This document shows positions 1 to 44,198 of a DNA stretch of 44,198 nucleotides, piece after piece. Both the position numbers and the translations under genes were made by a program. Origin of the DNA: Microtetraspora sp. NBRC 16547 (lineage in GTDB: Bacteria; Actinomycetota; Actinomycetes; Streptosporangiales; Streptosporangiaceae); NCBI RefSeq assembly GCF_030268965.1, contig NZ_BSSE01000041.1, positions 1-44,198 of the forward strand. The letters run 5' to 3'. The notes under the pieces are model-generated. The model worked only from the letters and a program-made list of their open reading frames with translations, was not told where the DNA came from and did not search any database. Each line of letters starts with the position of its first letter. Position 1 is the first letter of the stretch.

Positions 1-204
1 GCCGGTCGAGAGCTGATCGCAGTGAACCCTGCCAACACCTCCCGTACGTGTGCCCGGTGCGGGCACTGCGCGAAGGAGAACCGCCTCACCCAAGCCGAGT
101 TCCGGTGCGTGTCGTGCGGGCATACCGTGCACGCCGACGTCAACGCGGCGATCAACATTCTCAGGGCAGGGCTTGCCCTTCGCGATGCTGCGGAAGCGGC
201 TTAG
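1..204 (+). CDS. tnpB: TnpB-type transposon nuclease (IS605/IS1341 family), C-terminal fragment
   Basis: The reading frame is open from the first base of the window, so the 5' part lies outside. The visible 67 residues hold the C-terminal zinc ribbon of OrfB/TnpB proteins: CARC (about residues 17-20) and CVSC (about 36-39), followed by HADVNAAINI, the usual end of the RuvC-III block with its catalytic Asp. TnpB is an RNA-guided DNA nuclease that maintains IS200/IS605 elements and uses an omega RNA made from the 3' end of the element. The fragment has no internal stop and ends at a natural TAG, so the gene may be intact upstream. Whether a tnpA partner exists on the left cannot be seen. Confidence 0.9.
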   Translation, partial: AGRELIAVNPANTSRTCARCGHCAKENRLTQAEFRCVSCGHTVHADVNAAINILRAGLALRDAAEAA

Positions 205-240
205 CGAGAAGCCGCTCCCTTCAGGGAGCGGAGGAGTCAC
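205..240 (+). ncRNA. Putative right end of the IS605-type element: terminal hairpin of the TnpB omega RNA
   Basis: Immediately after the tnpB stop is a perfect 8-bp hairpin (arms 212-219 and 224-231, loop TTCA) followed by GAGGAGTCAC. In IS605-type elements the omega RNA overlaps the tnpB 3' end, ends in such a hairpin at the right end, and takes its guide from the flanking host DNA. On that model the element ends near 240 and the guide would start near 241. The exact boundary is inferred. Confidence 0.45.
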
Positions 241-421
241 GGGTACATCATCCCCTGGCGGCACGGCGCAACGTGATTGACGCGACACGTAATGTAATCG
301 CAAAGATCTGTGTGTACCTGGAGTTCCGGAAACTCGGACCTGGCGGCTCAGGGCCGTCGGCGACACTTGGGGTGGAGAGTCGTCCCTGGTCGGATGGGGG
401 CGTGAGCCGGACGACAAGATT

Positions 422-449
422 TGTGTCTCGAATTGTGAGACCTATGTAC
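422..449 (+). promoter_or_regulatory. Candidate cimA leader promoter overlapping a GTCTC-N7-GAGAC operator (426-442)
   Basis: TTGTGT (422-427) and TATGTA (444-449) are 16 bases apart and could be -35/-10 boxes; the -10 match is imperfect. The perfect inverted repeat GTCTC-N7-GAGAC at 426-442 fills the spacer. The same spaced palindrome occurs twice between ndgR and leuC (15698-15714 and 15769-15785), so this is a candidate NdgR-type (IclR family) operator. The palindrome is seen directly; the bound protein is inferred. Confidence 0.5.
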
Positions 450-486
450 CGAGCAGGTCACGGCGTGTGGCAGACTTCAAGGCACC

Positions 487-528
487 ATGTTCTACGGTCT
501 GCTCATTATCGGCAGGCGCGCTGGCTGA
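487..528 (+). CDS. Branched-chain amino acid leader peptide (MFYGLLIIGRRAG)
   Basis: This 13-residue ORF has consecutive Leu-Leu-Ile-Ile codons (499-510) followed by GRRAG and TGA. It resembles the short leader peptides of actinobacterial ilvB/leuA attenuators, which end in a similar Gly-Lys/Arg-Arg-x-Gly stretch. An AAGG lies 4 bases before the ATG. Its last codons (516-525) form the 5' arm of a perfect 10-bp stem, so a ribosome stalled on scarce Leu- or Ile-tRNA would prevent that stem. The context fits control of the downstream cimA. The sequence logic is strong; expression is not shown. Confidence 0.75.
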   Translation: MFYGLLIIGRRAG

Positions 529-579
529 CATCAGGACAACGCCAGCGCGCAGACCTCTCACGTCCGTGAGGGGTCTTTT
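516..579 (+). terminator. Transcription attenuator in the cimA leader
   Basis: Two consecutive stems are visible. The first is a perfect 10-bp stem (516-525 with 541-550) whose 5' arm lies inside the leader peptide. The second pairs 551-562 with 565-576 (one G-U pair) and runs into TTTT, an intrinsic terminator. The terminator is about 75 bases before the cimA start. The freed arm 541-550 could instead pair with GCGCGCGGC near 614-622, but that alternative is speculative. Confidence 0.75.
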
Positions 580-652
580 GTGTTTTCCGGCACAGCGATA
601 GAGCGGATGACCGCGCGCGGCGAGGAACACCCCGCGAAGGAGATAGCAAGAA

Positions 653-2227
653 ATGGCCGATGACCGCTTCCATGTGTATGACACGACACTGCGTGACGGG
701 GCCCAGCAGGAAGGCCTGAACCTCACGGTCGCCGACAAGCTGGCCATCGCCCGTCAGCTGGACGGCCTCGGCGTCGGCTTCATCGAGGGTGGCTGGCCGG
801 GCGCCAACCCCAAGGACACGGAATTCTTCCGGCGAGCCCAAACAGAGCTCGACCTGAAGCATGCGCAGCTCACCGCGTTCGGCGCGACCCGCCGAGCCGG
901 AGTGAAGGCCGCCGACGACCCGTTGGTGGCCGCACTGCGCGAATCCGGCGCGCCTGTCGTGACACTCGTTGCGAAGAGTCACGACAGGCACGTTGAGCTG
1001 GCCCTCCGCACGACCCTCAAGGAGAACCTCGCGATGATCCGCGACACGGTCTCCCACCTGCGTGCGGAAGGCCAGCGCGTCTTCCTCGACGCCGAGCACT
1101 TCTTCGACGGCTACGCGTCCAACCCGGCGTATGCGCTGGAGGTGCTCCGCACCGCCGCCGAGGCGGGCGCGTCGGTCGTCGCGCTGTGCGACACCAACGG
1201 CGGCATGCTCCCCGACGAACTGGCCGACGTCGTCCACGCCGCCGTCTCCACCGGGGCGCGGGTTGGCATCCACTGCCACGACGACACCGGCTGCGCCGTC
1301 GCCAACACCCTCGCCGCCGTCAAGGCCGGCGCCACCCACGTCCAGGGATGCGCCAACGGGTACGGCGAGCGCTCCGGCAACGCCAACCTGTTCACCGTCG
1401 TGGCGAACCTCCAGCTCAAGAGGGGGTTCGACCTCGTACCCACGCAGTCGCTGAGGGAGATGACCCGCATCGCGCACGCGATCACCGAGGTCACCAACGT
1501 CACGCCCAACTCGCACCAGCCGTACGTCGGCACGTCCGCGTTCGCGCACAAGGCGGGGCTGCACGCGTCGGCCATCAAGATCGACCCGAACCTCTACCAG
1601 CACATCGACCCCGCCCAGGTCGGCAACGACATGCGCATGCTCGTCTCCGACATGGCCGGCCGGGCGTCTGTCGAGCTCAAGGGCAAGGAGCTGGGGTACG
1701 ACCTGACCTCTGACCAGTCGCGCCACCTTGTCGAGCGCGTCAAGGAGCTGGAGTCGCGCGGCCACACGTTCGAGGCCGCCGACGCGTCCTTCGAGCTGCT
1801 GCTGCGCGAAACCGTCGCCGGAGAGCGCAGGCGGCACTTCTCCGTCGAATCCTGGCGGGTCATCGTCGAGCGGCGCCCCTCCGGCGAGGTCGCGAGCGAG
1901 GCCACGGTCAAACTGCACGCCAAGGGCGAGCGCATCGTCGCCACCGGCGAGGGCAACGGCCCCGTCAACGCCCTCGACAAGGCCGTGCGGCTCGCGCTGG
2001 AGAAGCTCTACCCCGAGCTCGCCGGCGTGGAGCTCATCGACTTCAAGGTCCGCATCCTGGAAGGCACCCACGGCACCGACGCCATCACCCGGGTGCTCAT
2101 CACCTCCAGCGACGCCACCGCAGACTGGTCCACCGTCGGTGTCGCCGAGAACATCGTCGAGGCGTCCTGGCAGGCCCTGGAGCAGGCCGTCACCTACGGC
2201 CTCCTCCGCGCCGGGTACAGTGCTTGA
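653..2227 (+). CDS. cimA: (R)-citramalate synthase
   Basis: Condenses pyruvate and acetyl-CoA to citramalate, the first step of the threonine-independent isoleucine route in the cytosol. The 524-residue protein has the HMGL-like TIM barrel (about 1-290) with the N-terminal RDGAQQEG motif, GIHCHDDTG carrying metal ligands and HKAGLHASAI. It ends with a LeuA-type allosteric domain (about 380-524), where isoleucine feedback would be expected. It is distinguished from 2-isopropylmalate synthase by overall similarity to CimA (YDTTLRDGAQQEGLNLT start). The start ATG has AAGGAG at good spacing. A leader peptide, an attenuator and an NdgR-like palindrome precede it. Its product is processed by LeuCD, encoded at 15.8-17.8 kb. 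A dispersed repeat begins at its stop codon. Confidence 0.93.
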   Translation: MADDRFHVYDTTLRDGAQQEGLNLTVADKLAIARQLDGLGVGFIEGGWPGANPKDTEFFRRAQTELDLKHAQLTAFGATRRAGVKAADDPLVAALRESGAPVVTLVAKSHDRHVELALRTTLKENLAMIRDTVSHLRAEGQRVFLDAEHFFDGYASNPAYALEVLRTAAEAGASVVALCDTNGGMLPDELADVVHAAVSTGARVGIHCHDDTGCAVANTLAAVKAGATHVQGCANGYGERSGNANLFTVVANLQLKRGFDLVPTQSLREMTRIAHAITEVTNVTPNSHQPYVGTSAFAHKAGLHASAIKIDPNLYQHIDPAQVGNDMRMLVSDMAGRASVELKGKELGYDLTSDQSRHLVERVKELESRGHTFEAADASFELLLRETVAGERRRHFSVESWRVIVERRPSGEVASEATVKLHAKGERIVATGEGNGPVNALDKAVRLALEKLYPELAGVELIDFKVRILEGTHGTDAITRVLITSSDATADWSTVGVAENIVEASWQALEQAVTYGLLRAGYSA

Positions 2228-2512
2228 CTTGCCTCGCTGCGCTCGGAGGGCGCGGGGCGCCCTTGAGGCGGCTCGTGCCCTTCTCGCTCAGAGTCGCTCG
2301 TTTCTCGCTTCCCACTCGCTCGTCGGTTACTTCCCCGCCGCGCCCCGCGCTGTGCTTACTTGCCTCGCTGCGCTCGGCGGGCTCGGGGCGCCTTTGAGGC
2401 GACTCGTGCCCTCCTCGCTCGGAGTCGCTCGTTCCTCGCTCGGAGTCGCTCGTTCCTCGCTCCGCACTCGCTCGTCGGTTACTTCCCCGCCGCGCCCCGC
2501 GCTGTGCTCGAT
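2228..2512 (+). repeat. Dispersed intergenic repeat family, locus A (two tandem copies)
   Basis: Fills the gap between cimA and the convergent lyase gene. Two copies start with ACTTGCCTCGCTGCGCTCGG at 2227 and 2358 and share the core GGTTACTTCCCCGCCGCG (full cores 2323-2346 and 2475-2498). Copy 2 carries an extra internal 21-bp duplication. The same family recurs at 18487-18584 (reverse) and 42483-42783. It starts right at the cimA stop codon. No coding potential beyond shadow frames is evident. Confidence 0.85.
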
Positions 2513-2538
2513 TTGCCGCGCCTCCGGGGGAGCGGGGA

Positions 2539-4209
2539 TCAGACGAGGTCGGAGTCGGAGATCTTGAAGGACGTGGGGCCGTCGGAGGTGTGGACGATCA
2601 CGGTACGGCCGGAGCACGTCACCTCGGGCTTGGCGGTACCAGGCACGACGATTGTCAGCAGGGACGAGGCCGCGGGCGAGACCACCACCGGGGCGGCGAC
2701 CTTCTGCATGTAGGCGGGGGAGATCCACCCCTGGTAGGGGTTGGTCTGGCCGCGTACCACCTTCTGGCCGCCGATCGGCTTGCACGAGGGCATGGAGAGT
2801 TGCACCAGCGTCGCCCGCCACGATCCTTCGCCGATGACGACACGGCCTCCGGCGTTGGAGAAGACCTTCATCGACGGGTCGAAGTGCCACAGGTTGCGCA
2901 CCTTGCCCCCGGCCGCGTCGAGCACCGCCATGACGTCCTGGTCGTGGTTCACGAGCACCGCCCTGGTACGGCGCACGCCGTACGCGTTGTCGGTGACGGT
3001 GAACGACTGCCGGTCCTTGCCCACGGAGCGGTGGATCAGGGACGACGGCGTGCGGCCGCGGAACCTCTTGCCCACGACCACCGGGACGTTGTGCGCCTCC
3101 GGCGTCATCGTCCAGCGACGGTACGGATTGTTCTCGTATGAGTGGAAACCCGCCTCGGTGAGCAGGTTGCGGCCCTGCGCGTAGTAGGTCACGCCCAGGT
3201 GGTCCTCGTGGCCGTGGTGCTTCATGCCCGGCCCGAACCTGATCGAGTAGTAGGCCGACTGAGGGTCGCCCCAGGCCGTCCGGCCGAAGACGTATCCGGC
3301 CTTGAACACCTGCACGGTCTCGGAGGAGTGGGCGAACCCGGCGGGCTGGACGTCCGGCGCGCCGTCCCCGATCGGCACCATGTACCCGTTGGGCTGCGTG
3401 GCCGCGCTGATGTGCTTGGGCAGGCCGTCCCATCGCTTGGCGAGGTCGTCGGGCACCTTGAGGCCGCAGTCCTTGATGGTGTCCATCGCGACCCTGAGCC
3501 GGTCGTGCACGTAGATGGCGTACCGGGGAGCCTGTTCCCTGAGCGAGCCCTCGGAGTCAATGTCGATCTTCATCGACTTGACCATGCGGTCGAGCGCGAG
3601 GTCCTTCCAGCCCTTCTGGTTGTAGCGGCAGCCGATCCGCAGGAGGCCGATGTCCTGGTCGAGCCCGTGGTTGTGCCCGGCCTTGTAGAAGCGCGGGTCG
3701 GCCAGCACCTTCGCGTGCACGGCCAGGCTGTCCTTCAGCCAGGCGTCGGAGACGTACCTGCTCAGGCAGACCAGCGCCGGGGCGCGCAGCGCGGTCGGGT
3801 GGTCCTGCCAGGCGTACTTGTTGGTGGTCCGCCCGCCGTAGGGGTTCTTCTCGACCCAGTCCTTGGCGATCTCGCTCGCGCGGTTGAGATAGGCCTGCTT
3901 CCCGGTGGCTTCGTAGTCGGCCACCAGCCGTCCCATCCACCGCAGCGACTGGAAGACCATCTGCCAGGACCGGCTCTTGTACGGGTCGAGCGACCAGTCG
4001 ACCTTGGACCCGATCTTGACGGCGGGGCGATCGAGGAACGACAGCTCGCCGTTCATGATGTCCTCGGAGGTCGGTGTCGCCGGGAGCCAGTCTCCCTGGC
4101 ACTCCGGCGTGCGTGCGGGCGCCTGAGCGGCTTCGGCGGGAACGACGAGCCCGCCGCCGGCGAGGGTCAGTACGGCGATGAGGCCAAGAGCGTGAGTGCG
4201 GGGGCGCAC
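2539..4209 (-). CDS. Secreted heparinase II/III-like polysaccharide lyase
   Basis: A 556-residue exported protein. The GTG at 4209 is chosen because GGAAGG lies 7 bases before it and a good signal peptide follows: Arg-containing start, hydrophobic LGLIAVLTLAGGGLVV, and Ala-x-Ala cleavage near AEAAQA. An alpha-helical toroid-like region (about 60-300) is followed by a beta-rich region with GPGMKHHGHEDHLGVT near residue 325, typical of heparinase II/III C-terminal domains, where His/Tyr residues act in beta-elimination of uronic-acid glycans. The substrate cannot be told. No sulfatase, SusCD-like or ABC sugar genes lie beside it, so it appears to be a stand-alone degradative enzyme. It is convergent with cimA across the repeat array. 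Confidence 0.8.
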   Translation of the reverse strand: MRPRTHALGLIAVLTLAGGGLVVPAEAAQAPARTPECQGDWLPATPTSEDIMNGELSFLDRPAVKIGSKVDWSLDPYKSRSWQMVFQSLRWMGRLVADYEATGKQAYLNRASEIAKDWVEKNPYGGRTTNKYAWQDHPTALRAPALVCLSRYVSDAWLKDSLAVHAKVLADPRFYKAGHNHGLDQDIGLLRIGCRYNQKGWKDLALDRMVKSMKIDIDSEGSLREQAPRYAIYVHDRLRVAMDTIKDCGLKVPDDLAKRWDGLPKHISAATQPNGYMVPIGDGAPDVQPAGFAHSSETVQVFKAGYVFGRTAWGDPQSAYYSIRFGPGMKHHGHEDHLGVTYYAQGRNLLTEAGFHSYENNPYRRWTMTPEAHNVPVVVGKRFRGRTPSSLIHRSVGKDRQSFTVTDNAYGVRRTRAVLVNHDQDVMAVLDAAGGKVRNLWHFDPSMKVFSNAGGRVVIGEGSWRATLVQLSMPSCKPIGGQKVVRGQTNPYQGWISPAYMQKVAAPVVVSPAASSLLTIVVPGTAKPEVTCSGRTVIVHTSDGPTSFKISDSDLV

Positions 4210-4402
4210 GCCAGTTCCTTCCGACCACGGTGAGGGGGGTTGATCATGCTGTCCGAATAGTAATGATTCGGTCAAGCGGCAGGTTACATCGTTAGCAGGA
4301 TTTGACGTCCCTGCCCAGCCGAGGGAGCCCGACTTCCGCTCGTCGGCTGGTCGAGCCGGCCCGCCGTGCCCCCATCCGGTCGCCGTGCGCCCGGGACACG
4401 AC

Positions 4403-5530
4403 CTAAGTGGCCAGACGCGCCTTCAGGGCGAAGGGCACCACCAGGAACGCCGCGCCGGCGGTGAGGAAGGCCGCCGGCCCGACAGCACCGGCGACACCGC
4501 CCACCAGGGCGACCATGCCCGGGACAGCGGGCTGGGCGATCCCCCACGACGACCCCTGGAAAGCGAACCAGCGAGGACGTTCGGCTTCGGGAGCCGCATC
4601 GGCGACCAGAGCCTGCCAGCGGCCCAGCAACACCCCGTTCACGGCCGTCCATGCCAGATAGGCCCCGACGGTGAGCGGGAGATTCTCCGCGCGGGCCATC
4701 GTCAGGGCGAGCAGTCCGAGCAAGACGGCCCCGCCCGCCAGAACCAGGCCGTGAGGGCGCGGGGTCAGCAGTCGTCGCGTCGCCCACAAGGTCAAGGGAG
4801 CGAGGGCGGCCGCTCCGGTGAGAGCGACACCCGGGAGCCACGCGGGCGCGCCGCGCTGCAAGAGCACCAGGGGCATGAACATCACCACCGCCAGGTAGCC
4901 GACGGCGAAGGCGGTGCCCGCGAGGGTGAACCGCAGCAGCAGAGCCGATGGTCTCCAGCGCTTGCGGTCCTCTCCGGGAACCGGTCGCTCCGCGTTCCCG
5001 CGGGGAAGGAAGAACAGAGCGATCGCGGCGGCCGCCAGGCAGGTGGCGGCGTCGACGACCACCAGCCAGCGCACCCCCAGCGGTAGCAGCGCCGCGGCGA
5101 TCAGTCCGCCGATCGCACCTGCGGCCACCAGCGAGCTGCCCAGCAGCCCGTACAGCTCCTGGCGCTGATCATCCTCGGTGACCTGGGCCACCAGCTCCTG
5201 GGTCGCCGGTTCATAGATCTCGAACGCCAGGCCCACCAGGACCACGGCGATCAACACCTGAGGGGGAGTCCGCGCAGCCGACAGGGCGACCAACGACAGA
5301 CCTGTCGCGCAGAGACCCGCGGCCACCACGATCCGAGGCGGCAGCCAATCGAGGACGAAAGCCCCGGCCCAGCGTGAGAGCAGGGCCGCGACGCCGAAGA
5401 GCGCCAAAGCGAGCGACGCGAGGTCGGGACCGGCGAACACCGCCAGGAAGGCGAGCGCGTACGCGCCCATCTGGTTCAGTATCCGGACCCACAACAACGC
5501 CTTGGCCGCCCCAGGCATCGAAGCGAACAC
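4403..5530 (-). CDS. MFS transporter, 12-TM type
   Basis: About 375 residues, almost entirely hydrophobic, with 10-12 membrane segments. It starts with a segment around GAYALAFLAVFAG and has a central cytoplasmic loop rich in charged residues (RGNAERPVPGEDRKRWRP) between the two halves, the usual MFS layout. Three starts are possible. GTG at 5530 is preferred because GGAGG lies 8 bases upstream; GTG at 5539 overlaps that Shine-Dalgarno sequence, and ATG at 5518 would also fit. The substrate is unknown. Small-molecule or drug export is common for this subgroup. It lies upstream of the lyase gene in the same direction with a gap of about 190 bases. Confidence 0.8.
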   Translation of the reverse strand: MFASMPGAAKALLWVRILNQMGAYALAFLAVFAGPDLASLALALFGVAALLSRWAGAFVLDWLPPRIVVAAGLCATGLSLVALSAARTPPQVLIAVVLVGLAFEIYEPATQELVAQVTEDDQRQELYGLLGSSLVAAGAIGGLIAAALLPLGVRWLVVVDAATCLAAAAIALFFLPRGNAERPVPGEDRKRWRPSALLLRFTLAGTAFAVGYLAVVMFMPLVLLQRGAPAWLPGVALTGAAALAPLTLWATRRLLTPRPHGLVLAGGAVLLGLLALTMARAENLPLTVGAYLAWTAVNGVLLGRWQALVADAAPEAERPRWFAFQGSSWGIAQPAVPGMVALVGGVAGAVGPAAFLTAGAAFLVVPFALKARLAT

Positions 5531-5794
5531 CCCTCGCACCTCCGACAGGCCCGCACGGCATCACCGTCGCGAACATCGAGCGAACAGACCAGGCGTCATC
5601 GTTCCAGGCGGCACCGACAAGAACGCACGGGTGAAGGGCCAGGGGATCCGCTTCCTGTTCGAGGACCAGGCGAAGCGGAAGCCGGGCAGCGCGGCGGCGG
5701 AAACGGTCAGGGATGGGACAGCGGGGCGAATTGCCGCGAACCCACTCGATGCTTGACCTTCTCCCGGGAATGACTCGCGGAAAGGAGGCAAGCG

Positions 5795-6139
5795 ATGATC
5801 AAAGGCGCGCACTGGCTCATGTACAGCCGAGATCCGGACGCCGACCGGGCCTTCCTCCGCGACGTGCTCGGCCTGGGGAGCGTCGACGCCGGCAGCGGGT
5901 GGCTCATCTTCCGGTTACCTCCCGCCGAGTTGGGGGTGCATCCCACGGAAGAGCGGCCGATGTTCGATCTCTACCTGATGTGCGACCGGATAGCGGAGAC
6001 GGTCAAGGAACTGAGCGCGAAGGGGGTCACGTTCACTCGGGAGGTCGGTGACGAGGGGTACGGCCTCGTCACCGGATTCCGCCTCCCGGGCGGCGCCGAG
6101 ATCGGCCTCTACGAGCCACGCCACCCCACCGCCATCTGA
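5795..6139 (+). CDS. VOC superfamily (glyoxalase/bleomycin-resistance fold) protein
   Basis: A 114-residue single-domain protein with the paired beta-alpha-beta-beta-beta pattern of the VOC fold: MIKGAHWLMYSRDPDADRAF at the start, then DVLGLG, and near the end GLVTGFRLPGGAEIGLYEPRHP, where the Glu/Tyr strand is usual. An exceptionally strong AAAGGAGG lies 6 bases before the ATG. These proteins bind metals and act as isomerases, dioxygenases or drug-binding proteins; which one is not clear. The roughly 260 bases upstream contain no convincing gene. Confidence 0.8.
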   Translation: MIKGAHWLMYSRDPDADRAFLRDVLGLGSVDAGSGWLIFRLPPAELGVHPTEERPMFDLYLMCDRIAETVKELSAKGVTFTREVGDEGYGLVTGFRLPGGAEIGLYEPRHPTAI

Positions 6140-6180
6140 CCTCCCCGCTTCATGCTCCGCACCGCGAGGGGCGCGGCGAA

Positions 6181-6558
6181 TCAAGCACTGTGCTTGGGTG
6201 TGGCGCTCTGCACGACTTCGAAGGACCACAGCTCGGCGCCCGAGGCCGCCGGACCCTGACCATGCCCGTGGCCCTGCTGCGGGGCCTGGCCGTGCCCGTG
6301 CCCGTGGCCGGCTTCGGCAGCGGCCTGGGCGTGTCCCGCCTGGAAGGCACGGCTCTCCTGCCAGCGCTGGAAGTCCTCCTCGCTGCGCCACCGGGTGTAC
6401 ACCATGTAGCGATCCGTGCCCTCGACCGGCCGCAGCAGTTCGAACCACTCGAATCCGTCGGCCGTCTCCACCATCCCCGCGCGGTTGGCGAAGCGCTTCT
6501 CCAGCTCATCGCGCATCTCCGCGCTCACCGTCAACACGTTGATCTTCACGACTGACAT
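6181..6558 (-). CDS. Antibiotic biosynthesis monooxygenase (ABM/IsdG-like) protein with His-rich insert
   Basis: A 125-residue protein with the dimeric ferredoxin-like ABM fold: MSVVKINVLTVSAEMRDELEKRF, then GFEWFELLRPVEGTDRYMVYTRW and SEEDFQRWQES, closing with ELWSFEVVQSA. Relatives include IsdG/MhuD-type heme-degrading enzymes and quinone monooxygenases. GAGGAG precedes the chosen ATG, so the longer upstream frame is not used. The odd part is a His/Gly-rich segment (about residues 80-105) with two GHGHG clusters inserted before the last strand, where relatives usually carry a Gly-rich loop. It could bind metal or heme; this is inference. Confidence 0.8.
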   Translation of the reverse strand: MSVVKINVLTVSAEMRDELEKRFANRAGMVETADGFEWFELLRPVEGTDRYMVYTRWRSEEDFQRWQESRAFQAGHAQAAAEAGHGHGHGQAPQQGHGHGQGPAASGAELWSFEVVQSATPKHSA

Positions 6559-6736
6559 CGCGGGCTCCTCTGGTGAGTGAATTCGGACAGTGAATTCGGA
6601 CAAGGCCACACTACGAGTCACCCAGGTCGCCCCCGGGACGCGCCACGGTGGTTCGCGCCGACATCGACCCTCGTTCCCGCTGATCACCCGATCCTGCCGG
6701 GCGAACCTTGCCGGTCAGGGCACTAGCCTTGTGACC

Positions 6737-7507
6737 GTGCGTATCGCGAGGTTCTCCAAAGGCGACGGCGTCGCTTTCGGCGTGGTGGAAGAGGGCGAGC
6801 AGGTCGTCGCCAGGATCGACGGGCATCCCTTCGGCGGGGTCGAGCTCACCGGGGAAAGATATCCGCTCGCCGAGGTCAGGATCGTCGCGCCGATGCTGCC
6901 CAGCAAGATCGTGGCGATCGGCAAGAACTACTCCGACCACGCGCGCGAGATGGGTGGCGAGGCCCCTGAGGAGCCGCTCATCTTCCTCAAGCCGAGCACC
7001 TCGGTGGTCGGCCCGGGGGAGGCCATCGCGTACCCCACGAAGCTGTCGCAGCGGGTCGACTACGAGGGTGAGCTGGCCGTGGTCATCGGGCGGCTCTGCC
7101 GGGACGTGCCGGTCGAGCGGGCAGCCGAGGTGATCTTCGGGTACACCTGCGCGAACGACGTCACCGCCCGCGACCTGCAGCAGCGGGACGGCCAGTGGTC
7201 CAGGGCCAAGGGCTTCGATACGTTCTGCCCGGTGGGCCCGTGGATCGAGACCGACCTGGACCCGAGTGACCTCGCCCTCACGACCAGCGTGAACGGCGAG
7301 CTCAAGCAGAGCGCGCGCACGTCGCTCCTGCTGCACGACATCCCTGCGCTCATCGCGTATGTGAGCGCGGTCATGACGCTGCTTCCCGGCGACATCATCC
7401 TGACCGGCACGCCCGCCGGCGTCGGGCCCATGTCCGTCGGTGACGAGGTCAGCGTCGGCATCGAAGGAATCGGAACTCTCACCAACCGGGTGATCTCTCG
7501 TGACTGA
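6737..7507 (+). CDS. Fumarylacetoacetate hydrolase (FAH) family protein
   Basis: About 256 residues with the FAH C-terminal-domain fold: the [17 protein letters not shown] lead-in, then [29 protein letters not shown] and [14 protein letters not shown] with the acidic metal ligands, and [15 protein letters not shown] near the end. It probably hydrolyses or decarboxylates an acylpyruvate-like compound (the FahA/YcgM group). GTG at 6737 is chosen because TAGCCT (6724-6729) lies 7 bases before it and no Shine-Dalgarno is present, pointing to a leaderless mRNA; GTG at 6731 is the alternative. Its end overlaps the gltX start by 8 bases, so the two are translationally coupled. Confidence 0.85.
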
Positions 7508-8870
7508 CCTGCGTGTCCGCTTCGCGCCCTCGCCGACCGGCATGTTCCATGTCGGCGGCGCCCGTTCCGCGCTCTACAACTGGGCGCTCGCCGAGCAGTC
7601 CGGGGGCACGTTCGTGCTCCGCATCGAGGACACCGACGCCGCGCGCAACCGGCCGGAGTGGACCGAGGGCATCATCTCGGCGCTCGCCTGGATCGGCATC
7701 AACGGCGACTCTCCGCACTTCGAGGGCCCCTACTTCCAGTCCGCCTACGAGGCGCAGCATCGCGAGGCGGCGGCGACGCTGCTCAAGGACGGCAAGGCCT
7801 ACCACTGCACCTGTACGCGTGACGACGTGAAGGCCAGGACCGGGTCCGAGCACCAGGGCTACGACGGCTTCTGCCGGGACCGCGGCCTCACGGAGGGCGC
7901 GGTCAGGTTCCGCACCCCCGACGAGGGCGTGACCGTGGTGGACGACCTTGTCCGCGGGCGGGTCGAGTTCCCGAACGCCGCCATGGAGGACTTCGTGATC
8001 GTGCGCGGCGACGGTTCGCCGCTGTTCATCCTCGCCAACGTGATCGACGACATCGAGATGCGGATCTCCCATGTCGTACGCGCGGAGGAGCACCTGTCGA
8101 ACACCCCCAAGCAGCAGCTGCTGTGGGAGGCGCTCGGGGTCACACCGCCGATCTGGGCGCACGTTCCCGTCATCGTCAACGAGAAGCGGCAGAAGCTGTC
8201 CAAGCGGCGCGACAAGGTGGCCCTGGAGTCCTATCGCGACGAGGGTTACCTCGCCGAGGCGATGGTCAACTACCTCATGCTGCTCGGCTGGGGTCCCGGC
8301 GACGACCGGGAGATCATGCCCTGGTCGGAGATGATGCCGATGTTCCGGCTGGAGGACGTGAACCCGTCCCCCGCGTTCTTCGACGAGAAGAAGCTGCGCG
8401 CGTTCAACGGCGAGTACATCCGGGCGCTGCCCCTCAACGTCTTCATCGAGCGGTGCGCGCCGTGGCTCGACCCCAGCTGGGACCGCGAGACCTTCGCCCG
8501 GGTGGCCGAGCTCGCGCAGACCCGGGTGGCGGTGCTGTCCGAGATCACCGCGAACGTGGACTTCCTCTTCCTGGACGAGCCCGTCCACGACCAGGCGTCA
8601 TGGGACAAGGCGATGAAGCCGGGTGCCGCCGAGATCCTCTCCGGGTACGCCGAGCGGCTGCAGGAGGTCAGCTGGGATCCCGAGTCGCTCAAGACCGCCC
8701 TGGAGGAGGTCGGGGCCGCGCACGGGCTCAAGCTGGGCAAGGCCCAGGCGCCGGTCCGGGTCGCGATCACCGGCCGCACGGTCGGCCTCCCGCTGTTCGA
8801 GTCGATCGAGGTCCTCGGCCGCGAGCGGGCCCTCGAAAGGCTGCGTACGGCTCTCGCCAAGCTCTCCTGA
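7500..8870 (+). CDS. gltX: Glutamyl-tRNA synthetase
   Basis: Charges tRNA-Glu with glutamate in the cytosol. Class I synthetase motifs are present: [16 protein letters not shown] with the HIGH equivalent near residue 17, and KLSKRRD (KMSKS equivalent) near residue 230. A C-terminal helical anticodon-binding domain follows. In actinobacteria this enzyme usually also misacylates tRNA-Gln for later amidation by GatCAB. The GTG start overlaps the end of the FAH gene. Two tRNA-Glu genes and one tRNA-Gln gene lie 2.3 kb downstream, beyond a convergent peptidase gene. Full length (456 residues). Confidence 0.97.
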
Positions 8871-8890
8871 GACTCGTGCGGCCCCGCGTG

Positions 8891-8924
8891 GCCGGCCGCC
8901 CGCGTGTGATCGCGGGCGGCCGGC
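8891..8924. terminator. Hairpin between convergent gltX and M3 peptidase genes
   Basis: A perfect 14-bp inverted repeat (8891-8904 with 8911-8924, loop TGTGAT), very GC-rich and without a T run. It sits between two convergent genes and probably ends transcription in both directions, in the U-poor style common in actinobacteria. Confidence 0.7.
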
Positions 8925-8971
8925 GTGGCGGGATCAGACCGCCCGCGTGATCACGGCCGGGTCATGGCGGG

Positions 8972-10951
8972 TCAGAGCAGGCCGCGGCGGGCGAGCAGGG
9001 GCTCGATCTGCGGGTCACGGCCCCGGAAGTCGCGGAACGCCGTCAGGGCCTCCACGCTGCCGCCCTTGGACAGCAGGCGCTGCCGGAACCGGTCGCCGTT
9101 CTCCCTGAGCAGTCCGCCGTTCTCCTTGAACCACTCGACCGTGTCGGCGTCGAGGACCTCGCTCCAGATGTAGGAGTAGTAGCCCGCGCTGTAGCCGCTG
9201 GACCAGATGTGCGCGAAGTAGGTGCTGCGGTAGCGCGGCGGCACCGCGGGCAGGTCCACGCCCGCGGTCCGCAGGGCCTCGGCCTCGAACTCCTCCGCGT
9301 CGCCGCCGGTGTAGGTCGTGTGCCAGGCCCAGTCCAGCAGCGTCGCGGCGAGGTACTCCACCGTCGCGAATCCCTGGTTGAACTTCTGCGACTCCAGCAT
9401 CCGGTCCACGAGTTCGCGCGGCATGGGTTCGCCGGTCTCGTAGTGCCTGGCGTAGTTCGCGAGGATCTCCGGGTCGGTCGCCCACATCTCGTTGACCTGC
9501 GAGGGGTACTCGACGAAGTCCCTCGGCACCGCCGTACCCGAGAACCGGGGGAAGCGGACGTCGGAGAACAGGCCGTGCAGGGCGTGCCCGAACTCGTGGA
9601 ACATCGTGTTGACCTCGTCGAAGGTCAGCAGCGTCGGCTCGCCCTTGACGATGTTGAGGTTGTTGACCACGACCGGCCGGGTGCCGTCGAGGGCCGACTG
9701 CTTGACCAGGCTGTTCATCCACGCCCCGCCGCGCTTGGAGGCGCGGGCGAAGAAGTCCCCGAGGAACAGGCCCAGCGGTGAACCGTCCTCGTTGAACACC
9801 TCGAAGACCCGGACGTCCGAGTGGTAGCCCTGCAGGTCCTCGCGCTCCCGGAAGGTGAGGCCGTACAGCCGCTGCGCCGCGTAGAAGACACCGCGCTCCA
9901 GGACGCTGTTCAGCTCGAAGTAGGGCCGCATGCGGGCGCTGTCGATGTCGTACCGGGCCTTGCGCACCTTCTCGGTGTAGAACGACCAGTCCCAGGGCTG
10001 GATCGCGTGCCCGGCGAGCTCCTCGAGGTCCGACTGCTCCTTGCGGGCGTTGGCCACGGCGGGCGGGACGAGCCGGTCCAGCATCTCGGAGACCGCCTGG
10101 GTGGTCCCGGCCGTCTGGTCAGCCAGGACGTACTCGGCGTGGTTCGCGTACCCGAGCAGTCTGGCCCGCTCCTCGCGCAGCCGCGCGATCCGGGTGATCA
10201 GCTCGGCGTTCTCCGCTCCGCGCCCGGTGGACGCCTTGTGGATCCGCTCGCGGAGCGCCCTGTGCGTGAGCTCGGCGAGCGCGGGCTGGCCGGTGGGCAG
10301 GACGAGGGTGATGAGGTATCCCGCGTCCAGTCCCCGCTCCTTGGCGGTCTCCTGGAGGCCCTGGACGGCGTCCGGCGAGAGCCCGTCGAGCTCCGCGGCG
10401 TCCTCGACCAGGACGGCCCGCGCGTTGGTGTCGGCGAGCAGGTTCTGCTGGAACGTGGTCGCCAGCGTGGACAGCTCCTCGTTGAGCTCCCTGAGCCGCG
10501 CCTGCTCGTCCTCTCCGAGGATGGCTCCCGCCCGGGTGAAGTCGGTGAGATAGCGGTCGAGGAGCCACTGCTGCTCGTCGTCAGCTGTCTGGACGGCCCG
10601 GATGCGGGCGAACAGCCGGGGGTTCAGGTGGATGGCGTCGGCGTGCTTGGACAGTTTGGGCGTGATGTCCTTCTGGATCTCCTGGACACCCGGCGTGGTG
10701 TCGGAGGAGGCCTGGTTGAAGAAGACCGTCGAGACCCGGTCGAGGAGCCGGCCGGACCGCTCCAGAGCCTCGATCGTGTTCTCGAAGGTCGGCGGCTCGG
10801 GATCGTCGGCGATCGCCGCGATCTCGGCGAGATGCTCGGCCATCCCCTGCTCGAACGCCGGGACGTAGTGCTCCTCCCGGATCTCCTGGAAGGGAGGCAG
10901 TTGGTACGGCAGGGAGCTGGGGCTCAGAAACGGGTTCACCGTCTGGGACAT
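8972..10951 (-). CDS. M3 family zinc peptidase (peptidyl-dipeptidase Dcp/oligopeptidase A type)
   Basis: A 659-residue cytosolic metallopeptidase. The zinc site FHEFGHALHGLF is near residues 448-459, and the downstream Tyr-rich block SGYSAGYYSYIWSEVLDAD near 580-600 is typical of Dcp/OpdA, which trims short peptides. The start at MSQTVNPFLSPSSLPYQ follows GAGGAG at good spacing; the longer frame upstream is not conserved-looking. Length matches the family (about 680). It is convergent with gltX and divergent from the tRNA cluster. No signal peptide is present. Confidence 0.93.
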   Translation of the reverse strand: MSQTVNPFLSPSSLPYQLPPFQEIREEHYVPAFEQGMAEHLAEIAAIADDPEPPTFENTIEALERSGRLLDRVSTVFFNQASSDTTPGVQEIQKDITPKLSKHADAIHLNPRLFARIRAVQTADDEQQWLLDRYLTDFTRAGAILGEDEQARLRELNEELSTLATTFQQNLLADTNARAVLVEDAAELDGLSPDAVQGLQETAKERGLDAGYLITLVLPTGQPALAELTHRALRERIHKASTGRGAENAELITRIARLREERARLLGYANHAEYVLADQTAGTTQAVSEMLDRLVPPAVANARKEQSDLEELAGHAIQPWDWSFYTEKVRKARYDIDSARMRPYFELNSVLERGVFYAAQRLYGLTFREREDLQGYHSDVRVFEVFNEDGSPLGLFLGDFFARASKRGGAWMNSLVKQSALDGTRPVVVNNLNIVKGEPTLLTFDEVNTMFHEFGHALHGLFSDVRFPRFSGTAVPRDFVEYPSQVNEMWATDPEILANYARHYETGEPMPRELVDRMLESQKFNQGFATVEYLAATLLDWAWHTTYTGGDAEEFEAEALRTAGVDLPAVPPRYRSTYFAHIWSSGYSAGYYSYIWSEVLDADTVEWFKENGGLLRENGDRFRQRLLSKGGSVEALTAFRDFRGRDPQIEPLLARRGLL

Positions 10952-11051
10952 CGGGGGCTGCTCCTCATCGCTGTTCTCGACGCTGGTGGCTCTTCTCAGC
11001 CTGGCACAGCAGGGCTGTGAGCAGTGATGAGGAGCCACGCGGGCAATCGTT

Positions 11052-11081
11052 TTGGTGGTGGGCCGCAAGCTGGGCTATTCT
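11052..11081 (+). promoter_or_regulatory. Candidate promoter for the tRNA cluster
   Basis: TTGGTG (11052-11057) and TATTCT (11076-11081), 18 bases apart, lie about 40 bases before tRNA-Gln. TATTCT fits the actinobacterial TANNNT -10 box. Confidence 0.45.
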
Positions 11082-11121
11082 TTCGGAGTCGCCAGCGAGC
11101 CCCAAGGGGCGAGCGAAACGA

Positions 11122-11193
11122 TGGGGTATAGTGCAATTGGCAGCACGACTGATTCTGGTTCAGTTAGTCTAGGTTCGAGTCCTGGTACCCCAG
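11122..11193 (+). tRNA. tRNA-Gln (CTG)
   Basis: A full cloverleaf can be drawn: acceptor TGGGGTA with TACCCCA, anticodon stem ACTGA/TCAGT around loop TTCTGGT (anticodon CTG), and a T-loop with GGTTCGAGTCC. The discriminator is G and no CCA is encoded. Confidence 0.95.
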
Positions 11194-11257
11194 CTGCATC
11201 CCTCCTTCGGGAGATGCTACGGATTCGGGTTCCCCCCGGTCCGATCACAGTGTGCAC

Positions 11258-11333
11258 GGTCCCGTCGTCTAGTGGCCCAGGACGCCGCCCTCTCAAGGCG
11301 GTAGCGGCGGTTCGAATCCGCTCGGGACTACCA
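11258..11333 (+). tRNA. tRNA-Glu (CTC), copy 1, CCA encoded
   Basis: Acceptor GGTCCCG pairs with CGGGACT (first pair G-U). The anticodon stem CCGCC/GGCGG encloses loop CTCTCAA (anticodon CTC), and the T-arm is GGCGG TTCGAAT CCGCT. Discriminator A at 11330 is followed by an encoded CCA (11331-11333). It differs from copy 2 at only two positions in the tRNA body. Confidence 0.95.
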
Positions 11334-11343
11334 CACACTGCGA

Positions 11344-11416
11344 GGTCCCGTCGTCTAGTGGCCTAGGACGCCGCCCTCTCAAGGCGGTAACGGCGGTTCG
11401 AATCCGCTCGGGACTA
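11344..11416 (+). tRNA. tRNA-Glu (CTC), copy 2, no encoded CCA
   Basis: Same cloverleaf and anticodon as copy 1, with two base changes (GCCTAGG for GCCCAGG in the D arm and TAACGG for TAGCGG in the variable region). The discriminator is followed by CTTT, so CCA must be added by enzyme. It lies 10 bases after copy 1's CCA, so the two are probably co-transcribed. Confidence 0.95.
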
Positions 11417-11427
11417 CTTTCTCTCCA

Positions 11428-11456
11428 CCCTCGGAACGATCGTTCCGAGGGTTTTT
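11428..11456 (+). terminator. Intrinsic terminator of the tRNA cluster
   Basis: The palindrome 11428-11438/11441-11451 (11 bp) is followed directly by TTTTT (11452-11456), a textbook terminator just after the second tRNA-Glu. Confidence 0.9.
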
Positions 11457-11498
11457 CGTTGTCTCGGTCCCCGCTTGCCGCCGATCTTCATCACCTCA

Positions 11499-11544
11499 TT
11501 GACTGGACAGCGTTGCTATCCAATACTGGAGAGCGACACTATCT
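11499..11544 (+). promoter_or_regulatory. Promoter with two related operators before the CXC thioredoxin-like gene
   Basis: TTGACT (11499-11504) and AATACT (11522-11527) are 17 bases apart. The spacer is exactly an imperfect inverted repeat, GGACAGC-GTT-GCTATCC (11505-11521). A second related 17-mer, GGAGAGCGACACTATCT, lies at 11528-11544 (13 of 17 identical, 23-base spacing). The arrangement fits repressor binding across the promoter; the repressor is not identified. Confidence 0.6.
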
Positions 11545-11559
11545 AATGGAGGTGTGGGG

Positions 11560-12546
11560 ATGTTCACGTTGCTGGCGGACGGCCGCGATGAGGTCGTCCC
11601 GGGGCTGACCGTCCCGGCCGGAGAGAAGGTCCTCGGTTGGGAGCGCAAGCCGCACGGCTGGTGCCGGGGGGACGCCTGCATACCGGCCTTCCGGGCCACG
11701 GCCGCCGAGGCCGCCGCCGGCACCGACCTGGTCGCGTTCGCCGGGTTGCTCGGGCGCGGTGTGGTGGTCGACCACGACGAGAGGCTGATCGCGGTCGGTG
11801 ACGCGCGGACGATCAGTCCCGAGGGGGCTCCGGAGTTCGAGCTGGACGGCTTCCGTCTCGGCGGCCTCCGCGGTACCAAGGTGGCGCTCGTCTTCTGGGC
11901 GTCGTGGTGCGGCTGCCGCTACGACCTGCCCGCCTGGGAGCTGCTGCACCGGGAGCTGTCCCCGGGCGGCTTCAGCGTGGTCAGCGTCTCACTCGATCGG
12001 AACCGTGAGGAGGCCGCCCCGTGGATCGAGGACGTGACCCATCCGGCGCTGGTCGACATGGAAGGCGCGGTCGCCGAGATGTACGGCGTCATCAACGTCC
12101 CGACCGTCGTGTGGATCGACGAGGAGGGGCGGGTCGCCCGGCCGCAGGACACCATGACCGCGACCGACACGTTCCGCGAGATGAACGGGCTCTCCTCCGA
12201 GGCCGCCACGGCGGCCCTGCGCCGATGGGTCGTCGAGGGCGAGTCCGGCCTGTCCGAGCAGGCCGTACGGGAGCACCTGCGCGTCCCGACCGAGGAAGAG
12301 CGGCTGGCCCGGCTGCACGCGCGCCTCGCCACCTGGCTGTTCCGCCGTGGCCGCGCGGACGCCGCCCGCGGGCACGCCCGCCGGGCGGCCGAGCTGGCGC
12401 CGCACGACATCGCCATCCGCCGGGGGCTGATGCCGCTCGACGGCGTGGATCCGTTCGGGGACGACTACTTCCGGCTTCGTGCTGAGCTCGAGGCCAGTGG
12501 GACGCCGATCTACCGGCCGCTGCCCGACTGGGCGGGGGAGCGGTGA
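11560..12546 (+). CDS. Thioredoxin-fold (TlpA/ResA-like) protein with a CXC motif
   Basis: A 328-residue protein without signal peptide. The central TlpA-like domain (about 85-225) has KVALVFWASWCGCRYDLPAW, then SVSLDRNREEAAPW and VINVPTVVWIDEEG with the cis-Pro. Where relatives have WCxxC this protein has WCGC, so the pair is CXC near residues 118-120. The N-terminal part has its own Cys pair (CRGDAC near 29-34), which could act with it. The C-terminal 80 residues look like a TPR-like helical tail (RGRADAARGHARRAAELAPHD). The ATG at 11560 has GGAGG 7 bases upstream. A regulated promoter with paired operators precedes it. It is probably a cytosolic redox or repair protein; function is not established. 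Confidence 0.7.
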   Translation: MFTLLADGRDEVVPGLTVPAGEKVLGWERKPHGWCRGDACIPAFRATAAEAAAGTDLVAFAGLLGRGVVVDHDERLIAVGDARTISPEGAPEFELDGFRLGGLRGTKVALVFWASWCGCRYDLPAWELLHRELSPGGFSVVSVSLDRNREEAAPWIEDVTHPALVDMEGAVAEMYGVINVPTVVWIDEEGRVARPQDTMTATDTFREMNGLSSEAATAALRRWVVEGESGLSEQAVREHLRVPTEEERLARLHARLATWLFRRGRADAARGHARRAAELAPHDIAIRRGLMPLDGVDPFGDDYFRLRAELEASGTPIYRPLPDWAGER

Positions 12547-12560
12547 CGTGATGGGGCGGG

Positions 12561-12590
12561 TTGCGGTGCGCGGCACCTGGGTTCCAAAAT
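12561..12590 (+). promoter_or_regulatory. Candidate leaderless promoter of the thioesterase gene
   Basis: TTGCGG (12561-12566) and CAAAAT (12585-12590) are 18 bases apart, and the ATG follows 7 bases after the -10 box, so transcription would start at or beside the start codon. No Shine-Dalgarno is visible. Confidence 0.45.
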
Positions 12591-12597
12591 CAGACTC

Positions 12598-13095
12598 ATG
12601 ACCACGACACTGCGCTCGCGCACGCACAGCTGGGCCCCGCCGACATTGCCGGGGGACGTCGCGGAGTTGAGCGGCCTGGAGTTCCTCCAGGCCATGCTCG
12701 ACGGCGTGATCGCCGCTCCGCCGATCGCCGGCACGATGGGTTTCACGCTGCTGAAGGTCGAGCCCGGGGTGGCGATCTTCGAGGGGGAGACGGGAGAGCA
12801 CCAGTACAACCCGATGGGCTCCGTGCACGGGGGCTACTTCGCCACCCTGCTCGACTCGGCCCTCGGATGCGCCGTCATGACCATGCTCCCGGCCGGGACG
12901 GCCTACACGACCACCCAGTTGAACGTGCACATGGTCCGCCCGGCCTTCGCGCACACCGGGCTTCTGCGGTGCGAGGCGAAAGCCCTCCATGTCGGCCGGA
13001 CCGTCGCGACCGCCGAGGGGCGGCTGGTCGGCTCGGACGACGGCAAGCTGTACGCGCACGGCACGACGACCTGCGCCGTTTTCGCGATGCGCTGA
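12598..13095 (+). CDS. PaaI-type hotdog thioesterase
   Basis: A 165-residue protein with the hotdog fold. The signature NPMGSVHGGYFATLLDSALGCAV (near residues 71-93) holds the HGG turn and catalytic acidic residue of the PaaI/YbgC-like acyl-CoA thioesterases. It is followed by TTQLNVHMVRPAF and a last strand ending TTTCAVFAMR. It probably hydrolyses an aryl- or acyl-CoA. The ATG seems to be leaderless. It stands alone between the thioredoxin-like gene (about 50 bases upstream, same strand) and a convergent gene. Confidence 0.88.
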   Translation: MTTTLRSRTHSWAPPTLPGDVAELSGLEFLQAMLDGVIAAPPIAGTMGFTLLKVEPGVAIFEGETGEHQYNPMGSVHGGYFATLLDSALGCAVMTMLPAGTAYTTTQLNVHMVRPAFAHTGLLRCEAKALHVGRTVATAEGRLVGSDDGKLYAHGTTTCAVFAMR

Positions 13096-13164
13096 CGGTC
13101 CCGCCGCCGGGAAAACGGACCGGCCCCGGGCGGCGATCGTCGCGGACATGACAGCGGACATGAC

Positions 13165-13198
13165 AAGGGGACACGCCCTCTCCAGAGCGTGTCCCCTT
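13165..13198. terminator. Bidirectional hairpin terminator
   Basis: A perfect 12-bp stem (13165-13176 with 13187-13198) with a 10-base loop lies between the thioesterase gene and the convergent acidic-protein gene. A CTTCTTC run follows on the plus strand. Confidence 0.8.
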
Positions 13199-13229
13199 CT
13201 TCGTGCCCTTCGGGGCCGTGGAGCGCCGC

Positions 13230-14930
13230 CTAGCCGCGCGACCGGGCCTTGAAGAGCGCCCGCTTGGCGGCCTTGCCCACCTGCTTGTCCGGGTGGGCCT
13301 CGTCGACGGCTTCGAGCAGCTCCTCCAGGTGCGGGTGAGGCACCTTCCAGATCACGTCGAGCAGGCCGATGATCTGCTGCGCGGGGCCGATGTCGTGCAG
13401 GCTGCTGACGAACTCCGCGCGGCCGAGGCCCGCCGAGATCGTCCACATGTCGAGGATGAGCCAGTGCGTGTCGGCCTGGGTGGGCTCCGGGGCGTCCTCG
13501 ACGTCCAGCTGGGCGAGGTGCGTCGCGGCGTACGGCCGGAGCGAGGGCTCCTTGAGCGCGTCGGTCCAGGCGGGCACGGCCACCTCGCCGAGGGAACCGA
13601 CCAGGCTGGCGGCCTGCACCCGGACCAGGGCGTCGGCCTCGTCCTCCGCAGCGGCGGCGAGCAGCTCGGCGGCGGCCTGGGCGGGATCGCGCAGGGCGAG
13701 CCACGCGGTGAACTCGGCGTCCGCCTCCTCCTCCGGCAGGTCGGCGCTCAGCGACAGCAGGTCGAGCGCGGACATCGCGTCGATGGCGGGCCGGGCGTCG
13801 ATGTCGATGTCCGCGTCGTCCACGAGGTGGACCACGCCTTCGGTGCCGAGGGGCGTGAGACGCACCTCGTCGTCCTCGACGGTCACCATGCCGTAGCCGG
13901 TCAGCCAGGCGAGCACCGGCGCCAGCGGGTCGCCGGCGGCGGCCCAGGCGTCGGCGCCGAGGTCGTCGTACTCGCTGACCGCCTCGGTCAGCTCCTCGCG
14001 CAGCTCTCCGACGGAGCGCGAGCCGCCGTTGACCAGCACACGGATCAGCAGCGCGCGGGTCAGCCCCGACAGGGCGAGGGTCAGGTCGTCGTCGTCCAGC
14101 TCGGGGTCGCCGTAGTCGACCGAATGAAGGCCGAGCAGCCAGGCGTCGAGCACATCGTCGTCGTCCTCGAACGGCCAGGCGGCGGTATCGGGGTCGACGC
14201 TGACCGTGTCGTCATCGTCCGGGGCGATGAACTCCAGGTCGATGGCGAGGTTCCACAGGTTCCACAGGGTCTGCGCGTCGCTCAGGCCGACGGTGCGCAC
14301 CGCCTCCTTGACCTCTTCCTCGGTAAGGAGGGTGTCCTCGCCGACCTTGCGGCCGGAGCCGACCCACGCCGCGAGGTCGCGGGCCTGGGCGATGAGCGTG
14401 ACCCCGCGAGCCGCCGCCGCGAGCTCGGAGTCCGGTCGCATCCGGATCGTGGGGAGGTCGGCGATCTCGTCGGCGAACGGCTCGAAGTCGCCGAGGCTCT
14501 CGTCCTCGTCGTCCTCGAACTCGTCCTCCTCCTCGTCCCAGTCGCGCTCGGCGATGACGTCCTCCATCGCCTCGACGAAGTCGTCCTCGATCTCGTCGAG
14601 CTCGGCGAGGAGGGTGTCGATCGAGGCCGACCCCTTCGCCAGGCGGTCCGTCTCGGACAGGAACGTCAGATAGGACCGCAGGGCGGGAACCATGCCGTCG
14701 GCGGCCTCGTCGGGATCCTCGACGACCTGCGGGATGCGTTCCAGCAGGACGGTGCGCAGGTCACCCGCCTTCCACAACCCCGCGTCGTCGCGGGCATCCA
14801 GGCGATGCCAGAGAACGGCCGGGCCCACCAGGTCGGGATCGCTGTCCGGAGCGTTGGCGGGAGCCCAGAGGATGAACTCCTGGAGCAGTGGACGCAGTTC
14901 AGCGGCGGCTGCCTCGATGCGGTCTGTCAC
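13230..14930 (-). CDS. Very acidic conserved actinobacterial protein of unknown function
   Basis: 566 residues with no recognised enzymatic motif. It is strongly acidic, with an Asp/Glu-only stretch near residues 127-150 (DWDEEEDEFEDDEDES) and further DDDD runs near 238 and 280. The last 200 residues look like paired helices (DALVRVQAASLVGSLGEVAVPAW, SLRPYAATHLAQL), suggesting HEAT-like repeats, and the C-terminus is basic (GKAAKRALFKARSRG). GTG at 14930 is preceded at 6 bases by TAGGCT, so it is likely leaderless. A scaffold or chaperone-like role is only a guess. It is divergent from nothing and sits upstream of the ndgR 3' end on the same strand. Confidence 0.75.
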   Translation of the reverse strand: MTDRIEAAAAELRPLLQEFILWAPANAPDSDPDLVGPAVLWHRLDARDDAGLWKAGDLRTVLLERIPQVVEDPDEAADGMVPALRSYLTFLSETDRLAKGSASIDTLLAELDEIEDDFVEAMEDVIAERDWDEEEDEFEDDEDESLGDFEPFADEIADLPTIRMRPDSELAAAARGVTLIAQARDLAAWVGSGRKVGEDTLLTEEEVKEAVRTVGLSDAQTLWNLWNLAIDLEFIAPDDDDTVSVDPDTAAWPFEDDDDVLDAWLLGLHSVDYGDPELDDDDLTLALSGLTRALLIRVLVNGGSRSVGELREELTEAVSEYDDLGADAWAAAGDPLAPVLAWLTGYGMVTVEDDEVRLTPLGTEGVVHLVDDADIDIDARPAIDAMSALDLLSLSADLPEEEADAEFTAWLALRDPAQAAAELLAAAAEDEADALVRVQAASLVGSLGEVAVPAWTDALKEPSLRPYAATHLAQLDVEDAPEPTQADTHWLILDMWTISAGLGRAEFVSSLHDIGPAQQIIGLLDVIWKVPHPHLEELLEAVDEAHPDKQVGKAAKRALFKARSRG

Positions 14931-14966
14931 CCCGCCAGCCTAGGGCTAACCGGGCATGCTCTCTAA

Positions 14967-15683
14967 TCAGTTAGCGCGCCGCATCGCCTCGGTGATCCGT
15001 TCGGCGGCGGACACGACGGGGGCGGCGTGCATGCGGCCCGGCGTGCGGGTGAGCCTCTCGATCGGCCCGGAGACGGAAACCGCGGCGATGACCTTGCCCC
15101 CGGCACCCCGGATGGGCGCCGAGACGCTGGCCACGCCCTGCTCGCGCTCGCCGACGCTGTGCGCCCAGCCTCTCCTGCGTACGCTCGCGAGCGTGGCGGC
15201 GGTGAACTTCGCGCCACGCAGGCCGCGGTGCAGCCGGTCGGGCTCCTCCCAGGCGAGCAGGATCTGCGCGGCCGAGCCCGCGATCATGGGCAGTGCGGAG
15301 CCGACGGGTACGGTGTCACGCAGGCCGCTCGCGCGCTCGGCGGCGGCCACGCAGACCCGCTCGTCACCCTGGCGCCGGTAGAGCTGGGCGCTCTCCCCGG
15401 TGAGATCGCGGAGGTGCGTCAGGACGGGGCCCGCGACGGCGAGCAGCCGGTCCTCGCCGGCGGCCGTGGACAACTCCGACAGCCGAGGGCCCAGAACGAA
15501 ACGCCCCTGGGTGTCACGGGAGACGATGCGGTGATGCTCGAGTGCCACCGCGAGCCGGTGTGCCGTCGGCCGGGCGAGGCCGGTCGCCTGGACGAGCTGG
15601 GCCAGGGAAGCCGGTCCCGCTTCCAGGGCGTTGAGTACGAGTACGGCCTTGTCGAGCACTCCGACTCCGCTAGAGTTGTCCAT
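14967..15683 (-). CDS. ndgR: IclR-family regulator, NdgR/AreB type
   Basis: A 238-residue transcription factor with an N-terminal winged helix (MDNSSGVGVLDKAVLVLNAL, LAQLVQATGLARPTAHRLAVALEHH) and a C-terminal IclR effector domain (GESAQLYRRQGDERVCVAAAE, ASVSAPIRG, VSVSGPIERLTR). In Streptomyces this ortholog, divergent from leuCD, controls branched-chain amino-acid genes. The long upstream frame is rejected; MDNSSG is the family start. The ATG lies inside a 17-base element that is repeated 71 bases upstream. Two GTCTC-N7-GAGAC palindromes lie in the shared intergenic region, fitting autoregulation plus leuCD control. Confidence 0.93.
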   Translation of the reverse strand: MDNSSGVGVLDKAVLVLNALEAGPASLAQLVQATGLARPTAHRLAVALEHHRIVSRDTQGRFVLGPRLSELSTAAGEDRLLAVAGPVLTHLRDLTGESAQLYRRQGDERVCVAAAERASGLRDTVPVGSALPMIAGSAAQILLAWEEPDRLHRGLRGAKFTAATLASVRRRGWAHSVGEREQGVASVSAPIRGAGGKVIAAVSVSGPIERLTRTPGRMHAAPVVSAAERITEAMRRAN

Positions 15684-15785
15684 ACCCCGATACTGCCGTC
15701 TCGCGATCCGAGACGCAAACACAATGGTCCGGATTGCCCGGTAGGCTTGTCCATATCCCGATATTTCTGTCTCATGATGAGAGAC
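15676..15785. promoter_or_regulatory. Duplicated operator region between ndgR and leuC
   Basis: Two copies of a 39-bp element (15676-15714 and 15747-15785, 71-bp period) share TTGTCCATA(C/T)CCCGATA and each ends in the perfect palindrome GTCTC-N7-GAGAC (15698-15714 and 15769-15785). The first copy contains the ndgR start codon. The second is 35 bases before the leuC start. The same palindrome precedes cimA at 426-442. Candidate NdgR operators. Confidence 0.75.
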
Positions 15786-15819
15786 ATCGGGAGGTCGAAC
15801 GCAAGGAGGCGTCACAACC

Positions 15820-17208
15820 ATGGGTCGCACACTGGCCGAGAAAGTCTGGGAGCAGCACGTCGTGCGGCGTGCCGACGGCGAGCCGGACCTGCTGTACATC
15901 GATCTCCACCTCATCCACGAGGTGACCAGCCCGCAGGCGTTCGATGGCCTGCGCATGGCCGGGCGGAAGGTGCGGCGACCGGATCTCACCATCGCGACCG
16001 AGGACCACAACGTCCCGACCGTGCTCGGCCCGATCTCCGACCCGGTGTCCCGCACCCAGGTTGAGACGCTGCGCAAGAACGCCGCCGAGTTCGGCATCCG
16101 GCTGCACCCCATGGGCGACGCCGGTCAGGGTGTGGTGCACATCATCGGCCCGCAGTTCGGTCTGACGCAGCCCGGCATGACGATCGTCTGCGGCGACTCG
16201 CACACGTCCACGCACGGCGCCTTCGGTGGCATCGCGTTCGGCATCGGCACCTCCGAGGTGGAGCACGTGCTGGCCACCCAGACGCTGCCCGCCTACCGGC
16301 CCAAGACCATGGCCATCGAGGTCAAGGGCGAGCTGCCGGTCGGGGTCACCGCCAAGGACCTGATCCTCGCCATCATCGCCAAGATCGGCACCGGCGGCGG
16401 CCAGGGGTACATCGTGGAGTACCGCGGTGAGGCCATCCGCAAGCTCTCCATGGAGGGCCGGATGACCGTCTGCAACATGTCGATCGAGGCGGGCGCCCGG
16501 GCCGGCATGATCGCGCCGGACGAGACCACGTTCGCCTACCTCAAGGGACGGCCCCACGCACCGTCCGGCGACGCCTGGGACGCGGCCGTCGAGTACTGGA
16601 AGAGCCTGCGCACCGACGACGACGCGGTCTTCGACAAGGTCGTGGAGATCGACGCCTCCACGCTGACGCCGTTCGTCACCTGGGGCACGAACCCGGGCCA
16701 GGGCGCTCCGCTCGGCTCCGCCGTTCCCTCGCCGGAGGAGTTCGCCGACCCGATCGAGCGGTCGGCAGCCGAGCGCGCCCTGGAGTACATGGGCCTGACC
16801 GCTGGGACGCCGCTGAACGAGATCCCGGTGGACACCGTCTTCGTGGGCTCCTGCACCAACGGCCGGCTGGAGGACCTGCGCGCCGCCGCCGACATCCTGC
16901 GCGGCCGCAAGGTCGTCACCCGCACGCTGATCGTGCCCGGGTCCATGCAGGTCAAGAAGGCCGCCGAGGAGGAGGGCCTGGACCAGGTGTTCAAGGACGC
17001 CGGAGCCGAGTGGCGCGAGGCGGGCTGCTCCATGTGCCTCGGCATGAACCCCGACACGCTGAAGCCCGGCGAGCGCAGCGCCTCCACCTCCAACCGCAAC
17101 TTCGAGGGCCGTCAGGGCAAGGGGGGCCGCACCCACCTGGTTTCCCCGCAGGTCGCCGCGGCGACCGCCGTCACCGGCAAGCTGACCGCTCCCGCAGCCC
17201 TGGCCTAA
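15820..17208 (+). CDS. leuC: 3-isopropylmalate dehydratase, large subunit
   Basis: With LeuD it isomerises 2-isopropylmalate to 3-isopropylmalate for leucine, and citramalate to 3-methylmalate for isoleucine when cimA is present. The 462-residue aconitase-family protein shows [30 protein letters not shown], and the cluster cysteines in [12 protein letters not shown] and [10 protein letters not shown] that hold the [4Fe-4S] cofactor. AAGGAGG precedes the ATG at good spacing. It forms an operon with leuD (12-base gap) under a probable NdgR-controlled promoter. Confidence 0.97.
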
Positions 17209-17220
17209 GGAAGATCACCG

Positions 17221-17808
17221 ATGGATGCCTTCACCACGCACACCGGCAGGGCCGTCCCCCTGCGCCGCAGCAACGTCGACACCGACCAGATCATCCCGGC
17301 CGTCTGGCTCAAGCAGGTCAGCCGCACCGGCTTCGAGAAGGGGCTGTTCTCCGCCTGGCGGGAGGACCCGTCCTTCATCCTCAACAACCCCGCCTACCAG
17401 GGCGCCTCGATCCTGCTGTCCGGCCCCGACTTCGGCACCGGCTCCTCGCGGGAGCACGCCGTATGGGCGCTGCAGCAGTACGGCTTCCGCGTCGTGATCG
17501 CGGCCCGCTTCGGCGACATCTTCCGCAACAACTCGACGAAGATGGGCCTGCTCCCGGTCATCCTGCCCGCGGAGGTCGTGGAGCGGCTGCAGGCTGCGGC
17601 CGAGGCCGACCCCACCGTCGAGATCACCGTCGACCTTGCCGAGCGCGAGGTCAGGCTGGGCTCGGAGTCCTGGTCCTTCGAGATCGACGACTACACGCGC
17701 TGGCGGCTCATGGAGGGCCTGGACGACATCGGCCTGACCCTGCGTCACGCCGACGACGTCGCGGTGTACGAGAATGGACGGCAGCCATGGCTGCCGACAA
17801 CTGTCTGA
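17221..17808 (+). CDS. leuD: 3-isopropylmalate dehydratase, small subunit
   Basis: The swivel-domain partner of LeuC; 195 residues, normal length. Family motifs are present: [15 protein letters not shown] near the start, and [18 protein letters not shown] with the catalytic Ser loop, followed by [24 protein letters not shown] lies before the ATG. The 3' end overlaps the next small gene by 22 bases, suggesting one transcript leuC-leuD-small protein. Confidence 0.97.
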
Positions 17809-18047
17809 ACGGGTTTCAGCTAGAAGACGATCGCCTGGCGCGGGGGCTGCGTGATGCGCACCGCCGCGTCCGGGCGCTGGACGTGTCCCTCGAAGAGCGG
17901 ACCCGCCTTACGCACAGGTTGCTTGCTATCTGTAACGTGGCAAAACAGGACATAGAGCATGCAACCGCCCGGCTTGATGCCTTCATCGCCTATCTGGACG
18001 GCGTGTCCGACACGCCCAGTGGGCGAAACGCAGCGGCTGGTGATTGA
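17787..18047 (+). CDS. Small helical protein encoded in the leuCD operon
   Basis: An 86-residue protein starting at ATG 17787 inside leuD. It is mostly charged alpha helix ([56 protein letters not shown]) with no known catalytic motif, and likely forms a helical hairpin. A gene between leuD and hup is also found at this place in other actinomycetes (established synteny, from memory). The overlap with leuD suggests translational coupling. The start could be disputed because the Shine-Dalgarno is weak. Function unknown. Confidence 0.65.
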
Positions 18048-18072
18048 GTCCCATGCACGCGTCCCCTAATTT
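18044..18072 (+). promoter_or_regulatory. Promoter of the HU gene
   Basis: TTGAGT (18044-18049) and TAATTT (18067-18072) are exactly 17 bases apart. The HU start codon follows 24 bases later with a GGGGGAGG ribosome site. Confidence 0.65.
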
Positions 18073-18096
18073 CAAGCGCGTAAGGGGGAGGAACCA

Positions 18097-18393
18097 ATGA
18101 ACAAGAAGGAACTCGTCGACGCGATCACGGACCGCGTCGGTGACAAGAAGACGGCCACCGAGGCGGTCAACGCGATTCTCGACGCCATCCAGCACGCCGT
18201 CGCCAACGGAGACAAGGTCTCCATCACCGGTTTCGGCGCTTTTGAGATGGTCCACAAGCCTGCCCGCACGGCTCGGAACCCTTCGACTGGCGCGCCGATC
18301 AAGGTTGAGGAGAGCTGGGGGCCCAAGTTCCGCCCCGGAAACGACTTCAAGGAACTCGTCAACGCGGGTGGGAAGAAGTCGGCCAAGAAGTAG
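18097..18393 (+). CDS. hup: DNA-binding protein HU, short form
   Basis: A 98-residue nucleoid protein: MNKKELVDAITDRVGDKKTATEAV helices, GFGAFEMVHKPARTARNPSTGAPI with the RNP motif at the tip of the DNA-bending arm, and WGPKFRPGNDFKELVN at the end. It stops after a short basic tail (GGKKSAKK). In Streptomyces the HU gene in this syntenic place (hupS) carries a long Lys-rich C-terminal tail, which is absent here. Strong GGGGGAGG site and own promoter; terminator directly downstream. Confidence 0.97.
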   Translation: MNKKELVDAITDRVGDKKTATEAVNAILDAIQHAVANGDKVSITGFGAFEMVHKPARTARNPSTGAPIKVEESWGPKFRPGNDFKELVNAGGKKSAKK

Positions 18394-18410
18394 CGGCGGT
18401 TTTCGGCCGG

Positions 18411-18449
18411 GGACGGCGTCCGGATGATCCGGGCGCCGTCCTACTTTTT
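18411..18449 (+). terminator. Intrinsic terminator of hup
   Basis: GGACGGCG (18411-18418) pairs with CGCCGTCC (18434-18441), extended by an inner CCGG/CCGG stem, and is followed by TACTTTTT. Confidence 0.9.
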
Positions 18450-18486
18450 CGTGTCCTGCGTCCCGCCCCGCCCCACCCCGACACGC

Positions 18487-18584
18487 GAGGGGCGCGGCGC
18501 GGAAGTAACCGACGAGCGACTCCGAGCGAGGAGGGCACGGGTCGCCTCAAGGGCGCCCCGAGCCGCCGAGCGGAGCGAGGCAAT
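18487..18584 (-). repeat. Dispersed intergenic repeat family, locus B (one copy)
   Basis: On the minus strand this reads as the same element as at 2228-2512: TTGCCTCGCTCCGCTCGG at its start, and the core (18489-18512 on plus coordinates) with one change. In its own orientation it begins exactly after the stop codon of the small gene at 18585, just as locus A begins at the cimA stop. Confidence 0.85.
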
Positions 18585-18788
18585 TCAGCGTGGCACGGGG
18601 AAAGTCGAGAGGGTGACGTAGGTGATGCGGTCGCCGTCGAGGAGGATGTTCACCCGCTGGCCGGTGCGCAGCAGCCGCAGCGGGCCGGCGTCGAAGGCGG
18701 CGGTGTCGAACGGCAGCTCGGTGCCGTCGTCCAGGAACACCGACCCGGAGCGGGTCGCGTCGTCGAAGATCTTCACCGTGGCCTGCAC
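18585..18788 (-). CDS. Small cold-shock-like (OB-fold) conserved protein
   Basis: 67 residues starting with GTG: VQATVKIFDDATRSGSVFLD, then DGTELPFDTAAFDAG and LRTGQRVNILLDGDRITYVTL. The pattern of strands and the GQRV turn resemble a shortened cold-shock domain, although the aromatic RNP residues are not obvious. TACGCT lies 6 bases before the GTG and no Shine-Dalgarno is present, so it is likely leaderless. The longer upstream frame has shadow-like composition and is left out. Function unknown; nucleic-acid binding is a guess. Confidence 0.7.
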   Translation of the reverse strand: MQATVKIFDDATRSGSVFLDDGTELPFDTAAFDAGPLRLLRTGQRVNILLDGDRITYVTLSTFPVPR

Positions 18789-18919
18789 CTGATCAGCGTA
18801 CTCGGCCCGACGCGGGGCGGATAATGCGTCGCCGGGAGGCGGGTGAGCGGACGGGCGGGGGCGGCCGGAATGCGCCCGCACTGAGGTCCTCCGAGGCCGG
18901 CGCGCCACGCAGCCCCGGA

Positions 18920-19651
18920 TCAGCTCGCGTCGGGCGGCTCTTTCACGTAGGACGCGAGGCCGCGCAGGATGATGTCTAGTCCGAGTTCGAAGCGGTAGTC
19001 GTTGGTCTCGTCCACCATGAGGTTCGCCACCGCGAGCATGTTGGGGAACCGGTCGGGCGGGAGCGCCCCGAAATACGCCTTCATGTCGTCGCGGATCTCG
19101 CTCCACGACTTGACGTCTTCGCCCTCGTAGCGCTCCGTCCAGACGGCCTCCTCGGCGACGAAGCCGTCGATGTAGGTCGAGAGCATGTCTCCGGCGATGG
19201 CGGCGACGCGGTCGGGTAACCCGGTCGCGCGCAGTAGGGCGAGCAGCCTCTCGACATGCGGCAGGAGCTCGGGGGTGAACGGCGTCTGCCCCATGGAGAT
19301 GCGGGCCATGTCGCGGTGGCGCTGCATCCGGGCGCGGCTTTCCCGCGCGAAGTTTTTGAGCTGCTCCTGCCAGCGCTCGGGGTCGTGCTCCGGCAGTTCG
19401 AAGCCGTCGAAGAGCCGGTGGTACATCAGCTCCAGCAGCTCGTTCTTGTTGTCGACGTGCGCGTAGAGGGCGGAGACCGTGACGCCGAGCTCGGAGGCGA
19501 CCCGGCGCATGCTCAGCCCGTCGAGCCCTTCCTGGTCGAGCACGACGAAGGCGGCGTCGACGATGCGCTCGCGGGTGAGGGGGACGCGGGCCCGGGCGGG
19601 TCGCCTGCGCGCTCGCTCCCAGGGCGGTGTGGGCATGTCGAGCTCATTCAT
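18920..19651 (-). CDS. TetR-family repressor (TetR_C type)
   Basis: A 243-residue regulator. The helix-turn-helix is near residues 28-72 (LTRERIVDAAFVVLDQEGLD, MRRVASELGVTVSALYAHVDNKNEL), and the C-terminal ligand-binding domain resembles the tetracycline-repressor class. GGGAGG precedes the ATG at 19651; upstream in-frame ATGs run through the operator region and are rejected. It is divergent from an EmrB/QacA-type efflux gene, the standard arrangement for a drug-responsive repressor and its pump. Operators of GAAC-N3-GTTC type lie between the two genes. Confidence 0.92.
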   Translation of the reverse strand: MNELDMPTPPWERARRRPARARVPLTRERIVDAAFVVLDQEGLDGLSMRRVASELGVTVSALYAHVDNKNELLELMYHRLFDGFELPEHDPERWQEQLKNFARESRARMQRHRDMARISMGQTPFTPELLPHVERLLALLRATGLPDRVAAIAGDMLSTYIDGFVAEEAVWTERYEGEDVKSWSEIRDDMKAYFGALPPDRFPNMLAVANLMVDETNDYRFELGLDIILRGLASYVKEPPDAS

Positions 19652-19713
19652 GTGGCCTCCCGCCGCACATGGTAGTGAACATCGCTCACCAGGACCGAAC
19701 GGCGATAGAAACG

Positions 19714-19822
19714 AGATATATCTTGTGCGCCTCACGAAGGAGATATATCTTGAGAACACCGCACGTTTTCAGTGAACGCTGTTCGATAATAGAACACTGA
19801 TCTGACATACTGAACACCGTTC
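19714..19822. promoter_or_regulatory. Operator array between tetR-type gene and efflux gene
   Basis: Two motif classes are visible. Perfect GAAC-N3-GTTC palindromes lie at 19774-19784 and 19812-19822, with degenerate relatives GAACACCGCAC (19754) and GAACACTGATC (19792), giving starts spaced 20, 18 and 20 bases. A GATAAT (19785-19790) sits between sites and may be the pump -10 box. The perfect palindrome AGATATATCT occurs at 19714-19723 and 19741-19750. The first class fits the adjacent TetR; the second may belong to another regulator. Confidence 0.7.
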
Positions 19823-19844
19823 TTGCTCGCTTCTGGAGGAAGCC

Positions 19845-21338
19845 ATGACCACATCTGACGAGGCGGTGGCGTCCGCGCCGCCTGCCCACGAGCCGGCGCC
19901 GTACAGGTGGCGCTGGGCCGCGCTCTTCGTGATCCTCGCCGCGGAGGTCATGGACCTCCTCGACGCGATGGTCACCAACATCGCCGGGCCGACGATCAAG
20001 GCCGAGATCGGCGGCACCGCGAGCACCCTTCAGTGGCTCGGCGCCGCGTACACGCTGGCCATGACGGCCGGGCTGCTCACCGGTGGCCGTCTGGGCGACA
20101 TCTTCGGGCGTAAGAGGATGTTCGTCATCGGTGCGGGCGGCTTCGTCGTGGGCTCGCTGCTGTGCGCCATCGCCCAGTCACCGGAGACCCTGATCGCGGC
20201 CCGCGTGGTGCAGGGCCTGTTCGGCGCCGTCATGCTGCCGCAGGGGCTCGGGATGATCAGGGAGATGTTCCCGCCCAAGGAGATGCAGTCGGCCTTCATG
20301 ATGTTCGGCCCGGTCATGGGCCTGGCGTCGGTCGGCGGCCCGATCTTGGCCGGCTGGCTGGTGGACGCCGACTTCTTCGGCACCGGCTGGCGCATGATCT
20401 TCATCATCAACCTGCCGTTCGGCCTGGCCGCGCTCGTCGGAGCGCTCCGCTTCCTGCCCGAGTCCCGCTCGCCGCACCCGTTGAAGCTGGACATCCCCGG
20501 TGTCGTCATCGCGTCGCTGGCGGCGGTCCTGATCATCTTCCCGCTGGTCCAGGGCCGGGAGAGCGGCTGGCCGGCCTGGTCGTTCGTCATGATCGGCGCG
20601 TCCGTTCTCGCCTTCGCCTTCTTCGGATGGTTCGAGTCGCGGAAGAGCCGGGCCGGAGGCGACCCGCTGATCGTGCCGAGCCTGTTCCGCAAGCGCGCCT
20701 TCACCGGCGGCCTGCTGACCGGCGTCGTGTTCTTCTCCGGCATGGCCGGGTTCATGCTGGTCTTCAATCTCTACACGCAGATCGGCCTGGGCTACTCGCC
20801 GATCAAGGCCGGTCTCGCCGGTGTCCCCTGGTCGGTCGGCATGATCCTTGGCATGGGCATCATGCAGGCGGTCAAGCGGTTCGGCCGCAAGGTCCTGCAC
20901 GGCGGAGCGCTCCTCATGGCGCTCGGGGTGCTCGGCGTCTACCTGACGATCGACCTGGCCGGCGTGGGGGTCACGCCGTGGCAGCTCGCGCCCGCCCTGA
21001 TCGTCACCGGGATCGGCATGGGCCTGCTCATGGGCCCGTTCTTCGACATCGTGCTGGCGGGTGTCGAGCCGCACGAGACCGGTTCGGCGTCCGGCACCCT
21101 CACGGCGGTGCAGCAGCTCGGCAACGCCTTCGGCGTGGCCCTGCTCGGCACGGTCTTCTTCGACCTGCTCGGCCCGGTCCCCACCGGCACGTCCTTCGAC
21201 CACGCCATGAAGATCACACTGTGGGTCGTGGCGGGCATGCTGCTGCTGACGTTCGTCGTCGGCTTCCTCCTGCCGAAGTACGCCCGCGAGGAGGACGCTC
21301 CCGAGCAGCAGGCGACCAAGGAAACCGTATCCGCCTGA
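19845..21338 (+). CDS. MFS drug-efflux transporter, DHA2 (EmrB/QacA) family, 14-TM
   Basis: 497 residues with about 14 membrane segments. Family motifs: LLDAMVTNIAGPTIKAEIG (motif D1 region), GGRLGDIFGRKRMFVIG (motif A) and ARVVQGLFGAVMLPQGLGMI (motif B), with GPVMGLASVGGPILAGWLV (motif C, antiporter signature). It uses the proton gradient to expel drugs; the substrate is unknown. GGAGGAAGCC precedes the ATG. Control by the divergent TetR protein is expected. A strong terminator hairpin follows. Confidence 0.95.
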   Translation: MTTSDEAVASAPPAHEPAPYRWRWAALFVILAAEVMDLLDAMVTNIAGPTIKAEIGGTASTLQWLGAAYTLAMTAGLLTGGRLGDIFGRKRMFVIGAGGFVVGSLLCAIAQSPETLIAARVVQGLFGAVMLPQGLGMIREMFPPKEMQSAFMMFGPVMGLASVGGPILAGWLVDADFFGTGWRMIFIINLPFGLAALVGALRFLPESRSPHPLKLDIPGVVIASLAAVLIIFPLVQGRESGWPAWSFVMIGASVLAFAFFGWFESRKSRAGGDPLIVPSLFRKRAFTGGLLTGVVFFSGMAGFMLVFNLYTQIGLGYSPIKAGLAGVPWSVGMILGMGIMQAVKRFGRKVLHGGALLMALGVLGVYLTIDLAGVGVTPWQLAPALIVTGIGMGLLMGPFFDIVLAGVEPHETGSASGTLTAVQQLGNAFGVALLGTVFFDLLGPVPTGTSFDHAMKITLWVVAGMLLLTFVVGFLLPKYAREEDAPEQQATKETVSA

Positions 21339-21377
21339 ACCGGGATTCGCAGCCCACGTCAGAACCGATCAACCACG

Positions 21378-21412
21378 TGGCCATGTGATCGCCTCAGCCG
21401 ATCACATGGCCA
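21378..21412. terminator. Hairpin after the efflux gene
   Basis: A perfect 14-bp stem (21378-21391 with 21399-21412) with a 7-base loop lies between the efflux gene and the convergent cofC. There is no T run. It probably terminates both genes. Confidence 0.75.
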
Positions 21413-21481
21413 TGCCCATTCCCGGGGCCCATTCCCGGGTCCCTTCCTCGCCCGCTTCCCCACCCACGCCGTACGGCGCGG

Positions 21482-22150
21482 TCATCCGGCGAGGCCGGGA
21501 GCGATCGGGGGCCGGATGCGCGTGATCACGCTCAGAGTGGCGGGAGGCAGCCCCAGGGCGAGCGCCTCCCGAAGGTCGTCGACCGTGTCGACGTCCCTGC
21601 GGACGGACGCGATGCCGTCCATGGCCAACTCCTTCGCGCCGCCCGACAGGTGCCTGGCCTTCGACTCGCCGCCGAAACGCGGCTGGAAGGGCACGCCGGG
21701 CCGTACGCCGTAGAAGGTGGTGCCGACATCCGCGGCGTCGGGGACGAACGCCTGGTCGAACTCCGCGGCGGCCGCGAGGACCCGGTCCAGCTCCGCCGGG
21801 CGCAACGCGGGCAGGTCCGCCTGGAGTGCCCCGATGCCGTCGCCGGGCGCGAGCCGTGCGGCCTCGGCGGCTCCGAAACGGAGCGCGGTGTTGAGTCCCT
21901 TGTCGGGATCCGGTACGACATGGGCACCCAGGCCGGCCAGCCTCTCCGCGGGCACCGGGTCCGCGGTGACGACGATCACGCGGCCGACCCGCGCGCAGCT
22001 CAGCGCCGCGGACACCGTGTCGCACGCGAGCGCGACCGCGAGTTCGGCACGATACGGCCCCGCCGCGCCCGCGAGGCGGGTCTTCGCCCTGATGATGGTC
22101 TTCACCGGTACCACGAGGGTCCATCGCGTGAGCTGCATCGTGAGCTGCAT
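21482..22150 (-). CDS. cofC: 2-phospho-L-lactate guanylyltransferase (coenzyme F420 synthesis)
   Basis: Activates phospholactate (or phosphoenolpyruvate in actinobacteria) with GTP for coenzyme F420. The 222-residue nucleotidyltransferase shows WTLVVPVKTIIRAKTRLAG (GTP-binding start), HVVPDPDKGLNTALRFG, GIGALQADLPALRP with the metal Asp, and GTTFYGV. The start region is a tandem 12-base duplication, ATGCAGCTCACG twice, giving two in-frame ATGs at 22150 and 22138. TACCAT directly before the first would, as a -10 box, put the transcript start after it, so the second may be the real start. It is divergent from plsC. Confidence 0.88.
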   Translation of the reverse strand: MQLTMQLTRWTLVVPVKTIIRAKTRLAGAAGPYRAELAVALACDTVSAALSCARVGRVIVVTADPVPAERLAGLGAHVVPDPDKGLNTALRFGAAEAARLAPGDGIGALQADLPALRPAELDRVLAAAAEFDQAFVPDAADVGTTFYGVRPGVPFQPRFGGESKARHLSGGAKELAMDGIASVRRDVDTVDDLREALALGLPPATLSVITRIRPPIAPGLAG

Positions 22151-22359
22151 ATGGTAAGCATCCCGCCTCGACAGTCCACCGAGCCAACCGGGAGACTTGG
22201 GGTCACCAGCCGCCCGGGAGCGGCGGATCAGCACGTGGAGGAGCAAGTGACCGGACAACGAAGCGCGATGACGCGCGCCCGGATACCCGCCGAGACGGGC
22301 GTGCGGAGCAGGCGCGGCACGTCGCGGTTCCCCGTCCGGCCCGCACGCGAGGAGTCGAA

Positions 22360-23082
22360 ATGAAACGCCGTGGCCGTCCCTCCCGGTTCTGGGAGTCCCT
22401 GGCCGTCCTGATCGTGAAGCCGTTGTCGCTGCTGCTGATCAGGCACGTCTGGCGCGGAGGGGAGTTCGTGCCTCGCGCGGGCGGCGTGATCATCGCGGCC
22501 AACCACCTGTCGTGGTCGGACCCGGTCCTGCTCTCCCACTACCTCTACAACAACGGGCGCTGGCCGGTGATCCTCGCCAAGTCCGGGATCTTCAAGGTGC
22601 CGGTCCTCGGGCACATCGTCGCCAAACTGCTGGCCATCCCGGTGCACCGGGGCAGCACCGACGCGACCCAGTCGCTGAAGATCGCCGAGGAGCGGCTCAG
22701 GGACGGCGGGTGCGTCATCTTCTACCCCGAGGGCACGATCACCCGTGATCCCGAGCTGTGGCCGATGGCGGGCAAGACGGGCGTGGCCCGGCTGGCGCTC
22801 TCGACCGGCGTGCCGGTCATCCCGATCGCCCACTGGGGCGCCCACGAGCTCCTGCCGTACGGCGAGAAGAAGCCGCGGCTGTTCCCGCGCAAGACATTCA
22901 AGGTGCTGGCCGGCCCGCCCATCGACCTGTCCAAGTACGAGGGCCAGCCGATGCGTGGCACGCTCCTGCGCGAGGCCACCGCCGACATCATGGCCGCCAT
23001 CACCGACCAGCTCGCGGAGATCCGCGCGGAGAAAGCCCCCGGATCCCCTTATGACCCGAAAAACGCGGCTCACACAGGATGA
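22360..23082 (+). CDS. plsC: 1-acylglycerol-3-phosphate acyltransferase (PlsC family)
   Basis: 240 residues. Adds the second acyl chain in phospholipid synthesis at the inner membrane face. Motifs: ANHLSWSDPVLL (NHX4D catalytic block near residue 48), IPVHRGS, and IFYPEGTITRD (the EGT block), then VPVIPIAHWG. A hydrophobic N-terminal helix (LAVLIVKPLSLLLI) probably anchors it. GAGGAG precedes the ATG. It is followed by gpsA in the same direction, which makes the glycerol-3-phosphate backbone, so the two act in the same pathway. Confidence 0.93.
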   Translation: MKRRGRPSRFWESLAVLIVKPLSLLLIRHVWRGGEFVPRAGGVIIAANHLSWSDPVLLSHYLYNNGRWPVILAKSGIFKVPVLGHIVAKLLAIPVHRGSTDATQSLKIAEERLRDGGCVIFYPEGTITRDPELWPMAGKTGVARLALSTGVPVIPIAHWGAHELLPYGEKKPRLFPRKTFKVLAGPPIDLSKYEGQPMRGTLLREATADIMAAITDQLAEIRAEKAPGSPYDPKNAAHTG

Positions 23083-23218
23083 CCGCGTACGGTGAGAGGG
23101 ACGACGCGCGGGGAACCGGGGCGACCGGTGGGCGGTGAGCGGGCCCGGCGCGGCGAGTGGAACGGCCGGCCGGGAGACGAGGCCGTCCCGCCGGATTACG
23201 AGGAGTGGTGAGCGAGCG

Positions 23219-24226
23219 GTGAGCAGCGCTGTCGTTTTCGGTACTGGCTCGTGGGGAACCACGTTCGCGATGATCCTCGCGGAGGCGGGCACCCGGACGA
23301 CGCTGTGGGGGAGACGGGCCTCGGTCGTCGACGCGATCAACGAGAGGCATGAGAACCCGGAGTACCTCCCCGGGCTGCGGCTGCCGGAGAGCCTGCGCGC
23401 CACCACCGATCCGGCGGAGGCGATGGAGGGGGCGGACTTCGTGGTCCTCGCCGTCCCGGCCCAGACGCTCCGCGACAACCTCGCCGCATGGAAGCAGTAC
23501 CTCCCGCCGGACGCCGTGCTGGTCAGCCTCATGAAAGGAGTCGAGCGGGGCACCTGCAAGCGGATGAGCGAGGTCATCTGCGAGGTCGCGGGCGTGCCCC
23601 CTGAGCGGGTGGCGGTGGTCTCGGGTCCGAACCTCGTCCCCGAGCTCGCCCAGCGGCAGCCCGCCGCCGCGGTGGTGGCCTGCTCGGACGAGGAGGTCGC
23701 GCGGCGGCTCCAGGAGGCCTGCCACCTGCCGTGGTTTCGCACCTACACCAACCCGGACGTCGTCGGTGTCGAGCTCGGCGGTGCGGTGAAGAACGTGATC
23801 GCGCTCGCGGTCGGCGTCGCCGCCGGCATGGGGCTGGGAGACAACGTGACCGCGATGCTCATGACCCGCGGCCTCGCCGAGATCGCCCGACTCGGCGCGG
23901 CGCTCGGCGCCGACCAGCACACGTTCGCCGGTCTCGCCGGGATGGGCGATCTGGTGGCGACCTGCAGCTCCCCGTTGTCCAGGAACCGCACCTTCGGTGA
24001 GAATCTGGGACGCGGGATGACCCTGGCCGAGGTCGTCGCCGTGACGAAGCAGACCGCCGAGGGAGTCAAATCGTGCGAGTCGGTTCTCGAGCTGGCAAGG
24101 AAACACGACGTGGAGATGCCGATCACCGAAGTCGTGGTCGGTGTGGTGCACGACGGGATGGCCCCGGGCGAGGCGGCGATGCTCCTGATGTCGCGAACCC
24201 CGAAGCCGGAGCGTTACGGCGTGTAG
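23219..24226 (+). CDS. gpsA: Glycerol-3-phosphate dehydrogenase [NAD(P)+]
   Basis: Makes sn-glycerol-3-phosphate for phospholipids. 335 residues: AVVFGTGSWGTTFAMILAEAG (Rossmann NAD site at the very start), GVERGTCKRMSEV, SGPNLVPELA, and the catalytic Lys in GGAVKNVIALAVGVAAG, then GLAGMGDLVATCSS and NRTFG. GTG at 23219 is chosen because the family begins just before the Rossmann strand; the longer frame is not family-like. GAGGAG lies 13 bases upstream, a little far. It ends at TAG, after which the same frame stays open for a further 81 sense codons encoding a lyase remnant. Confidence 0.95.
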   Translation: MSSAVVFGTGSWGTTFAMILAEAGTRTTLWGRRASVVDAINERHENPEYLPGLRLPESLRATTDPAEAMEGADFVVLAVPAQTLRDNLAAWKQYLPPDAVLVSLMKGVERGTCKRMSEVICEVAGVPPERVAVVSGPNLVPELAQRQPAAAVVACSDEEVARRLQEACHLPWFRTYTNPDVVGVELGGAVKNVIALAVGVAAGMGLGDNVTAMLMTRGLAEIARLGAALGADQHTFAGLAGMGDLVATCSSPLSRNRTFGENLGRGMTLAEVVAVTKQTAEGVKSCESVLELARKHDVEMPITEVVVGVVHDGMAPGEAAMLLMSRTPKPERYGV

Positions 24227-24472
24227 GCCCATGAGGCGCGGGCGCAGGCCGACGCCCTGCGGCTCACGCGGATCGCGTCCTCTCTCGGCGGGACCCACAC
24301 CACGGCCGTGCATCTCGCCTCGACGCGACGCACGGCCGCGCGCCCCGACGAGGCGCCTTCCGGCGTGGACGCGGGAGCCGTACGGTTCTCGATCGGGCTG
24401 GAGGACGCGGAGGGCCTGATCATGGACGTGACCCGGGCGCTCGACGCCGTACGCGCGGCCACGCGGGCCTGA
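24227..24472 (+). pseudogene. Remnant of a cystathionine gamma-lyase/synthase-type PLP enzyme, C-terminal end only
   Basis: In the gpsA frame, right after its TAG, 81 codons are open to a TGA at 24472. The translation ADALRLTRIASSLGGTHTTA, then DAGAVRFSIGLEDAEGLIMD and VTRALDAVRAATRA, matches the last 80 residues of Cys/Met-metabolism PLP enzymes (SLGG..., the R-FSIGLEDA-DL motif with the substrate-carboxylate Arg). The first roughly 300 residues, with the PLP lysine, are missing. There is no good start codon or ribosome site. It looks like the residue of a gene deleted between gpsA and ddl. It could still be translated as a read-through tail of GpsA. Confidence 0.75.
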
Positions 24473-24512
24473 CGAGCGGGTTCCCCGTCCGGAAGCGGTA
24501 CATTCGAGCATC

Positions 24513-25631
24513 ATGAACGAGCAGCGCGAGGTGCCTTCCCGGCCGATTCGAGTCGCCGTCGTTTTCGGCGGTCGCAATTCCGAGCACGCGGTGTCGCTGA
24601 TGGGCGCGGGCAGCGTGCTCAGCGCGATCGACCGGTCGAGGTACGAGGTCATCCCGGTCGGCATCGCTCCGGACGGGCGCTGGGTTCTGGTGTCCGACGG
24701 GCAGCGTTACGCCATCGAGGACGGCGAGCTGCCGGTCGTGACCGAGTCCGGCACGGCCCTCGCCCTGCCGTCCGACTCCGGGGCGCTCGTCGCGCTCGAC
24801 CCCGGGCAGATCCCGCGCTCCCTCGGCGAGGTGGACGTGGTCTTCCCGATGCTGCACGGGCCGTTCGGCGAGGACGGCACCATCCAGGGCCTCCTGGAGA
24901 TGGCCGGGGTGCGCTATGTCGGCTCGGGTGTTCTGGCGAGCGCGGTCGGCATGGACAAGGCGTACATGAAGCTCGTGCTCAAGGCGGCGGGGCTTCCGGT
25001 CGGGCCGTTCGTCGTCGTCCGCGACCGGGACTGGCGCACCGACCGCGCGCGGGTGCTCAAGGAGGTCGAGGAGCTCGGCTGGCCGGTGTTCGTCAAGCCG
25101 GCCCGCGCCGGGTCGTCGCAGGGCATCTCCAAGGCGCACGACCTCGACTCCCTGGAGGCCGCGGTCGAGCTCGCCCGCGAGCACGACCCCAAGGTGCTGG
25201 TCGAGGCCGCGATCGTCGGCAGGGAGGTCGAGTGCGCGGTGCTGGAGTCCCTTGGCGACGCGCCCCCGGAGGCGAGCGTCCCCGGCGAGGTGTTGGTCCG
25301 GGGCGAGCGCGAGTTCTTCGACTTCGAGGCGAAGTACTACCCCGACCAGATGGCGCTCGCCGCGCCCGCCGACATCCCCGCGGAGACCGCCGAAGCGGTG
25401 CGTTCGATGGCCGTGCAGGCGTTCGAGGCGCTGTCCTGCGAGGGGCTGTCCCGGGTCGACTTCTTCTACACGCCCTCGGGTGAGCTCATCCTCAACGAGA
25501 TCAACACGATGCCGGGCTTCACATCGCTCTCGGTCGCGCCGCAGCTCTGGGCCGCGACCGGCCTGTCGTACGCCGAGCTCGTGGAGCGGTTGATCCAGCT
25601 CGCACTCGACCGTCCCGCGGGGCTGCGCTGA
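24513..25631 (+). CDS. ddl: D-alanine--D-alanine ligase
   Basis: Joins two D-Ala for peptidoglycan precursors in the cytosol. The 372-residue ATP-grasp enzyme shows VVFGGRNSEHAVSLMGAGSV at the start, FPMLHGPFGEDGTIQGLLE, GMDKAYMKLVLKAAGLPVGP, FVKPARAGSSQGISKA, and NEINTMPGFTS with the Mg-binding Glu/Asn. TACATT lies 8 bases before the ATG with no Shine-Dalgarno, suggesting a leaderless mRNA. The Ser/Tyr type residues are those of the D-Ala-D-Ala rather than D-Lac class as far as can be judged by eye. Confidence 0.96.
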   Translation: MNEQREVPSRPIRVAVVFGGRNSEHAVSLMGAGSVLSAIDRSRYEVIPVGIAPDGRWVLVSDGQRYAIEDGELPVVTESGTALALPSDSGALVALDPGQIPRSLGEVDVVFPMLHGPFGEDGTIQGLLEMAGVRYVGSGVLASAVGMDKAYMKLVLKAAGLPVGPFVVVRDRDWRTDRARVLKEVEELGWPVFVKPARAGSSQGISKAHDLDSLEAAVELAREHDPKVLVEAAIVGREVECAVLESLGDAPPEASVPGEVLVRGEREFFDFEAKYYPDQMALAAPADIPAETAEAVRSMAVQAFEALSCEGLSRVDFFYTPSGELILNEINTMPGFTSLSVAPQLWAATGLSYAELVERLIQLALDRPAGLR

Positions 25632-25640
25632 GCCTTCTCG

Positions 25641-26099
25641 TCACTCGGGGATGGACGACTTGATCGGGCCGGCCAGATCCACCAGCACGTCTCCGGAGAT
25701 GTGCTTTCCGGAGACCGTCACCTCGACGTACGCCTCCCGGTTGATCGCGGTGAACAGCGTGGGGAGCTTGGGATCCTCGTACCAGGTGACGCCGTTGAGG
25801 TCGGTCGCCTGGTCCGTGGCGGCCATCGAGGCGGGCCGGTCCACTCCACAGCGGAGGGCGATCTCGCCCGCCCCCCACACCGCCACGTACGGCGAGCGTG
25901 GCTCGCTCTCCACCCGCTCGGCGCCGTCGAGCCGGGAGGGCAGAGCGGTGGCGAGCTTCTGGCACGCGGCCGCCGCGGCTCCGGCGGGCGTGGGCGGGTC
26001 CACCCGCACCGCGCCGGAGCATGCTGAAAGGGACAGTACGGCGAGCAACCCGGCCGTCAACGTGGCCGACGACCCGGCCGCGGGGATCAGTCTTCGCAT
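25641..26099 (-). CDS. DUF3515 putative lipoprotein
   Basis: 152 residues. A signal peptide with lipobox is clear: MRRLIPAAGSSATLTAGLLAVLSLSAC, the Cys being the lipidation site. The mature part matches the actinobacterial DUF3515 family (ACQKLATALPSRLDG, VAVWGAGEIALRCGV, GVTWYEDPK). The role is unknown; it is likely anchored on the outer face of the membrane. The start at 26099 is preferred because it gives a proper signal peptide; the ATG at 26132 would add 11 residues and overlap the next gene. Convergent with ddl, in the conserved ddl-DUF3515-thiL neighbourhood. Confidence 0.88.
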   Translation of the reverse strand: MRRLIPAAGSSATLTAGLLAVLSLSACSGAVRVDPPTPAGAAAAACQKLATALPSRLDGAERVESEPRSPYVAVWGAGEIALRCGVDRPASMAATDQATDLNGVTWYEDPKLPTLFTAINREAYVEVTVSGKHISGDVLVDLAGPIKSSIPE

Positions 26100-26110
26100 C
26101 TCTTCCCAGG

Positions 26111-26344
26111 TCAGATGTGCACGATCGGACATGTAAGAGTACGCGTGATGCCCTCCACAGCCTGAATCTGGGCGACCACCAGCTTGCCCAACTCGTCGAC
26201 GTTGCGGGCCTCGGCCCGCACGATGACGTCGTAGGGGCCGGTGACATCCTCCGCCTGAGTGACACCGGGGATCCCGGCGATCTGGTCGGCCACATTGGCC
26301 GCCTTGCCGACCTCGGTCTGGATAAGGATGTAGGCCTGCACCAT
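26111..26344 (-). CDS. Stand-alone Lrp/AsnC ligand-binding (RAM) domain protein
   Basis: 77 residues made only of the alpha-beta sandwich domain of Lrp/AsnC regulators: MVQAYILIQTEVGKAANVAD, then IPGVTQAEDVTGPYDVIVRAEA and VDELGKLVVAQIQAVEGITRT. No helix-turn-helix is present, so it cannot bind DNA by itself. Such small proteins form ring-like oligomers and bind amino acids or partner with full Lrp proteins. GGAGGG lies close before the ATG. It is divergent from thiL and followed by the DUF3515 gene on the same strand. Confidence 0.92.
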   Translation of the reverse strand: MVQAYILIQTEVGKAANVADQIAGIPGVTQAEDVTGPYDVIVRAEARNVDELGKLVVAQIQAVEGITRTLTCPIVHI

Positions 26345-26408
26345 AACGCCCTCCGGATAGAGATCAGTGCCGGAGCGTACCGTACCTCGAATGCACTAGG
26401 GGTGTGCC

Positions 26409-27356
26409 ATCACAGTCGGAGATCTTGGCGAATTCGGTGTAATTGGACGTATTGCTGGGCGATTGCCGCAAGGTGCGGCCATACTGCTCGGACCTGGAGA
26501 TGACGCCGCGGTCGTGAGCGCGCCGGACGGGCGGGTTGTCGTGAGTACGGATCTCCTAATCGAGGGTAGGCACTTCCGTCGCAATTGGTCCAGTGGCTAT
26601 GACATCGGGCGTAAAGCGGCAGCTCAGAATCTTTCTGATATTGCGGCTATGGGGGCTGAGCCAACCGCGATCTTCGTCGGTCTCGGTCTGCCCGCCGACG
26701 TCGGGACGGACTGGTTGGACGCCCTGACCGACGGCTTCCGCGACGAGTGCGCACTCGTCGGCGCCAGCGTGGCCGGCGGGGACATCTCCAGGGCCGACAC
26801 CGTGATGCTCGGCGTCACCGCCCTCGGCGACCTCGGCGGCCGGGCACCGGTGACCAGGGCGGGCGCCCGGCCCGGACACGTCGTCGCGATCGCGGGCCGT
26901 CTCGGTCACGCGGCGGCGGGGCTCGCGCTGCTGCAGGCCGGGCGAGCGGACAGCGGAGAGCTCGTGGACGCCCATCGCCGCCCGCGTCCGTTGTACGCGT
27001 GCGGTCCCGGCGCGGCCCGGCTCGGCGCCACGGCGATGCTCGACGTGAGTGACGGGCTCCTGCAGGATCTCGGCCACATCGCGGACGCGAGCGGTGCCGG
27101 GATCGAGCTGGATCCGGCCGCGTTCCCCGTCACCCCCGAGCTCGCCGAAGCCGGTCGCGACCTGGGAGCCGACCCGCTGGAGTGGATCCTCAAGGGAGGC
27201 GATGATCATGCCCTCGCCGCGACCTTCCCTTCCGGCGTACGGCTCCCTGACCCCTGGCTGGTGGTGGGCCGGGTCACCGAGGGCCAGGGCGTCCACGTCA
27301 TCGGCCGGGCCGACACCACGGGCGGTTGGGATCATTTCCGAGATTCCCGCGGATGA
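26409..27356 (+). CDS. thiL: Thiamine-monophosphate kinase, start codon non-standard
   Basis: Phosphorylates thiamine phosphate to thiamine diphosphate. Motifs: [11 protein letters not shown] (ATP and Mg site), [47 protein letters not shown] and [12 protein letters not shown]. The family N-terminus is encoded upstream of the first ordinary start: the frame reads [22 protein letters not shown] from 26409, but no ATG or GTG is in that frame; the only usual start is TTG at 26463, inside the conserved region. AGGGG lies 6-7 bases before ATC 26409. Either ATC initiates, or a one-base insertion after a GTG (AGGGGTG-T-GCCATC) has shifted the start. The first 80 codons are visibly AT-richer than the rest. 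Confidence 0.85.
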
Positions 27357-27416
27357 GAGGAAATTCCCGGCTCACCGCCCGGCGAGGCCGGGGACATCGC
27401 CTGGTTTGATAGGGGC

Positions 27417-28217
27417 ATGACCTCCACTCCTCCACGCGTGCTCACCATCGCCGGTTCGGACTCCGGCGGCGGCGCCGGGATCCAGGCCGACCTCAAGACG
27501 ATGCTGGCCCTCGGTGTGCATGGCATGAGCGTCATCGCGGCCGTGACCGCGCAGAACTCGCTCGGCGTCCAGGGCTATTGGGAGCTGCCGGTGGAAGCGG
27601 TCCAGGCGCAGCTCGACTCCGTGCTCGGCGACATCGGGGTCCAGGCGGTCAAGACGGGCATGCTGGCCTCTCCGGCGCTGGTGGAGACGGTCGCCGGAGC
27701 GCTCGCGGGCGTGGCGGCCCCCGTCGTGGTCGATCCGGTGGGCGTCTCCAAGCACGGTGACTCGCTCCTCGCCCCCGAGGCGGTGGAGACTGTGAAGGAA
27801 CTGCTGCTGCCGGTGGCGACGGTGGTCACGCCGAACCTCTGGGAGGTAGAACAGCTCACCTCGGTCAAGGTCGAGGACGAGGACGACCTGCCACGCGCGG
27901 CGGAGGCCGTGCTCGCACTCGGGCCCACATGGGCGCTCATCAAGGGCGGCCACCTTCCCGGCGAGCCGGTGGACCTGCTGACCGACGGCGACCGGCAGTA
28001 CCGCTTCGCCGCCGAGCGCCACGACAATCGCCACACACACGGGACCGGATGCACGCTCGCCTCGGCCATCGCCTCCCGGCTGGCCCTCGGCGACGACCTG
28101 CCGGAGGCCGTACGGCAGGCGAAGGAGTACGTCACAGGGGCGATCGCGCACGGCTTCCCCCTCGGCCAGGGCATCGGCCCCGTCGACCACGCCTGGCGCT
28201 GGCGGACCGGCGGATGA
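27417..28217 (+). CDS. thiD: Hydroxymethylpyrimidine (phosphomethylpyrimidine) kinase
   Basis: Phosphorylates HMP and HMP-P in thiamine synthesis and salvage. 266 residues of the ribokinase fold: [57 protein letters not shown], and the anion-hole motif [15 protein letters not shown] near residue 205 with the catalytic Cys/Asp area. No TPP riboswitch is visible upstream. It follows thiL by 60 bases, so the two thiamine genes probably share a transcript, though TTTGAT 6 bases before the ATG could give it its own leaderless one. Confidence 0.95.
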
Positions 28218-28268
28218 CGGCATTTGATCCCGCCAAGCCGAGCGGGCCCGGGCCGGGTTCTCGGCCGG

Positions 28269-28703
28269 TCAGATGTCGAGGATGGCGCTCTTGAGCTCGG
28301 GGTCGACGCGCAGGACGCCGCTGCGGTCGGTGGTGACCACGATGGCGTCGATCGGCGCGGTCTCCGACCTCCGGGCGCACAGCGCCACGTTGACGGCGAT
28401 GATGTCGTCGTGACCGCATGAGCCGATCTTCCTGCCGATCTCGGCGGCCCGGTGCGGAGTCAGCTCGTCGAACGTCACACCGGCGTCGCGGCCGCCGCCG
28501 GCCAGCTTGAGGAACGCCCCGAGCCATGCCTGGCGCGGTCCGCCCCGCCACACCTCCGCGACGACGGTCCGCGGGATGACGACCTGTGCCGTGCCCTCGG
28601 CCGCCCTGGCCAGGATCTCGAGGACGTCCTCGTTGCCCAGCTCCAGCTGGATCAGCGCTCCGGTGTCGAGCACGAACCGCGGCCGGTCGGAGAGTGAGCT
28701 CAC
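28269..28703 (-). CDS. PIN-domain ribonuclease toxin (VapC-like)
   Basis: 144 residues with the PIN fold: FVLDTGALIQLELGNEDV at the N-terminus carries the first acidic residue, VVAEVWRGG the second, and HDDIIAVNVALCA with VVTTDRSGVLRV the C-terminal acidic residues. Together these make the Mg site of VapC toxins, which usually cut tRNA or rRNA. The start GTG overlaps the stop of the upstream antitoxin gene by 4 bases (GTGA). Target unknown. Convergent with thiD. Confidence 0.88.
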   Translation of the reverse strand: MSSLSDRPRFVLDTGALIQLELGNEDVLEILARAAEGTAQVVIPRTVVAEVWRGGPRQAWLGAFLKLAGGGRDAGVTFDELTPHRAAEIGRKIGSCGHDDIIAVNVALCARRSETAPIDAIVVTTDRSGVLRVDPELKSAILDI

Positions 28704-29011
28704 GCGACGACCTCCTCAAGGGAGGCGCCGACGCCTTCCCTGACCCGGCGGAGGACGGCGACGGCGGTGTCGATCCTGGCCTTGACGTCGGGACCTGGCT
28801 CGCCGAACTCGGCCTTCAGATCCGCGACGAGCGCGGCGAGCTCGACTCGCTGCCGCACGCCCGACAGCGCTTCGGAGATCATTCCCGAGACGGAGTCGGC
28901 ATGGCCCTCCTCGACCTGCGACTGCATCCAGGCGTACAGGTCGTCGGGCAGGCTCACGCCGATCTTCCTGGTCGCGTCGTCGGCCGACCAGGCGGGGGTG
29001 TTGGATGTCAC
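28700..29011 (-). CDS. Antitoxin partner of the PIN toxin (ribbon-helix-helix-like)
   Basis: 103 residues. RKIGVSLPDDLYAWMQSQVE (near residues 15-34) is a typical ribbon-helix-helix start that would bind operator DNA as a dimer. The remainder (SVSGMISEALSGVRQRVEL, then a helical C-terminus) would wrap the toxin. GTG at 29011 is preceded 6 bases upstream by TATGGT, fitting a leaderless transcript and an operator over its own promoter. The frame runs further upstream but without family-like sequence. Confidence 0.82.
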   Translation of the reverse strand: MTSNTPAWSADDATRKIGVSLPDDLYAWMQSQVEEGHADSVSGMISEALSGVRQRVELAALVADLKAEFGEPGPDVKARIDTAVAVLRRVREGVGASLEEVVA

Positions 29012-29140
29012 GGAAACACCATATCGACGGCACTCTGAGTAATCGACCCGTAGATGTCGGCCGGGAGTGATTTCCTTCCACACGGAACAGGCGTCAGGAG
29101 AGGCCCGGGCGGACGACCGTATTCGCCCCGGCAACACGAA

Positions 29141-29167
29141 AGCCCGTCACCGAATCGGTGACGGGCT
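29141..29167 (-). terminator. Terminator of rpmB
   Basis: A perfect 12-bp stem (29141-29152 with 29156-29167), loop of 3, followed on the minus strand by TTTCGTGTT, just after the rpmB stop. Confidence 0.85.
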
Positions 29168-29182
29168 CCGGAAGAGCTGGGG

Positions 29183-29368
29183 TCAGCGGGTGACCTTACC
29201 TGCCTTGATGCAGGAAGTGCACACGTTCATCCGCTTCGGCGTCCCGTTGACCGTCGCCCGCACGGTCTGGATGTTCGGGTTCCAGCGGCGGCGGGTGCGG
29301 CGGTGCGAGTGGGAGACGTTGTTGCCGAAAGTCGGCTTCTTAGCGCAGACGTCGCAGACGGAAGCCAC
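29183..29368 (-). CDS. rpmB: Large-subunit ribosomal protein bL28, zinc-ribbon (C+) form
   Basis: 61 residues: [49 protein letters not shown]. The two CXXC pairs mark the zinc-binding C+ paralog, the one normally used under zinc sufficiency. The GTG at 29368 is preferred over ATG 29374 because AAGGAG is then 8 bases away and the protein begins with the usual (M)ASVCDVC. It is divergent from fakA. Confidence 0.95.
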
Positions 29369-29585
29369 GGTCATCGCTCCTTAGATCAGTCGAATCGGCC
29401 CGGTCCGCCTAGAGCGGCTCATCCGAGCATGCCGGGGCAACCGGCTGGCCACACGAGGATATCCGATGTCGGCCGTTGCACGCCAAACGGGATCCCGGCG
29501 AACGGGGATAATCTCGTAGCGACCAACGGTAGCGCATGGGGACGGCGCCACGCGTGCGGGCCATGGGATCGAAGGGGCGACGTTC

Positions 29586-31163
29586 ATGCTTGAGGTGCTC
29601 GACCCGCCCGCCGTACGCCGCTGGTCGCGCCGGTGCGCGGACGCACTCGGCCGCGCCAGGGCGGAGATAGACGCCCTCAACGTGTTCCCCGTTCCCGATG
29701 GCGACACCGGCACCAACCTGCATCTCACCGTGCTCTCCGCGGCCGAGGCCGTGGACGGCCTGCCGGGTGACGCGGGGGGCGACAGAACGTGGCAGACGCT
29801 CGCCCACGGGGCGTTGCTCGGTGCCCGGGGGAACTCGGGGGTGATCGTCAGCCAGGCGATACGCGGCCTGGCCGAGGTGCTCGGGCGGGCGGAGGGGCGG
29901 GGCGCGGATCTGCGCCGGGCGCTGCTGCGCGCCGCCGAGATGGCCAGGGCCGCCGTGGTCCGGCCGGTCGAGGGGACCGTGCTCACCGTTCTCGCCGCCG
30001 TGGCGGAGGCCGTACGGCACGCGTCCGACGATCTCGGCGACGTGGCGCGGGTCGCCGCCGAGGAGGCGCGCGGCGCGCTGCGGCGGACCACCGAACAGCT
30101 CGACGTGCTGGCCAGGAACCACGTGGTCGACGCCGGCGGAGCGGGCCTCGTGATCATCCTGGAGACACTGGCCGAGGTGGTCGCCGAGGCGTTCAGCGAG
30201 CGGCACGAGGTCCCGGCCCCGGCCGGGCGGGTGCCGGTCGAGGAGGCACGGGCGAAGGCTCAGGGATCCGCGCCCGGATACGAGGTGATGTACCTCCTCG
30301 ACGCGCCGGAGGAGGCGATCGGCCGGCTCAGGGCCGCTCTCGACGCCCTTGGGGACTCCCTCGTGATCGTGGGAGGCGACGGGCTGTGGAACGTCCACGT
30401 CCACGCGGAGGACGCCGGCGCCGCGATCGAGGCGGCGCTCGCGGCCGGCCGCCCGCACCGCATCCGCGTGACATATCTCGGCGGCCGCATCCACGAGCCG
30501 GCTCCGGTGCGCGGGGTGGTCGCCGTCGCGGCCGGTGACGGCCTCGCCGAGCTCTTCCGCCAGGCCGGGGCCGTCGTCGTACGGCGTGAGCCCGGCGCGA
30601 ACCCGCTCCTCGCCGCCGTGCTTGCGGCGATCAGGGAGGCCGGGAGCGAGGTGGCGGTGCTGCCGAACGACAACGGCGCCCAGGCGGTGGCCGCCGCCGC
30701 GGCGGAGATCGCCCGCGAAGAGGGCCTCACGGTCAGCGTCCTGCCGACCAGGGCCTCGGTCCAGGGTCTCGCCGCGCTGGCCGTGCACGATCCACTGCGC
30801 CGCTTCGATGACGACGTGGTGGCCATGGCCGACGCGGCGGGCCACACCCGGCACGGGCACGTGTGGGTGGCCGACCGCGAGGCTGTGACCAGCGCGGGGC
30901 TGTGCCGCCCGGGCGACGTGCTCGGCGTCGTCGACGGGGACGTCGCCCTCATCGGCACGGCCGTCGCCGACGTGGCGGTCCAGGTGACAGAGCGCATGAT
31001 GTCGTCGAGCAGCGAGATGGTGACGCTGGTGACCGGCGCGGGCCCGTCCGCGACCCCGGCGGCAGCCGTACAGGACCATCTGGCGCGGGTTCGCCCGGAT
31101 GTCGAGGTGGTCGTCTATGAGGGGGGACAGGGTGGTTATCCGCTGCTCATCGGCGTCGAATGA
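29586..31163 (+). CDS. fakA: Fatty-acid kinase catalytic subunit (DAK2/YloV family)
   Basis: 525 residues. The N-terminal DhaL/DAK2 domain (about 1-200) has DALNVFPVPDGDTGTNLHLT with the Mg-binding Asp residues and HGALLGARGNSGVIVSQ and VVDAGGAGLVII. A middle domain and a C-terminal EDD-like domain follow, as in FakA/YloV, which phosphorylates fatty acids delivered by FakB lipid-binding proteins. No fakB is next to it. The position between rpmB and recG is conserved in many Gram-positives. Confidence 0.9.
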   Translation: MLEVLDPPAVRRWSRRCADALGRARAEIDALNVFPVPDGDTGTNLHLTVLSAAEAVDGLPGDAGGDRTWQTLAHGALLGARGNSGVIVSQAIRGLAEVLGRAEGRGADLRRALLRAAEMARAAVVRPVEGTVLTVLAAVAEAVRHASDDLGDVARVAAEEARGALRRTTEQLDVLARNHVVDAGGAGLVIILETLAEVVAEAFSERHEVPAPAGRVPVEEARAKAQGSAPGYEVMYLLDAPEEAIGRLRAALDALGDSLVIVGGDGLWNVHVHAEDAGAAIEAALAAGRPHRIRVTYLGGRIHEPAPVRGVVAVAAGDGLAELFRQAGAVVVRREPGANPLLAAVLAAIREAGSEVAVLPNDNGAQAVAAAAAEIAREEGLTVSVLPTRASVQGLAALAVHDPLRRFDDDVVAMADAAGHTRHGHVWVADREAVTSAGLCRPGDVLGVVDGDVALIGTAVADVAVQVTERMMSSSSEMVTLVTGAGPSATPAAAVQDHLARVRPDVEVVVYEGGQGGYPLLIGVE

Positions 31164-31220
31164 CCGGCCGCACCGCCGCGAGGTGATTTCTGTCGGTGAC
31201 CGGCGGTAGAACTTATTGCC

Positions 31221-31331
31221 ATGACCGCGCGTTTCCCGGTCGCCGCGCGCCGTTCCATGGGCGCGCGGGCCTCCGTGCCGCGTGCGGCCGCAGCGCGGGG
31301 CACGATCCCGTCACGTGAGGGGGGCGCATGA
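31221..31331 (+). CDS. Possible 36-residue ORF coupled to recG
   Basis: ATG 31221 opens a 36-codon frame of basic/Ala composition (MTARFPVAARRSMGARASVP...) that stops at TGA 31329-31331, overlapping the recG ATG as ATGA. TAGAAC lies 8 bases before the ATG. It may be a translated leader that couples recG initiation. There is no conserved motif, and in DNA this GC-rich open frames of this size are common. Confidence 0.3.
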   Translation: MTARFPVAARRSMGARASVPRAAAARGTIPSREGGA

Positions 31332-33487
31332 CGAGGTTCGACGAGCCGCTGAAGCGGGCACTGGGCAGGACGGCGGGCCCGCTGGAGCGCGCGCTCGGCA
31401 TCGCCACGGTGGGGGAGCTGCTCCGTCACTACCCGCGTAGATACGCCGAGCGCGGCGAGCTGACCCCGATCTCGTCGCTGGAGCACGACGAGCACGTCAC
31501 CGTTGTAGCCAGGGTGGCGGCGCTGCAACGCCGGCCGATGAAGAACCGGAAGGGCACCTGGCTGGACGTCGAGGTTACCGACGGCGAGGAGCGGCTGCAC
31601 CTGGCCTTCTTCGGCAAGGGCGGCCACGCGGCGGAGCAGCGGCTGACCCCCGGCACCGAGGCGATGTTCTCCGGAAAGGTCAACGTCTTCCCTCTGCCGA
31701 GCGGCCGGCGCCGGGTGTCCCTCACCCATCCCGAATACGAGACCGAGGAGACCGAGGACGCGGCGGAGTTCGCCGCCGCGCCGGTCCCGATCTATCCCTC
31801 GGCGCAGGGCCTGGCGACGTGGACGATCCGCCGCGCGGTGCGCACCGTGCTCGACGTGCTGACGCTCGACGATCCGCTGCCGTCCGAGATCAGGCACAGG
31901 CACGGTCTCCCGGAGCTTGAGGTGGCGCTCCGCTACGTCCACCGGCCCAGAAACCACGCCGACATCACCCTGGCCCGCCGGCGGCTCAAGTTCGACGAGG
32001 CGTTCCTGCTCCAGTCCGTGCTGGCCCGGCGCAGGATTGCGGCCTCCGCCTGGCCGGCCCGCGCGCGGCCGGGGCGTCCCGACGGCCTGTTGCGCGACTT
32101 CGAGGCGCGGCTGCCCTTCGAGCTCACCGAGGGCCAACGCCAGGTCGGTGAGGAGATCGCGGCGGATCTGGCCCGCGAGCACCCCATGCACCGGCTGCTC
32201 CAGGGAGAGGTGGGCGCGGGCAAGACGGTGGTCGCGCTGCGCGCCATGTTGCAGGTGGTCGACTCGGGAGGGCAGGCGGCGCTCCTCGCCCCCACCGAGG
32301 TGCTGGCCCAGCAACACCACAGGTCGATCACCGGCATGCTCGGCGACCTCGCGACCGGAGGCATGTTCGGCGGCACGGGCGTGGGCCTGCTGACCGGGTC
32401 CATGGGCGCGGCCGCGCGGCGGAGCGCTCTGCTCGACGCCGCCTCGGGCGCCGCCGGGATCGTGGTCGGCACCCACGCCCTGATCCAGGAGCACGTCCAG
32501 TTCGCCGATCTCGGGCTGCTCGTCGTGGACGAGCAGCACCGGTTCGGCGTCGAGCAGCGCGACGCGCTCCGGGAGAAGGGTGGCGGCGGCAGGCCCCACG
32601 TGCTGGTCATGACGGCCACCCCCATCCCGCGGACGGTCGCGATGACCGTGTTCGGCGACCTGGAGGTCTCCACGCTGTCCCAACTGCCGTCCGGCCGCGC
32701 CCCGATCACCACGCACGTGGTGCCGGCCGCGGAGAAGCCGCACTTCCTCGACCGCACCTGGGAGCGGGTCCGCGAGGAGGTCGGGCTGGGCCGCCAGGCG
32801 TACATCGTCTGCCCGCGCATCGGCGACCAGGAGGGCGACGAGGGCGACCTCGGCAAGGGCGACGAGGAGCGCAGGCCGCCGCTGGCCGTGCTCGACGTGG
32901 CGGAGATGCTCGCCGAGGGCCCGTTGCACGGCATGAGGGTTGGCGTCCTGCACGGCAAGCTCCCCCCGGAGGAGAAGGACGCGGTGATGCGGTCCTTCAC
33001 CAAGGGGGAGATCGACGTGCTCGTGGCGACCACGGTCATCGAGGTGGGCGTCGATGTGAGGAACGCCTCAGTCATGATCATCATGGACGCGGACCGGTTC
33101 GGCGTCTCCCAGCTGCACCAGCTGCGGGGCAGGGTCGGGCGCGGCGGCCTGCCCGGGCTGTGCCTGCTGGTGAGCGAGGCCCCCGCGGGCTCTCCGGCGC
33201 GGACGCGCCTGGACGCGGTGGCCGCGACGCTGGATGGGTTCGAGCTGTCCCGGGTGGACCTCGAGCAGCGGCGTGAGGGCGACGTCCTCGGTGCCGCGCA
33301 GTCAGGCCGCAAGTCGTCCCTGAAGATGTTGCAGCTGCTCCGCGACGAGGACGTCATCGAGGCCGCCAGGGAGGAGGCCACCGCGGTGCTGTCGGCCGAC
33401 CCCGAGCTGGAGGGTCATCCGGCGCTGCGGGCCGAGCTCGACGCCCTGATCGTGGACGAGCGCGCCGAATACCTGGAGAAGGCCTGA
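31328..33487 (+). CDS. recG: ATP-dependent DNA helicase RecG
   Basis: 719 residues; remodels stalled replication forks and branched DNA. An N-terminal OB/wedge domain (VTVVARVAALQRRPMKNRKGTW, FFGKGG) is followed by a DEAD-like helicase: GEVGAGKTVVALRA (Walker A near residue 300), DEQHRFGVEQR (motif II), TATPIPRTVAMT (motif III), and VATTVIEVGVDVRNA with QLHQLRGRVGRG (motifs V-VI). Normal length. GGGGGGC before the ATG may act as ribosome site. Confidence 0.96.
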   Translation: MTRFDEPLKRALGRTAGPLERALGIATVGELLRHYPRRYAERGELTPISSLEHDEHVTVVARVAALQRRPMKNRKGTWLDVEVTDGEERLHLAFFGKGGHAAEQRLTPGTEAMFSGKVNVFPLPSGRRRVSLTHPEYETEETEDAAEFAAAPVPIYPSAQGLATWTIRRAVRTVLDVLTLDDPLPSEIRHRHGLPELEVALRYVHRPRNHADITLARRRLKFDEAFLLQSVLARRRIAASAWPARARPGRPDGLLRDFEARLPFELTEGQRQVGEEIAADLAREHPMHRLLQGEVGAGKTVVALRAMLQVVDSGGQAALLAPTEVLAQQHHRSITGMLGDLATGGMFGGTGVGLLTGSMGAAARRSALLDAASGAAGIVVGTHALIQEHVQFADLGLLVVDEQHRFGVEQRDALREKGGGGRPHVLVMTATPIPRTVAMTVFGDLEVSTLSQLPSGRAPITTHVVPAAEKPHFLDRTWERVREEVGLGRQAYIVCPRIGDQEGDEGDLGKGDEERRPPLAVLDVAEMLAEGPLHGMRVGVLHGKLPPEEKDAVMRSFTKGEIDVLVATTVIEVGVDVRNASVMIIMDADRFGVSQLHQLRGRVGRGGLPGLCLLVSEAPAGSPARTRLDAVAATLDGFELSRVDLEQRREGDVLGAAQSGRKSSLKMLQLLRDEDVIEAAREEATAVLSADPELEGHPALRAELDALIVDERAEYLEKA

Positions 33488-33533
33488 GCGGCCCCTGGTC
33501 GACGTGACGGGGCAAAGACTGACGGGAGGGGCA

Positions 33534-33595
33534 CTAGATCTCGAAAAGGTGACCTAGATCTCAAAAAGGTCGACGTAGATCTCAGAAAGGCCGCA
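33534..33595 (+). repeat. Three phased 20-21 bp direct repeats (TAGATCTC...AAAGG)
   Basis: Three copies of TAGATCTC(A/G)(A/G)AAAGG start at 33535, 33555 and 33576, so they lie two helical turns apart. Each contains the palindrome AGATCT. They lie 45 bases after recG. The spacing fits a cooperative DNA-binding site array; no binding protein is known. Confidence 0.8.
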
Positions 33596-33646
33596 AAACC
33601 GGCAAAGTACTGCCGCCGTGGCGGCCTCGCACATGAGAATGACCCA

Positions 33647-33720
33647 GGGCCCAGCCTTGGGACGGCCTCCCCCCGAATGCCGTCCCCGGCTGGGCCCACC
33701 CTCGGGTCAGGTGCCGAGGG
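33647..33720. other. Two large consecutive hairpins upstream of rsmD
   Basis: An 18-bp stem with one small internal bulge pairs 33647-33666 with 33679-33697 (GGGCCCAGCC/GGCTGGGCCC and GGGACGGC/GCCGTCCC). A second stem pairs CCCTCGG (33699-33705) with CCGAGGG (33714-33720). They may end recG transcription or form a structured RNA. The rest of 33488-33944 holds no convincing gene. Confidence 0.6.
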
Positions 33721-33944
33721 CGCCGGCGTGCGGAAGGGCTCACGATCACACCGGCCGGCCTCCCCCTGGGTCACCTTGAAGGCCGCAGACTCATCATGCG
33801 GAACGCGGCGGCCTCGCGATACCGCTCTTACCCATTCGTCGCCACCCCTTGCCCACTCTTGACCGCCTGAGATCCGGTCACGCTCCCACACGGGAGGCCG
33901 CACCGGCGTCCCGGACCTCTCCCCGGGAGCGGGACAATGAACGA

Positions 33945-34514
33945 ATGACGCGGGTCATCGCAGGTAGCGCCGGAGGACGAAGGCTGGCAGTGCCGCCGGG
34001 CAGAGGCACCAGACCGACGAGCGATCGGGCGAGAGAGGGGCTGTTCTCGACCGTGGGCTCGCTTTTGGGCTCGCTTGACGGAGCCCGGGTCCTCGATCTC
34101 TACGCCGGGTCGGGAGCCGTCGGCCTGGAGGCGCTGAGCAGGGGCGCGGCGCACGCGCTCCTTGTCGAGTCCGACGCGAAGGCCGTTCGGACGATCAGGG
34201 AGAACATCGCAGCTCTCGGCCTGCCCGGGGCCGTGCTCAGGCCGGAGAAGGTCGAGCGGGTCCTGGCCCAGGGGTGTGCGGAGCCGTACGACTTCGTGTT
34301 CGCCGATCCGCCGTACTCGGTCACGGACGAGATGGTCACCAGGGTCCTGGAGACGCTCCGCTCGGAAGGGTGGCTCGGCGAGGGCGCTCTGGTCGCGATC
34401 GAACGCGAGTCCAGGGGGAAGGACCTGGTCTGGCCGCCGGGTTTCGAAGAGGACAGGGTCCGTCGTTACGGAGAAGCGGCCGTTTGGTACGGTCACGCAG
34501 CCGGGAACCCGTAA
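33945..34514 (+). CDS. rsmD: 16S rRNA (guanine966-N2)-methyltransferase
   Basis: 189 residues. Rossmann methyltransferase: MTRVIAGSAGGRRLAVPPG, RPTSDRAREGLFS, VLDLYAGSGAVGLEALSRGA (SAM site near residue 47) and the catalytic FADPPYS (motif IV, near residue 125). It modifies 16S rRNA during small-subunit assembly. The ATG at 33945 follows GACAAT by 6 bases and no Shine-Dalgarno, so it is probably leaderless; the longer frame is rejected. coaD follows at 15 bases, the usual pair. Confidence 0.94.
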   Translation: MTRVIAGSAGGRRLAVPPGRGTRPTSDRAREGLFSTVGSLLGSLDGARVLDLYAGSGAVGLEALSRGAAHALLVESDAKAVRTIRENIAALGLPGAVLRPEKVERVLAQGCAEPYDFVFADPPYSVTDEMVTRVLETLRSEGWLGEGALVAIERESRGKDLVWPPGFEEDRVRRYGEAAVWYGHAAGNP

Positions 34515-34529
34515 ACCTGGGGGTGCGCC

Positions 34530-35006
34530 TTGCGTCGCGTCGTATGCCCGGGGTCCTTCGACCCCGTGACCAACGGACATCTGGACATCATCGGCCGGAC
34601 CTCGCGACTGTACGACGAGGTCGTCGTAGCCGTGCTGATCAACATCGAGAAGACCGGGTTGTTCACCGTGGAGGAGCGGATAGAGATGCTCGAAGCGGTG
34701 ACCAAGGAGTACGGCAACGTCCGAGTGGAGAAGTTCCACGGACTGCTGGTCGACTACTGCCGGCAGAACGACATCGCGGCGATCGTGAAAGGCCTCCGCG
34801 CGGTCAGCGACTTCGACTACGAGCTCCAGATGGCGCAGCTGAACTACCGCATGTCCGGGGTGGAGACGCTGTTCATGTCCACCAACCCGGAGTACTCCTT
34901 CCTCTCGTCGAGCAGGTTGAAGGAGATCGCACGGTATGGTGGGGACGTATCCGGCCTGGTCCCGGACCTCGTCCAGCGGCTGCTCGTCGAGCGGCTTAGA
35001 GGCTGA
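34530..35006 (+). CDS. coaD: Phosphopantetheine adenylyltransferase
   Basis: Next-to-last step of coenzyme A synthesis. 158 residues: VCPGSFDPVTNGHLDIIGR carries the (T/H)xGH nucleotidyltransferase motif, IVKGLRAVSDFDYELQMAQLN is the family signature, and SFLSSSRLKEIARYGGDV the C-terminal ATP loop. It starts with TTG, with GGGGG upstream; no ATG or GTG is in frame nearby. Co-transcribed with rsmD. Confidence 0.96.
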   Translation: MRRVVCPGSFDPVTNGHLDIIGRTSRLYDEVVVAVLINIEKTGLFTVEERIEMLEAVTKEYGNVRVEKFHGLLVDYCRQNDIAAIVKGLRAVSDFDYELQMAQLNYRMSGVETLFMSTNPEYSFLSSSRLKEIARYGGDVSGLVPDLVQRLLVERLRG

Positions 35007-35058
35007 CCATCGGCTGGTATCCTTTCTAATCGGCCTTGCACGACGGCGGTGATTCGTC

Positions 35059-35634
35059 ATGCCTAACGAGAGCAGGATGACTCTGCACACCCTCGACCCC
35101 CGAGCCCCTTGGGTGATCTCCACTCACGATCTGGGACGGCGACCGGGGTCGATGCGCAGAATCAGCCCGGTTCTTCCGGCACCGGCGGACCTCGCGGTCG
35201 GCATGATCGGCGTTCCCAAGGACGCCGACGTCGAGCTGGACATCCGGCTCGAGGCGGTGATGGAAGGCGTGCTCGTCACGGGCACGGCGCGGACTCCTCT
35301 CAGTGGAGAATGTTCGCGCTGCCTGGATCCGCTGACCTCGGAGATCGAGGTCGGTTTCCAGGAGCTCTTCTTCTACTCGGCGGAGGACGCCGGAGAGGAC
35401 GACTTGCTCCTCGACGGCGAACTGCTCGATCTCGAGCCGATATTCCGTGACGCGGTGGTGCTCTCACTGCCGCTGAGTCCGATGTGCAGTGAGGACTGCC
35501 CCGGTCTCTGCTCGGAATGCGGGGTCAAGCTGGCGGAAGCCGGCTCGGACCACCGGCACGAGCGGATCGACGCGCGCTGGGCGTCGCTGCAAGGTTTGGT
35601 TGTGGACAACAAAGAAGACGATCAGGAGGGTTGA
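35059..35634 (+). CDS. DUF177 (YceD-like) protein
   Basis: 191 residues. It has the YceD/DUF177 pattern: [26 protein letters not shown], then [33 protein letters not shown] and [16 protein letters not shown]. The cysteines form one or two metal-binding knots. The gene is almost always directly before rpmF; in plants and bacteria the family is tied to 23S rRNA or large-subunit assembly. The next gene starts at its stop (GGGTTGACGTG). A second in-frame ATG at 35077 is also possible. Confidence 0.9.
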
Positions 35635-35635
35635 C

Positions 35636-35815
35636 GTGGCCGTCCCCAAGCGGAAGATGTCGCGGAGCAACACCCGCGCCCGCAGGTCCCAGTGGAAGGC
35701 CGCCGCGGTCGCGCTCGTGAGCTGCCCCCAGTGCCGCTCGCCGAAGCGCCCGCACGTGGCGTGCCCGAGCTGTGGCACCTACAACCGCCGTCAGGTCATC
35801 GAGCCGTCGGCCTGA
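35636..35815 (+). CDS. rpmF: Large-subunit ribosomal protein bL32, zinc-binding form
   Basis: 59 residues: [40 protein letters not shown]. The two CXXC pairs mark the zinc form. The GTG start has AGGAGG 6 bases upstream, within the DUF177 stop region, so it is translationally linked. A strong terminator follows. Confidence 0.97.
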
Positions 35816-35836
35816 TCGCGCGATAAGCGGACAGGG

Positions 35837-35872
35837 ACGCCGACCGGGTCGTCAAGACGCCCCGGTCGGCGT
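35837..35872 (+). terminator. Terminator of the DUF177-rpmF unit
   Basis: A perfect 12-bp stem (35837-35848 with 35861-35872) with a 12-base loop, 21 bases after rpmF. Confidence 0.85.
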
Positions 35873-35938
35873 TACCTTGCTCTCAGCGCGTACGGTGGCG
35901 AGCGGAGGCACGAGCGACAGGCGATATGTGCCCGCGGC

Positions 35939-35989
35939 CGTGGTGGACGCCGGGAGGCCCCAGTCTCTGGGAAACCGGCGCCCACCACG
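35939..35989 (+). promoter_or_regulatory. Long hairpin in the rnc leader, possible RNase III self-cleavage site
   Basis: A 15-bp stem with one A-C mismatch pairs 35939-35953 with 35975-35989. Its 21-base loop holds a further CCCAG/CTGGG stem. It lies 67 bases before the rnc start codon. Long leader duplexes cut by RNase III itself are the known way rnc limits its own expression in several bacteria; here this is inference. Confidence 0.55.
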
Positions 35990-36055
35990 TCTTCGGGCTT
36001 CTCACCGACCTTGTCACCGTGCGGCGTCGCCATGCACAGGTGAACAGGAGGAACG

Positions 36056-36802
36056 GTGGGCGCAGCGATGAAGCCGGTACCAGTGGAGATCGCCAGAGAC
36101 GAGCTGGCGGGCGAGATCGGTGTCGGTCTCAGCACGGGCATTCTGGAGCGGGCGCTCACGCACCGCTCCTACGCGTACGAGAACGGCGGCCTGCCGACGA
36201 ACGAGCGCCTGGAGTTCCTGGGCGACTCGGTGCTCGGGCTGGTGGTCACCGACACGCTGTTCCGGGGGCACCCGGACCTTCCGGAGGGGCAGCTCGCCAA
36301 GCTGCGCGCCGCGGTGGTCAACATGCGGGCGCTCGCGGGCGTGGCCCGCGGACTGAACCTCGGGAAGTACCTCCGGCTCGGCCGGGGCGAGGAGGGCACC
36401 GGCGGGCGGGACAAGTCCTCGATCCTCGCCGACACCCTTGAGGCGCTGATCGGCACCGTGTACGTGGACAAGGGCCTGGACGAGGCGTTCCGCGTCGTCC
36501 ACCTGCTCTTCGACCCGTTGATCACGCGTTCCGCCTCGCTGGGCGCGGGCCTCGACTGGAAGACCTCGTTGCAGGAGCTGACCGCCGCCGAGATGCTCGG
36601 CGTCCCGGAGTACCACGTCGAGGAGAGCGGTCCCGATCACGCGAAGTCCTTCGTGGCCACCGTCCGCGTCGGCGGCACGGAGTACGGCACGGGCGCGGGA
36701 CGGAGCAAGAAAGAGGCGGAGCAGCAGGCCGCCGAGGCGGCGTGGACGGCGATCCGCGCCATCCACGAGGCCAGGGAGGGCGCCGGGCTCGGCCAGAGCT
36801 GA
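36056..36802 (+). CDS. rnc: Ribonuclease III
   Basis: 248 residues; cuts double-stranded RNA in rRNA processing and mRNA control. The signature [18 protein letters not shown] (near residue 42) holds the catalytic Glu/Asp, and [18 protein letters not shown] the second acidic cluster. A C-terminal dsRNA-binding domain ([38 protein letters not shown]) completes it. GTG at 36056 is chosen for GGAGG 4 bases upstream; ATG 36068 is the alternative. mutM follows at 33 bases. Confidence 0.96.
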
Positions 36803-36835
36803 GCCGCGTCCTCCGGAACGAGCTGAGGAGGCGGG

Positions 36836-37798
36836 ATGCCTGAGCTGCCCGAGGTCGAGGTCGTCAGGCGCGGGCTCGACCAATGGGTTTCCGGCCGGAC
36901 GATCGCCTCGGCCGAGGTGCTTCATCCGCGTGCGGTCCGCAGGAACGCCGGGGAGCTCTCCGACCAGCTGAAGGGCCGGGAGATCCGCTCCGCCGAACGG
37001 CGTGGCAAATATCTCTGGCTCCCGCTCGGCGACGAGGGGACGCACGACCGTTCAGAAGCGGCGGACGAGCACCTCACCGGACCGGAGACGGACCTGGGCG
37101 TGGGAGAGCATTCGGCGGGGGAGGCGCTGCTCGCCCATCTGGGCATGAGCGGCCAGCTTCTGGTGATCGAGCCGGACGCCCCGCTGGAGAAGCACCTCCG
37201 GGTCCGGATCGGCTTCGCCGACGGTGGCCCCGACCTGCGTTTCGTCGACCAGCGCACGTTCGGTCACGTCCTCGTCGCGCCTATGATCGTCCCCGCGCGG
37301 CCGCCGGGCGCCGTGGCGTTCCGGCCGGTGCCGGAACCGGTGGCGCACATCGCGCCGGATCCGTTCGAGGACGTTTTCGACGACGCGGAGTTCGCCGCCA
37401 GGTTGCGCCGGCGGCGTACCGGGATCAAGCGGGCGCTTCTCGACCAGTCGCTGATCAGCGGGGTCGGCAACATCTACGCCGACGAGGCGCTGTGGCGGGC
37501 CCGGCTGCACTGGGCGCGGCCCACCGAGACGCTGAGCACGAAGAAGATCGCCGAGCTCCTGGCCGCCGCCCGCGCGGTGATGAACGAGGCGCTGGGGGAG
37601 GGCGGGACGTCCTTCGACAGCCTGTACGTGAACGTCAACGGCGAGAGCGGCTACTTCGACCGCTCGCTGGCCGTGTACGGCAGGCGGGACGAGCCCTGTC
37701 GCCGCTGTGGCACCCCGATCAGGCGGGAGGCGTTCATGAACAGGTCCTCCTACAGTTGCCCCCGGTGCCAGCCGCGTCCGCGGGACGCCCGCCCCTGA
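36836..37798 (+). CDS. mutM: Formamidopyrimidine-DNA glycosylase
   Basis: 320 residues; removes 8-oxoguanine and ring-opened purines. [13 protein letters not shown] gives the catalytic Pro and Glu, RRGKYLWL the Lys, [15 protein letters not shown] the helix-two-turn-helix, and [11 protein letters not shown] with CPRC the C-terminal zinc finger. Longer than the usual 270-290 because of about 30 polar residues between [11 protein letters not shown] and [13 protein letters not shown] (near 68-98) and a Pro-rich linker near 150-178. Start supported by GAGGAGGCGGG. Confidence 0.96.
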
Positions 37799-37854
37799 CC
37801 GCCTCGCAAGGGACGGTTTCCGGGGGAACGGCGGCCTCTTGGATACTGGGAGTC

Positions 37855-38124
37855 ATGATCCGGTTGACGGCATGGGTGCGCGGACGGGTTCAGGGCGTGG
37901 GGTTCCGCTGGTGGACCCGGGCCAGGGCGCTGGAGCTCGGGCTCGCCGGCTGGGCGACGAACCTGTCCGACGGCAGGGTTGAGATCGTGGCCGAAGGTCC
38001 ACGGGAATCATGCGAGTCGCTCCTTGGACTGCTCAGAGGCGGCGACACGCCGGGGCGAGTGGATGGCGTTACAGAGCGTTGGAGTGACGCTAAGGGCGGT
38101 TTGGTGGGTTTTGTCGAGCGATAG
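37855..38124 (+). CDS. acyP: Acylphosphatase
   Basis: 89 residues: [20 protein letters not shown] holds the phosphate-binding loop and catalytic Arg, and [20 protein letters not shown] the catalytic Asn. It hydrolyses acyl phosphates in the cytosol. GATACT lies 7 bases before the ATG and GGGAG also precedes it. The position before smc is conserved in actinomycetes. Confidence 0.94.
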
Positions 38125-38203
38125 CCCTTCCTTCAGGCGTCGCAAATGCGGTATATTTACATGTCGGGAGTGCCCATCGGTGCGTCTGTGTGAAGCGTTC
38201 AAC

Positions 38204-38232
38204 TTGACCGCATCCAATGCCGGTGCGACTCT
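38204..38232 (+). promoter_or_regulatory. Candidate promoter of the 64-residue coiled-coil gene
   Basis: TTGACC (38204-38209) and GACTCT (38227-38232) are 17 bases apart, 80 bases before the gene. The region 38125-38312 has no other convincing content. Confidence 0.4.
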
Positions 38233-38312
38233 TGAGAGGAACCACGCGCACCCCTCCCGCGGCATGAAGTGCGCGAACCAGTCTGGTCACTCAGCGTGGA
38301 GGACCCTTTACT

Positions 38313-38507
38313 ATGGCGAAGGCTCTACTCGGCCACGTCGGCGGTCCTGACCCTCGAATGGTCTCCGAAATGCGCCGTCTCCAGCAGCGCATCCGGGACC
38401 TGGAGGCAGAACTTACCCGGCTCCAGGCACAGAACGATGCGCTGGCGGCGCAGTCTCGGGATGAGGCACTGGTCCGGCTGCAGGATCGCGAGCCGGCCCT
38501 CACCTGA
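38313..38507 (+). CDS. Small coiled-coil protein between acyP and smc
   Basis: 64 residues: a short conserved head (MAKALLGHVGGPDPRMVSEM) and a leucine-heptad helix (RRLQQRIRDLEAELTRLQAQNDALAAQ) that would form a parallel coiled coil. GGAGG lies 10 bases before the ATG, and it has its own promoter and terminator, so it is a real gene. A similar small protein is recalled from the same place in other actinomycetes. Function unknown; a partner or adaptor role is possible. Confidence 0.8.
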   Translation: MAKALLGHVGGPDPRMVSEMRRLQQRIRDLEAELTRLQAQNDALAAQSRDEALVRLQDREPALT

Positions 38508-38529
38508 GGCCGGAAGAGGAATCACCGTC

Positions 38530-38554
38530 AGGGACGCCTGCCAAAGGCGTCCCT
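38530..38554 (+). terminator. Terminator after the coiled-coil gene
   Basis: A perfect 10-bp stem (38530-38539 with 38545-38554) followed by TGTCATTTG. Confidence 0.8.
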
Positions 38555-38609
38555 TGTCATTTGTGTACCTAAATCCTGATTCGTGGCTGATTGAAACGCA
38601 TTCGTGCCG

Positions 38610-38638
38610 TTACGTCTTCCCGGTGGCGGTCCGATAAT
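38610..38638 (+). promoter_or_regulatory. Candidate smc promoter
   Basis: TTACGT (38610-38615) and GATAAT (38633-38638) are 17 bases apart, about 125 bases before smc, in a visibly AT-richer stretch. Confidence 0.5.
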
Positions 38639-38762
38639 CTCGTTCCCGCATAAAGTTGTCCCTATAGGTATTCCACGACGGGACTTACGGGTGATATCGA
38701 TGCCTCTCGTCTCAGGGGACCGGTAGTCTTCCCGGAAAGCTGGGCAGGGAGGGGGCCGGTCG

Positions 38763-41700
38763 TTGTACCTGAAGACCTTGACCCTGCGCGGCTTCAAGTC
38801 CTTCGCCTCCGCGACCACCCTGCGCTTCGAGCCCGGCATCACCTGCGTGGTCGGCCCCAACGGCTCCGGCAAGTCCAACGTCGTCGACGCGCTCGCCTGG
38901 GTGATGGGCGAGCACAGCGCGAAGTCGCTGCGCGGCGGCAAGATGGAGGACGTCATCTTCGCCGGCACCTCCAGCCGGCCGCCGCTCGGCCGGGCCGAGG
39001 TCACGCTCACGATCGACAACACCGACGGCGCGCTGCCGATCGACTACACCGAGGTGACGATCAGCCGCCTGATGTTCAGGTCGGGCCAGAGCGAATACGC
39101 CATCAACGGCGACACCTGCCGCCTCCTCGACATCCAGGAGCTCCTGTCCGACTCCGGCATCGGCCGTGAGATGCACGTCATCGTGGGCCAGGGCCAGCTC
39201 GACCAGGTGCTGCACGCTGGCCCCGAGGACCGCAGGTCGTTCATCGAGGAAGCCGCGGGTGTCCTCAAGCACCGCAAGCGCAAGGAGAAGGCGCTGCGGA
39301 AGCTCGACGCGATGCAGGCCAACCTCACCCGCGTGCAGGACCTCGCGACCGAGCTGCGCCGCCAGCTCAAGCCGCTGGGCCGGCAGGCGGAGATCGCGCG
39401 CAAGGCCGCGGTCATCCAGGCCGACCTGCGCGACGCCCGCCTGCGGTTGCTCGCCGACGACGTGGTCACCCTCCGCGAGACCCTGGAACGGGAGGCCGCG
39501 GACGAGGCGGCCGTACAGTCGCGGCGCGCGCAGGTCGAGACCGATCTCGCGCGTGACCAGCAGAGGGAGGCCGAGCTCGAGGCGGCGGCCGGGGAGGCGC
39601 AGCCGAGGCTCACCGCCGCCCAGGAGACGTTCTACCGGCTCTCGGCGATCCGGGAGCGGCTGCGCGGAGTCGAGAGCCTCGCCGTCGAGCGGGAGCGGCA
39701 CGCCGCCGACGCGGCGTCGATCGAGCGGCGCGGTCGCGACCCCGAGGAGTTCGAACGGGAGGCCGCCGAGGTCCGCGAGAAGGAACGCGTCCTGTCGGAG
39801 GAGCTCGACGAAGCACGCGAACGGCTGTCCGCCGCGGTGGAGATCCGGGCCGAGGCCGAAGACGCGTTGAGCCAGGAGGAGCGCAGGCTCGCCGTCGCCG
39901 CCCGGGCGGCCGCCGACCGGCGGGAGAGCCTGGCCCGGCTGCGCGGCCAGGTGGAGTCCGCCAGGAGCCGCGCGCGGGCCGCCGGTGACGAGATCGGCCG
40001 GCTCGCCCGGGCGCTGGAGGAGGCGCGCCAGCGGGCGGAACGCGCGCAGGCCGACTGCGACACGCACGAGCTCGGCGAGTCCGTGGCCGACCCGGCCCTG
40101 GCCGCCGAACTCGATGCCGCCCAGGAGGGGGTGGACCTCGCCCGCGCCGCCGTCGAGTCGGCCAGAGCCGTGGTGGATCAGGCCAAGGAGGCGGTGGACG
40201 AGGCCAAGGAGGCCGTCGCGGATCCCCGGTCCGCGCTCGCGGCCGCCACGTCCGCGGTCGGTACGGCTCGCGCCGCCGACCAGCAGTCGCAGCGCGCCGT
40301 CGCCGCGCTTGAGGCCCGCCGCGAGGCACTGGAGATGAGCCTCGCCCAGGGAGCCGACGGAGCCGCCGCGCTGCTCGGCGGGGGACTCCCGGGGGTGCTG
40401 GGCCCGATCGCGACCATGCTGACCGTACGCCCGGGAGCCGAGTCCGCAGTCGCCGCCGTGCTGGCGGCCGAGGCGGTCGCCGTTGATTCGCTGAACAGTG
40501 CCGTCGAGGCGCTCGAACACCTGCGGGACGGCGACGGCGGCAGGGCCGGACTGCTGATCGCGTCCCCGCCGCCGGCACGGAGTGTGACGCGTCCCCCCGT
40601 GCCGATCGACGGCGCCGTGTGGGCGGCGGACCTCGTCACCGCGCCCGGCGAGCTGCGCGCCGCCGTGGACGGCGTCCTGTCCGGCGTTCTCGTCGTCGAC
40701 GACCTCGCCGCCGCGCGCAAAGTGGTGGAAGGCCACCCGGACGTCCGGGCCGTCACGCGTGCCGGCGACCTGCTCGCCGCGCACGAGGCGCGAGGCGGAT
40801 CCGGTGACGGCGGTTCGGCGCTCCAGATGCGGGCAGCGCTCGACCAGGCCGCCACCGACCTGGAGGCGGCCCGCGCGGCCGCCGAGGAGAACGCCGAAGT
40901 CCTCGACCAGGCCATTGCCGCGGAGGCGGAGGCCCAGCTCGCGCTCGAAGCCGCGCAGGCGCGCGTGAACGAGGCCCAGGCCGGGGTCACCGCCGCGCAG
41001 AACGCCGTCAACACCGCGCAGAACGGGCTCAACGCGGCCCAGGCCGTACTCGACCGGGTCAGGGCCGCGCAGCGGGATGCCGACCGGAAGGCCGCCGACG
41101 CGGCCAAGCAGCTCGCCCGGCTGGAAGCGGCCGTCAAGGCGGCCCAGGACGAGGGCGCCCGGCTGGCGAAAGCCGTACAGGACGCGGAGGAGGCCAGGGA
41201 GTCGGCCCAGGCGGACGCGGCCGAGATGGAGGAGCGGCTGGCCGAGGCCGAGTACGCCCAGGAGCTTGAGGCGGAGCCGACCACCGACACGCGTGACGAG
41301 CTGGCCGCCGCGTGCGGCGTGAGCAGGCAGTCGGAGATGGAGGCGCGGCTCGCCGTACGAACCGCGGAGGAGCGGGTCAGGGGCATCGCCGGGCGGGCGG
41401 AGGGGCTGCTGCGCGCGGCCCAGCGCGAGCGCGAGGACCGGGCCAGGGCCGCGGCGCAGCGCGAGCGGCGGCGCAGGCAGGCCCAGATCGCCGCCGCGGT
41501 CGCCCGCGGCGCGCAGGCCGCGCTCACCGCGCTGGTCGGCTCCGTCGAGCAGGCAGCGGCCGAGCGGGACGAGGCCGAGCGGGCCCGCGGCGAGATCGAG
41601 ACAGAGCTCAAGACGGTGCGGCTCCGCGTCCGGGAGCTCGGCGGCGAACTGGACAAGCTCGTCAACCGGGTGCACGGCAGCGAGATGGCGCGCACCGAGC

Positions 41701-42482
41701 AGCGGCTGCGGCTCGAACAACTGGAGCAGCGGGCCTTCGACGAGTACGGCGTCGAGCCGGACGCCCTCATCGCCGAGTACGGCCCGGCGGTTCCGGTGCC
41801 CGGCGAGCCTCCGGTCCCCTTCGTACGTGACGAGCAGGAGAAGCGGGCCAGGGCGGCGGACCGCCAGATGACCCAGCTCGGCAAGGTCAACCCGCTCGCG
41901 CTCGAGGAGTTCGCCGCGCTCGAGGAGCGCCACGCGTTCCTGACATCGCAGCTGGAAGACCTCAAGAAGACCCGCAGAGATCTCCTGCTCGTCGTCAAGG
42001 AGGTCGACGACCGGGTCGAGCAGGTGTTCTCCTCGGCGTACGAGGACGTGGCCCGCGAGTTCTCCGAGATCTTCGGGCGGGTCTTCCCGGGCGGTGAGGG
42101 CCGCCTCCTGCTCACCGACCCAAACGACATGCTGACCACCGGGGTCGAGGTAGAGGCCAGGCCGCCCGGCAAAAAGGTGAAGCGGCTGTCGCTGCTCTCC
42201 GGCGGGGAGCGGTCGCTCACCGCGGTCGCGTTCCTGGTCGCCATCTTCAAGGCCCGGCCGTCACCGTTCTACGTGATGGACGAGGTCGAGGCGGCCCTGG
42301 ACGACACCAACACCCAGCGGCTGCTGACCCTCTTCGAGGAGCTGCGGCAGACCTCCCAGCTCATCGTCATCACGCACCAGAAGCGGACCATGGAGATCGC
42401 CGACGCGCTGTACGGCGTTTCGATGCGCGGCGACGGCGTCACCCAGGTCGTCAGCCAGCGCCTTCGCGAAGCCGCACACTGA
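38763..42482 (+). CDS. smc: Chromosome segregation ATPase SMC
   Basis: 1239 residues; loops and segregates the chromosome with ScpA/ScpB. N-terminal head with Walker A GPNGSGKSNVVDALAWVMGE (near residue 32). First coiled-coil arm about 170-500, hinge about 520-665 (LLGGGLPGVLGPIATMLTV, AVAAVLAAEAVAVDSL), and a second Ala/Glu-rich arm to about 1040. The C-terminal head has signature LSGGERSLTAVAFLVAIF and Walker B PFYVMDEVEAALDD. It starts with TTG after GGGAGGGGG; no better start is in frame. The 3' end runs straight into the repeat array at 42483. Confidence 0.97.
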   Translation: MYLKTLTLRGFKSFASATTLRFEPGITCVVGPNGSGKSNVVDALAWVMGEHSAKSLRGGKMEDVIFAGTSSRPPLGRAEVTLTIDNTDGALPIDYTEVTISRLMFRSGQSEYAINGDTCRLLDIQELLSDSGIGREMHVIVGQGQLDQVLHAGPEDRRSFIEEAAGVLKHRKRKEKALRKLDAMQANLTRVQDLATELRRQLKPLGRQAEIARKAAVIQADLRDARLRLLADDVVTLRETLEREAADEAAVQSRRAQVETDLARDQQREAELEAAAGEAQPRLTAAQETFYRLSAIRERLRGVESLAVERERHAADAASIERRGRDPEEFEREAAEVREKERVLSEELDEARERLSAAVEIRAEAEDALSQEERRLAVAARAAADRRESLARLRGQVESARSRARAAGDEIGRLARALEEARQRAERAQADCDTHELGESVADPALAAELDAAQEGVDLARAAVESARAVVDQAKEAVDEAKEAVADPRSALAAATSAVGTARAADQQSQRAVAALEARREALEMSLAQGADGAAALLGGGLPGVLGPIATMLTVRPGAESAVAAVLAAEAVAVDSLNSAVEALEHLRDGDGGRAGLLIASPPPARSVTRPPVPIDGAVWAADLVTAPGELRAAVDGVLSGVLVVDDLAAARKVVEGHPDVRAVTRAGDLLAAHEARGGSGDGGSALQMRAALDQAATDLEAARAAAEENAEVLDQAIAAEAEAQLALEAAQARVNEAQAGVTAAQNAVNTAQNGLNAAQAVLDRVRAAQRDADRKAADAAKQLARLEAAVKAAQDEGARLAKAVQDAEEARESAQADAAEMEERLAEAEYAQELEAEPTTDTRDELAAACGVSRQSEMEARLAVRTAEERVRGIAGRAEGLLRAAQREREDRARAAAQRERRRRQAQIAAAVARGAQAALTALVGSVEQAAAERDEAERARGEIETELKTVRLRVRELGGELDKLVNRVHGSEMARTEQRLRLEQLEQRAFDEYGVEPDALIAEYGPAVPVPGEPPVPFVRDEQEKRARAADRQMTQLGKVNPLALEEFAALEERHAFLTSQLEDLKKTRRDLLLVVKEVDDRVEQVFSSAYEDVAREFSEIFGRVFPGGEGRLLLTDPNDMLTTGVEVEARPPGKKVKRLSLLSGGERSLTAVAFLVAIFKARPSPFYVMDEVEAALDDTNTQRLLTLFEELRQTSQLIVITHQKRTMEIADALYGVSMRGDGVTQVVSQRLREAAH

Positions 42483-42790
42483 CACGGCCGGGCGCTCCCC
42501 GCTCGTTTCTCGGTTACTTCCCCGCCGCGCCCCTCTGTGTGGTTTTGTCGCGCATGCGGCGCGACGGTTCGGGGCGCTTCTTGAGGCGGCTCGTGCCCTC
42601 GGCGCTCGGGGTCGCTGCGCTCCCCGCTCGCTTCTCGGTTACTTCCCCGCCGCGCCCCTCTGTGTGGTTTTGTCGCGCCTGCGGCGCGACGGTTCGGGGC
42701 GCTTCTTGAGGCGGCTCGTGCCCTCGGCGCTCGGGGTCGCTGCGCTCCCCGCTCGTTTCTCGGTTACTTCCCCGCCGCGCCCCTCTCCTG
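42483..42790 (+). repeat. Dispersed intergenic repeat family, locus C (tandem copies, 125-bp period)
   Basis: Fills nearly all of the smc-ftsY gap. Three cores at 42510-42533, 42635-42658 and 42760-42783 are exactly 125 bases apart and share GGTTACTTCCCCGCCGCG with loci A and B. Each unit holds hairpin-forming stretches (GTCGCGC with GCGCGAC, CGGGG with CCCCG). It begins after the smc stop codon in the same relative orientation as the other loci. It can fold strongly and may act as a terminator. Confidence 0.9.
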
Positions 42791-42828
42791 TGCCGGAGCA
42801 TCTTGGGGCGTCTGGAAAACTTGAGCGC

Positions 42829-43995
42829 GTGGAAGGTTACCTCGGCATCATCGTGATGGTCGTCGTCATCGCCGTGCTGGCGGTGGGCGGCCTGTTCCTG
42901 TTCCGGCCAAAAGCCAAGGACCTCCCTCCGGTGGAGGCACCGCCGGAGCCGCAGATCCCGGACCTGACGGTTCCTCCGCAGGAGGGGCCCGTCGAGCGGG
43001 AGGGTGGCACGATCACCACCCTGCCTCCTCCCGAGGAGGAGCTGCTCAAGGCTCCGGAGATCGAGGTTCCGCCGCCGTCCGCCGGCCGCATGGTACGGCT
43101 GCGCACCCGCCTGGCCCGCTCCCAGAACGTGCTGGGCAAGGGGCTCCTGGAACTGCTCTCCCGCGACCGGCTCGACGACGACGTCTGGGACGAGATCGAG
43201 GAGATCCTGATCACGGCCGACGTCGGCGTCGCGCCGACTCGGGCGATGGTCGAGGAGCTGCGGACCAGGGTGAAGGTCCTCGGCACGCGCACTCCGAAGG
43301 AGGTCCGCGGCCTGCTCAGGGAGGAGCTGCTCAAGCAGATCTCGCCCGACCTGGATCGCACTCTGCACACCAAGTCGCCGGCGGGACGGCCCGCCGTGCT
43401 CCTGGTCGTCGGCGTGAACGGCACCGGCAAGACGACCACGACGGGCAAGCTGGCCCGCGCCTTGGTGGGTGACGGCAACAAGGTCGTCCTCGGCGCCGCG
43501 GACACGTTCCGGGCGGCCGCGACCGACCAGCTGCAGACCTGGGGTGACCGCGTGGGCGCCGCCGTCGTACGCGGCCCCGAGGGCGGCGACCCGGCGTCCG
43601 TCGCGTTCGACGCGGTGGCCAGGGGCATCGAGGACAGCGCCGACACGGTCATCATCGACACCGCCGGACGGCTGCACACCAAGACCGGCCTGATGGACGA
43701 GCTGGGCAAGGTCAAGCGCGTGATCGAGAAGAAGGCCCTGGTCGACGAGGTGCTGCTCGTCCTCGACGCCACGACCGGCCAGAACGGCATGCGCCAGGCC
43801 CAGGTGTTCGCCGAGGCGGTGAACATCACCGGTATCGCCTTGACCAAGCTCGACGGCACAGCCAAGGGCGGCATCGTCATCTCGGTCCAGCGCGAGCTGG
43901 GCGTGCCGGTCAAGCTGGTCGGCCTGGGGGAGGGCCCCGACGACCTGGCCCCGTTCGACCCCGAGGTGTTCGTGGACGCCCTGCTGGGCGACTGA
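42829..43995 (+). CDS. ftsY: Signal recognition particle receptor FtsY
   Basis: 388 residues; docks ribosome-SRP complexes at the membrane. It starts with a membrane segment (GYLGIIVMVVVIAVLAVGGLF), as in actinobacterial FtsY, then a Pro/Glu-rich linker (about 30-85). The NG domain follows: a helical N domain, GTPase GVNGTGKTTTTGKLARAL (G1 near residue 197), DTFRAAATDQL (G2), DTAGRLHTKTGLMDELGK (G3) and TKLDGTAKGG (G4). GTG at 42829 is chosen as the start of the membrane helix; the frame upstream is repeat DNA. Confidence 0.96.
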   Translation: MEGYLGIIVMVVVIAVLAVGGLFLFRPKAKDLPPVEAPPEPQIPDLTVPPQEGPVEREGGTITTLPPPEEELLKAPEIEVPPPSAGRMVRLRTRLARSQNVLGKGLLELLSRDRLDDDVWDEIEEILITADVGVAPTRAMVEELRTRVKVLGTRTPKEVRGLLREELLKQISPDLDRTLHTKSPAGRPAVLLVVGVNGTGKTTTTGKLARALVGDGNKVVLGAADTFRAAATDQLQTWGDRVGAAVVRGPEGGDPASVAFDAVARGIEDSADTVIIDTAGRLHTKTGLMDELGKVKRVIEKKALVDEVLLVLDATTGQNGMRQAQVFAEAVNITGIALTKLDGTAKGGIVISVQRELGVPVKLVGLGEGPDDLAPFDPEVFVDALLGD

Positions 43996-44004
43996 GCTTC
44001 GCCG

Positions 44005-44045
44005 AGACGGGCGGGATCGACGGCACTGTCCGATCCCGCCCGTCT
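44005..44045 (+). terminator. Intrinsic terminator of ftsY
   Basis: A perfect 15-bp stem (44005-44019 with 44031-44045) with an 11-base loop, followed by TTCAC. Confidence 0.9.
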
Positions 44046-44111
44046 TTCACGCCGATCCCCGGCCGGTTCGCTCTACCGAAATGCGGGCCAGTGCTCCGGC
44101 CTTCAGGCCAG

Positions 44112-44163
44112 GGGTGAAGGCCCGCGCGGGAGTGCCCGCTAGGGCGCGAGCGTGCCTTCACCC
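44112..44163. mobile_element. Hairpin at a probable IS200/IS605 element end
   Basis: GGGTGAAGGC (44112-44121) pairs perfectly with GCCTTCACCC (44154-44163), enclosing further GC-rich palindromes. It lies 6 bases beyond the stop of the tnpA fragment on the minus strand. IS200/IS605 ends carry such imperfect hairpins, recognised by TnpA. The exact element end is not defined. Confidence 0.5.
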
Positions 44164-44168
44164 ACAGG

Positions 44169-44198
44169 TCACAGTGGGCGTTGCTGCTGCTCGATGTA
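44169..44198 (-). CDS. tnpA: IS200/IS605 TnpA (Y1 HUH transposase), last residues only
   Basis: The minus strand is open from the window edge and ends YIEQQQRPL-stop. This is the usual C-terminus of actinobacterial TnpA proteins. YxxxQ holds the catalytic Tyr and the metal-binding Gln of Y1 transposases (from family knowledge). Only nine residues are visible, so the call depends on this motif plus the adjacent hairpin. Confidence 0.55.
   Translation of the reverse strand, partial: YIEQQQRPL

Follow-up and report, generated by a model that had tools for sequence, protein, structure and literature searches.

A candidate NdgR operator at the ndgR, cimA, thrC, ilvB and leuC promoters of Actinomycetes and its possible role in 2-ketobutyrate supply

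Among described systems, the NdgR/AreB/LtbR regulators of Actinobacteria, encoded next to leuCD, are the natural reference for the locus analyzed here. The published targets of NdgR in Streptomyces coelicolor include ilvB, leuB and the ndgR-leuC region, its ChIP-seq regulon includes neither cimA nor thrC, and its ChIP motif is of the GTCCAC-N3-GTGGAC type. The available text of a 2023 study (PMC10331944) reports that deletion of ndgR in this species lowers isoleucine- and leucine-derived fatty acids and raises valine-derived ones, and suggests an action of NdgR on unknown genes of the upper 2-ketobutyrate supply. A comparable operator architecture has been described for GenR, of IclR group 1, which recognizes ATTCC-N7(5)-GGAAT according to the accessible part of PMC8222616. 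Finally, the ilvB attenuators of Actinobacteria, as presented in the accessible portions of PMC1262725 and PMC8079986, combine a short leaderless peptide containing branched-chain codons with a downstream terminator; cimA is not among the eight Streptomyces lividans leaders covered in the latter portion.

Here we analyze a window of 44,198 nt from Microtetraspora, this being the whole stretch of DNA under study, in which an ndgR gene is the divergent neighbour of leuCD. The locus shares with the NdgR/AreB/LtbR systems this gene arrangement and the targets ilvB, leuB and ndgR-leuC, but differs from them in its operator (RTYYC...GAGAY instead of GTCCAC...GTGGAC) and in the presence of sites at cimA and thrC. 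We consider it probable that the palindrome GTCTC-N7-GAGAC, or more loosely RTYYCR-N5-YGAGAY, is the NdgR operator, through which the regulator would repress its own gene, activate cimA, thrC, ilvB and leuC and thereby control the supply of 2-ketobutyrate. The element is conserved at the ndgR, cimA, thrC and ilvB promoters and in the ndgR-leuC gap, with variable inner bases; it resembles the GenR operator in its 5-bp arms, 7-bp centre and dyad symmetry, and differs from it in arm sequence. The features of the ndgR-leuC region are as follows.

14967..15683, minus strand: ndgR, IclR-family regulator (Pfam domains, similarity to Streptomyces)
15671..15676, plus strand: TAGAGT, possible leuC -10 inside the 5' end of ndgR, also ndgR coding sequence
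15690..15695, minus strand: CAGTAT, putative ndgR -10, 6 nt before the ATG
15698..15714, unstranded: operator 1 of the ndgR-leuC gap, exact match, between the ndgR -35 and -10
15713..15718, minus strand: TTGCGT, putative ndgR -35, spacer of 17
15742..15747, plus strand: TAGGCT, putative leuC -10, 27 bp after operator 1
15769..15785, unstranded: operator 2, exact match, belonging to a promoter-operator module that repeats the first at a distance of 71 bp
15820..17208, plus strand: leuC, isopropylmalate dehydratase large subunit
17221..17808, plus strand: leuD, Aconitase_C domain

The ndgR product matches the Pfam families HTH_IclR (44.4 bits) and IclR_C (95.9 bits) and is 79-81% identical to named Streptomyces loci, a comparison that did not include S. 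coelicolor NdgR itself. Since the putative -10 lies only 6 nt before the ATG, the ndgR transcript would be leaderless from its putative start. We pooled 138 ndgR loci from sets of 30, 80 and 28, with some genomes counted twice, and found the operator 31 bp before the ATG in 133 of them, representing 61 distinct sequences. Its position between the -35 and -10 suggests that NdgR represses its own gene. A scoring matrix was trained exclusively on these ndgR-promoter sites, with a threshold of 9 bits fixed before the scan and the reversed matrix as control; eleven of eleven more distant ndgR genes, chosen by hand, score at least 15 bits.

The matrix assigns 26.3 bits to a palindrome upstream of cimA, whose promoter and leader contain the following elements.

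425..441, unstranded: NdgR-type candidate operator GTCTCGAATTGTGAGAC
471..476, plus strand: CAGACT, putative cimA -10 hexamer, preceded by TGTGG and lying 29 bp downstream of the operator
487..528, plus strand: leader peptide MFYGLLIIGRRAG, nearly leaderless, with Ile codons
516..550, plus strand: leader hairpin (516-525 pairs with 541-550), with the stop codon in its loop
551..576, plus strand: intrinsic terminator hairpin followed by a T run, before cimA
653..2227, plus strand: cimA, citramalate synthase (TIGR00977, 642 bits against a cut-off of 450)

The operator arms are exact in all four Microtetraspora genomes, with the inner sequence in three versions. Downstream, a short open reading frame with regulatory codons precedes a terminator, as in an attenuator, and the predicted fold of the leader comprises the leader hairpin and the terminator. 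The leader peptide given for S. lividans among the ilvB attenuators, in the accessible part of the description, is MRTRILVLGKRVG, against MFYGLLIIGRRAG before cimA here. Across 58 cimA loci, from which one further locus was left out as too short, 25 contain a site of at least 9 bits and none does so with the reversed matrix. A site is also present in 5 of 22 new loci, bringing all cimA together to 30 of 80, with 50 of 80 lacking a site. In Streptomyces-type cimA promoters 6 of 15 sites reach 9 bits, and in 14 of 15 the highest-scoring window within the 450 bp searched precedes the -10 by 27-29 bp. None of the eleven other cimA loci taken last (L383-L393) has a site. In four genomes lacking an NdgR match at E 1e-50, cimA carries no site (L260-L262, L265), and the same is true of NdgR-bearing relatives (L263, L264, L384, L390).

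The same matrix locates operators at further genes of the pathway. Threonine synthase thrC carries sites of at least 9 bits at 22 of 59 loci (37 have none), with no hit in 59 for the reversed matrix; the Streptomyces-type thrC loci (L277, L280-L282) have none in four. For ilvB, sites reach the same threshold at 19 of 30 loci (reversed matrix 0 of 30) and at 5 of 9 loci analyzed later (reversed matrix 0), leaving 15 of 39 without one overall. No ilvB site was found in G038, which has no NdgR match, nor in the NdgR-bearing G030, G031 and G036. The leuB operon carries the operator in genomes G001 and G002; in the source genome the ROK gene preceding leuB has no operator within 700 bp. The known NdgR target ilvD showed no site at 9 bits in the 500 bp before the match start at any of eight loci, and neither did two 3.2-kb leuA regions (G000, G001), where the gene start may lie outside the region.

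Distances between the operator and the putative -10 fall mostly in two classes, 27-30 and 37-40 bp, with 28 and 39-40 as the main values; these classes are not found in the available parts of the published NdgR/AreB/LtbR descriptions. With hexamer forms picked after seeing the sequences, the operator ends 28 bp before the putative -10 in 18 of 22 thrC sites and 29 bp before it in one, and the distance is 27-30 bp in 17 of 25 cimA sites and 39 bp in four. Repeating the search with plain [TC]ANNNT retained the peaks at 28 for thrC and 27 for leuC; for cimA the peak at 28 persisted (11 of 25), but 40 was equally high (11). One example from the latter peak (L048, at 41) reads CACCAT and precedes the leader ATG. 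At ilvB, all 22 sites scoring 6 bits or more have TTGAC 14-16 bp away, and the 37-40 bp spacing there stems in part from seeking the -10 only 16-19 bp after TTGAC. The operator lies about one helical turn further from the putative -10 at ilvB and at four cimA promoters than in the 27-30 bp class, which suggests phased activation of thrC, cimA, ilvB and some leuC genes by an upstream operator. It is unlikely, in our estimation, that NdgR binds every site and yet represses cimA, thrC and ilvB. The Corynebacterium glutamicum orthologue LtbR is termed a repressor of leucine genes in the title of a publication, and IclR regulators are able to act both ways; against this, the operator lies upstream of the -35 at a phased distance, in contrast to its place between -35 and -10 at ndgR, and the available text of PMC10331944 describes NdgR as activating leuCD and the ilv genes.

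Activation may extend to leuC, where the hexamer at 27 bp recurs in 12 of 13 sequences with the duplicated module and in 36 of 48 Streptomyces-type sequences; in other lineages, 67 distinct ndgR-leuC gaps show no peak at 27. The motif of the possible leuC -10 at the ndgR 5' end is also common, TANNNT occurring in 134 and TAGAGT in 115 of 138 loci. In 8 of 108 loci the best match is an exact site lying 101-103 bp ahead of ndgR, the position of operator 2. A purely roadblocking function of operator 2 at leuC was weakened by the placement of operator 1 27 bp before a putative leuC -10; it is possible that operator 2 still represses leuC.

With ilvB, leuB and leuC already published as its direct targets, NdgR is the likely protein to bind these operators. 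The comparative NdgR/LtbR consensus KTYCRSMWYSYGRRM is matched at 14 of 15 positions by the ndgR operator, 13 by cimA, 12 by ilvB, 12 by leuC site 2 and 11 by thrC, the centred register being the best of three tried at each operator; the chance of a random 15-mer matching equally well ranges from 0.0002 (ndgR) to 0.049 (thrC). A distinctly unlikely alternative is that another transcription factor owns the operator and controls ndgR, cimA, thrC, ilvB and leuC, with NdgR one of its targets. The assignment to NdgR is drawn from sequence comparison, and the motif published from S. coelicolor ChIP differs in appearance and scores poorly: the 18 published ChIP 15-mers attain a best mean of -0.77 bits per position with the matrix, the centred register again being the best, of 13. 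Yet a site is found class-wide at the promoter of ndgR itself, as autoregulation predicts, and the consensus fits in the same register. The first-pass annotation had proposed that NdgR co-regulates cimA and leuCD, and the sequence evidence largely bears this out: the ndgR-promoter and cimA sites are conserved in many genera, and a matrix trained on the former finds sites at cimA and at the known target ilvB. The regulon appears wider than it claimed, with operators also at thrC and ilvB.

Taking NdgR as the binder, we lean modestly towards a scheme in which one operator would work in two modes according to position. Between the -35 and -10 NdgR would repress ndgR; bound roughly 49 or 60 bp ahead of the start, on the same helix face, it would activate cimA, thrC, ilvB and leuC. 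NdgR could thus set how much 2-ketobutyrate is supplied from pyruvate (CimA, LeuCD, LeuB) as well as from threonine (ThrC), and would also govern IlvB, the first enzyme using it. A second layer of control would be provided at cimA by the Ile-codon leader peptide and terminator, with stalling at branched-chain codons at ilvB as well, and at thrC by a SAM riboswitch after the operator. This arrangement may provide the missing reason why ndgR mutants are selectively deficient in isoleucine, a puzzling phenotype that control of cimA and thrC, which feed the two 2-ketobutyrate routes, could explain. The expected distance of the best window in 14 of 15 Streptomyces-type promoters makes cimA a concrete candidate for this defect, and thrC is a candidate in Streptosporangiaceae, the source family, not in Streptomyces. 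A sharper operator and spacing rule could also aid annotation of NdgR regulons across Actinomycetes.

The exact palindrome occurs three times in the window (425-441, 15698-15714 and 15769-15785), so that the sites originally reported are real, with the first displaced by one base from 426-442. The chance expectation of 0.04 given for them assumed equal base frequencies, and the window has a GC content of 69.8%; its dinucleotide shuffles average 0.13 exact matches, and none of 100 reached three, so the excess over chance stands. With one mismatch allowed the window total is four palindromes, which is not above chance; the only one added lies at 39465-39481. The Microtetraspora genome (7.82 Mb) contains 18 exact matches, against about 7 expected at 70% GC and one for the same pattern read backwards. 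Numerous unrelated hits had been named beforehand as counting against the proposal, and 14 of the 18 look unrelated, so the exact pattern is not specific and was rejected as a regulon finder; the deciding evidence comes from comparing genomes. These unrelated matches fit an origin of the window palindromes as chance or structural repeats lacking any regulatory role, which is nonetheless highly improbable given that the reversed matrix finds nothing and that, across many genera, the arms are retained at fixed positions while the inner bases diverge. Ten of the 18 matches fall within predicted open reading frames, and one within an open reading frame in a relative. In other Microtetraspora genomes, 12 regions with sites were picked for inspection: two are the thrC promoter, two have no assigned feature, seven lie within predicted open reading frames, and one (L090), judged by eye, resembles a terminator stem.

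The first-pass annotation had proposed that NdgR co-regulates cimA and leuCD through three copies of the palindrome GTCTC-N7-GAGAC. All three are present in the window (44,198 bp, GC 69.8%), the first at 425-441, one base lower than had been reported; shuffled windows hold a mean of 0.13 matches, and three were reached in none of 100.

Features of the cimA and ndgR-leuC regions
425-441: exact palindrome upstream of cimA (pattern search of the window)
487-576: cimA leader, with Leu-Leu-Ile-Ile codons in its peptide, then a terminator
516-525 paired with 541-550: hairpin of the cimA leader
551-576: terminator of the cimA leader
653-2227: cimA, citramalate synthase (TIGR00977, 642 bits)
14967-15683, minus strand: ndgR, IclR-family regulator, 79-81% identical to named Streptomyces loci
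15698-15714: exact palindrome, operator 1 (same search)
15769-15785: exact palindrome, operator 2 (same search)
15820-17208: leuC

The whole genome carries 18 exact matches, against one for the backward pattern and about 7 expected at 70% GC. Four of them are accounted for by cimA, the ndgR-leuC gap (two) and thrC; among the other 14, ten lie within predicted ORFs, one within an ORF in a relative, and three are unassigned. Because most matches thus fall elsewhere, mostly in ORFs, the exact pattern is by itself no proof of a regulon, and the genome-wide scan that the annotation had offered as a check does not bear the proposal out.

The upstream sequences of 138 ndgR loci were compared (sets of 30, 80 and 28, which share some genomes). 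In 133 of them the palindrome begins 31 bp ahead of the ATG, and at least eight of the ten fixed bases agree in 134 and seven in the other four, across 61 distinct 17-mers; in 11 of 11 further, hand-chosen distant ndgR genes the best site reaches at least 15 bits. One genus in the comparison, probably Streptomyces, has ndgR promoters that resemble those of named Streptomyces loci in form. A 17-column matrix was trained on ndgR-promoter sites alone and symmetrised, with a 9-bit threshold fixed beforehand and with cimA, thrC and ilvB absent from the training. Upstream of cimA it passes 25 of 58 loci (one extra locus, too short, was left out) and 5 of 22 new loci in a later set, 30 of 80 in total, with 0 of 58 for the reversed matrix. 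Conservation upstream of cimA orthologs is thereby observed and, together with the sites in the ndgR-leuC gap, it supports the proposed co-regulation in corrected form. The inner sequence of the four Microtetraspora cimA sites occurs in three versions. We assign the operator to NdgR with high, if not full, confidence.

The same matrix extends to thrC, picked for its exact match at locus L003 (22 of 59 loci; reversed, 0 of 59), and to ilvB, picked after a scan of flanks in G001, a relative's genome, matched there (19 of 30, reversed 0 of 30; 5 of 9 more, reversed 0). An exact search misses the ilvB site of the window's own genome, ATCTCATATAGTGAGAC (locus L307), because one base deviates from the pattern. 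Threonine synthase, encoded by thrC (TIGR00260), lies downstream of a SAM riboswitch (L003:1622-1768) that separates it from the NdgR-type promoter and was found in 12 of 12 relatives searched, picked out of 30; operator and riboswitch would bring branched-chain and methionine signals together on one gene. In G001, an operator of 24.4 bits (L298:14641-14657) is followed by a short ORF, MTRQVSVLITCRGGA, a ROK-family gene, leuB and ilvE. Sites within 700 bp of this ROK gene pass in 3 of 12 loci (G001, G002 and G020, the last at 570 bp from a distant homologue); in G003 the site is 3.7 kb away, and no site lies within 700 bp in the window's own genome. No site was found in eight ilvD loci or in the two leuA regions scanned. 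CimA, LeuCD, LeuB and ThrC take part in making 2-ketobutyrate.

In the available text of PMC4340878, the NdgR regulon comprises 34 genes, including ilvB, leuB and ndgR-leuC and not cimA or thrC, and the motif derived from ChIP is an imperfect palindrome of 15 bp; the 18 ChIP 15-mers given there fit our matrix best in the centred register, with a negative mean score. The NdgR/LtbR consensus in the available part of PMC8222616, KTYCRSMWYSYGRRM, also matches the operators best in centred position. The full-text literature searched, with most subscription journals outside it, yielded no publication linking NdgR to citramalate or threonine synthase (the sole match for the latter was cyanobacterial), and none joining IclR with citramalate and isoleucine in actinobacteria.

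Most thrC sites (18 of 22) end 28 bp ahead of a -10-like hexamer, and one ends 29 bp ahead; for cimA this gap is 27-30 bp in 17 of 25 sites (39 in four, unread in four). In 14 of 15 Streptomyces-type cimA loci, the best window within 450 bp sits 27-29 bp ahead of the -10, and 6 of the 15 sites reach at least 9 bits. At all 22 ilvB sites scoring 6 bits or more, TTGAC stands 14-16 bp away, and a -10-like hexamer, sought solely at normal spacing from TTGAC, lies at 37-40 bp (39-40 in 19). Before leuC, [TC]ANNNT stands at 27 bp in 12 of 13 distinct duplicated-module sequences and in 36 of 48 of the Streptomyces type; among the remaining 67 distinct sequences there is no hexamer peak. About 11 bp, one helix turn, separates the two preferred distances, which would therefore fit an activator contacting RNA polymerase from one face at these putative -10s. 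The spacing is best read as NdgR activating cimA, thrC, ilvB and leuC.

At ndgR the site is flanked by TTGC[GA]T-like and CA[GA]TAT-like hexamers, the latter ending 6 nt before the ATG in the window; lying between them, the operator should block ndgR's own promoter. Operator 2 belongs to a duplicate of the ndgR start-promoter-operator module that lies at a distance of 71 bp and shares 37 of 55 bases; in this duplicate, TAGGCT (15742-15747) is 27 bp past operator 1. In the leuC direction, TAGAGT at 15671-15676, within the ndgR 5' end, is kept in 115 of 138 loci (TANNNT in 134), and gives ndgR a TCT serine codon, which is rare in GC-rich actinomycetes; a leuC promoter may therefore overlap the start of the ndgR coding sequence.

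Downstream of its putative -10, cimA has a 13-residue ORF, MFYGLLIIGRRAG. Short ORFs with Ile-Ile codons precede cimA in 65 of 79 loci (other strand, 3; shuffled, 0). The leader folds at -45.5 kcal/mol (z -4.9), matches no Rfam family at gathering thresholds, and is paired in 440 of 440 cells across 22 chosen relatives. Both sides change in 5 of 20 pairs, equalled by 4 of 500 shuffles, and the covariation score is higher than in any of the 500 shuffles or the slid versions, for a structure predicted from this very alignment; further pair types show no excess (500 of 500 shuffles match that number). The eight S. lividans leaders in the available part of PMC8079986 do not include cimA, and for a citramalate synthase with a leader peptide the full-text literature searched gave one match, on Methanothermobacter.

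The end of a TnpB-like gene (PF07282, 64.9 bits) occupies 1-204, some 220 bp ahead of the cimA operator, and 11122-11417 carries one tRNA-Gln gene (ctg) and two tRNA-Glu genes (both ctc).
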